Assembly: GCA_017415455.1 (NCBI GenBank)
Contig: JAFQGS010000075.1
Coordinates: forward strand, 1 to 42,646
Length of the DNA stretch: 42,646 nucleotides
Direction of reading: 5' to 3'
Origin: Prevotella sp.
Lineage (GTDB): Bacteria; Bacteroidota; Bacteroidia; Bacteroidales; Bacteroidaceae
Within the stretch, counting starts at the first letter, position 1, and every line of letters begins with the position of its first letter. A program made the position numbers and the translations under genes. Under the pieces are notes generated by a model, which worked only from the letters and a program-made list of their open reading frames with translations, made no database searches and was not told the DNA's origin. This document shows positions 1-42,646 of the stretch, one piece after another.

Positions 1-32
1 ACATGTGCCATATCGCATGAATATATTTTGTG

Positions 33-65
33 CAAAGGTACAAAACATTTAGGACAAACACCAAA
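33..65 (-). promoter_or_regulatory. Outward-facing promoter for a gene left of the window
   Basis: Read on the minus strand there is a TTTG at 65-62, a 21-nt gap and TACCTTTG at 40-33. This matches the Bacteroidetes primary sigma consensus (-33 TTTG, -7 TAnnTTTG, 19-21 nt apart). Transcription would start near positions 22-28 and leave the window, so the gene it serves is not visible. Confidence 0.55.
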
Positions 66-212
66 TGTTACAACTATATTTAACCCAAATCGGCCATTAG
101 AACGCCAGAATGACAATAATCTATCATCCTTTAATAATTTAATAAGAAGTTAAGCCGTATGCTTTTAATGACGATAGAGAAAGATAGAAGAAGACAATTG
201 CCGGCAAGCAAT

Positions 213-247
213 CCATTAACCATTACCATTAAACCTTAAACCTTAAC
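213..247. repeat. Short degenerate heptamer tandem repeat
   Basis: Five consecutive seven-base units of the type CCATTAA or CCTTAAA run head to tail. The same kind of CCATTAAA/CTTTAAA heptamers recurs at the far right of the window (about 42087-42202), so this is a dispersed low-complexity repeat type. The rest of 66-337 shows no gene or other structure. Confidence 0.6.
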
Positions 248-337
248 CACACCCCTAATCCCCTCACTGCAGATGCGACTTGCGCAAGTTTAATTATTAA
301 TATTTGCTAATCGTTTTTTTCTTAATAAGTTTTTTAT

Positions 338-345
338 TACCTTTG
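338..345 (+). promoter_or_regulatory. -7 box (TACCTTTG) upstream of candidate ncRNA and ribE
   Basis: TACCTTTG is a perfect TAnnTTTG box. No clean TTTG lies 19-21 nt upstream, only a T-run at 314-320. The expected start near 351-357 coincides with the 5' arm of the long closing stem of the structured RNA candidate, which makes a functional promoter more likely. It would also give ribE a leader of about 225 nt if there is read-through. Confidence 0.5.
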
Positions 346-350
346 CAACA

Positions 351-540
351 GGAAATAAGCCATATCGGTAGAATGGGATACTCATCAAATTAATAAAGAA
401 AAACCGAGAAGACTTCTCTTGTCAATGGCGGGCCACAATATCATAAGATAAGCTGTAAAGCCGGTGGATTACAAAGACGGAGAGCTCTCAAATCCTATAT
501 ACTCGGAGTTTCATCGCATCAACGATATGGCTTTTCCTTT
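351..540 (+). ncRNA. Candidate structured small RNA, 6S-like rod
   Basis: An exact 11-bp closing stem pairs 357-367 (AAGCCATATCG) with 523-533 (CGATATGGCTT), enclosing about 155 nt. Inside, the arms keep pairing in register: 404-408 with 502-506 (CCGAG/CTCGG), 416-423 with 476-484 (one bulge), 424-426 with 468-470 and 433-436 with 464-467. The pairs flank a large asymmetric bubble (368-403 opposite 507-522). A -7 box ends just upstream, and a T-rich run (CTTTTCCTTTT) follows the last arm. A free-standing RNA of about 185 nt shaped as a rod with a central bubble is the architecture of 6S RNA. I see no FMN-riboswitch signature, although ribE follows. The fold was drawn by eye; it could instead be a ribE leader element. 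Confidence 0.42.
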
Positions 541-579
541 TAATAGAATATTCTTATTTTTCATCAAAACACACGGATA

Positions 580-1185
580 ATGTTCTCGGGAATAGTAGAA
601 GGAATGGCAAAAGTAACAGCCATTGTAAAAGAAGGTGCCAATATTCATTTCACACTGACATGTAATTTCACGGATGAGCTCAAGATAGACCAGAGCATAA
701 GCCATAATGGCGTATGCCTTACTGTTGTCTGCATCAAAGACAACACATACACAGTAACAGCAATGAAGGAGACACTTGAACGTTCCAACCTGGGACTGCT
801 GCATGAAGGAAGCCTTGTGAATGTAGAACGTTCCATGATTATGAATGGGCGCCTTGATGGACATATAGTACAGGGACATGTTGACCAGACTGCAGAGTGC
901 ATTGAGATGACTGATGCCAACGGAAGCACCTACTACACCTTTGCTTACAAAAACAGTCGGGAGATGACAGAGAGAGGCTACTTCACCGTGGACAAAGGGA
1001 GTGTCACCGTAAATGGAGTATCACTGACTGTATGCGAGCCTACAGAGTCCACATTCAAAGTGGCCATTATACCATATACAAAAGAGAACACAAACTTCTG
1101 CGAAATAGAGGTTGGAACAATAGTGAACATCGAGTTTGACATCCTCGGGAAATATATAGCACGCCTAAACAGTCTGAAAAAATAA
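580..1185 (+). CDS. ribE: Riboflavin synthase, alpha chain
   Basis: The enzyme dismutates two molecules of 6,7-dimethyl-8-ribityllumazine to riboflavin, the last step of riboflavin synthesis in the cytoplasm. The 201-aa product has the normal length and begins with the hallmark MFSGIVEG. It contains two homologous lumazine-binding barrels (about 1-90 and 97-190), each with a G-V-S/C-L-T-V signature (near residues 44-49 and 147-152). ATG 580 is chosen because the family motif starts at the first residue. The gene stands alone: a structured RNA candidate lies upstream and a relic zone downstream, with no other rib genes in the window. Confidence 0.96.
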   Translation: MFSGIVEGMAKVTAIVKEGANIHFTLTCNFTDELKIDQSISHNGVCLTVVCIKDNTYTVTAMKETLERSNLGLLHEGSLVNVERSMIMNGRLDGHIVQGHVDQTAECIEMTDANGSTYYTFAYKNSREMTERGYFTVDKGSVTVNGVSLTVCEPTESTFKVAIIPYTKENTNFCEIEVGTIVNIEFDILGKYIARLNSLKK

Positions 1186-1260
1186 GGACATCAAGCAAAT
1201 CTGAGGGTGAATTTCCGCCCCCAAAAAGATACAGTTATTCCCAAAAGGATTTTCTTGAAC

Positions 1261-1439
1261 TCATCTGTATTGCATTTCAGTAGGGCGGTCTGTCAACTCA
1301 TATAAGTTTTTCTCCCCGAAGTCCTCTTTACCCTCAACCTTTTCTCATAGTAGCTCGGTGGGACACCTACCTTATAACAATACCATTTTTGACCTATCGG
1401 GGCTTGAGTTATCCTGTATCTCAGAACTATGTGATTAAT
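1261..1439 (-). pseudogene. Decayed coding remnant, minus strand
   Basis: Reading minus from 1439, one frame is open to 1293 and contains VGVPPSYYEKRL. An overlapping frame continues as KEDFGEKNLYELTDRP and stops at 1261-1263. A further minus-strand piece upstream (about 1525-1441) reads VYRLLRSSGYIEPQ. The two-frame structure and missing start point to a frameshifted C-terminal remnant. The P-x-Y-Y-x-K pattern loosely recalls the C-terminal part of microvirus replication initiators, and Bacteroidetes chromosomes are known to carry microvirus proviruses. That link is a guess; the fragment may belong to another mobile-element protein. Confidence 0.3.
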
Positions 1440-1750
1440 CTAATCTGTTCCTACAACCCGACTTCTGAGGCTCTATATATCCACTGGACCTTAATAGCCT
1501 GTACACGAAACTACTATTCTCATGTGCAGTGTGAAAGTATATATAATATTTAGTTTTAAATTTCACTTTAATAAAAGTTTCTAAAAATATATTTTACAGT
1601 ATATTACCATCAGGTTATTGAATAAACTTAAAATCCGATATCACATATTCAAGACTACAGATTTCTCCTATCACCTTTAGTAGGGGAAACAATTTATTAT
1701 TACTATTTTTCAGAAAACTTCTTTACTAAACAGACAAAAACCAAAAGCAT

Positions 1751-2013
1751 CTCAACGAGTTCGAAAATGAAATCAGAAACGACACTTTCAGAAGCCAAGA
1801 ACATTCAATCGGTGGTTTGAAACTTTTAAAGCTTAAAAAAAGGACAACATTACAATGGTTGGATTGATGTACAATCAGAATTACAGATAGTACAGATGCC
1901 AAGAAGGCTATATCAAAACTTCAAAAAAAAAGAAAAATGATAACATTTATCTTGACAGAACTGTAATAAACCCTGAACATCCTATACATGAATATACTCA
2001 TGTCGCTGTGTGA
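1751..2013 (+). pseudogene. Decayed gene remnant with HEYTH metallopeptidase-like motif
   Basis: Three plus-strand segments read as protein in shifting frames: LNEFENEIRNDTFRSQEHS from 1751, a middle piece TDSTDAKKAISKL, and DNIYLDRTVINPEHPIHEYT followed by HVAV and a stop at 2011-2013. HEYTH (codons 1987-2001) is an HExxH zinc-binding motif. It is preceded by an I-Y-L-D/N stretch and a PE-x-x-I-HEYTH context like that found in large methylase-helicase or ArdC-type polyvalent proteins of phages and conjugative elements. At least two frameshifts and no start codon show that it is dead. The parent family is inferred from the motif context only. Confidence 0.45.
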
Positions 2014-2039
2014 ATATGCGAGTATATCACATTTAGATT

Positions 2040-2171
2040 TAAAGCATATGACTTACACTCCAAAAGCATATGACTTACACTACAAAAGTATATGACTTAC
2101 ACTACAAAAGTATATGACTTACACTACAAAAGTATATGACTTATACTCCAAAAGTATATGACTTATCATTA
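2040..2171. repeat. 22-bp tandem array, six copies (array A)
   Basis: Six head-to-tail copies start at 2040, 2062, 2084, 2106, 2128 and 2150, exactly 22 bp apart. The unit is AAAAGYATATGACTTACACT plus MC. Copies 3 and 4 are identical, and the last copy decays at its right end. There are no spacers, so it is not a CRISPR array. It lies between the relic gene and the purU promoter. Confidence 0.9.
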
Positions 2172-2314
2172 CGTCCGTATCATAAGGCAATATACATCAT
2201 GTATTTTCCCTCTTTGTTATTAATATATCACTATCTCGGTCAATAAATTTACAATTCATAACGTTTGTAGTTAAAAAACACACATAATATGTAATTAATA
2301 TGGAGTTTTTTTAA

Positions 2315-2322
2315 TACTTTTG
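2315..2322 (+). promoter_or_regulatory. -7 box of purU
   Basis: TACTTTTG matches TAnnTTTG and lies 50 bp before the purU start. No TTTG is present at the usual -33 distance, so only half of the promoter is recognisable. Confidence 0.5.
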
Positions 2323-2372
2323 CAAGTGAAAAAGGAAAGAGATTGTAAATTAAGTATTAATATTCAGCGACA

Positions 2373-3236
2373 ATGAAACCTACAGCGATATTATTGCTAC
2401 ACTGCCCAGACAAACAAGGCATTATAACAGAGGTAACAAAATTCATTACAGATAACAAGGGAAACATTGTTTATCTTGACCAATACGTTGACCGCCAGGA
2501 TGGAATGTTCTTCATGAGAATAGAATGGGAGCTTGACAATTTCCTCATCCCACGTAACAAGCTAAACGAATATATCCACACTCTTTACGCTCAACGCTAT
2601 CAGATGACATTCAGTCTTTATTTTAACGACGAGAAGCCTCGCATGGCAATCTTCGTAAGTAAGATGAGCCACTGTCTGTACGACCTGCTGGCACGTTACA
2701 AGGCAGGCGAATGGAACGTTGACATCCCATGCATCATCAGCAACCACGAGGATCTGAGATACATTGCCGAGCAGTTTGACATTCCGTATTACGTATGGTC
2801 TATAAAGAAAGACCATTCAAACAAAGCCGAAGTGGAGGCTGCCGAGATGGAGCTGCTGAAGAAGGAGAACGTAACCTTCATGGTTCTTGCAAGATACATG
2901 CAGATAATCAGCGACGACATGATAGAGAGTTATCCTAACAAGATAATCAACATACACCATTCTTTCCTTCCCGCCTTCATCGGAGCAAAGCCATACCATC
3001 AGGCATGGGAGCGCGGAGTGAAGATTATCGGAGCAACAAGCCACTATGTAACAGCAGAACTGGATGCCGGTCCTATCATAGAGCAGGACGTGGTGAGGAT
3101 AACACACAAAGACACACCCGAAAGTCTTGTTCTCAAAGGACGCGACCTTGAGAAGATTGTATTAAGCCGGGCTGTAACAAAACATATTGAGAGAAAGATT
3201 CTCACATTCCACAACAAGACGATAATATTCAGTTAA
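2373..3236 (+). CDS. purU: Formyltetrahydrofolate deformylase
   Basis: The enzyme hydrolyses 10-formyl-tetrahydrofolate to formate and tetrahydrofolate, balancing one-carbon pools and supplying formate. The 287-aa product has the usual length. An N-terminal ACT domain (about 6-85) precedes a formyltransferase-fold catalytic domain (about 90-270). NIHHSFLPAF (194-203, catalytic His) and the downstream Asp of ELDAGPIIEQD (D231) are both present. It has its own -7 box. A 98-bp gap separates it from hisH, so it may feed one-carbon units to purine and histidine-linked metabolism alongside that operon. Confidence 0.96.
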   Translation: MKPTAILLLHCPDKQGIITEVTKFITDNKGNIVYLDQYVDRQDGMFFMRIEWELDNFLIPRNKLNEYIHTLYAQRYQMTFSLYFNDEKPRMAIFVSKMSHCLYDLLARYKAGEWNVDIPCIISNHEDLRYIAEQFDIPYYVWSIKKDHSNKAEVEAAEMELLKKENVTFMVLARYMQIISDDMIESYPNKIINIHHSFLPAFIGAKPYHQAWERGVKIIGATSHYVTAELDAGPIIEQDVVRITHKDTPESLVLKGRDLEKIVLSRAVTKHIERKILTFHNKTIIFS

Positions 3237-3334
3237 CTATACGTTTTCTGATTTTAAAGCTGTCACACACACGAACTTTTAAAGCCCGAATGCCATTAAG
3301 AGCAGAAATACAGAAGGCATAGCAGATACGGAAA

Positions 3335-3925
3335 ATGAATATAGCTATTGTAAAATATAACGCGGGAAACATATACAGCGTAGTTAACGGATTAAGAAGA
3401 CTCGGTATAGAGCCATTATTAACCGACAATGCCGAAGAGCTAAGCAAAGCAGACAAGGTGATTTTCCCAGGACAGGGAGAGGCACGCAGCGCGATGGAGT
3501 ATCTCAGGGAACGCCAGCTGGATGAAATAATAAGAAACCTTAAGCAGCCTGTACTCGGCATTTGCGTAGGACAGCAGTTGCTTTGCAGACATTCTGAGGA
3601 GGGGGACACCAGTTGCATAGGTATCTTTGACGCAGACGTTAAGAGATTCGTCCCGCAAAGACACGAGGACAAAGTGCCAGCCATGGGATGGAACTCACTT
3701 AGTGATGTAAAGTCTCCGTTATTCAAAGGATTTGCCGATAATGAATACGTTTATTTCGTACACAGCTATTACGTACCCCTTTGCGAGCATACCATAGCAA
3801 CGGCAGAATACATACAGCCATATAGTGCGGCACTTAACTACAAGAACTTCTACGCCACACAGTTCCACCCGGAGAAAAGCGGCAATGTGGGAGTAAGAAT
3901 ATTGGAGAATTTCCTAAATATCTAA
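3335..3925 (+). CDS. hisH: Imidazole glycerol phosphate synthase, glutaminase subunit
   Basis: HisH releases ammonia from glutamine and channels it to HisF to make imidazole glycerol phosphate and AICAR. The 196-aa product is a class I glutamine amidotransferase. The nucleophile Cys77 sits in GICVGQQ, where the third and last positions differ from the common GVCLGMQ, and the His-Glu pair is in QFHPEKSG near the C-terminus. It is the first gene of hisH-hisA-hisF-hisIE, with only 7 bp to hisA. The early histidine genes (hisG, D, C, B) are not in the window. Confidence 0.96.
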   Translation: MNIAIVKYNAGNIYSVVNGLRRLGIEPLLTDNAEELSKADKVIFPGQGEARSAMEYLRERQLDEIIRNLKQPVLGICVGQQLLCRHSEEGDTSCIGIFDADVKRFVPQRHEDKVPAMGWNSLSDVKSPLFKGFADNEYVYFVHSYYVPLCEHTIATAEYIQPYSAALNYKNFYATQFHPEKSGNVGVRILENFLNI

Positions 3926-3932
3926 CAGAAAG

Positions 3933-4673
3933 ATGATTGAACTTATTCCAGCAATAGATATAATAGACGGAAAATGCGTAAGACTCACAAAAGGAGATTA
4001 CAGCCAGAAGACCGTATATAACGACAATCCTGTTGAGGTTGCCATTCAACTGGAAGGCATGGGATTCAAGAGACTTCATATTGTCGACCTTGACGGAGCA
4101 AAGTCTCATCACATCGTAAACATAGACATTCTGAGGAATATCACAACAGCAACAAACCTTGTTGTTGACTTCGGAGGCGGCATAAAGACCCAGGATGACA
4201 TAAGAGCGGCCTTTGAGAATGGCGCCAGCATGGTAACCATCGGTTCTATTGCCGTCACACAACCTGAGATGTTCGCGGAATGGCTTGAGGAATTCGGAGC
4301 CGACAGAATAATACTTGGAGCCGACGTGCGTAACGGAAAGATTAGTATAAACGGGTGGAAAGAGGACTCTACAGAGAAACTTCTACCATTCCTGGAATAT
4401 TATATAAAGAAAGGAGTAAAGAACATCCTTTGCACCGAGATATCAAAAGACGGCACTTTGTCAGGACCAGCCACCGAACTATACAAAGAGATTATGGAGG
4501 CTTACCCTGGCATAAACCTCATTGCAAGCGGTGGAGTATCACAGATGAGCGATATCGAGGAACTGGACAGAAGCAACATACCTTCCGTTGTTTTCGGCAA
4601 AGCCCTATATGAGGGAAAGATTACAAAGGAAGAGATTAAAGCCAAATTGAATCAACAGAACCCAGCTATATAA
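3933..4673 (+). CDS. hisA: ProFAR isomerase (phosphoribosylformimino-AICAR-ribotide isomerase)
   Basis: HisA isomerises ProFAR to PRFAR, the substrate of HisHF. The 246-aa (beta/alpha)8 barrel has the first catalytic Asp in PAIDIIDG (D9), the second in GADVRNGK (about 130), and the twin phosphate-binding loops DFGGGIKT and ASGGVSQM. The start follows hisH by 7 bp and the stop directly abuts the next reading frame, so translation is probably coupled. Confidence 0.97.
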   Translation: MIELIPAIDIIDGKCVRLTKGDYSQKTVYNDNPVEVAIQLEGMGFKRLHIVDLDGAKSHHIVNIDILRNITTATNLVVDFGGGIKTQDDIRAAFENGASMVTIGSIAVTQPEMFAEWLEEFGADRIILGADVRNGKISINGWKEDSTEKLLPFLEYYIKKGVKNILCTEISKDGTLSGPATELYKEIMEAYPGINLIASGGVSQMSDIEELDRSNIPSVVFGKALYEGKITKEEIKAKLNQQNPAI

Positions 4674-4688
4674 TTGAAATTAAGTAAA

Positions 4689-5456
4689 ATGACGCATAAA
4701 GGTATTGCTAAAAGAATTATTCCTTGTCTTGACGTGAAAAACGGTGAGACCGTAAAGGGAACAAACTTTGTCAATCTGCGCAAGGCAGGTGACCCAATAG
4801 AGCTGGGTAAGGCATACAGCAGGGCGGGAGCCGACGAATTGGTGTTTCTTGATATCACAGCAAGCCATGAAGGCCGTAAGACTTTTACGGATATGGTCAC
4901 ACGCGTAGCTGCAGAAATAAACATTCCATTCACGGTGGGAGGCGGCATCAACGCCATTGAAGACGTGGAACGACTGCTTGGTGCAGGTGCTGACAAGATA
5001 AGCATAAACAGTGCCGCCATAAAGAATCCAGACCTTATCAATACCATCACAAGCAGGTTTGGCTCACAAGTATGTGTTTGCGCAATAGACGCACGGAATG
5101 AGGATGGCGAATGGTTCTGCTATCTTAACGGCGGAAGAATCAGAACCGAGCATAAGCTTCTGGAATGGGCAAAGGAAGTTGAGGACAGAGGTGCAGGTGA
5201 GATATTATTCACAAGCATGAATCACGACGGAGTGAAAAATGGATATGCAAATGACATCCTAAGGGTTCTGTCTGAAAACCTAAGCATTCCTATAATTGCG
5301 AGTGGTGGAGCCGGATGTAAAGAACATTTCAAAGATGTCTTTATTGAAGGTAAGGCCGATGCCGCCTTGGCTGCGAGTGTTTTCCATTTTGGAGAAATTC
5401 CAATAGTGGATTTGAAGAAATACCTGCACGATGAGGGTATTAATGTGAGACTATAA
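4689..5456 (+). CDS. hisF: Imidazole glycerol phosphate synthase, cyclase subunit
   Basis: HisF uses ammonia from HisH to close the imidazole ring of PRFAR. The frame is open from a TTG at 4674 immediately after the hisA stop. I place the start at ATG 4689 (255 aa) because the family normally begins a few residues before [10 protein letters not shown]. Catalytic aspartates are in CLDVKNG and CAIDARN. Phosphate-binding loops VGGGIN and ASGGAG are intact. The next gene follows after 33 bp. Confidence 0.96.
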
Positions 5457-5489
5457 ATCAGAACAATAACAAAAATCATATAAATAGTA

Positions 5490-6104
5490 ATGGAAATAAA
5501 TTTTGAGAAGACAAACGGTCTTGTCCCGGCAATAATACAAGATGCTGTTACAAAAAACGTACTGATGTTGGGATATATGAATGAAGAAGCTTATAAAAAA
5601 ACCATAGAGACAGGGAAAGTCACTTTCTTCAGCCGTAGCAGAAACTGTCTTTGGACTAAAGGAGAGACTTCAGGAAACTTCCTGAACCTTGTAAGTATCA
5701 AGAACGACTGCGATAATGATACACTTCTCATACAAGTTAACCCGGTAGGACCAACATGCCATACAGGAACAGACACATGCTGGGGCGACAAAAACGAGAC
5801 AAATCCCCTACTCTTCCTGTCTTCTCTTCAGAATTTCATTGAGAAGAGACATGAAGAGATGCCAGAAGGCTCGTACACAACATCGCTATTCAAAGATGGA
5901 CTGAACAGAATGGCACAGAAAGTTGGCGAAGAGGCATTAGAAGCTGTGATTGAAGCCGTAAACGGTACAGACGAGAGACTGATTTACGAGACATCGGATA
6001 TGCTTTATCACCTTATCGTACTGCTTACAAGCAAAGGGCTGCGTATAGAAGATGTCGCAAAGGAACTTCAGGAAAGACATGACCCTAACTGGCAGAAACA
6101 TTAA
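5490..6104 (+). CDS. hisIE: Bifunctional phosphoribosyl-AMP cyclohydrolase / phosphoribosyl-ATP pyrophosphatase
   Basis: It catalyses the second and third steps of histidine synthesis. The 204-aa product has an N-terminal HisI domain (about 1-110) with the zinc and metal signature CHTGTDTCWGD and a C-terminal HisE domain (about 115-200) with the EEALEAVIEA helix typical of MazG-like pyrophosphatases. It is the last gene of the his cluster. Only 19 bp separate it from the FtsE-like gene, so read-through is possible. Confidence 0.96.
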   Translation: MEINFEKTNGLVPAIIQDAVTKNVLMLGYMNEEAYKKTIETGKVTFFSRSRNCLWTKGETSGNFLNLVSIKNDCDNDTLLIQVNPVGPTCHTGTDTCWGDKNETNPLLFLSSLQNFIEKRHEEMPEGSYTTSLFKDGLNRMAQKVGEEALEAVIEAVNGTDERLIYETSDMLYHLIVLLTSKGLRIEDVAKELQERHDPNWQKH

Positions 6105-6123
6105 TTAATAATACTACAACGCT

Positions 6124-6846
6124 ATGCTTATCAATTACGAGAATGTAGATATTTATCAGGAAGACACTTGTATATTAAATAATGTATGCTTTCATGCAGA
6201 AGAAGGTGAGTTTATATATATCATCGGTAAAGTGGGTTCTGGTAAAAGCAGTCTGCTGAAAACGCTATACTGCGAACTTGATGTTGAAACTAATGCTGAT
6301 TGTGAACAAAGCAAGGCAGAGATTCTCGGATATGACCTGACAAAAATAAAGCGTAAGGAGATACCTTCATTAAGACGTGAGTTGGGCATAATATTTCAAG
6401 ATTTCCAACTTCTCCACGATAAAAGCGTGTGCAAGAATCTTGAATTCGTATTAAAGGCCACAGGCTGGAAGGACAAGAAAGATATTGCTACACGCATAGA
6501 CGAAGTGCTAAAACTCGTGGAAATGGAGCACAAGAAGGATAAAATGCCCCATGAGCTTTCTGGAGGTGAGCAGCAACGAATAGCCATTGCACGCTCTTTA
6601 CTAAACGAGCCTAAGATTATAATAGCAGACGAGCCTACCGGCAATCTTGACAAAGACACAGCAGAGCATATCGTTGAGCTTCTGAAGAATATAAGCCAGC
6701 AAGGTACTGCTATTATAATGACAACGCACAATATAAATATGATAGACAAATATCCCGGTGTTGTATATTGTTGCAGCGAGAAAGAGATAAAGGATGTCAC
6801 GAAAGAATACAACAAGATAAAGATAGACATCGCTGAGAACAATTAA
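6124..6846 (+). CDS. ftsE: FtsE-type ABC transporter ATP-binding protein
   Basis: A single ABC ATPase domain of 240 aa. The Walker A is GKVGSGKSS (about 35-43), the signature is [15 protein letters not shown] and the Walker B is [12 protein letters not shown], which closely matches the FtsE/LolD group. In cell division FtsE pairs with the membrane protein FtsX to control peptidoglycan hydrolases. No ftsX gene lies next to it here, so the partner must be elsewhere. It is placed between hisIE and lysC. A LolD-like lipoprotein-release role cannot be excluded, but the division-type sequence and the DAP pathway neighbours favour FtsE. Confidence 0.8.
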
Positions 6847-6904
6847 GAAAGAGAGAGAGAGATTTACCTGATTGAATATAAAAACGATTAAAAAATATAT
6901 AATT

Positions 6905-8224
6905 ATGAAAGTAATGAAATTTGGAGGAACATCTGTTGGTTCACCAGAACGCATGAAGAGCGTTTCCTCTTTAATAACAAGTAGCGGAGAACCTGTATTC
7001 GTTGTACTCTCTGCAATGTCTGGAACAACAAACTCACTCGTAGAAATATCAGACTACCTGTACAAGAAGAATCCTGAAGGTGCCAATGATGTCATTAACC
7101 GCCTTGAACAGAAATACATGCAACATGTTGAGGAACTGTTCGCAACTGATGAATGGCGCAACACAACACGAGAGTTTCTCCGTGAGGAATTCAACTATCT
7201 TCGCTCATTCACAAAAGATATCTTTACAAGTTTTGAAGAGAAAAGCATAGTAGCCCAGGGTGAGGTTATCAGCACCAATATGGTTGTCAACTACATGAAA
7301 GAGTGTGGCATCAAGGCAACATTGCTATCTGCTCTTGACTTCATGAGAACAGATAAGAACGCTGAGCCAGACTCTATATACATAAAAGAGAAGCTCAATG
7401 CCATAATGGCAGAGAATCAAGGATATCAAGTGTATATCACTCAAGGATTCATCTGCCGCAATGCATATGGTGAGGTTGATAACCTGCAGCGCGGTGGCAG
7501 TGACTACACTGCATCTCTCATCGGCGCGGCAATAGACGCAGAGGAGATTCAGATATGGACAGACATCGACGGAATGCACAACAATGACCCAAGAATTGTT
7601 GATAAGACAGAAGCCATACGACAGTTGCATTTTGAGGAAGCAGCAGAGCTTGCTTATTTCGGAGCAAAGATTCTCCACCCAACATGTATACAGCCTGCTA
7701 AGTTCGCCGGCATTCCAGTACGTCTCCTAAACACAATGGACCCGACAGCCTACGGAACTGTTATTGACAATGTTTCGGTAAAAGGTAAGATAAAGGCTGT
7801 TGCTGCCAAGGACAACATCACTGCTATAAAAATTAAAAGCAGCCGCATGCTCCTTGCTACCGGATTCCTTCGTAAGGTATTTGAGATATTTGAGAGTTAT
7901 CAAACCGCTATCGACATGGTTGCGACAAGCGAGGTCGGTGTGTCAATGAGTATTGACAATGACAGCCATCTGCATGAAATTGTGGACGAGCTGAAGAAAT
8001 ACGGTACAGTGACCGTGGACACAAACATGTGCATTATCTGTGTTGTCGGCGATTTGGACTGGAGCAATGTGGGATTTGAAACCTTGGCAACAGATGCAAT
8101 GAAGGATATTCCTGTTAGAATGATTTCCTATGGTGGCAGTAACTATAATATTTCATTCCTTATACGTGAGGCTGACAAGAAAAAGGCACTTCAAAGTCTT
8201 AGCGACACTTTGTTCAACAAATAA
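6905..8224 (+). CDS. lysC: Aspartate kinase (lysine-pathway type)
   Basis: It phosphorylates L-aspartate, the first step toward lysine, diaminopimelate, threonine and methionine. The frame is open from TTG 6872, but ATG 6905 gives the canonical MKVMKFGGTSVGS start and a 439-aa monofunctional kinase. RGGSDYTA (substrate binding) and two C-terminal ACT domains (about 300-439) that normally bind the feedback inhibitor are present. A GA-dinucleotide run sits at 6847-6864 just upstream. It is followed at 33 bp by lysA, so the pair brackets the DAP/lysine pathway. Confidence 0.95.
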   Translation: MKVMKFGGTSVGSPERMKSVSSLITSSGEPVFVVLSAMSGTTNSLVEISDYLYKKNPEGANDVINRLEQKYMQHVEELFATDEWRNTTREFLREEFNYLRSFTKDIFTSFEEKSIVAQGEVISTNMVVNYMKECGIKATLLSALDFMRTDKNAEPDSIYIKEKLNAIMAENQGYQVYITQGFICRNAYGEVDNLQRGGSDYTASLIGAAIDAEEIQIWTDIDGMHNNDPRIVDKTEAIRQLHFEEAAELAYFGAKILHPTCIQPAKFAGIPVRLLNTMDPTAYGTVIDNVSVKGKIKAVAAKDNITAIKIKSSRMLLATGFLRKVFEIFESYQTAIDMVATSEVGVSMSIDNDSHLHEIVDELKKYGTVTVDTNMCIICVVGDLDWSNVGFETLATDAMKDIPVRMISYGGSNYNISFLIREADKKKALQSLSDTLFNK

Positions 8225-8257
8225 TTAACTTTTTCATAAAAAGGACACAGCAATAAA

Positions 8258-9415
8258 ATGAAGGGCAAGTTTCCTGTAGACAAATTCAAGGAGTTAAAGA
8301 CTCCATTCTATTATTACGACACAGAACTGCTTCGCAAGACATTACGCATAATGAATGAAGAATGCGCCCGTTACGACGGATTCAACATTCATTATGCTGT
8401 GAAAGCCAATGCCAATCCTAAGATTCTCAACATCATCTACCAGTCAGGACTCGGAGCCGACTGTGTCAGTGGTGGTGAGATCCAGGCTGCTATTAACGCA
8501 GGATTCCCTGCCAACAAGATAGTATATGCCGGTGTTGGCAAGAGCGATTGGGAGATAAATCTTGGCTTGGAGAAGGAGATTTCATGTTTCAATGTTGAAA
8601 GTATTGAGGAACTGAAGATAATCAACGAGCTGGCTGCCAAGAAAAACAAGACTGCCAATGTGGCATTCCGCATCAACCCAAACGTTGGAGCACATACGCA
8701 TGCAAATATAACAACAGGTCTGGCAGAGAATAAATTCGGCATAGCTATGAACGATCTGGAGGAAGTCATGAATATAGGACATTCACTTTCTAATATTCAT
8801 GTCACCGGACTGCATTTTCACATTGGTTCTCAGATACTTGACATGAATGACTTCAAGGCTCTCTGTAACAGGATAAACGAGTTGCAGGACAAACTTGAGC
8901 GGCAAAGAGTGTGTGTTGACAGTATCAATGTCGGTGGTGGTTTAGGTATTGACTACAAGCATCCGAACAAAGTATGCATAGCAGACTTCAAAAGTTATTT
9001 CAGCACATTCCATAAACATCTCAGACTACGGCCAGGACAACAGGTTCATTTTGAACTTGGCCGCTCTGTAGTGGCTCCATGTGGCTCACTCATAACTCAA
9101 GTATTATATATTAAACAAGGTGTAAGCAAACAATTCTGCATTGTTGATGCCGGCATGACAGACCTTATCCGTCCAGCTCTTTATCAAGCGTATCATAAGA
9201 TAGAGAATATAACAAGCGAGGAACAGATGGAGACATACGATGTCGTAGGTCCTATATGCGAGTCGAGTGACGTATTTGCCAAGGCATGCGACTTGAATTT
9301 CTGTAAGCGTGGTGACCTCATTGCGATTCGCTCCGCAGGTGCGTATGGCGAGATAATGGCTTCACAATATAATTGCCGCAGCCTTCCTTGCGGATATATT
9401 ACAGAAGAGCTATAG
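8258..9415 (+). CDS. lysA: Diaminopimelate decarboxylase
   Basis: A PLP enzyme (fold type III) that converts meso-diaminopimelate to L-lysine. The PLP lysine is in HYAVKANANP (K50), and the glycine loop VGGGLGIDY, ELGRSVVAPCG and the catalytic-Cys motif GPICESSDVF are all visible. At 385 aa it is slightly shorter than the roughly 420-aa enterobacterial enzyme, as usual for Bacteroidetes. It is co-directional with lysC. Confidence 0.95.
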   Translation: MKGKFPVDKFKELKTPFYYYDTELLRKTLRIMNEECARYDGFNIHYAVKANANPKILNIIYQSGLGADCVSGGEIQAAINAGFPANKIVYAGVGKSDWEINLGLEKEISCFNVESIEELKIINELAAKKNKTANVAFRINPNVGAHTHANITTGLAENKFGIAMNDLEEVMNIGHSLSNIHVTGLHFHIGSQILDMNDFKALCNRINELQDKLERQRVCVDSINVGGGLGIDYKHPNKVCIADFKSYFSTFHKHLRLRPGQQVHFELGRSVVAPCGSLITQVLYIKQGVSKQFCIVDAGMTDLIRPALYQAYHKIENITSEEQMETYDVVGPICESSDVFAKACDLNFCKRGDLIAIRSAGAYGEIMASQYNCRSLPCGYITEEL

Positions 9416-9449
9416 AAAATAGTCACAAATAACAATATCTATTCGGATT

Positions 9450-10589
9450 ATGTTATCAAACGAGTTCTTGCTAATCATTAGTTGCATATTAATAATCCTT
9501 TCATTATTCACCCCTTTTTTGAATGGTTTTATACGAAGACCACGAAAATCATCGGGTGAAGATGAACAGATATGCACTCCGCCAGTCTCCATTATACTGA
9601 TTGCCAATGATAATGCACAAGAACTGGAGAGGAATCTGCAGTCATACCTCAGTCAAGACTATCCACAATCTTATGAGGTTATTGTTGTAATAGAAAAGTC
9701 TGAGGACGACACAAGAGATATACTGAAGCGTTATCAGGATTACCCTAATCTTTACGTGACTTTTGTTCCGGAGTCTTCCAGATATGTAAGCAGACGCAAG
9801 TTAGCCATAACAATAGGTGTAAAAGCCGCACGAAACGAATGGCTCATGCTGACTGAGATTAGCGCCCGTCCTAATTCGTCCAGGTGGCTTGCAAGGATGG
9901 CTCGCAATTGTTCTGAAAACAATAACATCGTTTACGGTTACAGCAATTATTCTGCAGAGTCACCCGCCCTGCTGCGTTTCAGGCGCCTTCACGAAGAGTT
10001 TTATATTCTCCATAGTGCAGAACACCATACAGCCTACCGCAGTGGAAGTAATAATCTGATGTTCAGAAAAAGTGAATTCCTGAAAGAGCGTGGGTTTGAG
10101 GGAAATCTTCTATATATCGGAGGTGAGTATGATTTTATTGTCAACAAATATGCTCGCCGTAACTCTGTTGCAACAGAAACATCTCCTGAATCATTCATCG
10201 TAAATGACACACCATCGAAAAAGACTTGGCGTAACAGAAGTATCTTTTACATGGAAACCAGAAGACATCTCAAAAATAGTTTTGTGCCACGTTTCCTGTA
10301 TGCAACAGACATGATGATGATGCACATCTGTTATATGTGCAATATCGCATCTCTCATCTTCTCTATTATAACAAATTGCTGGCTACTGACAATCACAGCA
10401 GGCATTTGTCTTATAGTGTCAATGAACCTACGTGCTATTATCGCATCAAAAGCCGTAAAACGTTTTAACACTGGAATAAGTTCATGGCAGTTACCTTTCC
10501 TTGAATATGCCAATAGTGTGACAGACCTAACATATAGTATAAGATATTGGTGTTCGGACAAGAACAACTATATAGCACATAAAATTTAG
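9450..10589 (+). CDS. Membrane-anchored family 2-like glycosyltransferase with altered active-site motif
   Basis: The 379-aa protein has an N-terminal membrane helix (about 4-27), a GT-A glycosyltransferase domain (from PVSIILIANDN at about 47 to about 250) and two C-terminal hydrophobic segments (about 290-335). Processive and lipid-linked GT2 enzymes usually carry a D-x-D at the position where this protein reads LTEISARP (about 134-141). The later acidic catalytic motif reads GGEYDF rather than the common GDDD type. The sugar-nucleotide site may therefore be weakened or changed. It is 7 bp upstream of the next, equally divergent glycosyltransferase. The substrate cannot be predicted. Confidence 0.75.
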   Translation: MLSNEFLLIISCILIILSLFTPFLNGFIRRPRKSSGEDEQICTPPVSIILIANDNAQELERNLQSYLSQDYPQSYEVIVVIEKSEDDTRDILKRYQDYPNLYVTFVPESSRYVSRRKLAITIGVKAARNEWLMLTEISARPNSSRWLARMARNCSENNNIVYGYSNYSAESPALLRFRRLHEEFYILHSAEHHTAYRSGSNNLMFRKSEFLKERGFEGNLLYIGGEYDFIVNKYARRNSVATETSPESFIVNDTPSKKTWRNRSIFYMETRRHLKNSFVPRFLYATDMMMMHICYMCNIASLIFSIITNCWLLTITAGICLIVSMNLRAIIASKAVKRFNTGISSWQLPFLEYANSVTDLTYSIRYWCSDKNNYIAHKI

Positions 10590-10596
10590 AATAAGT

Positions 10597-11832
10597 ATGA
10601 AAATTGTTCATTTCATTCCAGTTCTAAAAGCCGAGACTGATTATTCACAAAACTATCTCACGCAGCTAATCAGTCAATTAAGCACAAAAGCAGACAATCA
10701 TGTTGTTCTGCTTCAGTCATCATTGGCTTCACCATTGCATGACACAGCTATCTATACGTTGAATGACAAAGGAATGAATAAATTTACGATTTATAAACAA
10801 ATCAGAGAGATACTTCATTCTGTACAGCCAGATATAATACACATACATGGAATACAAAGCATTATGGTTTACATATTTGCCTGCGAAGCTCAGAAAAAGC
10901 GTATTCCAATTGTAGTATCCACTCAGAAAGAGCTGATGCCATGGAATAGTTCATTTACAACAAAGACTATATGGAAACTGATAAACCTGAAATTAAAATC
11001 CATACACACAATAAGCCAGCAAGAGGATAACAAAATAATGTCATGTCAGGAGCGTCTGCTTTTTTACAGACATAAAGGAGCTGTAATTCCTTCTGTTATA
11101 ATAGGTAACCCACATACCGAACATACAGGAATGAGCAGAATGGCATTGGAAACACTCAGACTATACCAGAAAACAATCTATAGCAATCCATTTATGTCCA
11201 TGACTCCTGCAGACATCCATACCGAAAGCATATTATTGCAAGCCGCTTTAGCAGAGAATTGTAACGGTGTAAGTACTCCTGGAACACACATTGAAGAGAT
11301 AAAACAGATAAGCGACAAGTCGTGGAAGCATATTACCCTACATGCTAAGCAGGAAGGAATTATTGAATATTTAGAGACTGCCATAAAAAACACACAATTT
11401 AATCTCTCCACTGACGTTATATCTAATATAGAAACCTTTAGCTACAAAAGCACAAAGGACATAAACTCCATATACGGAGAACCATTATCCTCAAAGAGGT
11501 CATTGCGTAAGGCATGTACAAAATATCATGCAACAGAGAATGAAACAACAATAGCTGTTACCATAATTAATGTACTCCACCGTATTGCTGACAAAACAAT
11601 ATCACGAAGACATATAGCAGAACTTTACAGAGCCATACGTACAACCAATTATGACGAGTACAAACTCGCTGCCATTCTGAAGCATGTCGGGGCCATATCT
11701 GGAACATCACGTCTGATGCAGATACTTGGCGAGAGACTATTTCTTGAGGAAGGATATATGCCCGTGATGCCTGTTGACGATTCTGGAACGGCCAAAATGA
11801 GAAGAATTTTGTTTAAAAACAATATACAATGA
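10597..11832 (+). CDS. Divergent GT-B glycosyltransferase-like protein
   Basis: The 411-aa product starts like a family 4 glycosyltransferase acceptor domain (MKIVHFIPVLK, then VQPDIIHIHG near residues 88-97). The C-terminal half lacks the expected G-R-x-x-x-K-G and E-x7-E donor-binding motifs and reads as a helical, low-similarity region. The last four bases overlap the fbp start (ATGA), implying coupled translation. It probably works with the preceding GT2-like protein on a surface glycan, or has become a non-catalytic partner. Family assignment is from the N-terminus only. Confidence 0.6.
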   Translation: MKIVHFIPVLKAETDYSQNYLTQLISQLSTKADNHVVLLQSSLASPLHDTAIYTLNDKGMNKFTIYKQIREILHSVQPDIIHIHGIQSIMVYIFACEAQKKRIPIVVSTQKELMPWNSSFTTKTIWKLINLKLKSIHTISQQEDNKIMSCQERLLFYRHKGAVIPSVIIGNPHTEHTGMSRMALETLRLYQKTIYSNPFMSMTPADIHTESILLQAALAENCNGVSTPGTHIEEIKQISDKSWKHITLHAKQEGIIEYLETAIKNTQFNLSTDVISNIETFSYKSTKDINSIYGEPLSSKRSLRKACTKYHATENETTIAVTIINVLHRIADKTISRRHIAELYRAIRTTNYDEYKLAAILKHVGAISGTSRLMQILGERLFLEEGYMPVMPVDDSGTAKMRRILFKNNIQ

Positions 11833-13841
11833 AAAACATCAATAGTGAGATAGAGAAAGACATGCGTTATTTACAACTGCTGTCACAATCATTTCCAACA
11901 ATAGCAGACGCAAGCACAGAAATAATCAACCTTCAGGCTATACTGCATTTGCCAAAAGGAACAGAGCATTTCCTTGCTGATATCCATGGGGAATATGAAT
12001 CATTCCAACATGTATTGAAAAATGCTTCTGGTAATATAAAGCGTAAGGTAAATGAAATCTTCGGGACAGAACTAAGCGAACATGAAAAACGCGAGTTGTG
12101 CACCCTTATATATTATCCGGAGCAGAAGTTAGAACTTATAAAGACTGTCCAGGAAGACATGGACACTTGGTATAGTACAACAATCAATAACCTTGTTAGT
12201 GTATGCCGCGATGTATCAAGTAAGTACACACGTTCAAAGGTGCGAAAGTCTCTCCCAGCAGATTTCCTGTATATTATACTTGAGCTTCTCCATGAACGCA
12301 GTGATGATGCAGACAAAGCCGCATACGTCAACGTTATTATTGAGACAATAATCTCAACAGGTCGCGCTGATGATTTCATTATTGCAATTGCCAATGTCAT
12401 CCAACGACTTGCCATAGACCAGTTACATATACTTGGCGACATATTTGACAGAGGTCCTGGCGCGCATCACATAATGGATATTCTCTCCCGCTATCATAAT
12501 TGGGATATACAGTGGGGAAATCACGATATACTATGGATGGGTGCATGTGCTGGTAACGACGCATGTATATGCAATGTCATAAGACTATGTCTCCGCTATG
12601 CCAACCTCGCCACATTAGAAGAAGGATATGGTATCAATCTTGTCCCGCTTGCAACTTTCGCAATGGAAACTTACAGCGAGGATCCATGTACAGAGTTTCT
12701 GCCAAGCACCAGTGGAGGCAGCGATGAGATGGACTTGAAAACGCATCGACTGGCTACCCTTATGCATAAAGCAATATCTGTAATTCAATTCAAGGTTGAA
12801 GCAAATATATTTGAACGACATCCAGAATGGAACATGAGCGACCGCGCTCTATTCAATAATATTGACTTTAAACGGAAAGTGTGCGTTATTGATGGTAAGG
12901 ATTACGAAATGAAGAGTTGCAACTTCCCTACCGTCAACCCGGACAATCCTAACAGACTAACACCAGAGGAGGAAGAACTTCTGCGCAGACTGCACCACTC
13001 TTTCGTTGTAAGCGAAAAACTTCACAAGCACGTTAAAGAGTTGCTTAGTCATGGATGTATGTACACTATCGTAAACAACAATCTTCTTTTCCATGCGTCA
13101 ATTCCCCTCAATGACGATGGCAGCCTGAAAGAAGTTGAACTTTACAACGGAAAGAAGTACTGCGGCCGTGAACTGTTACATTATACAGGAATGATGATAC
13201 GCTCCGCATTTCAAAATGACACAGACCCACAAGAGAAAGCTTTTGCTAAAGATTATTTCCTGTATCTATGGTGCGGCAGCGACTCTTGTCTCTTCAACAA
13301 ATCGAAAATGGCCACATTTGAGCGTTATTTCCTTTGCGACAAAGAAACATATAAAGAGGAGAAAGGCAACTATTTCAAACTGCGTAACAGCGAGGAGGAG
13401 TGCGACAAGATACTGGATGCCTTTGGGGTTGAAGGCAACAACCGCCATATCATTAACGGACACGTGCCTGTACATGCCGGCAGCGGTGAGAACCCTATCA
13501 AGGCTGGAGGCAGACTCATGGTTATTGACGGTGGATTCTCTCAGGCCTACCACAAAGAGACAGGAATCGCCGGTTATACACTCGTTTACCATAGCCGTGG
13601 TTTTGAACTTGTTCAGCACGAGCCTTTTATCGGGACATCTGATGCTATAGCACGAGGTACAGACATTTTAGGCACTACACAAATAGTTGAGATGTCAAGC
13701 CGCCGTATGCTTGTTGCAGATACCGACAAGGGACGTGAGCTATCCAATCGCATTGCAGATTTAAAGAAATTACTCTACGCCTACCGACATGGAATAATCA
13801 AAGAGCGCAGTGCAAGAAGAAAAAAATCACAATCCGTATAA
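11829..13841 (+). CDS. fbp: Fructose-1,6-bisphosphatase, class III
   Basis: It hydrolyses fructose-1,6-bisphosphate to fructose-6-phosphate in gluconeogenesis. The 670-aa product matches the large class III (Firmicutes/Bacteroidetes) family. It carries calcineurin-type metallophosphatase motifs: DIHGEYESF near residue 48, GDIFDRGP near 203, WGNHDILWMG near 230 and a late NGHVPV. Its start overlaps the preceding gene by four bases. A bidirectional terminator follows at 13961-14000, ending the long plus-strand run that began at purU or hisH. Confidence 0.96.
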   Translation: MKNINSEIEKDMRYLQLLSQSFPTIADASTEIINLQAILHLPKGTEHFLADIHGEYESFQHVLKNASGNIKRKVNEIFGTELSEHEKRELCTLIYYPEQKLELIKTVQEDMDTWYSTTINNLVSVCRDVSSKYTRSKVRKSLPADFLYIILELLHERSDDADKAAYVNVIIETIISTGRADDFIIAIANVIQRLAIDQLHILGDIFDRGPGAHHIMDILSRYHNWDIQWGNHDILWMGACAGNDACICNVIRLCLRYANLATLEEGYGINLVPLATFAMETYSEDPCTEFLPSTSGGSDEMDLKTHRLATLMHKAISVIQFKVEANIFERHPEWNMSDRALFNNIDFKRKVCVIDGKDYEMKSCNFPTVNPDNPNRLTPEEEELLRRLHHSFVVSEKLHKHVKELLSHGCMYTIVNNNLLFHASIPLNDDGSLKEVELYNGKKYCGRELLHYTGMMIRSAFQNDTDPQEKAFAKDYFLYLWCGSDSCLFNKSKMATFERYFLCDKETYKEEKGNYFKLRNSEEECDKILDAFGVEGNNRHIINGHVPVHAGSGENPIKAGGRLMVIDGGFSQAYHKETGIAGYTLVYHSRGFELVQHEPFIGTSDAIARGTDILGTTQIVEMSSRRMLVADTDKGRELSNRIADLKKLLYAYRHGIIKERSARRKKSQSV

Positions 13842-13960
13842 GAAAGAGTTCCACGGGACGATACATAACAGTTACTTATACCCCAATGAATATCATAACT
13901 ATATGAATTCAAGAAGCCACATGTGTAAAGTATGAGTGCTGTCAATACGATACGTTAATA

Positions 13961-14000
13961 AAAAAAACACCACAGTATATAAATACCATGGTGTTTTTTT
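13961..14000. terminator. Bidirectional intrinsic terminator between fbp and DUF3127 gene
   Basis: An AAAAAAACACCA / TGGTGTTTTTTT stem (961-972 with 989-14000, counted from 13000), with an inner GTAT/ATAC pairing, has a T-run after the stem on either strand. It can end transcripts of both convergent genes. Confidence 0.8.
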
Positions 14001-14035
14001 ATTTTTTTGTGAATACTTAATTATTCATCTCTGCA

Positions 14036-14443
14036 TCAGAAAGGCAGGTCATCCGCTGTATCTGTTCCGGCAGCTGCCGCAAAAGGATCTGCAGAAGGTG
14101 CTGGCGGGAATGCATCCGCAGATGTCATTGGCTGAGGTGCAGCTGGGTCTGCTGCCTGTGCAGCTGCCGCATCTACACGTTCAACCTTCCATGCAGAGAG
14201 CGTATTATACCAACGTCCCTGATATTCGCGGGCATCAATATCAAAGAACACTCTCAACTCCTCCCCTGCCTGAATGTTCATAGCAGCAAGACGGTCCTCA
14301 CCAAAAACCCTGAAACAGCATTTACGTGGATATTGTTCATGTGTTTCAATTACAAACTCCTGAGACTTCCACGCATTACCTGTACGTGCAGAAATGCCAC
14401 CTTGAGCAGGAAGCACGTTTATTATTTTTCCTTCTATTTCCAT
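14036..14443 (-). CDS. DUF3127 family protein with SSB-like C-terminal tip
   Basis: The 135-aa product belongs to the Bacteroidetes DUF3127 family, which has no settled function that I know of. Residues 1-90 look like a compact beta-rich, OB-like domain (MEIEGKIINVLP, then FRVFGEDRL and FFDIDAREYQGRWYN). Residues 91-128 are a disordered Ala/Pro/Asp linker. The last residues, DDLPF (131-135), copy the acidic tip of single-stranded DNA-binding protein, whose tail docks DNA-repair and replication partners. It is transcribed divergently from dnaN and lies close to a 3'-5' exonuclease gene, which fits a DNA-metabolism role. This function is inferred, not established. Confidence 0.85.
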   Translation of the reverse strand: MEIEGKIINVLPAQGGISARTGNAWKSQEFVIETHEQYPRKCCFRVFGEDRLAAMNIQAGEELRVFFDIDAREYQGRWYNTLSAWKVERVDAAAAQAADPAAPQPMTSADAFPPAPSADPFAAAAGTDTADDLPF

Positions 14444-14522
14444 ATTATTTATGATTTCTTATTGTTTCGGTTTGCGAAATTAATGAAATAGTTGTGAAAA
14501 AAGAAATTTTTCATTTCCTTTT

Positions 14523-14553
14523 TTTGTATTCCTATAGGTTTTTTGTATTTTTG
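14523..14553 (+). promoter_or_regulatory. Promoter of dnaN
   Basis: TTTG at 14523-14526 and TATTTTTG at 14546-14553, separated by 19 nt, form a full Bacteroidetes consensus promoter. The start codon is about 70 bp downstream. Confidence 0.8.
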
Positions 14554-14623
14554 TGTCGTAAAACAATTCCCTTTTAGAAACGGGCATATATTGACTTATA
14601 ACGTAAAACAATATTATAAAACA

Positions 14624-15748
14624 ATGAGATTCACATTATCGAGCACAGCTCTCAGCAGCCGCTTGGCAGCATTGTCTAAGGTTCTTAACAGCAAGAACTC
14701 GTTACCTATACTTGACTGCTTTCTTTTTGAGGTAAATAACAATACACTTTCCGTTACTGCTTCTGACAGCGAAAACGTGATGAAGACTTCTATAGCGCTT
14801 GACTATGCCGACGCAGAAGGAAGATTCGCTATTAACAGCCATACAATTCTTGATGCCATGAGAGAGTTGCCAGAGCAGCCACTGACACTTGACGTTGACA
14901 CAGAATCCATGGCAGTGAAGGTGATATACCAGAATGGTATGTACAGTTTCACTGCTCAGAACGCAGACGAGTATCCTCAGATACAAGAATTGCACGAGAA
15001 TGTGACAACACTTACCGTAGAGGCGAGCGTTTTGTACAACAACATCTCTCGTTCAATCTTTGCAACAGCCAACGAAGAGCTGCGTCCAGTGATGAATGGT
15101 ATTTACTTTGACCTCACAGCCGACGCCCTTGCCATTGTTGCAAGTGACGGTCACAAACTTGTACGCAACAAGAACTACAGCATAAAGACAGATGTTCCTG
15201 CTGCATTTATATTACCGAAGAAACCTGCAACACTCCTGAAAAACATCTTGGCAAAAGATGAGGGTACAGCAGAGATCCGATTTGACGAGAGAAATGCGGA
15301 AATAACTTTCAGCGACGGTTCATTATCATGCCGACTCATCGAAGGCCGTTACCCTAACTACAATTCAGTCATTCCTCAGAACAATCCTAACAAACTCACT
15401 ATAGACCGTAAGGTGTTACTGGGTGCGTTACGTCGTGTTCTTCCTTTCGCAAGTGAGAGCAGCCAGCTTGTACGCCTTCAGATTGGCGGCAGCAAACTGA
15501 CCGTATCATCAGAAGATATTGACTTCTACACAAGTGCCAAGGAGGAAATAACATGCGACTACGATGGAAACGCAATGAGTATTGGCTTCAAAGGTCCTTC
15601 GCTTACAGATATTCTGAACAATCTTACCAGCAATGATGTGACACTTGAACTGGCAGATCCTAGCAGACCATGTCTGATAATCCCTTCTGAGATGCCTGAG
15701 AATGAGGACATACTTATGCTCATCATGCCAATGCTGTTGAATGACTAA
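14624..15748 (+). CDS. dnaN: DNA polymerase III beta subunit (sliding clamp)
   Basis: The ring-shaped clamp tethers polymerases and many repair proteins to DNA. The frame extends upstream to 14543, but that lies inside the promoter. ATG 14624 gives MRFTLSSTAL and a 374-aa protein, typical for Bacteroidetes. Three tandem beta-clamp domains cover about 1-120, 125-245 and 247-374, and the C-terminus ends in the usual IMPMLL-type peptide. No dnaA or gyrB gene and no DnaA-box cluster was seen beside it, so the location does not by itself mark the chromosome origin. Confidence 0.97.
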   Translation: MRFTLSSTALSSRLAALSKVLNSKNSLPILDCFLFEVNNNTLSVTASDSENVMKTSIALDYADAEGRFAINSHTILDAMRELPEQPLTLDVDTESMAVKVIYQNGMYSFTAQNADEYPQIQELHENVTTLTVEASVLYNNISRSIFATANEELRPVMNGIYFDLTADALAIVASDGHKLVRNKNYSIKTDVPAAFILPKKPATLLKNILAKDEGTAEIRFDERNAEITFSDGSLSCRLIEGRYPNYNSVIPQNNPNKLTIDRKVLLGALRRVLPFASESSQLVRLQIGGSKLTVSSEDIDFYTSAKEEITCDYDGNAMSIGFKGPSLTDILNNLTSNDVTLELADPSRPCLIIPSEMPENEDILMLIMPMLLND

Positions 15749-15868
15749 AAGCATCGTGATTTCAGAGAAAGAGTCAGACGTATAGCTTTCTGTAACAGAT
15801 ATGTCTATTTGTCAACTTATTTTCAAAAACACCATAGAACATCGTTGACAAAGAAATACAAATCAAAC

Positions 15869-16720
15869 ATGAGATTAAACCTAATAAAGCCCCTGATTGT
15901 CTTTGATTTAGAGACAACGGGGCTTGATCTTGTTAAGGACAGGGTCATTCAGATGTCATATATCAAGATTCATCCTGACGGAAAAGAGGAAAGGATGAAT
16001 ATGTTTTTCAATCCTGAGAGAAGTATTCCACAAGAAGTTACGACACTTACAGGAATAACAAATGAAGACGTTAAGGATGCTCCACGCTTTGTCGACAAGG
16101 CTAAAGATTTAGAAAAAGTATTTGAAGGATGTGACTTTGCCGGATTCAACTCAAACCACTTTGACATACCTATGCTTGCAGAGGAGTTTCTACGAGCCGG
16201 TGTTGACTTCGATTTTTCAAAGTGTCACCTTGTAGATGTGCAAACAATCTTCCATAAGATGGAACGAAGAAATCTTTCCGCAGCCTACAAGTTCTATTGC
16301 GGTAGGAAAATGGAGGATGATTTTGAGGCACACAGAGCCGACCAGGATACCGAAGCTACATACAAAGTACTTATGGGGCAGTTGGATATGTATGCCCCCG
16401 AAAGACAGACTGAGGAAGAAAGACAACTTAATAACAACATTGGAGAACTGGCAGAATTCTCAAAGACAAACAATAATGTAGACTTCGCCGGACGCATTGT
16501 ATGGAAGGAGAAGACATACACCAACGGCAAGCCTGTTGTTGACAAGAACGGCAATACAATAATGCACGAAGTGTTCAACTTCGGCAAGTACAAAGGGATG
16601 GGTGTTGCAGAAACTCTTCTACGAGATCCCGGATACTATGGATGGATTATGAACAGCGATTTCACAAACAATACAAAGCAAGTTCTTACAAGGATAAGAC
16701 TGAGAGAAATGGCTAAGTAG
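15869..16720 (+). CDS. DEDDh 3'-5' exonuclease (DnaQ/epsilon-like)
   Basis: The 283-aa protein has all exonuclease motifs: Exo I FDLETTGLD, Exo II GFNSNHFDIPML and Exo III HRADQDTEAT. It resembles the proofreading epsilon subunit but has an extra C-terminal segment (about 205-283, with NFGKYKGMGV), as in stand-alone Bacteroidetes 3'-5' exonucleases. The frame runs back to 15809, but ATG 15869 puts the start just before the Exo I strand. Its position after dnaN suggests a role in replication fidelity or repair. Whether it binds the polymerase directly is unknown. Confidence 0.88.
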   Translation: MRLNLIKPLIVFDLETTGLDLVKDRVIQMSYIKIHPDGKEERMNMFFNPERSIPQEVTTLTGITNEDVKDAPRFVDKAKDLEKVFEGCDFAGFNSNHFDIPMLAEEFLRAGVDFDFSKCHLVDVQTIFHKMERRNLSAAYKFYCGRKMEDDFEAHRADQDTEATYKVLMGQLDMYAPERQTEEERQLNNNIGELAEFSKTNNNVDFAGRIVWKEKTYTNGKPVVDKNGNTIMHEVFNFGKYKGMGVAETLLRDPGYYGWIMNSDFTNNTKQVLTRIRLREMAK

Positions 16721-16780
16721 AGACAAGTCTGTAGAAATACGAAATTAACAACATTAAATAACAAACTCAAACAAGTAGGT

Positions 16781-17977
16781 ATGAGAGGAAAAAAAATTGT
16801 ATTAGGCATAACAGGAAGTATAGCGGCATATAAAGCATGTCTCATAATAAGAGAATTTGTAAAAAAAGGTGCGGAGGTGCAAGTGGTCATTACACCTGCC
16901 GGAAAGGAATTCATCACGCCTATAACCTTGTCTGCACTTACAAAGAAACCTGTGATAAGCGAATTTTTCTCTCAGCGTGACGGCACATGGAACTCTCATG
17001 TTGACTTAGGACTTTGGGCTGACGCAATGGTTATTGCTCCATGTACAGCAAGCACATTGGGCAAAATGGCCGGTGGCGTTGCAGACAATATGCTTATAAC
17101 TACATATCTGTCAATGAAAGCCCCCGTCTTTGTCGCACCGGCAATGGATCTTGACATGTACGCACATCCATCAACTCAGCAGAATTTGAAGACCATACAA
17201 TCATACGGGAATATCATAATAGAGCCACAGAGCGGATTCCTGGCAAGCGGACTGGAAGGCAAAGGCCGCATGGAAGAGCCAGAAGTCATTGTAAAAACAG
17301 TTGAGGATTATCTGAACCGCGACAAAGACCTCAAAGGAAAGAACATAATGATAACAGCAGGACCAACATACGAAAAGATTGATCCAGTGAGATTCATCGG
17401 CAACTATTCAAGTGGCAAAATGGGATTTGCATTGGCTGAGGAATGTGCAAGCCGTGGAGCAGATGTCACTTTAATCGCAGGCCCTGTAGCCTTAACAACA
17501 AAGAATTGCAGCATTAAACGCATTGATGTGGAGAGTTGCGAGGAAATGTTCGTGGCTGCTAAGGAAAACTTCAAATGCGCAGATGCCGCAATACTATGTG
17601 CTGCAGTAGCAGACTTCCGACCGGAAGCCATTGCCAGTACAAAGATAAAGAGAGAGAAAGACAATCTTAATATAACTCTCGCCCCTACCCATGACATTGC
17701 CGCGGCATTAGGTGAGATGAAAAGTGCCAATCAGACTTTAGTGGGTTTCGCATTGGAGACAAACAACGAGGAGGAGAATGCCAAGGGAAAACTAAAGCGT
17801 AAAAATCTTGATTTCATTGTGTTAAACTCTACGCGTAATGAGGGTACGACATTCAGAAGCAACGACAATAAGATAACCATCATATCCGAGAACGAGTACA
17901 AGGAATATGCCAAGAAGCCCAAAACAGAAGTGGCAAGAGACATTATTGACGAACTTGTCCGGAAGATGAAGAACTAA
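16781..17977 (+). CDS. coaBC: Bifunctional phosphopantothenoylcysteine decarboxylase / phosphopantothenate-cysteine ligase
   Basis: It carries out steps two and three of coenzyme A synthesis. The 398-aa product has an N-terminal flavin CoaC domain (about 1-175) with GITGSIAAYKA, the active His of WNSHVDLG and the substrate-recognition PAMDLDMY. The C-terminal CoaB domain (about 185-398) has ITAGPTYEKIDPVR and GNYSSGKMG. The type III pantothenate kinase (coaX) of the same pathway is encoded about 9.5 kb away in this window. Confidence 0.97.
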   Translation: MRGKKIVLGITGSIAAYKACLIIREFVKKGAEVQVVITPAGKEFITPITLSALTKKPVISEFFSQRDGTWNSHVDLGLWADAMVIAPCTASTLGKMAGGVADNMLITTYLSMKAPVFVAPAMDLDMYAHPSTQQNLKTIQSYGNIIIEPQSGFLASGLEGKGRMEEPEVIVKTVEDYLNRDKDLKGKNIMITAGPTYEKIDPVRFIGNYSSGKMGFALAEECASRGADVTLIAGPVALTTKNCSIKRIDVESCEEMFVAAKENFKCADAAILCAAVADFRPEAIASTKIKREKDNLNITLAPTHDIAAALGEMKSANQTLVGFALETNNEEENAKGKLKRKNLDFIVLNSTRNEGTTFRSNDNKITIISENEYKEYAKKPKTEVARDIIDELVRKMKN

Positions 17978-18028
17978 ATCAACATCTGCACATACAAACT
18001 ATCAACAGACAATAAATCAGAAAGCATC

Positions 18029-18934
18029 ATGGCAATGAGAATAATAATATCACTCCTTCTTTTATTGAACAGCTACTGCATAATGTCACAGGAGCTGCTT
18101 GCAAAAGTAACTGTCAATCATAATCAAATACAGGGAACCGACGCAAGTGTTTTTGAGAACTTGCAGCAGACACTTGAGCAGTTTATCAACGACAAGCAGT
18201 GGACATCACTGCAGTTTCAGAAGAACGAGCGTATTGTTTGCAACTTCAATATCACCGTGACAAAATATGACCAGTCATCAAATACATTCACTTGTAACGC
18301 GCTGATACAAGCAAACAGACCTGTTTTTAACGCTTCGTATACAACAACTTTATATAATAATAAAGACAACGACTTCAATTTTGAGTTTGCCCAGTTCGAC
18401 CAGCTGAACTTCAATGAAGAACAGATAGACAATCAGCTTACTGCCCTCATAGCCTATTATGCTTATCTCATAATAGGTATAAACCTTGACAGTTTCTCAC
18501 CTATGGGAGGTGAAGACATACTACAACGATGCCTTAATCTCACAAACAATGCCCAGAACCTTAACTTCACCGGATGGAAAGCTTTTGAGGATGACCGCAA
18601 CCGCTTTGCCTTTATCAACGACTATATGGAAGGAGCCATGAAACCTTTCAGGCAACTACAATATGACTACTATCGCAAAGGACTTGACGAGATGGCAAAC
18701 AATGCAGAGCGAGGTAGAACAAATATCACAACAACAATAGAGACAAACCTTAAGAAGGTTCATGAAGACAAGCCTCTTAGCATGTTACCACAAATATGGA
18801 CAGACTATAAGAAAGATGAATTGAGTAACATATATAAGGGAAAAGGAACACAGAAGGAAAAAGAAATCGTGTATGATATCTTATTCTCTATTAACGCATC
18901 ACAAAATAACTTCTGGGAAAAAATAAAGGAATAA
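18029..18934 (+). CDS. porD: DUF4835 family protein, PorD type
   Basis: The 301-aa secreted protein has a signal peptide (about 1-20, ending near MSQ). The mature region opens with the family hallmark ELLAKVTVNHNQIQG and continues as a globular domain with an FQKNERIVCNF motif. The family is annotated as PorD, linked to type IX secretion in Bacteroidetes; its mechanism is unclear. It lies between coaBC and recN with only 4 bp to recN, an order I recall as common in the phylum. I am surer of the family than of the functional name. Confidence 0.8.
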   Translation: MAMRIIISLLLLLNSYCIMSQELLAKVTVNHNQIQGTDASVFENLQQTLEQFINDKQWTSLQFQKNERIVCNFNITVTKYDQSSNTFTCNALIQANRPVFNASYTTTLYNNKDNDFNFEFAQFDQLNFNEEQIDNQLTALIAYYAYLIIGINLDSFSPMGGEDILQRCLNLTNNAQNLNFTGWKAFEDDRNRFAFINDYMEGAMKPFRQLQYDYYRKGLDEMANNAERGRTNITTTIETNLKKVHEDKPLSMLPQIWTDYKKDELSNIYKGKGTQKEKEIVYDILFSINASQNNFWEKIKE

Positions 18935-18938
18935 AGAC

Positions 18939-20600
18939 ATGCTTAATCAGCTTTATATAAAAAACTTCACGATAATTGACTGCCTGGACATTTGCCTGAA
19001 GCCGGGATTCTCGGTGATTACCGGAGAGACAGGAGCCGGAAAAAGTATCATTCTCGGTGCTATAAACCTGCTTATAGGACAGAGAGCTGATATTAAAAGC
19101 ATTAAATCAGGCTCAGACAAGTGCGTCATAGAGGCACATTTCAATATCGACAAGTATAAACTGAGAGATTTCTTTGAGGAGAATAATATTGAGTATGATG
19201 CGGAAGACTGTATCATGCGACGGGAAATAACCATCAATGGCAAAAGCAGGGCTTTTATTAATGACACACCTGTGCCACTGAACTTGATGAAAATCCTTGG
19301 GCAACAGCTTATTGATATTCACAGCCAGCATCAGAACATGATGCTCAGCGACAAGAATTTCCAGATATCAGTAACCGACTTAATAGCAGACAACAGAAAA
19401 GAGAAAGAAGACTACTGCAACCTGTACCACCAATATATAGAGGCACAGAAGGAGGTAAGGGAACTCTCCGCAGAGATAGAGCGCAACAGAACAAACGAGG
19501 ATTTCATGCGTTTTCAGCATAATGAGCTATGCGAGGCCAAGCTGACTCCCGGAATGCAGGAGAACCTGGAACAGGAAAGCCAGATGCTGAACAATATTGA
19601 AACAATAAAAAGCGCCCTGTTCACTGCTGACAATTGCCTGAATGGGAATGACAATAACGGCGTGATTTCGTTATTAAGAGATGCCAACAGGAATATCAGC
19701 AGCATAAGCAATCTTTGCAAAGGACTTGAGGACATATCCGAGAGGCTGGACTCCTGCTATATTGAAATCAAGGATATCGCACAGGAAATAAGCGCAAAGG
19801 CAGAAGACACAGACTACGACCCGCACAGGCTTGAGATAATAGAGGAAACGCTTGACAAGATATATTCTTTGCAGAAAAAGCATCATGCGGATACTGTTGA
19901 TGAGCTTATCTGCATAAGAGAGGATATATCCAGGAAGCTGTCTCTGATGGATAACAGCGACGACGAGCTGAAAGCCTTGACAGAAAAAGAGGCGATGCTG
20001 CTTGAAGAGTGTAAAGAAAAGGCAAGAATCCTGACGGCAACAAGGAAGAAAGCTGCAAGAAAAATTGAGCAGGACATGAAAGAGATGCTTGTTCCACTGG
20101 GCATTCCTAATGTAAAGTTTGCCATTGACATACAAGACAAACCGCTTTCTGACGATGGTGCCGACTCAATCTCGTTTATGTTCAGCGCCAACAAGAACAC
20201 ACCAATGCTACCTGTTTCGCAAGTGGCATCAGGAGGAGAGATAGCCCGCTTAATGCTTTCTCTGAAAGCACTGATAGGAAAGACTGTCATGCTGCCTACC
20301 ATCATATTTGATGAGATTGATACCGGAGTGAGTGGAAAGATAGCCGAGCAGATGGCAGAGATGATGATGGAGATGGGGAATAACGACAAGCAGGTCATAA
20401 GTATTACACATCTGCCGCAGATAGCAGCAAGGGGAAAGACACACTATAAAGTATATAAGGAGGACACACCTGAGGAAACTGTCAGCAGAATGGTTATGCT
20501 AAACGACGACGAGAGAGTGAGCGAGATTGCACAGATGCTGAGCGGAGCTGACATAACAGAGGCTGCCATAAGCAACGCCAAAGAACTCCTGAAGGCATAA
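18939..20600 (+). CDS. recN: DNA repair protein RecN
   Basis: An SMC-like ATPase that acts early in double-strand-break repair. The 553-aa product has Walker A GETGAGKSII (about 29-38), two coiled-coil stretches (about 155-240 and 300-370), the signature VASGGEIARLMLSLK and Walker B TIIFDEIDTGVSG, followed by a D-loop and ISITHLPQIAA. The order and length are typical of RecN. It starts 4 bp after porD, so the two genes are probably co-transcribed. Confidence 0.97.
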   Translation: MLNQLYIKNFTIIDCLDICLKPGFSVITGETGAGKSIILGAINLLIGQRADIKSIKSGSDKCVIEAHFNIDKYKLRDFFEENNIEYDAEDCIMRREITINGKSRAFINDTPVPLNLMKILGQQLIDIHSQHQNMMLSDKNFQISVTDLIADNRKEKEDYCNLYHQYIEAQKEVRELSAEIERNRTNEDFMRFQHNELCEAKLTPGMQENLEQESQMLNNIETIKSALFTADNCLNGNDNNGVISLLRDANRNISSISNLCKGLEDISERLDSCYIEIKDIAQEISAKAEDTDYDPHRLEIIEETLDKIYSLQKKHHADTVDELICIREDISRKLSLMDNSDDELKALTEKEAMLLEECKEKARILTATRKKAARKIEQDMKEMLVPLGIPNVKFAIDIQDKPLSDDGADSISFMFSANKNTPMLPVSQVASGGEIARLMLSLKALIGKTVMLPTIIFDEIDTGVSGKIAEQMAEMMMEMGNNDKQVISITHLPQIAARGKTHYKVYKEDTPEETVSRMVMLNDDERVSEIAQMLSGADITEAAISNAKELLKA

Positions 20601-20658
20601 GAGCCCTGAGCATGCGAATCACGCATATACAATATATCACTTTCTTTATGAAATTTTA

Positions 20659-20690
20659 TTTGCGTATAAATAGTTTTTTTATGAACTTTG
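20659..20690 (+). promoter_or_regulatory. Promoter of the degenerate protease-TPR gene
   Basis: TTTG at 20659-20662 and GAACTTTG at 20683-20690, 20 nt apart, differ from the consensus only at the first base of the -7 box. The start codon at 20726 follows at a normal distance, which also argues against the upstream in-frame ATG at 20612. Confidence 0.6.
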
Positions 20691-20725
20691 TATATCATTT
20701 AAACTCAGAAACAAGATTTTGCAAT

Positions 20726-22393
20726 ATGAAAAAGATTAGAATCATAACAATTGCCATATTGATAACATTATGCAGCTTTACAATGGCACAGCCTGGCCCT
20801 GTAAAGAATGCAGCCAAATCGGTATTCACGCTCACCACGTTCAAGGACGACGGAAGCATATTGGCATCAAGCCATGGTGTCTTTATAGGAAACAACGGAG
20901 AAGCTATAAGCGAGCTCAAACCTTTTATCGGTGCAAAAAGCGCAGTTGTCATTGACAGCAAAGGCACAAAAATGGATGTCACCCGTATGTTAGGAGCAAA
21001 CAGTATTTACAATGTTGCGAAATTCAGGGTTAACGGCAAGACGACTCCCGCGGCAATAGCAACAAACCCATCTGTTACTGGAGCACAGGCATGGCTCGTT
21101 GGATATGCCCTGAAATCACCGGAAATAAAACAGACAAGCATAAAGAGCGTGGAGAAATTCATGGATAAATACTCTTATTATATCTTCGGAACCAGCGCTC
21201 AGGACAACACATCCGCATGCCCGTTTGTCAACAGCAAAGGAGAGATAATCGGTTTGATGCAGTCTTCCACAACGAGCAATGACACTCATGCTACTGACGC
21301 ACGATATATTAACAGTCTGAGCGTGAATGGAATGTCATGCAACGAAGATGCCTTCAGACAGACAGGAATACCATTGGCATTGCCAACAGACCAGACTCAG
21401 GCTACGCTTGCCCTGATGATGATAGGTCAGAATAATGATTCCACAAAGTACTCTGCGGCAATTGATGATTTCATAAGCCTCTTCCCGAATCTTACAGACG
21501 GATATACAGCACGCGCCAATGTTGCACTTGCAGAGAAGAGAACCGATATCGCTGCGGAGAACATGGAGACTGCCATAAAGAAAGCAGACAAAAAGGCTGA
21601 CGCACATTATAACTATGGCAGAATGATATACAATAACATAATGTACAACAATATCCAACATGACGGCTGGACACTTGACAGGGCGCTTGAGGAGGCTAAC
21701 ACCGCAAACGAAATGACCCCTACCCCTTTATACAAACACCTGCAAGCACAGATAATATTCTCAAAAGGCGATTATCAAAAGGCCCATGACATGTTCATGG
21801 ATTTGACAAAGACATCATTTGACAATCCCGAACTTTACTACGAGGCAGCACAATGCAAGCAAATGCTTAATGCACCTAACAATGAGATTCTTGTATTGCT
21901 TGACAGTGCCATCAACAGAACAGACACATTGAACATGGCAGACGCCGCGCCATACTTCCTAATGCGAGCAGGCGTTTATGAGAAAGAGGGAAAATACAGA
22001 CTTGCCGTTTTTGACTATACACGCTACGAGATTGTTCTTGGAGGAAATGTAACACACGACTTCTATTATATAAGAGAGCAGGCTGAGGTAAAAGCCAAGC
22101 TATACAAACAGGCTCTCATTGACATAAACGTTGCCATCCTGATGAATCCTCAGGAGCCAATATATCATGCCGAAAAGGCATCACTGCTGCTCAGGGTGAA
22201 CAAGATAGAGGATGCCATTGCCAACGCTGAGCAATCAATAAAGGTGGCACCTGATTATGCAGAAGGCTATACTCTGATTGGAATCGGACAGATACGGCTG
22301 GGAAAGAAGAAAGAAGGTTTGGAAAATCTTAAGAAAGCCAAGGAGCTTGGAAGCGAACAAGCCCAGGCTTTGATTGACAAATACAGCAAATAG
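20726..22393 (+). CDS. Secreted degenerate trypsin-like protease with TPR repeats
   Basis: The 555-aa protein has a signal peptide (1-21), a trypsin/HtrA-like fold (about 25-200) and tetratricopeptide repeats (about 220-555). Compared with HtrA proteases, the His of the N-H-V-V motif is replaced around ISELKPF (61-67). The Asp of the D-L-A-V motif becomes YNVAKF (N96). A Ser survives in NTSACPFVNSKGE (S163), where active enzymes read GNSGGP. With two of three triad residues gone it is unlikely to cleave peptides. It may act as a binding or scaffold protein in the periplasm through its TPRs. ATG 20726 is preferred because it begins the signal peptide. Confidence 0.8.
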   Translation: MKKIRIITIAILITLCSFTMAQPGPVKNAAKSVFTLTTFKDDGSILASSHGVFIGNNGEAISELKPFIGAKSAVVIDSKGTKMDVTRMLGANSIYNVAKFRVNGKTTPAAIATNPSVTGAQAWLVGYALKSPEIKQTSIKSVEKFMDKYSYYIFGTSAQDNTSACPFVNSKGEIIGLMQSSTTSNDTHATDARYINSLSVNGMSCNEDAFRQTGIPLALPTDQTQATLALMMIGQNNDSTKYSAAIDDFISLFPNLTDGYTARANVALAEKRTDIAAENMETAIKKADKKADAHYNYGRMIYNNIMYNNIQHDGWTLDRALEEANTANEMTPTPLYKHLQAQIIFSKGDYQKAHDMFMDLTKTSFDNPELYYEAAQCKQMLNAPNNEILVLLDSAINRTDTLNMADAAPYFLMRAGVYEKEGKYRLAVFDYTRYEIVLGGNVTHDFYYIREQAEVKAKLYKQALIDINVAILMNPQEPIYHAEKASLLLRVNKIEDAIANAEQSIKVAPDYAEGYTLIGIGQIRLGKKKEGLENLKKAKELGSEQAQALIDKYSK

Positions 22394-22413
22394 TCAATTA
22401 AATGAATAATCAG

Positions 22414-22449
22414 ACAGGTGGTTTCTCTGACAGAAGCCACCTGTTTTTT
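22414..22449 (+). terminator. Intrinsic terminator after the protease-TPR gene
   Basis: A 13-bp stem (ACAGGTGGTTTCT with AGAAGCCACCTGT, one G-T pair) and a 5-nt loop are followed by six Ts, about 20 bp after the stop codon. Confidence 0.9.
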
Positions 22450-22523
22450 ATTATACATCATCATACCCTGATAACATGATGCCTGTATGCCAATAAACAA
22501 AGACACAGAATGATAATCAAAAC

Positions 22524-22630
22524 CATACTGCTTTTGAGTGCTAAACAGCATACTTACGATAGCTAAATGGCATACTTACGATGGCTAAATGGCATACTTT
22601 TAAGACCTAAACACCATACTTATAAATGCC
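22524..22630. repeat. 22-bp tandem array, about five copies (array B)
   Basis: The core CATACT(T) occurs at 22524, 22549, 22571, 22593 and 22615. The last four are exactly 22 bp apart and the first is offset by 25. The unit is close to GCTAAATGGCATACTTACGA plus two bases. The sequence differs from array A but the period is the same. Confidence 0.85.
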
Positions 22631-22691
22631 GTGTTTGTAATATCATTTTCACATATATCCGCAAAGTGTTCCATATTAACTTAATGTCTGA

Positions 22692-22892
22692 ACTGATACT
22701 CTGTTTTTTGTCTCCATTAGGAACTATCCATCAGAACCGCAGGTATTCTTCAATCACTACTCAAATACAGGAAGGCGCAATTTATCCTCCACTGACTATT
22801 TTATGTGGATAGAAGAAATTTGTAGAGAGCATGCAGGAATGAAGGTTGTGATATACTACTATACGAATCCTTTATCCCCTCACTGGTATTAA
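22692..22892 (+). pseudogene. Possible C-terminal gene remnant
   Basis: A 66-codon stretch without a good start codon reads like protein: SIRNYPSEPQVFFNHYSN, then TDYFMWIEEICREHAGMKVV, ending at a TAA. It follows array B and precedes the terminator of the convergent chaperone gene. The amino-acid composition looks coding, but I do not recognise the family. Array A is also preceded by a decayed gene, so arrays and relics occur together at both sites. The rest of 22394-22968 holds only the terminators and the array. Confidence 0.3.
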
Positions 22893-22909
22893 TTATTCAA
22901 TGTAAGTAT

Positions 22910-22944
22910 AAAAAAATGGGGAAACCCACTCTGGATTTCCCCAT
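22910..22944 (-). terminator. Intrinsic terminator of the PpiD/SurA-like gene
   Basis: On the minus strand an ATGGGGAAA / TTTCCCCAT stem (positions 936-944 with 916-924, counted from 22000) and an 11-nt loop are followed by a run of Ts (the A-run at 22910-22916). It lies 25 bp past the stop codon. Confidence 0.9.
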
Positions 22945-22968
22945 TGCAAATATTTCTGTATAATCAGT

Positions 22969-25110
22969 TTAGAAGAAAAGATAACGGTTGTCAACAACGT
23001 TAGCCTTGAAGTAAAGCTCATTCATGAAATTGCTTGTATAACGCAATGCATTCTGAATCTGCTTCTGCTCATACTCTTTGGCATCAAATTTAACAGGACG
23101 TGTAGTCTTGTTCTGAACCTGGAACATGTAAACACCAGCGTTACCCTTTACAGGCACAGCAGAGAACTTACCCTTAGCTGTAGAAGAGATAGCTCCACTC
23201 AACGCAGGCTCACTTGCTCCTGTCTCCTGTACAAATACTGGAGCTGCGAAAGTTACCTGCTTAACTTCTGAAACCTTACCACCCTTTGCCTTTGCTGCGT
23301 TAACAGAGTTTACGCCATTGAGCTTAGCAACAAGCTTCTCTGCCTTCTTATCTTTCAGAACTTCTTGTCTTACATACTCCTTAACTCTAACGTCATCAAG
23401 TGAGCGGAAACCCTTATCGTTAACCTTTGTAAGTGCTAATACAAGAAGGTGATCGTTGTTACCACACTCATACAGTGGTGATATCTCACCTACCTCTGCG
23501 TCAAACAACCACTTCATTGCATCACGTGTGCCACGCACATTTGCAACATAGTGCTCAGAGTTTACTATGTTCTGACGCTCCTGCATCTTGAAACCATATT
23601 TTGCAGCGTTCTTCTCCATAGCATCCAGTGTCTGGTTCTCGCTGACAAACTGGCTGAACTTGTTGAAAGCAGCAGAATATGTATCCTTAGAGAAATCAAT
23701 AGTCTTCTTGATAACAGCTACAGTATACTTATCCTTCATAGCCTTACGGTCTGTAACCTGAAGAATAATGCTTCCCTGTGGCATCTCTATCTTCTTTATC
23801 TCGTTCACCGCAAGAGTATTGAGTGCCTCTACATACGCCTTCATTGACTTATCCATTGATGGTGCATTCTGATACTGAGCAGATGTGATCCATGCTTTCT
23901 CGCCTGTCTGAGAATACTTCTTGGCAACAGTCTCAAAGTCAGCTCCAGCCTGCAATGCTGTATAAATGCTGTCCGCAGACTTATTTGCAGCCTCCTGAGT
24001 AGCACCAACAACCTGGATTGCACGAACTTCTACAGAGTCTGGCATCTGAGCCTTTGCCATAAGACGAATAACATTAAGTGTGTTATCAATCTTGTTCTCC
24101 ACAGGACCCATTACAGAACCTACTGCGATAGAGTCAAGCTTCTCTGCGATATCAATTGGGAATGCCTCTTTTGTCTGTGGTATTCCTAAATATGGTATAA
24201 GTGAAACACTCTTACGAACAACCTCTGCTGGGTCTGCTGCGTTCTTCATTTCTTCTGTATAAGCAGCAAATGTTTTGTTAAGAGCTGTACGGTCTGCTGT
24301 AGATGGAAGAACCTGGAAATCAACAAACTTGATATCGCGGCTCTCTACAGACTGCGCAAAGCGCAACTTCAGTTGCTCATATTTTGCCTTGAGCTCGCTT
24401 TCTGTTGCCTCTACATCCTTGTCGTTAATTGTAGAGTATGCGAAAGACACAAGCTGCGCGTCACTTTCCTGGTTCTCATCATTGAATGCCAACTTTGCTG
24501 AAACCTGATTTGAAAGAGTTGAGCCAGCGAAAAGCACCTGCAATTTCTGTGCGAGAAGCTCATTGCGGAGTGTCTTCTCAATAAACATCCAGAACTTATA
24601 TATTGCCTGATACTGCTCAGCCATCTGTGGATTTGATGTCTGCATTGTCTTATACTCAGCCAAGAATTTCTTTAACTGATTAGCATCAAAACGACCAGTC
24701 TGCTGATTAACAAAAGGAGTCTGCAAGAGCATTGGGTTTGTACCCTTATTCAATATGTCCTGCATCTCTGCATCTGTTACAGTAAGACCGATTTTCTCTG
24801 CCTCATCTGCCACAATTCTGTTCTGAACATAAGTCTGCCATACCATGTCCTTTATCTGATTGTGCTGCTCGTCGGTAAAGTTCTCATTACCTTGAGTAAC
24901 TTTAATCACATTGGTATACTCGTCAACAAGAGCCTGGAACTCCTGAACGTTGACTTTCTTACCTAACACCTCACCTATCTGCTGGCTGCTTTCCGCTTTT
25001 GTTGAGTCACAAGAGCGGAATGCTTCCTCTGCGATAAATGCAAAAAGGGCCAAACCAATCACTCCTACAAGAAGTGCGCCCTTACTTCTGATTTTTCCTA
25101 ATGCTGCCAT
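22969..25110 (-). CDS. PpiD/SurA-like periplasmic peptidyl-prolyl isomerase chaperone
   Basis: The 713-aa protein is inner-membrane-anchored: one helix (about 12-30, LLVGVIGLALFAFIAEE) with most of the chain in the periplasm. A SurA-N-like chaperone region (about 35-250) is followed by a parvulin rotamase-like domain (about 340-450) and a second related region toward the C-terminus. The layout is that of PpiD, which helps newly exported proteins fold as they leave the Sec channel. Neighbouring genes (lptC, outer-membrane barrel, secA) fit envelope biogenesis. It has its own promoter and terminator. Confidence 0.88.
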   Translation of the reverse strand: MAALGKIRSKGALLVGVIGLALFAFIAEEAFRSCDSTKAESSQQIGEVLGKKVNVQEFQALVDEYTNVIKVTQGNENFTDEQHNQIKDMVWQTYVQNRIVADEAEKIGLTVTDAEMQDILNKGTNPMLLQTPFVNQQTGRFDANQLKKFLAEYKTMQTSNPQMAEQYQAIYKFWMFIEKTLRNELLAQKLQVLFAGSTLSNQVSAKLAFNDENQESDAQLVSFAYSTINDKDVEATESELKAKYEQLKLRFAQSVESRDIKFVDFQVLPSTADRTALNKTFAAYTEEMKNAADPAEVVRKSVSLIPYLGIPQTKEAFPIDIAEKLDSIAVGSVMGPVENKIDNTLNVIRLMAKAQMPDSVEVRAIQVVGATQEAANKSADSIYTALQAGADFETVAKKYSQTGEKAWITSAQYQNAPSMDKSMKAYVEALNTLAVNEIKKIEMPQGSIILQVTDRKAMKDKYTVAVIKKTIDFSKDTYSAAFNKFSQFVSENQTLDAMEKNAAKYGFKMQERQNIVNSEHYVANVRGTRDAMKWLFDAEVGEISPLYECGNNDHLLVLALTKVNDKGFRSLDDVRVKEYVRQEVLKDKKAEKLVAKLNGVNSVNAAKAKGGKVSEVKQVTFAAPVFVQETGASEPALSGAISSTAKGKFSAVPVKGNAGVYMFQVQNKTTRPVKFDAKEYEQKQIQNALRYTSNFMNELYFKANVVDNRYLFF

Positions 25111-25173
25111 TATTTATTTGTTTTTAATTATTATTATTTCGAATTTGTATTTATACATCTTACATTTAGCGCA

Positions 25174-25181
25174 CAAAATTA
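25174..25181 (-). promoter_or_regulatory. -7 box of the PpiD/SurA-like gene
   Basis: Read on the minus strand the bases form TAATTTTG, a perfect TAnnTTTG box about 65 bp before the start codon. No TTTG is found at the -33 distance. Confidence 0.55.
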
Positions 25182-25478
25182 CAAAAAATATAAGAGAAAT
25201 CGGCATACTTAAAGTAAAAAAATGCTTCCCGCATCGTGTTTTCAGTAAAGAAAGTGTTTTAGGGTTAACAATAATACACAATTGTTAAGCGATTTCCTTT
25301 ATACTCAGACCTGAAAGATGAAGATTTGCTCATTTATCGTATAATAAGCCAAAGGCTCCAAGAATATGCTTGACTATGCCAACTACAAAAAAATCATTGC
25401 CAATGAGAACAAAGGCAATGAATATCTTTAATACTGATAAAAGTACAAAAGCCCCAAATACTACATATTCCACACTAT
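25182..25478. other. Intergenic stretch upstream of the PpiD/SurA-like gene
   Basis: Apart from the terminator at 25386-25421 and a single CATACTT at about 25204 (the core of arrays B and C), nothing recognisable is seen here. Scattered short open frames have no coding character. Confidence 0.5.
25386..25421 (-). terminator. Intrinsic terminator of the coaX-barrel-lptC operon
   Basis: On the minus strand TCATTGCC and GGCAATGA pair around a 12-nt loop and are followed by seven Ts. It lies about 58 bp beyond the lptC stop and separates this operon from the chaperone gene. Confidence 0.8.
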
Positions 25479-26144
25479 TTACTGCATAACAGGCGGACGA
25501 TGCAGTGCTGAATTCGTCTTAGCAGAAGGTGTAACAGGCGGACGCATCTTTGCTTTTGTGGTATCGGGAGCTGTAAGAATCGTATCACTCTTACTCTCGC
25601 TCATGTCATCTTTTACAAACGAACCCTTTGAATTGCTGATATAATAACGGGTCAGACGCTCATCACTTCTGAAATATGCGCCCTGCATCTCTCTCTCGGG
25701 AGTGATAATGTGAGAATATTTATTACTGTAAAGTTCACGCTTTGCCTGGTCCCAATATAACTCCTCACTGAAAAATCTCATACCATCTTCGGTACGTACT
25801 CTCACACGACCACGCAACTCCCATAATTTCAACTGATCAAAATAATATGCAGTATCGCATTGTATAAAAGCCTCTACTTTAAGTTTCTCGTTAAACTGCT
25901 CCATGAAAAGACCTTTTTCGAATATCCAACGTGATGGAGTACGAACCTGGTTAACCTCCCACTCCTCTGCGATAATACGATATTTCATTATTCCGGAATC
26001 AGAGATAAGTGTATTTACACCATACGATGTCATCATAGATACTGAGTCACGGTCGTATATGGCAGGTGCGGTATGCTCCTTCTGCTCTGAACAGGAAAGC
26101 AGAATAACATTAAAAAGAAACAATATGGCTAAAGACTTACGCAA
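25479..26144 (-). CDS. lptC: LPS export protein LptC-like lipoprotein
   Basis: The 221-aa product has a lipoprotein signal (LLSC, lipidated Cys near residue 18). The body is the LptC/OstA-like beta-jellyroll, in which strands such as WIFEKGLFMEQF, AFIQCDTAYYFD and LWELRGRVRVRTEDG resemble the LPS-bridge family. LptC carries lipopolysaccharide from the inner-membrane LptBFG complex to LptA. In proteobacteria it is anchored by a helix; here the anchor appears to be lipid, as usual in Bacteroidetes. The C-terminal tail (about 190-221) is Pro/Thr-rich. It is the third gene of coaX - barrel - lptC. Confidence 0.82.
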   Translation of the reverse strand: MRKSLAILFLFNVILLSCSEQKEHTAPAIYDRDSVSMMTSYGVNTLISDSGIMKYRIIAEEWEVNQVRTPSRWIFEKGLFMEQFNEKLKVEAFIQCDTAYYFDQLKLWELRGRVRVRTEDGMRFFSEELYWDQAKRELYSNKYSHIITPEREMQGAYFRSDERLTRYYISNSKGSFVKDDMSESKSDTILTAPDTTKAKMRPPVTPSAKTNSALHRPPVMQ

Positions 26145-26173
26145 GATACTATGAGCTTTAAAATAGCATTCTA

Positions 26174-27478
26174 TTATTTAACCTTCCACTTCATGAACCA
26201 TCGCTCATTGAAAGTAATACCTATATTAATCCTGAAAGTATTTTCCGTAATCAGCCCTGGCGCAGTAGTACGAACCCATTGGCCTGACACGTTCAGGATT
26301 GAGCGATTGTTGTATGAGTTAACGATTGGAATACCGAAGCCGGCGCTTACGCTTAATTCCTTCGGACCATCCTGACCGTTGACCTTATAATATGGCGTTG
26401 CATAAGAGACACCGGCCCTGTATCTTATTCTTGACATGAAAGAGCGGGCATATTCATCCTTACAATACTCACCACCAAGAGTGATCTTATGACGGTCCTC
26501 ATAATATTTGTCGGTAAGAACATACGCCGGCTCACCATTAACAACGGTATAAATCGGGAACTCCTCACTGCCCCACTTCTGATAATTATAATCCAATCCA
26601 ACCTTCAACTGCTTGTTGTATCCCCACATCACACCTGCTGATATAGTTGTTGGTATTGAAACGGCATCATCAACTATATATGATGTTGTATCTGGATGAG
26701 ACGCAGCAGGGTCCATTGAGATGATATCACATTCTGAGTCTGCGCCTAACTTATGTCCAAGGCCATAAGTGACACCGAAGGTAAATGAGTTCTTTTTATC
26801 CAAATCCAATGTGTATTGTACTCCCAAATCTAATTTATAGCTATTAACCGAAGTGCTATAGTATTTAGACAACGATTTTGCCCAACTATCACTATAACTG
26901 TTAGTTACAGTTCTTTCAATATCACCCCATATATATGATATATTTGCTCCGACAGAGAGTCCTTTCATAAACTGCCAGCCTGCACCTAAATATATCTGAT
27001 GAATACCACCTGAGCCTACATAGGTATTAGTATAGACTGTATTTTTATCATTGTTGAGATATTCACTTACAGAATAATTATAACCAACATTCGTGAAAGG
27101 CAGGATACCAAAACTAACTCCGAGATTTTCAGTTGCACGGAATCCTGCAACAGCATATTCAAAATCTGCATTGTTTGCATTCAGCTTATGCCCGTTTTCC
27201 TCAAAATTTGTTATCTGCCCAGACATACCAATATCAAACAGGAACATCAAAGAGTCCATGGCTGAATATGATGCCGGATTTATGAAATTCACCTGATTAT
27301 GCTCACGGAATCCGATACCCAATCCATTCATACCCCTGTTAAAACCACTTGTCTGATCACTGAGCAAACCTAAGCCATACTGACTATAAGGAGAGTTTGT
27401 GCCGCTCTGCGCCGAAGAAGTATGCACGACAAAGAGAGCAAACACTATTAAACAAAAAAACTTTCTATAAAAATTCAT
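26174..27478 (-). CDS. Outer-membrane beta-barrel protein (FadL/OmpP1-like architecture)
   Basis: The 434-aa product has a signal peptide (1-23, ending SSAQ) and then alternating beta-strands rich in aromatic and glycine residues, starting NSPYSQYGLGLL. A conserved early NFINPASYS segment resembles the NPA-type motif near the start of FadL-like barrels. The protein ends in charged residues rather than a strict terminal aromatic. The start overlaps the end of coaX by 14 bp and lptC follows after 29 bp, so the three genes form one transcript. The transported substrate is unknown. Confidence 0.78.
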   Translation of the reverse strand: MNFYRKFFCLIVFALFVVHTSSAQSGTNSPYSQYGLGLLSDQTSGFNRGMNGLGIGFREHNQVNFINPASYSAMDSLMFLFDIGMSGQITNFEENGHKLNANNADFEYAVAGFRATENLGVSFGILPFTNVGYNYSVSEYLNNDKNTVYTNTYVGSGGIHQIYLGAGWQFMKGLSVGANISYIWGDIERTVTNSYSDSWAKSLSKYYSTSVNSYKLDLGVQYTLDLDKKNSFTFGVTYGLGHKLGADSECDIISMDPAASHPDTTSYIVDDAVSIPTTISAGVMWGYNKQLKVGLDYNYQKWGSEEFPIYTVVNGEPAYVLTDKYYEDRHKITLGGEYCKDEYARSFMSRIRYRAGVSYATPYYKVNGQDGPKELSVSAGFGIPIVNSYNNRSILNVSGQWVRTTAPGLITENTFRINIGITFNERWFMKWKVK

Positions 27479-28199
27479 TATTATACTCTAATATTCTGTT
27501 AAGTCCGCGTGGGACAATAAAATTGTCTGCAAAGATGGGCATTTTTTCTGAGAAATGCAAATTTAGATGAACACCACCCGTTAAATAAACAAAAAGTTGT
27601 GGATATTTTCTCAAAAATTCTGTTATATATCCTTCAATCTCATATCTAACCCCATGATATACACCATTACGCAATGCAAGTTCTGTGGTATCTCCCAGTT
27701 CGGACACCTCTCCTCTTCGTTCTATCAAAGGCAACTTTGAGGTGAATTCATGGAAAGCCTTCAGGCGCATAGTAGGACCAGGTGAGATGTTACCTCCTAA
27801 ATACTCGCCTGAGGAATTAACAAAATCAAATGTAATACAAGTACCGACATCTATAATCAAGACATCTCTTCCCGGCTGCATATAATTAGCGCCTACAGCC
27901 GCCGCAAGCCTGTCGGCGCCAAGTGTATGAGGAGTTTTATACTTATTAATAATAGGTACAGGAGTCACGCCACTCTCAAACCGAAGCACGGGGAATGGGA
28001 GACTATCCAGAAGATGGTTGAACTCAGAAGACGTATGAGAAACCGCTGCACAAATACCCTTTTCAAAATGATAATCAGAGCAGAGTCTCAACAGTTTATC
28101 ATACTCGCCTTTATCGGAGCGCACCTCGGATATAACATTATCGCCATCGAAGCATACAAATTTAGTACACGTATTTCCGATATCAATAACTAAGTTCAT
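27465..28199 (-). CDS. coaX: Type III pantothenate kinase
   Basis: It phosphorylates pantothenate, the first committed step of CoA synthesis, without the feedback control seen in CoaA. The 244-aa product is an ASKHA-fold kinase: NLVIDIGNT phosphate loop at the N-terminus, TLGADRLAAAVGA in the middle and DVGTCITFD as the second phosphate motif. The frame runs to 28244, but ATG at 28199 places DIGNT in the standard position. It is the first gene of the operon with the barrel and lptC, and divergent from lnb. Confidence 0.95.
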   Translation of the reverse strand: MNLVIDIGNTCTKFVCFDGDNVISEVRSDKGEYDKLLRLCSDYHFEKGICAAVSHTSSEFNHLLDSLPFPVLRFESGVTPVPIINKYKTPHTLGADRLAAAVGANYMQPGRDVLIIDVGTCITFDFVNSSGEYLGGNISPGPTMRLKAFHEFTSKLPLIERRGEVSELGDTTELALRNGVYHGVRYEIEGYITEFLRKYPQLFVYLTGGVHLNLHFSEKMPIFADNFIVPRGLNRILEYNNEFL

Positions 28200-28241
28200 A
28201 TAGTCTATATATTTTTTTAGACATACAAATATAATATGGTG

Positions 28242-28249
28242 CAAAATTA
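28242..28249 (-). promoter_or_regulatory. -7 box of the coaX operon
   Basis: Read on the minus strand this is TAATTTTG, a perfect TAnnTTTG box 43 bp before the coaX start. The -33 region carries only an imperfect TTTC. Confidence 0.6.
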
Positions 28250-28294
28250 TTGAAAAAAAACGAAACTACATCATGTAAAATGGGAAATATAAGT

Positions 28295-28302
28295 TAATTT
28301 TG
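28295..28302 (+). promoter_or_regulatory. -7 box directly before lnb
   Basis: TAATTTTG matches the consensus and ends only five bases before the GTG start codon, so a transcript from it would have almost no leader. No -33 TTTG is seen. Confidence 0.5.
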
Positions 28303-28306
28303 CATC

Positions 28307-29563
28307 GTGAAACATTTCAGATATACCTTTCTTACTATTATATTGCTCTTAGGATTTGCAGGCAAATCCATAGGAGAAAACACGATTTCGACAACGGCAA
28401 GCAACATTGAGCCTGCCGATTCCACTATACGCGTCAGTCTGCTCACCTGTCAACCGGGCAATGAGGTCTACTCTTTTTACGGTCATTCCGCAATAAGATT
28501 TGAGGACAAACAGAACGGAATAGACGTTGCTGTTAACTACGGAATGTTTTCATTCAGCAAACCATTCTTTGTCCTACGGTTTATATTTGGACTGACAGAT
28601 TACGAAATGGGAATCATTCCGTTTGACATATTCCTCAGAAGCTATGAATATGACAAGCGCGGAATATACGAGCAGGAGTTGAATCTTACTAATGAGGAGA
28701 AAATCAAACTAAGAGATGCTATTGAAACCAACTATCTACCGGAGAACAGAGTTTACAGATACAACTATATTTACGACAACTGTACCACACGGGCAAGAGA
28801 TATTTTATTATCACAAATAAGCAGCGATAAAACCATTAAATGCACAATTGAAGAGAACACATACAAGCTTTTGGATATCAACAAATTACCACGACGGAAT
28901 ATTTCTTACAGAGACATGATTCATCATTACACAATGAATCACCCGTGGTCAAGGTTCGGAAACGATTTATTGCTTGGATTCAAAGCAGATTTCACGACAA
29001 ACAAAAAGGAGCAACAATTCCTTCCAGAGTACCTAATGGAGGATTTCCAAACCACGCAAATAATAGCAAATGACGGTGACTCTATTCCTTTGGTAAAAGA
29101 TTCCAGATGGATTCTGCCAAAGTTTCATACGACAACAGAGAGTGCGTTTCCTCTACGCCCGTCGGAGTGTTTCTGGATTATATTCATCATCACCATTGCC
29201 ATTACCGCCATTGAGTTCTTCACAAGGAAATCGCTTTGGGGATATGACACACTACTCATGTCATTATGCGGCTTAAGCGGTATTGTATTGCTCGCAATGT
29301 TTTGTTCGCAGCACCCAACTACAAGCACAAATCTGCAGATACTCATACTAAACCCACTGGCATTGCTCTTCATATACAGGACGACAAAAAACAGCATAAA
29401 GCACAAACCTGACAGTTTTTGGCTTTACTCTATAATTGCCATCATACTTTTCCTTTTAGGCGGATTAATACAACATTATGCTGAAGGAATGTACATATTG
29501 GCATTATCTTTGCTTATTAGATGTATATGGAACATATTAAGATACAGAAAACATGAACAATAA
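28307..29563 (+). CDS. lnb: Lipoprotein N-acyltransferase Lnb (DUF4105)
   Basis: The 418-aa membrane protein has an N-terminal signal or anchor helix (about 6-22), a periplasmic Lnb N-terminal domain (about 40-280) and five C-terminal membrane segments (about 288-412). YGHSAIRF (H60) and YDNCTTR (C159) are the conserved His and Cys expected to form the acyl-transfer site. DUF4105 proteins were shown to N-acylate lipoproteins in Bacteroidetes, which lack the proteobacterial Lnt. GTG 28307 is the only start that keeps the signal helix. The gene ends by overlapping the next start by 11 bp. Confidence 0.85.
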   Translation: MKHFRYTFLTIILLLGFAGKSIGENTISTTASNIEPADSTIRVSLLTCQPGNEVYSFYGHSAIRFEDKQNGIDVAVNYGMFSFSKPFFVLRFIFGLTDYEMGIIPFDIFLRSYEYDKRGIYEQELNLTNEEKIKLRDAIETNYLPENRVYRYNYIYDNCTTRARDILLSQISSDKTIKCTIEENTYKLLDINKLPRRNISYRDMIHHYTMNHPWSRFGNDLLLGFKADFTTNKKEQQFLPEYLMEDFQTTQIIANDGDSIPLVKDSRWILPKFHTTTESAFPLRPSECFWIIFIITIAITAIEFFTRKSLWGYDTLLMSLCGLSGIVLLAMFCSQHPTTSTNLQILILNPLALLFIYRTTKNSIKHKPDSFWLYSIIAIILFLLGGLIQHYAEGMYILALSLLIRCIWNILRYRKHEQ

Positions 29564-30962
29564 ATATCTCGGCATAACTTTAACAGCGATACTGAATTGC
29601 ATCATCGCAGGAGCACAACACCACAATGAGGTACCCAGACTCGTTGTGAATGTAATTGTCGAGCAGATGAACACCAATCATCTTGAGGCATATTGTGGAG
29701 CTTTCTCCGAGAATGGCTTAAGAAAACTTATTCACAATGGGAAAACTTACAGAAATGCCCACTATTCATTTATGCCGTCTGACAAGACCGCAGCATTAGC
29801 ATCCATTGTAACTGGCAGCACACCTTATTACAATGGTATTGTAGGAGCACAATGGCTGGACCGCGCAACACTTATTCCAACATCATGCGTTGACGACTCA
29901 AGATATTACGACTTTGGGACAAATACAAAATCATCACCATCGCAGATCGCATCATCTACAATTGGCGACGAACTAAAAGTCGCATCCAAAGGAGAGGCCA
30001 TTGTTTACGGAATTGCCCACGACCGTGACGCAGCAATAATATCTGCTGGACATTCCGCCGACGGTGCTTTCTGGATAGACAACAACAGCAAGCAATGGTG
30101 CACATCGTCATATTACTCGAAGAAAGCTCCCAAATGGCTCAACGCATACAACAACATTGTAAAACGACAGTACAACTATGACAACTGTCATATTACGGAC
30201 ATGGCTCTGCAGTGTATCGACTCTAACATAATGGGGTATGATGACGTCACCGACATGATTTTTGTGACCTACAACATATTAAAGGAGAACAAAAACGACA
30301 TCAAAGAGAGTTATCTGAAGCTTGACAGAAACATAGAGAAACTAATATCACATATTGAGAACAAATTTGGAAAGGACAACATCCTTATAGTTCTGACCAG
30401 CAGCGGTTTTGAGGACAAAAGTGACGAAGAGTACGAGAAATACAGAATTCCATCTGGAACATTCTACATAAACAGAAGCGCCAATCTTCTTAATATGTAT
30501 CTTAGCGCCATTTATGGTCACGACAAATACATTGACGCTTGCTTCTATAATAACATTTATCTAAATACAAGAATGATTGACGAGCGAAGGCTCAACTGCA
30601 ACGACATTTTAGAGCATTGCAAATCATTCTTGATGCAGAACTCAGGTGTACAGAACGTATATACCAGCAACAACATAACGTCTTCATTATCTTCCGACAA
30701 GATACGCAACGGATTTAACGCATTTCACAGCGGTGATATAATAATAGAGACAATGCCTGGCTGGAAACTATTCAACGAGGACAACCAGCAACAATACAAG
30801 TCTCCGTTCAGGTTCACACCATACCCTATTATATTTTACGGGGCTGGAATAATATCAGATAAGAATGACGGACATGTCATAATGGAGCGTATTGCACCTA
30901 CTATCGCCAAGAGTATACAGATAAGAGCCCCTAACGCATGTGACACCGCTCCACTTTTCTAA
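29553..30962 (+). CDS. Alkaline-phosphatase-superfamily protein, catalytic residues lost
   Basis: The 469-aa secreted protein (signal peptide about 1-21) follows the PafA-type alkaline phosphatase / phosphodiesterase fold: INVIVEQM-like first strand, VTGSTPYYNGIVG, STIGDELK and IISAGHSADGAFW. The metal and catalytic positions are changed. The first Asp is Glu (E37 in VEQM), the nucleophile Thr position aligns with K78 (a Thr follows at 79), and the late D-H metal pair is replaced in VLTSSGFED. The C-terminal His ligands are absent around SPFRFTPYPIIF. It is probably an inactive relative. It overlaps lnb, so a joint envelope role is likely. Confidence 0.75.
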   Translation: MNNKYLGITLTAILNCIIAGAQHHNEVPRLVVNVIVEQMNTNHLEAYCGAFSENGLRKLIHNGKTYRNAHYSFMPSDKTAALASIVTGSTPYYNGIVGAQWLDRATLIPTSCVDDSRYYDFGTNTKSSPSQIASSTIGDELKVASKGEAIVYGIAHDRDAAIISAGHSADGAFWIDNNSKQWCTSSYYSKKAPKWLNAYNNIVKRQYNYDNCHITDMALQCIDSNIMGYDDVTDMIFVTYNILKENKNDIKESYLKLDRNIEKLISHIENKFGKDNILIVLTSSGFEDKSDEEYEKYRIPSGTFYINRSANLLNMYLSAIYGHDKYIDACFYNNIYLNTRMIDERRLNCNDILEHCKSFLMQNSGVQNVYTSNNITSSLSSDKIRNGFNAFHSGDIIIETMPGWKLFNEDNQQQYKSPFRFTPYPIIFYGAGIISDKNDGHVIMERIAPTIAKSIQIRAPNACDTAPLF

Positions 30963-31041
30963 AAGTGCGCTTTATTGATACAAATTAGGTGTCAAATATC
31001 AATTTATCATATAGTTCTCTGCTAAATCAAAATAAAATTAG

Positions 31042-31049
31042 TAATTTTG
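31042..31049 (+). promoter_or_regulatory. -7 box of secA
   Basis: TAATTTTG, a perfect TAnnTTTG box, lies 45 bp before the secA start codon. No clear -33 TTTG is present. Confidence 0.6.
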
Positions 31050-31093
31050 CAAGAACTTTACATAAACATATATTATTAAAATAAATATTTAAG

Positions 31094-34000
31094 ATGGGAT
31101 TTAGTAATTTCCTCAAGTCACTATTCGGTGACAAATCAACACGAGACATGAAGCTCATTCAGCCTCTTGTAGAGAAAATAAAGGCTGCATATCCAGAGAT
31201 ACAATCATTAGACAATGACGCCTTACGCGCAAAGACCAAAGAGATACAAAAGTATGTACAGGACTCTGCCAAGGAACAGAAAGAGAAGATTGAGGAGCTG
31301 AGAAGCAAAATAGAGTCATTACCTATTGACGAGAGAGAAGAGCTTTTCACTCAGATTGACAAATTAGACAAAGAAGTTCTTAACACATACGAGAAAGCAC
31401 TTGACGAAGTAATGCCTGTTGCCTTCAGTATTGTAAAGGAGACAGCACGCAGGTTGACAGAGAACGAGGAGATCGTTGTTACAGCAACAGACTTTGATCG
31501 TGACCTGTCAATAACCAAGGATTTTGTAAGGATTGAAGGAGACAAAGCCATTTATAGCAACAAATGGATTGCCGGTGGTAACGAGATGCGCTGGGACATG
31601 GTGCATTACGACGTTCAGCTATTTGGCGGCGTAGTATTACATCAGGGAAAGATTGCCGAGATGGCCACTGGTGAAGGTAAGACTCTTGTTGCCACACTAC
31701 CTGTATTCCTTAACGCACTTACAGGAAATGGTGTTCACGTGGTGACAGTGAACGACTATCTTGCAAAGCGTGACTCAGAGTGGATGGGGCCGCTCTATAT
31801 GTTCCATGGCCTTTCTGTTGATTGCATTGACAAGCACAGACCAAATTCAATTGAAAGGCGTAACGCTTACAAAGCCGATATCACATTCGGAACAAACAAT
31901 GAGTTTGGCTTTGACTACCTGCGTGACAACATGGCAATATCACCAGAGGACCTTGTACAGAGAAGGCATAACTATGCTATTGTCGACGAGGTTGACTCTG
32001 TACTTGTTGACGATGCACGAACACCACTTATCATATCCGGTCCTGTACCAAATGGAGACGACCAAATGTTTGAGGAGTACCAGCCACTTGTAGAAAAGCT
32101 GGTTGAGGTACAACGCAAGCTTGCAACTCAGTATCTGTCAGAGGCAAAGCAAAAGATTAATGAAGGACGTGACAAGAACGACACCAAGTTGCAGGAAGAG
32201 GGTTTCCTGAGTCTATTCCGTTCACACAAATCACTGCCAAAGAACAAGCCTTTAATTAAATATCTCTCAGAAGAAGGTATTAAGGCAGGTATGCTCAAGA
32301 CAGAAGAGATGTACATGGAGAACAACAACCGCAGGATGCCTGAGGCTGTAGAACCATTGTACTTCGTTGTTGACGAGAAACTCAACTCTGTGGATTTGAC
32401 AGACAAAGGAACCGAATGGCTTGCAAAGCAAGTTAACGACAAAGAGCTGTTTGTACTTCCTGACATCACCACAGAACTGTCTAATCTTGAGAACGAAAAA
32501 GACCTTACAGAACAGCAGAAGGTAGACAAGAGAGACTCACTCCTTAACCATTATGCCGTTCAGAGCGAGAGGGTTCATACAATACAACAGCTCCTTAAGG
32601 CATATACCATGTTCAACAAGGATGATGAATATGTTGTTATTGACGGTGAGGTGAAAATCGTTGATGAGCAGACCGGACGTATCATGGAAGGACGCCAGTG
32701 GAGCGACGGACTCCATCAGGCTGTTGAAGCCAAGGAGCACGTAAAGGTAAAAGACGCCACACAGACATTTGCAACTATAACATTACAGAACTACTTCCGT
32801 ATGTATCACAAGCTGTCAGGAATGACAGGAACTGCTACAACTGAGGCAGGAGAATTCTGGGATATCTACAAGCTGGATGTTGTTGAGATACCTACGAACA
32901 AGCCAATAGCCCGCAAGGACATGGATGACAGGGTATACAAGACATCACGTGAGAAATACAATGCCGTTATCGACGAAATTGTGGCAATGCGCGAGTCTGG
33001 TCGTCCTACACTTGTCGGAACAACATCTGTAGAGATTTCCGAGTTGCTTTCAAAAATGCTCAGCATGCGTAAGATTCCTCACCAGGTTCTTAACGCAAAA
33101 CTTCATCAGAAGGAGGCTGACATTGTAGCTCTTGCCGGACAAAGTACAGACGGTAAGGGTGCTGTGACCATTGCAACCAACATGGCTGGTCGTGGTACCG
33201 ACATCAAGCTGTCACCCGAGGTTAAGGCAGCAGGCGGACTTGCCATTATCGGTACAGAGCGCCATGAGAGCCGACGTGTAGACCGCCAGTTACGTGGTCG
33301 TGCCGGCCGACAGGGAGACCCTGGTAGTTCTGTCTTCTATGTCAGCCTTGAGGACAAACTTATGCGTCTGTTCGCAAGCGAGAGAATAGCAAGAGTCATG
33401 GACAGACTCGGATTCAAGGAAGGTGAGCGTATTGAGAGTCCGATGATCTCAAGTAATATTGAACGTGCACAGAAGAAAGTTGAAGAGAACCACTTCGGAG
33501 TACGTAAACGTCTTCTTGAGTACGACGACGTAATGAACAAGCAGCGTACCGTTGTATATGAGAAACGCCGTCATGCTCTCATGGGCGAGCGTATAGGCAT
33601 GGATATCACAAACATCATCTGGGACCGCGTTTGCAATATCATAGAGAAGAACGACTACGAGGGATGCAAGGAGGAATTCCTCAAGACCCTTGCAATGGAA
33701 TGTCCGTTCAGCAATGATGAGTTCATCAACGAGAGCCGTGAGGAACTTGCAGAGAAATCATTCCAGATTGCGATAAGCGATTTCAAGAGAAAGACAGAGA
33801 GAATCCAGACCATAGGCTATCCAGTAATCAAGCAGGTCTATGAGAATCAGAACAGCATGTATGAGTTCATCATGGTGCCTATTACTGACGGTAAGCGTAT
33901 ATATAATATAAGGTGTAATCTTAAGGAGGCTTACGACACAGAGTGCAAGAGTGTAGTAAAGGAGTTTGAGAAGTCAATCCTCCTGCACATCATTGACGAC

Positions 34001-34417
34001 TGCTGGAAAGAGAATCTGAGAGCCTTGGATGAGTTGAAGCACAGTGTACAGAATGCATCATACGAGCAGAAAGACCCGCTTATAATATTCAAATTAGAGA
34101 GTGTGAAACTGTTTGATGATATGGTTGACCAAATGAACAACCGCATTGTTGGCATACTGATGCGCGGACAGATTCCAGAGATGCAGCAGGAAGAAGTAAG
34201 AGAAGCAGCACCTGAACAGCGCAGCCAGAGATATAACGAGCAGAAAGACGACCTCTCCGACCCTGCTCAGCAGGCAGCGGCAAGCCACGACACACGTGAG
34301 TCTGCAGCTCAGCGCCCTGCCCCGATAAAGAAGGACAAGCTTCCTGGACGTAACGAACCATGTCCTTGCGGTAGTGGTAAGAAGTTTAAGAACTGCCACG
34401 GCAAGGGATTGGTATAA
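31094..34417 (+). CDS. secA: Preprotein translocase ATPase SecA
   Basis: The motor drives unfolded precursors through SecYEG. The 1107-aa length is usual for Bacteroidetes and longer than the 901-aa E. coli protein. Walker [10 protein letters not shown] (about 189-197), the [13 protein letters not shown] helicase segment (near 297), [11 protein letters not shown] and the [13 protein letters not shown] arginine-finger region are all intact. The extra length includes a charged insertion around residues 330-500. The C-terminus carries a Gln/Ala-rich linker and the SEC-C zinc motif ([15 protein letters not shown]) that binds SecB or ribosomes. A strong terminator follows. Confidence 0.98.
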
Positions 34418-34434
34418 ATTATAAATTAATATAT

Positions 34435-34519
34435 AAATGCTTCTGAGTTATTACATATATCATTTGTTATAAACACACATCTGGATATGGTAGGAACTCA
34501 GAAGCATTTTGTTTTTAGA
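34435..34519 (+). terminator. Terminator-like inverted repeat after secA
   Basis: A perfect 15-bp inverted repeat (AAATGCTTCTGAGTT at 34435-34449 and its complement at 34495-34509) encloses a 45-nt loop and is followed by a T-rich run. The long loop is unusual for an intrinsic terminator, so a regulatory or processing role is also possible. Confidence 0.6.
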
Positions 34520-34559
34520 TAAAAACAAACAGTCTTACACTTTTAGAAAAACAACTGCT

Positions 34560-35348
34560 ATGAAAATAGAAATATCAAACGTTAAGAAGTCATTTGGCGA
34601 CAACGAAGTTGTCAACATAGACAATCTGAGCATAGACAACGGTGAGTTAATAGGCCTTGTAGGAAACAATGGAGCCGGCAAGACCACACTCTTCCGCATA
34701 ATCCTGGACTTATTAAAAGCCAATGACGGTAAGGTGGAGATGACAACCGCTGATGTCGAGAGTCCACAAATAATCAACCCGGCACTATCCGAAGACTGGA
34801 AAACCATCACCGGTGCTTATATAGACGAGGGATTTCTCATTGAATTCCTTACACCAGAGGAGTATTTCTATTTCATCGGTAAGGTGAACAACATATCCAA
34901 AGAGGAAGTGGACAGCAAGCTTGAGATGTTTGAGAAGTTTATGGGCGATGAGATTCTCGGAAAGAAAAAGCTGATAAGAAGTTTCTCTGCCGGCAACAAA
35001 CAGAAAATCGGTATAATATCCACTCTCCTGCACAGACCAGATCTGGTTATCCTGGATGAGCCGTTTAACTTCCTTGACCCAACAAGTCAGATAATGCTCA
35101 AGAACCTTCTTGTGGAATACAATAAAGAGACTAACGCCACAATCATTGTGAGCAGCCACAATCTGTCGCACACAATAGACATCAGTTCTAAGATTGTACT
35201 GATGGAGCACGGACAGATAATAAAGATTCTGCAGAACAACTCCGCTGAGGCCCGTAAAGAACTTGAGGACTATTTCAACGTTAAGGAGAGTGTCAGCGCA
35301 GAAGATGAGTCAGAGAAGGAGATTACAGAGCAAAACGAAATTAATTAA
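34560..35348 (+). CDS. ABC transporter ATP-binding protein, orphan
   Basis: The 262-aa product is a single ABC domain with Walker A GLVGNNGAGKTT (about 31-42), a variant signature SFSAGNKQKIG and Walker B VILDEPFNFLDP, the style of ABC-2-type export ATPases. The frame extends to 34509, but ATG 34560 starts the usual first strand (MKIEISNVKKSFG). The C-terminal tail (about 235-262) is Glu/Ser-rich. No permease gene is adjacent: downstream lies the structured leader and the secreted-protein cassette, so its partner is elsewhere or has been lost. Confidence 0.82.
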   Translation: MKIEISNVKKSFGDNEVVNIDNLSIDNGELIGLVGNNGAGKTTLFRIILDLLKANDGKVEMTTADVESPQIINPALSEDWKTITGAYIDEGFLIEFLTPEEYFYFIGKVNNISKEEVDSKLEMFEKFMGDEILGKKKLIRSFSAGNKQKIGIISTLLHRPDLVILDEPFNFLDPTSQIMLKNLLVEYNKETNATIIVSSHNLSHTIDISSKIVLMEHGQIIKILQNNSAEARKELEDYFNVKESVSAEDESEKEITEQNEIN

Positions 35349-35359
35349 TCAATAATAAT

Positions 35360-35390
35360 TTTGCCTTTACAAATAAAAAACATATCTTTG
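35360..35390 (+). promoter_or_regulatory. Strong promoter of the secreted-protein cassette
   Basis: TTTG at 35360-35363, 19 nt, then TATCTTTG at 35383-35390: a full consensus match. A second TAATTTTG box overlaps the -33 element at 35356-35363. The nearest gene starts at 35734, so the transcript has a leader of about 335 nt that contains the large hairpin structure. Confidence 0.7.
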
Positions 35391-35452
35391 CAAAAATCTC
35401 ATTAATATTAACTTAAAATAATTTGCCAATGAAACATAGCGTATAATTTGTT

Positions 35453-35655
35453 TACGCACATTTAAATACATATTGGAAAAGCGTTTTAGCTTATTCTTTC
35501 TCTCTAAAAGTTTGGCGACTTGAAAGGACTCAGAAGGATTTGCATAAAATGTTCACGCCTAAGCGTGGACTTTTGTGTTATCTTGTGAGTTCAGGTTACG
35601 CCAAACACCTTAGAGAGCGAGATACAACAAAAGTACCGCGCTTTTTTTGTGCGTA
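35453..35655 (+). ncRNA. Large structured RNA leader or small RNA
   Basis: The segment folds almost end to end. The outer closing pair is TACGCACA (453-460) with TGTGCGTA (648-655), counted from 35000. Then come CTCTCTAA (500-507) with TTAGAGAG (610-617), GTTTGGCG (510-517) with CGCCAAAC (599-606), GGACTCA (526-532) with TGAGTTC (586-592), CATAAAA (543-549) with TTTTGTG (571-577), and an apical GTTCACGC / GCGTGGAC hairpin (551-558, 563-570) with loop CTAA. It sits behind a strong promoter and before small secreted-protein genes. It could be a cis-regulatory leader, a separate small RNA, or a MITE-like insertion. No match to a known family is claimed. Confidence 0.55.
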
Positions 35656-35733
35656 TTCCGAAACTAAATCAACAGGTACTACAGAGTAACTGAAAAGCCG
35701 TTAAGTAAATCATAAAATTAAATTTAAACGTAA

Positions 35734-36084
35734 ATGAAACATTTATTTCTTGTACTAATTACGCTTATTTCCTTAACTTATCCTTTTGAGGCAACGGGTA
35801 GTGAAGTAGAAACTGTTTTTGCGGATAATTACGTCGTTTTCCGTACTACCCAAAAATTAAGAGCGAACGATGGAAGAGAAATCTATCTTTACTCAAATAG
35901 AATTTGTGAACTTTATGAAGGTGATAGATTAGTAGTAAAATGTACTTATAGATTACAAGAAGGAGAGGTCAGATTATTAGATGAATATGGGAATACTGTA
36001 TATAAGGGGACCTATCGAATGACTTCAGACAGGAGGAACGTTGTTAGTCTAAGATTAGGGGATACAACTTATTATAAAAAATAA
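35734..36084 (+). CDS. Small secreted protein of unknown function
   Basis: The 116-aa product has a clear signal peptide (1-22, LFLVLITLISLTYPFEATG) and a beta-rich mature part. Alternating strands such as YVVFRTTQKL, EIYLYSNRICELYEGD, RLVVKCTYRL and a closing NVVSLRLGDTTYYKK suggest a compact beta-sandwich or barrel. I do not recognise a family. Base composition is visibly more AT-rich than secA or feoAB (many TTA and AGA codons). It is the first of three co-directional secreted-protein genes behind the structured leader; the next starts 57 bp later. Confidence 0.75.
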   Translation: MKHLFLVLITLISLTYPFEATGSEVETVFADNYVVFRTTQKLRANDGREIYLYSNRICELYEGDRLVVKCTYRLQEGEVRLLDEYGNTVYKGTYRMTSDRRNVVSLRLGDTTYYKK

Positions 36085-36141
36085 GAAAACAAGAAGATTT
36101 GAATATATAATATGAAATATTAAAATTAAAGTATATAGAAT

Positions 36142-36810
36142 ATGAAAAAATATTTAATAGCATTATTCGCAATGGTGTGCACATGTTTGATTTTTCCCAA
36201 TAATGCACAAGCGAAAAAGATTAAGATTGTGACAACTCCAGAAAATGCAAAAATATATGTAGACGGAAATTATGTTGGAGACGGAGTGTATGTATTGAAC
36301 TTTAAAGGAAAAGATGAATTCTTTAGTGTCAAGGTAGAAGCTCCCGGCTATATTGAGAAGAATTTGCGAATATATAAACATGACACACGTAAGGCTATTC
36401 CAATTGATTTGAGAGAAGACGAGACAATAGAAGCTTCTGTTGAATCGGATTTAGCAAACAGATATTTTACAATAAACGTTCGTGACGGAGTTGATGAGAA
36501 TTTAGCCTGGAAATTGCTATCACAAGTTATGTTGAATTATTTTGACGAGATGAAAACTTCCGATAAGGCTTCTGGATACATGAATACAACATGGAAGGTT
36601 GATAAGTTCCCGAAAAGTGAACTAAAAGTACGTACTTCGGTTCAAATCAAGGAAATTACCAGTGAAGGTTTAGCCTATCAGATTAGAATCAAATCCGAGA
36701 TTGCACCAATTGATACTCGAGGAGAACAAGGTTACAAACCTTGGACGCGCGTATTGAAACATTATGAACCTTTAATTAATGAAATGCAACAACGAATAGG
36801 AAAACACTAA
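36142..36810 (+). CDS. Secreted PEGA-domain protein
   Basis: The 222-aa product has a signal peptide (1-24, ending AQA). A PEGA-type beta domain follows (about 26-80: KIVTTPENAKIYVDGNYVG, ending VEAPGYIEKN), then a C-terminal domain of unknown type (about 95-222) with WKLLSQVMLNYFDEM and IRIKSEIAPID. PEGA domains are extracytoplasmic modules related to S-layer and carbohydrate-associated proteins. It is the middle gene of the AT-rich cassette, with 3 bp to the next gene. The function is unknown. Confidence 0.78.
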   Translation: MKKYLIALFAMVCTCLIFPNNAQAKKIKIVTTPENAKIYVDGNYVGDGVYVLNFKGKDEFFSVKVEAPGYIEKNLRIYKHDTRKAIPIDLREDETIEASVESDLANRYFTINVRDGVDENLAWKLLSQVMLNYFDEMKTSDKASGYMNTTWKVDKFPKSELKVRTSVQIKEITSEGLAYQIRIKSEIAPIDTRGEQGYKPWTRVLKHYEPLINEMQQRIGKH

Positions 36811-36813
36811 ATC

Positions 36814-37428
36814 ATGAAAAAGAATTTATTGTCATTACTTTGTTTATTGATACTTTCATCTTCTGCTAATGCTCAAATAAAGATTATAGATACCTTTGAC
36901 GGAATGAGTTCTTTAGATTGGACGCAATATGCAGACAAGGACGTTAGTGCTCTAACGAATATGGGATTCCTTGAATTGAAAGTAAAAAAAGAAGGTTTCT
37001 ATATAAATAGTAGTACAGATTTGCCGATTCTAACAGAATATGATTTTAAAATTACTATAAAAATGGTAATTCCTAAATTTGACGAAAAAGAGACATCGGC
37101 TATTCTGTTCGATATGAATGAGAACTTTAAAAGGCTTGCTTTTATTTTCCAGGAAAATAAGTTTATAGCATGTACTTATAATAATGGTAAATTTAGTATG
37201 GATGAAGGAGAAGAAGTCCGTATTAAACTACCGAAAAAGAAAGATCGTCCGATTGAGGTAACGATAGAACGCAAAGGGGGCAAAATTATCATATCCTATG
37301 ACAATATTGAAATTTTCCGCTGGAAGCGTCAGTTACACTCTCCTTATTTAGGTTTCATAACATCTTCTCATCTTAAGATTGACGAAGTAATAGTTGACCA
37401 GGAATATACTGGAGATGAAGAACAATAG
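36814..37428 (+). CDS. Secreted LamG/jelly-roll-like protein
   Basis: The 204-aa product has a signal peptide (1-20, SSSANAQ) and a single beta-sandwich of the concanavalin or LamG type. It begins IDTFDGMSSLDWTQY and carries the recurrent ETSAILFDMNENFKRLAFIFQ and EVTIERKGGKIIISYD strands seen in jelly-roll sugar-binding or glycoside-related domains. No catalytic residues can be assigned. It begins 3 bp after the PEGA gene and ends before a strong palindromic terminator, closing a three-gene unit of exported proteins. Confidence 0.72.
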   Translation: MKKNLLSLLCLLILSSSANAQIKIIDTFDGMSSLDWTQYADKDVSALTNMGFLELKVKKEGFYINSSTDLPILTEYDFKITIKMVIPKFDEKETSAILFDMNENFKRLAFIFQENKFIACTYNNGKFSMDEGEEVRIKLPKKKDRPIEVTIERKGGKIIISYDNIEIFRWKRQLHSPYLGFITSSHLKIDEVIVDQEYTGDEEQ

Positions 37429-37476
37429 AAGTCATTGATTTCTGAAATGCATTAAGCACCAGAGGCTATAAATAAC

Positions 37477-37517
37477 AAATCCCAAGTGTTCATATTAATA
37501 TGAATACTTGGGATTTT
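37477..37517 (+). terminator. Long palindromic terminator after the secreted-protein cassette
   Basis: Positions 37477-37516 form a 40-base palindrome with 20 pairs including one G-T, centred on ATATTAATAT, and followed by TTTTC. The lack of a real loop means it would open to a small apical loop in RNA. It is well placed to end the cassette transcript 48 bp after the last stop. Confidence 0.75.
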
Positions 37518-37559
37518 CATTCTAACTCCCTAAAATCCTCCAGATGCCCAAACGCCTTC

Positions 37560-37643
37560 TGATTAGAACTTGAATACGTGCCGTTTGGAGCCTGAATTCA
37601 TTACGTTTGGAGCCTGCAAACGATGTGTTTGCAGGCTCCAAAC
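37560..37643. repeat. 22-bp-spaced repeats with a 17-bp palindrome (array D)
   Basis: CGTTTGGAGCCTG occurs at 37582 and 37604, exactly 22 bp apart. A degenerate copy is visible one period earlier (37560). The second full copy extends into GTTTGGAGCCTGCAAAC (37605-37621), whose perfect complement GTTTGCAGGCTCCAAAC follows at 37627-37643 after a 5-nt loop. The hairpin lies 13 bp past the stop of the minus-strand gene but has no T-run, so it is not a standard terminator. Confidence 0.8.
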
Positions 37644-37655
37644 TATTTAGTTGCT

Positions 37656-39023
37656 TTAGTCAGTGTGGAAGACCTCTTCCATATCAGCCCACCACTCCCC
37701 TTCTTGTCGTGTGTCAAGCGGGCGCTGACAAGGCATGCACACATCCCACCAACGTTGGGTCTCGGGGTCTGCCGCCATCTTTGCCATGTCTGCCTCGTAG
37801 TCTGTTCCTACATACTCATAATAGCTGAACAGATAACCGTCTTTGAAATAGATGCTGTAATTGCGCAGGTTGCAGTCGTATATCATCTTCAGTACTCCAG
37901 GCCATACCGCTGCATGAAGTCGCTTATACTCCTCCAGCTTCTCCGGGTTCACGGCGATGACACTGCCATAACGGCGCTTGCGTTTCTTTCCACATCCCAC
38001 AGCGTCAAACAGAGCCTCAACATTCTCTGGCTTGGTATCCACCAGGATAGCCTCATGACTTGGCGAAACAATCAGTCCTGTAGGGAATGTCTCCTTCAGC
38101 TCTGTAACCTTCTTTCTCACCTCTTCCGGTGTGCCGTTCACCATCAGATACTGTGCGTCCACACCTCCACAGAATGACACCCGTCCGCCGAAATCATTCT
38201 TCAACCTGTCCGGCTCCATCTTTGTTGCAAGGGCCTGGATAGGATGAATGGCGTCAACACCAAGACCAATCAGATCGGGTATTATATCGTAAATGCTACC
38301 ACAAGAGTGGTGTATAACCTTCAGGCCATAGCGCTTAGCCTGCTCTACAAGCTTGCGTGTCCCGTCAAACACAAACTCTCTCAGTTGCTCCGGACCAACC
38401 ATCAGTCCTTGCTGGCTGCCAAAGTCATTACCAATCAGCACGGCATGAAGTTTTCCTTGTGTAGCCTTGTAGAATATCTCATTTGCCCGCAGATAGAAAT
38501 CGGTTATCTTATCAATTACCGCCTTGAACAAGTCTGGCGCGATGAACATCTTAACCAATGCATCCTCCATGCCAAATGCGGCACAGGCGTCCTGGAAATG
38601 TGCCGACCACACAACGCCAAGAACAGCATAACCGTCTGGCACATCCTCTACAACCTTACGGCATTCCTCCGGATCGATGTATTTCTCTGGCTCTGGCCAG
38701 TCAAACAGGTCCACAGCAGAGGCATCTGTATAATCCTCAAAGAATCCCGGTGCTGTCAGCGTGCGGTGCTCATTAGAGCCATCGCTCTTTTTCTTGGCAA
38801 AGTCGAAAGCCGCATAAATGGCATTGCTCGTCGGAGAGTGATAAGGCATCTCCACTGGATAGATGTCATCTCCCAGACGCGCTTTCAGGTCTTTCATGTT
38901 GTCAACCCCAAAATACTCATACAGTTTCGGCAATGCTCCCTCATCTGGTATTCCCAGCCAAGAGGCCGGACGGTCCACCGGTCTACGTTCTATCGTAGCA
39001 TAAAAGCGTTCAATTCGGTTCAT
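37656..39023 (-). CDS. URO-D/MtaA-like methyltransferase domain fused to L-rhamnose mutarotase
   Basis: The 455-aa protein joins two families. Residues 1-345 are the uroporphyrinogen decarboxylase/MtaA superfamily: HHSCGS (H239, C241) and FCGGVD (C285) supply the H-x-C...C set that binds zinc in corrinoid-linked methyltransferases and not in true URO-D. Residues 350-455 are an RhaM-type L-rhamnose mutarotase (RYGSVIAVNPEKLEEYKRLH with His370, ADMAKMAADPETQRWWD, EGEWWADMEEVFH). No rhamnose or heme genes are nearby. The fusion suggests that a sugar-derived or methylated substrate links the two activities. Neither substrate is known. Confidence 0.82.
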   Translation of the reverse strand: MNRIERFYATIERRPVDRPASWLGIPDEGALPKLYEYFGVDNMKDLKARLGDDIYPVEMPYHSPTSNAIYAAFDFAKKKSDGSNEHRTLTAPGFFEDYTDASAVDLFDWPEPEKYIDPEECRKVVEDVPDGYAVLGVVWSAHFQDACAAFGMEDALVKMFIAPDLFKAVIDKITDFYLRANEIFYKATQGKLHAVLIGNDFGSQQGLMVGPEQLREFVFDGTRKLVEQAKRYGLKVIHHSCGSIYDIIPDLIGLGVDAIHPIQALATKMEPDRLKNDFGGRVSFCGGVDAQYLMVNGTPEEVRKKVTELKETFPTGLIVSPSHEAILVDTKPENVEALFDAVGCGKKRKRRYGSVIAVNPEKLEEYKRLHAAVWPGVLKMIYDCNLRNYSIYFKDGYLFSYYEYVGTDYEADMAKMAADPETQRWWDVCMPCQRPLDTRQEGEWWADMEEVFHTD

Positions 39024-39269
39024 AATAGTATTCTATTTAATAATTTGTTTTATACGGATCAATTTAACAGTATCTGACTGAAAATGGCGATTAATCACCT
39101 TTTTAAGTTTCACAAAGATACAATAAAGAATTGAATTAGGAAATAAATTAGTGAGAGATAAACAAAAATCTAATCATTTGTGACCAATAATCGCAATATT
39201 ATCCACCCTCCGCATCATCATTTGTAGGTATTCAGACATATCAAATACTATAAAAACAACAAATATTTG

Positions 39270-39277
39270 TACCTTTG
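39270..39277 (+). promoter_or_regulatory. -7 box of feoAB
   Basis: TACCTTTG, a perfect TAnnTTTG box, lies 32 bp before the start codon. No TTTG is seen at the -33 distance, which is compatible with a regulated promoter, although no iron-box palindrome was identified. The remaining 39024-39260 shows nothing else. Confidence 0.55.
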
Positions 39278-39308
39278 CATTGAAAATAATGATATTTAAA
39301 TAATTAAC

Positions 39309-41831
39309 ATGAGATTATCCGAACTAAAGACAGGAGACAAGGGCGTTATCGTAAAGGTTCTTGGTCATGGCGGTTTCCGCAAACGCATCGTAGAAATGGG
39401 ATTCATCAAGGGTAAGACCGTTGAGGTTTTGCTCAATGCTCCATTGCAAGACCCTGTGAAGTATAAGGTGATGGGATATGAGGTTTCCTTAAGGCACGAT
39501 GAGGCAGAAATGATTGAGATTGTATCTGCGAACAGTTACGATGAGGCAGACAACAACCCTAACAACCAGGAAAACAATTCGGACAATCCCCATAACCAAC
39601 CGGAAGTTACGGAAGAGAAGCTGCATGAGGTGGCGAAGAAGAAACGCCGCACAATAAACGTTGCACTCGTAGGTAATCCCAACTGTGGCAAGACCTCTCT
39701 GTTCAACTTCGTATCCGGAGCACATGAGCGTGTCGGCAACTACTCTGGAGTAACCGTCGATGCTAAGGAAGGCTATGCTGAGTTTGAGGGCTACCGTTTC
39801 AACATAACAGACCTGCCCGGCACATACTCGCTCTCTGCATACAGTCCAGAGGAGCTATATGTAAGAGAGCAGATAATAGAAAAGACTCCTGACGTCATCA
39901 TAAACATCATAGACTCATCCAACATAGAAAGAAACCTCTACCTCACCACACAGCTGGTGGATATGAATCTGCGTATGATATGCGCACTTAATATGTATGA
40001 CGAGTTTGAGAAACGAGGCGACAAGCTTGATTACAATAAGCTCGGACAGCTCTTCGGCATACCTATGGTACCCACTGTCTTCAAGACAGGAGAAGGCATC
40101 GAGCTCTTATTCCACATGATTATCAACATGTATGAGGGTGTGGACTTCCTTGATAAAGACGGAAACATTAATCCCGAGGTGGCGAAAGAGCTTCAGGAAT
40201 GGCACAAGCACTATGAGAAGAAGCATGGCGGAGACCATGAAGAGGATTTCGCTCATGGCGACAAGCCAAGGCGCAACGTATTCAGACACATCCATCTGAA
40301 CCACGGCATGTACATAGAGAATGCCATAAATGCGATAAAAGACGAGTTGCAGAGCAACGAGAACATACGCCATAAGTACTCCACACGCTACCTGGCAATC
40401 AAGTTGCTTGAAATGGACAAGGAGACAGAGAAACTGATACAGCAGCTGCCTAACGCCGGGAAAATCATCGCTATACGCAACAAAGCGGCAGAGGATGTGA
40501 GGAAAGACACCAAAGAGGACAGCGAGACAGCCATAATGAATGCTAAGTACGGATTCATTCACGGCGCACTTCAGGAGGCTGGATTCGAGGAAGGCACAAG
40601 GCAAGACACATACCAGATAACACATCTGCTTGACAAGATTGTGACAAACAAGCACTGGAGCTTCCCGCTCTTCATATTATTCCTCTACATTATGTTCGAG
40701 GTGACATTCACCATCGGTGCTTACCCCATGGACTGGATTGACGCAGGCATAGGAGCTCTGGGAGAATTTGTCGGCAGCACCATGGCCGACGGACCGCTAA
40801 AGGATATGATTGTGGACGGAATAATTGCCGGTGTCGGCTCTGTGATAATATTCCTCCCGCAAATCCTTATCCTATATCTGTTCATATCTTTCATGGAGGA
40901 CAGCGGATACATGGCACGCGCGGCTTTCATCATGGACAAGCTAATGCACAAAATGGGACTTCACGGCAAGTCGTTTATCCCACTGATTATGGGATTCGGC
41001 TGCAACGTTCCGGCCATAATGGCAACAAGAACTATTGAGAGCCGACGCAGCAGACTCATAACGATGCTCATCCTGCCGCTTATGAGTTGCTCGGCACGTC
41101 TGCCTATTTACATAATGATTGTAGGAACATTCTTTGCCGTAAGATATCAGAGCCTCATCATGCTGTCGCTTTATGCCATAGGAATATTGCTCGCAGTGAT
41201 AATGAGCCGCATATTCAGCATCTGGCTGGTGAAGGGAGAGGACACACCTTTTGTCATGGAACTTCCACCCTATCGTTTCCCAACCGTCAAGGCCATATTA
41301 AGACATACATGGGACAAGGGCAAGCAGTATCTGAAGAAGATGGGAGGAATTATCCTCGTTGCAAGTATCATTGTATGGGCATTGGGTTACTTCCCGCACA
41401 ATGATGAACTGAGCACTCAGGAGCAACAGGAGCAAAGCTATATCGGACAGATAGGCAAGGCCATTGAGCCGGTATTCCAACTCCAGGGATTTGACTGGAA
41501 ACTTGACGTGGCACTCATAACAGGTGTTGGCGCAAAAGAGATTGTTGCCTCAACAATGGGTGTGCTTTATGCTGGCGATGACAGCATAGCAGAGGACGAG
41601 ACACGCTATGACAGCCTTTACGAAAAGATGTCTGCTAACGGCATAACACCTCTCATCGCATTCTGTTATCTGCTCTTCGTACTGATATACTTCCCTTGTA
41701 TTGCAACGATTGCGGCTATCAAGGGAGAGACAGGAAGCTGGAAATGGGCACTGTTCGCCGCCGGATATACAACACTGCTCGCATGGGTGATATCCGCACT
41801 TGTATATCAAATAGGCAGTTTGTTTATTTAA
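39309..41831 (+). CDS. feoB: Ferrous iron transporter FeoA-FeoB fusion
   Basis: The 840-aa protein joins a FeoA SH3-like domain (about 1-75) to full FeoB through a Asn/Glu-rich linker (about 78-110). The G domain has G1 GNPNCGKTS (122-130), G3 DLPGTYSL (168-175) and G4 NMYD (228-231). Transmembrane segments from about residue 455 include the Gate motif GCNVPAIMATRTI with its conserved Cys. It moves Fe2+ across the inner membrane. The FeoA-FeoB fusion is characteristic of Bacteroidetes. No feoC is present. A strong terminator follows 15 bp after the stop. Confidence 0.97.
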   Translation: MRLSELKTGDKGVIVKVLGHGGFRKRIVEMGFIKGKTVEVLLNAPLQDPVKYKVMGYEVSLRHDEAEMIEIVSANSYDEADNNPNNQENNSDNPHNQPEVTEEKLHEVAKKKRRTINVALVGNPNCGKTSLFNFVSGAHERVGNYSGVTVDAKEGYAEFEGYRFNITDLPGTYSLSAYSPEELYVREQIIEKTPDVIINIIDSSNIERNLYLTTQLVDMNLRMICALNMYDEFEKRGDKLDYNKLGQLFGIPMVPTVFKTGEGIELLFHMIINMYEGVDFLDKDGNINPEVAKELQEWHKHYEKKHGGDHEEDFAHGDKPRRNVFRHIHLNHGMYIENAINAIKDELQSNENIRHKYSTRYLAIKLLEMDKETEKLIQQLPNAGKIIAIRNKAAEDVRKDTKEDSETAIMNAKYGFIHGALQEAGFEEGTRQDTYQITHLLDKIVTNKHWSFPLFILFLYIMFEVTFTIGAYPMDWIDAGIGALGEFVGSTMADGPLKDMIVDGIIAGVGSVIIFLPQILILYLFISFMEDSGYMARAAFIMDKLMHKMGLHGKSFIPLIMGFGCNVPAIMATRTIESRRSRLITMLILPLMSCSARLPIYIMIVGTFFAVRYQSLIMLSLYAIGILLAVIMSRIFSIWLVKGEDTPFVMELPPYRFPTVKAILRHTWDKGKQYLKKMGGIILVASIIVWALGYFPHNDELSTQEQQEQSYIGQIGKAIEPVFQLQGFDWKLDVALITGVGAKEIVASTMGVLYAGDDSIAEDETRYDSLYEKMSANGITPLIAFCYLLFVLIYFPCIATIAAIKGETGSWKWALFAAGYTTLLAWVISALVYQIGSLFI

Positions 41832-41845
41832 TCATCTTATAAATA

Positions 41846-41889
41846 AAAAGAAGAATGGTATGATCTGCTTCATATCATTCTTCTTTTAT
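41846..41889 (+). terminator. Intrinsic terminator of feoAB
   Basis: An 18-bp stem (AAAAGAAGAATGGTATGA at 41846-41863 with TCATATCATTCTTCTTTT at 41870-41887, one G-T pair) has a 6-nt loop and a T-rich 3' side. Confidence 0.85.
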
Positions 41890-42086
41890 TGCATACATAG
41901 AAGGTCTATGGATTATATAAGATATTAAGTTTCACAGGTTCCGCTTGCCTTGCAGATAGAGGGAGACAGATGAAGACAGAAGGAGATAAAAAACAATAGT
42001 TTTGCTACAGGAAGGCTGCAAACAGAGTATTAACCCTTTCGTTCATCAACACGTGTCCTCTATCTTCTACTATATTCTTCCAAAGG

Positions 42087-42202
42087 CCCTTAACCATTAA
42101 ACTTTAAACTTTAAAAAGTTGACAAGTAACGAGTTGACAAGTTAATTGATTAACGAGAACGATAACCTTAACCATTAAACTTTAACCATTAAACTTTAAA
42201 CG
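42087..42202. repeat. Degenerate heptamer repeats and 'gagttgacaagt' direct repeat
   Basis: Units of the CCATTAAA / CTTTAAA type recur at 42088-42115 and 42168-42202. Between them GAGTTGACAAGT-like copies repeat (about 42116-42145). The same heptamer type is found at 213-247 at the other end of the window. Confidence 0.6.
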
Positions 42203-42312
42203 CTCTTCTATCTTCCTATATCTTCTTAACATCCGAAACTTGAGTAAGATATAGAGATTCTTTTGAATCTGATGACATTCAAAAATCCCAAGAATCTATT
42301 TCATATATTTTT

Positions 42313-42519
42313 CGTGCATTAATGCCACATTTTTTGAATTAATGTCATTTTTGGCGTGCATTAATTCACCCGATTTTGGGGTGTTTTAACTTAAATCCAG
42401 TTAAATATTAACACATATTTAATAAAAAGAGTTATATTTCAGGGAATTAATGTCTGGCAAAAATGACATTAATTCCAATTATTGTCACATTTTTGTATTT
42501 TTGTGACATTAATTCAAAA
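42313..42519. repeat. Inverted and direct ATTAAT-centred repeats
   Basis: GAATTAATGTCATTTTTG at 42336-42353 has an exact 18-bp inverted copy at 42458-42475. Related ATTAAT-centred sites lie at 42318, 42338, 42360, 42446, 42468 and 42508, several 20-22 bp apart. TGTCACA / TGTGACA arms also flank 42484-42508. This looks like a cluster of binding sites for a dimeric DNA-binding protein. Confidence 0.7.
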
Positions 42520-42523
42520 ACAC

Positions 42524-42596
42524 CATGCTTTTTACTCGTAAGTACCATACTTTCAGTGTGTTAGTATGGTATTTATGTCAAAAAAAACGCATACTT
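42524..42596. repeat. 22-bp-phased CATACTT repeats (array C)
   Basis: CATGCTT at 42524 and CATACTT at 42546 and 42590 are 22 and 44 bp apart. The missing phase (42568) is only weakly similar. ACCATACT (42544-42551) and AGTATGGT (42563-42570) also make an inverted repeat. The core is the same as in array B, about 20 kb away. Confidence 0.7.
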
Positions 42597-42646
42597 TTCA
42601 GGTGATTTTTGTGAAGATGTGAAGGATGTGAAGGATAAAATAGCAA

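Follow-up and report, generated by a model that had tools for sequence, protein, structure and literature searches.

Intergenic arrays with a 22-bp period in Bacteroidales genomes as possible binding lattices of small HTH proteins

Results

Four arrays of the window share a two-turn period

We propose that small, diverging HTH proteins bind the 22-bp intergenic arrays of a Prevotella genome cooperatively, the arrays being DNA-level binding lattices; this is the most likely reading of these sequences, and we assign it a probability of about 0.4. The window, that is the whole stretch of 42,646 nucleotides that was analyzed, contains four arrays (A to D) to which an earlier note had given an exact 22-bp period. 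The period was recovered for A and B by TRF and for C by a lag scan, while D, missed by TRF and by the lag scan, was recovered with a site matrix only. Array A (2020 to 2164, minus strand) comprises seven ATACTT-family sites in one orientation throughout (site-matrix pattern -------), and its unit on the minus strand, AAGTCATATACTT followed by TTGTAGTGT, is a 13-bp site and a 9-bp linker; TRF places 5.7 copies of 22 bp at 2041-2165 with 96% matches. Array B (22521 to 22621, plus strand) lies in a convergent gap and has one minus and then four plus ATACTT sites (site matrix -++++), with 3.8 TRF copies of 22 bp at 22540-22622. Four ATACTT-family sites in 22-bp steps, one of them inverted (site-matrix orientation ++-+), make up array D (42518 to 42596), which is included in a dispersed non-coding repeat. 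Blastn and alignment with contigs C48, C85, C97, C103 and C117 place the window part of this repeat, which measures about 430 bp and has at least six copies in the genome, some cut by contig ends, at 42304 to 42646.

In A, B, and D alike, the unit consists of the 13-bp near-palindrome AARYRNNATACTT and 9 bp of linker. By contrast, array C (37563 to 37652) is a second-type lattice with a different kind of site (AAAC-N5-GTTT-like, with linkers GGAGCCTGC and GCAGGCTCC) in the same 13+9 layout. It consists of two direct copies and one inverted arm (lag-22 segments 37563-37616 and 37605-37654), and the site matrix finds its sites in 22-bp steps across 37574-37652. These assignments change the earlier description in several respects. 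The four arrays are not four independent sequences, since the site matrix places A, B, and D in one family. Nor do the arrays lack spacers, as had been stated, each unit holding a conserved site and a variable linker. The motif CATACTT, ascribed to B and C through swapped letters, belongs to B and to the array at 42524, while CGTTTGGAGCCTG belongs to the array at 37560.

The period is not a product of chance, which is ruled out by three counts: a lag scan of the window, segment counts over 1.2 Mb, and the spacing of CATACTT. At a score of at least 9 the window has six segments at lag 22 (top scores 94 and 30.5), compared to 0 to 2 at lags 20, 21, 23, and 24 and to 0.34 segments per lag in Markov shuffles of the window (n=10). 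In 1.2 Mb chosen blind to arrays, period 22 yielded 17 segments versus 1, 4, 1, and 4 for periods 20, 21, 23, and 24. In the window genome (G000), where dozens of arrays are spread over many contigs, 34/37 CATACTT pairs are spaced by exactly 22 bp, as are 40/43 in G034.

The 22-bp phase extends through inverted sites and to other sequences

A matrix trained on same-orientation pairs found multiples of 22 in 163/163 same-orientation and 52/55 opposite-orientation pairs; judged by these distances, the 22-bp phase survives site inversion. An AARYR half-site precedes CATACTT in 128 exact pairs and is absent at 68 isolated CATACTT motifs. The ATACTT half-site is strongly conserved from locus to locus, and the complementarity of linker positions in this family is no higher than expected. 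Most arrays were gathered by containing ATACTT sites, and the comparison of site with linker conservation is therefore partly circular; the CATACTT spacing, the matrix pairs, the AARYR half-site and the inverted arms with a 5-base centre described next are less so.

With the ATACTT family removed, the stretches examined hold 50 further repeat families at period 22, compared to 3, 3, 26, 3, and 12 at periods 19, 20, 21, 23, and 24, period 21 thus being raised as well. Together with the counts over 1.2 Mb, these numbers run against the refuting condition of the earlier note, under which period 22 would be no commoner than its neighbours. Inverted arms with a 5-base centre occur in 22/50 of these families (4.4 expected) and AAAC-N5-GTTT in six (0.02 expected), while even-sized arm centres are at background level and dyad symmetry of the whole unit reaches significance by itself in just 8/50. 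Truly different sequences are thus kept at two helical turns, which bears out the earlier suggestion of selection for helical phasing. No viral contig carried the strict pattern of the ATACTT family, leaving a viral origin of this family without support.

Arrays lie between genes and favour 3' ends

The arrays are intergenic, only 4/141 lying inside ORFs of at least 150 aa, and they are biased toward convergent genes (36/110 for convergent gaps versus 32/242 for other gaps) and toward 3' ends, with 41/126 neighbouring 3' ends but 8/94 5' ends within 30 bp of an array, the genes beside arrays being simple ORF picks. Outside the cassettes described below, 3' ends are likewise favoured over promoters, and this 3'-end bias rules out a promoter-operator regulon for all arrays.

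Array content varies greatly among genomes of one genus, and few array positions are shared between species (one genome per species). Only a handful of array neighbours, several of them on different gene sides, recur from one genome to another, a number for which no expectation was computed; examples, named by our own reading of the proteins, are a purU-like gene in G000 and G110 and a tex-like gene in G000 and G104. The purU-like gene (2373 to 3236, plus strand) lies downstream of array A. Its relative in G110, whose protein is 84.7% identical, has a lattice with other linkers upstream of the gene; no lattice was found near the gene in four relatives checked, and a fifth (G008) has, at a distance of about 1.1 kb, a weak run of two sites.

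Lattices precede small HTH genes in mobile cassettes of relatives

In relatives, lattices occur in mobile helicase/primase cassettes with the order AAA_25 helicase, DUF6371 (a TOPRIM-like protein by our own reading only), lattice, HTH, HU-like, and amidase. The small HTH genes next to lattices belong to a 61-aa family and to DUF4248, a term not found among the papers listed in one literature search, and the lattices often lie directly upstream of the HTH start codon or run into it. The HTH fold has weak PDB matches (best E 0.024).

A lag-22 score of at least 10 was found upstream of 15/35 HTH/DUF4248 genes versus 3/643 control ORF promoters, and a looser rule gave 20/36 versus 18/643. The sample of 36 combines 28/30 HTH loci with 8/10 DUF4248 loci, after dropping one identical protein, one locus near a contig end and two partial matches; the 35 are these 36 minus one promoter with missing letters, and one of the 35 was zero at every lag and therefore had no usable upstream DNA. 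The 35 promoters are not independent, since the HTH query was picked for its adjoining lattice and homologues are included. The position expected of an autoregulatory operator array was thus found in 15/35 promoters, in relatives only; about half of the HTH/DUF4248 promoters have no lattice, and none of arrays A to D lies at the promoter of an HTH gene. The idea of a multi-site repressor, raised in the earlier note, gains strength because lattices sit directly 5' of small HTH genes in relatives, and the ladders in front of small DNA-binding genes suggest a putative protein coat.

A lattice separates DUF6371 from the next small gene in 7/10 close homologues (at least 54% identity) and follows directly in only 1/17 more distant DUF6371 genes. 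Lattice sequence differs among homologous cassettes, and lattices also occur far from cassettes. The HTH is present in 16/23 lattice genomes versus 56/276 others, the 23 having been chosen by eye and some included owing to the cassette lattice itself. G000 gave no match to the 61-aa HTH or to DUF6371, and its single DUF4248 gene has no upstream lattice, which excludes the idea that all lattice genomes share a single cassette protein as their binder.

Discussion

A binding lattice compared with known systems

In the binding-lattice model, two copies of a small MerR/excisionase-like HTH protein would sit symmetrically on each site, and these pairs would assemble cooperatively along one DNA face because the sites stand two turns apart. 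Where a lattice occupies the promoter of its own HTH gene, the gene would be autoregulated; protein and site would change in step, with the geometry preserved. Arrays A to D and other solo lattices would be dispersed copies, mostly intergenic near 3' ends, and may serve as extra binding platforms or be tolerated leftovers.

Lambda Xis and BldC form cooperative small winged-HTH filaments on repeated, phased sites. The lattices would resemble these systems in pairing small HTH proteins with repeated phased sites, but differ in spacing and locus number. They also differ from CRISPR in having 9-bp linkers, often repeated within an array, instead of unique spacers. REPs show a 3' bias, which the lattices share. 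Like REPs and BIMEs, as covered by the available text of PMC2817692, the lattices are regularly spaced near-palindromic units of mixed orientation between genes, but they have a shorter site and a strict 22-bp phase and do not track with the Y1 transposase. BrickBuilt, a minisatellite-MITE of Porphyromonas gingivalis, forms intergenic 23-nt tandem repeats at many loci, and 22- and 41-nt repeats are mentioned for strain W83 (PMC4596501, text available in part). The likeness extends to nearly equal repeat size, intergenic position, many loci and a Bacteroidales genome, but BrickBuilt is framed by a leader and a tail bearing terminal repeats of the IS5 type, whereas the lattices are mostly without common flanks, and no common leader or tail was found among the G000 loci compared, the D element excepted.

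Contrary to the earlier suggestion of an undescribed kind of repeat, the lattices belong with the constant-size, variable-sequence satellites already described by Subirana and Messeguer (PMC8161180). According to the portion of that article available, these are non-coding tandem repeats of constant length (20-21 or 20-23, and 52 nt), with several families per species and positions little conserved between strains, and its authors remarked on the two helical turns and proposed a polymerizing protein. Both sets are non-coding with one dominant length, here 22 bp, and both have several families at that length, here 50 besides ATACTT. Set against the same portion, the lattices here are of 22 bp and in Bacteroidales, and the 13+9 layout, the odd-centred inverted arms, the phase kept through inversion and the small-HTH link are particular to them.

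Alternative explanations

The arrays might instead be selfish repeats of the MITE/BIME type, small elements with outward-facing end sites, copied genome-wide and grown by slippage or unequal exchange, whose period has no present function. We consider this rather unlikely, although linkers are identical more often within a genome (16/459 array pairs) than between genomes (26/3196), a single minus-to-plus switch occurs in 25/33 mixed-orientation arrays, D sits inside a dispersed repeat, and the 3' and convergent bias is in keeping with it. It leaves the single period of many sequences unexplained; the G000 arrays compared have no common flanks, again excepting the D element, and no target duplication was recognized by eye. 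Mobility of the REP/RAYT kind is ruled out, since the REP-associated Y1 transposase (PF01797) does not track with the arrays: it had no match in the array-bearing genomes G000, G157, G289, G104, and G265, some of these assemblies being incomplete, and matched in five others. The placement at convergent gaps and 3' ends would also suit sites of a topoisomerase or structural protein that asks little of the sequence and marks where transcription units end, with the two-turn period imposed by the wrapping of DNA. This explanation, unlikely in our judgement, would accommodate one geometry with many sequences, and a nucleoid role was proposed for constant-size satellites in the available part of PMC8161180; however, the conserved ATACTT half-site is more sequence-specific than it predicts, and the variation among genomes of one genus is large.

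That the lattices are origin-like iterons of the cassettes, and solo lattices remnants of former replicating elements, is very unlikely: in relatives they lie next to genes for DUF6371 and an AAA_25 helicase, with sequences that differ among homologous cassettes, but they also occur away from cassettes and in G000, which gave no DUF6371 match, and the strict pattern is missing from viral contigs. The plasmid iterons raised in the earlier note gained no support, the arrays of G000 being spread over many contigs. Selection for RNA or single-strand hairpins seems highly improbable, even though C folds well in either strand (z -6.1 and -7.5) through a perfect 17-bp stem with a 5-base loop (37605 to 37643), D has z values of -5.4 and -2.6, and the minus strand of A has -3.8. 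Array B does not fold (z -0.5 and 0.0) and is flanked by two terminator-like hairpins, one of 15 pairs and a T tail for the gene before it (22412 to 22446, plus strand) and one of 14 pairs and a T tail for the gene after it (22915 to 22945, minus strand). Positions 3 and 11 of the site could pair in only 38% of units, which together with the unfolded array B rules out RNA hairpins as a common property.

Implications

A wider form of the binding-lattice model, which we regard as rather doubtful, would make the 20-23-nt satellites of bacteria predicted footprints of a fast-diverging small winged-HTH family from mobile primase cassettes that assembles at two-turn steps. The period would be set by protein geometry, the sequence would change as protein and site coevolve, and solo lattices would fill the chromosome. 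Why satellite length stays constant while sequence changes was left open in the available text of PMC8161180. From the dyad arrangement and the promoters of HTH genes there now follow a protein family that can be named and a site that is defined, and Segatella baroniae B14, a strain in culture, carries a lattice among the matches listed; the question of constant length is therefore testable at the bench. If the binding-lattice model is true, the intergenic DNA of gut and rumen Bacteroidales would include a protein-coated layer that annotation has missed.

Arrays of the window and their site family

Genome G000 (2.5 Mb, 135 contigs, completeness 91%), in which the window forms contig C63, was analysed with TRF, a lag scan and a site matrix. 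In the window lag 22 stood far above the neighbouring lags, and TRF and the lag scan gave a period of 22 bp for arrays A (2020..2164, minus strand) and B (22521..22621, plus strand) and for the two copies of array C (37563..37652). TRF and the lag scan both overlooked array D, because its units are not identical and include an inverted one; the site matrix resolved it into four sites spaced exactly 22 bp apart (42518-42596). The period claimed in an earlier note on this DNA is confirmed for all four arrays. Two of its labels were swapped: CATACTT belongs to array B and the array at 42524, and CGTTTGGAGCCTG to the array at 37560. That the four sequences differ holds for array C, a second type, but not for A, B and D, which form one family, A being the family's 13-bp site on the opposite strand. 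The possible reading-frame remnants that the note saw beside arrays A and B lie at 1855-2010 and 22720-22890, and 358-538 has an Rfam match to Bacteroidales-1, a suggested 6S RNA of Bacteroidales.

The geometry of the lattice, a run of sites at 22-bp steps, was demonstrated; in this ATACTT family the unit joins a 9-bp linker to a 13-bp near-palindrome, AARYRNNATACTT (ideal AAGTAT-N-ATACTT). CATACTT-N15-CATACTT occurs 34 times in G000 and the reversed pattern never; with gaps of 3 to 33 allowed, 34 of 37 CATACTT pairs have a gap of exactly 15 and one of 14, against 2 pairs for the reversed control. The spacing is exact in 40/43 pairs of another genome, G034. AARYRN precedes CATACTT in 128 exact pairs, a bias absent upstream of the 68 CATACTT that stand alone in those stretches. 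The 22-bp phase is kept through site inversion: with a first matrix trained on same-orientation pairs only (19 distinct sites; score at least 8), 163/163 same-orientation and 52/55 opposite-orientation pairs lay at multiples of 22. Retraining on more stretches gave 234/272, 227/275, 110/133 (minus then plus) and 18/50 (plus then minus). Among 33 mixed-orientation arrays, 25 have a single minus-to-plus switch, 2 the opposite switch and 6 several, a pattern in which the strong half-site mostly points outward.

Other units at the same period

We sampled 1.2 Mb from 8 genomes chosen without regard to arrays and found 17 segments at lag 22, versus 1, 1, 4, 1 and 4 at lags 19, 20, 21, 23 and 24. Once the ATACTT family was taken out of all pooled stretches, 50 unit families remained at period 22, compared with 26 at 21, 12 at 24 and 3 each at 19, 20 and 23. 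The idea of one period with many sequences is thus true of the lineage, since further unit families exist, and not of A, B and D. Whole-unit dyad symmetry averages 12.5 matches in the 50 families versus 11.0 in shuffles and is individually significant in only 8. The 13-bp layout, with four-base inverted arms around a 5-base centre, is found in 22 families versus 4.4 expected; the remaining odd centres are also raised and even centres are not. AAAC-N5-GTTT is found in 6 of the 50 (0.02 expected); array C is of this second type, and lattices like it lie in four other stretches (L121, L264, L301, L415). Genome G010 (L361, L364) does not have many ATACTT arrays and holds several lattices of unit CAAAAGGTTACCTTTTACTCAT. 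Period-21 arrays, with units such as CCCGAGAATAA or AAGTCTAAGAGTTA, occur in L085, L087, L088, L098, L312 and L318, some adjoining ATACTT lattices.

Distribution and genomic position

At least one exact CATACTT pair occurs in 40/299 genomes of the genus (maximum 76 in one), where single matches can be chance since the reversed control also matches 13 of the 299. In the order, 16/295 sampled genomes match, the window's included; among the matches listed, AARYR before CATACTT is absent from all outside the genus. The matches listed in a separate scan of named genomes include rumen and gut Prevotella, Segatella copri, S. baroniae B14, Parabacteroides sp. ZJ-118, a Mediterranea and a Bacteroides MAG. 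A strict pattern had no match in a viral collection. The reversed control TTCATAC-N15-TTCATAC matches 15 and 29 times in G278 (genus) and G487 (order); these matches look like additional families of period 22 built on a different core. G555 and G462, from another family of the order, hold many matches of the form CATACTTTGTCCATAGTTCCTCCATACTT, whose 22-bp spacing is two 11-bp halves.

Only 4/141 unique arrays lie inside an ORF of at least 150 aa. Convergent gene pairs flank 36/110 array gaps versus 32/242 other gaps, and 41/126 neighbouring 3' ends lie within 30 bp of an array versus 8/94 5' ends; two terminator-like hairpins flank array B. Linkers are common to 16/459 array pairs within genomes versus 26/3196 between genomes. 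A lattice lies upstream of a purU-like gene in G000 and G110, with different linkers; this gene has no lattice nearby in four relatives and a weak two-site run ~1.1 kb distant in a fifth. Array D sits in a dispersed non-coding repeat of ~430 bp with at least 6 copies (window 42304-42646 and contigs C48, C85, C97, C103 and C117), which comprises, besides the D lattice, a large hairpin with GGGGG at its centre and several AATTAATGTCA motifs. In G034 (L065 2955-4110) a Bro-N gene is flanked by two near-identical lattices ~1.08 kb apart.

Small HTH genes and candidate explanations

Neighbour clustering showed that DUF6371 genes of several genomes have a lattice at their 3' end. The mobile cassette is ordered AAA_25 helicase, DUF6371, lattice, 61-aa HTH-like gene, HU-HIG protein and Amidase_2. 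The lattice precedes the next small gene at 7/10 DUF6371 loci with at least 54% identity and lies directly 3' of 1/17 more distant DUF6371 genes. Its sequence varies between cassettes, and it often stops at, or extends into, the start codon. The 61-aa protein has no Pfam match and only weak PDB matches, to terminase small subunits and a MerR-like protein (best E 0.024). Lag-22 scores of at least 10 were obtained for 15/35 HTH or DUF4248 promoters versus 3/643 ORF promoters, a significance overstated because the query was picked beside a lattice and the homologues are not independent; 22 was the best lag in 18/36 such promoters (runner-up lags, 5 each). The HTH was matched in 72/299 genomes, 16/23 of those with lattices and 56/276 others. 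Evidence against the link comes from G000, which has no match to DUF6371 or to the 61-aa HTH and whose sole DUF4248 gene has no lattice upstream.

The class of repeat is already known. Subirana and Messeguer (PMC8161180) described bacterial tandem repeats of constant size and variable sequence (20-21 or 20-23, and 52 nt), remarked that 20-21 nt equals two turns of the helix, and proposed a polymerising protein, nucleoid stabilisation or small RNAs; Klein and colleagues (PMC4596501) reported a 23-nt minisatellite within a MITE of P. gingivalis and mentioned 22- and 41-nt repeats in strain W83. In the excerpted text of either paper we saw no counterpart to the 13+9 layout, to phasing across inverted sites or to the HTH promoters. 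That the lattices disperse selfishly, without function, is an unlikely second choice, and a structural protein behind the lattices ranks as the least probable of the three. Our tentative first choice (roughly 40%), drawn from sequence patterns, is that a family of small HTH proteins binds the dyads cooperatively at two-turn spacing; such proteins would be predicted to bind the lattices, regulate their own genes and coevolve with the sites.
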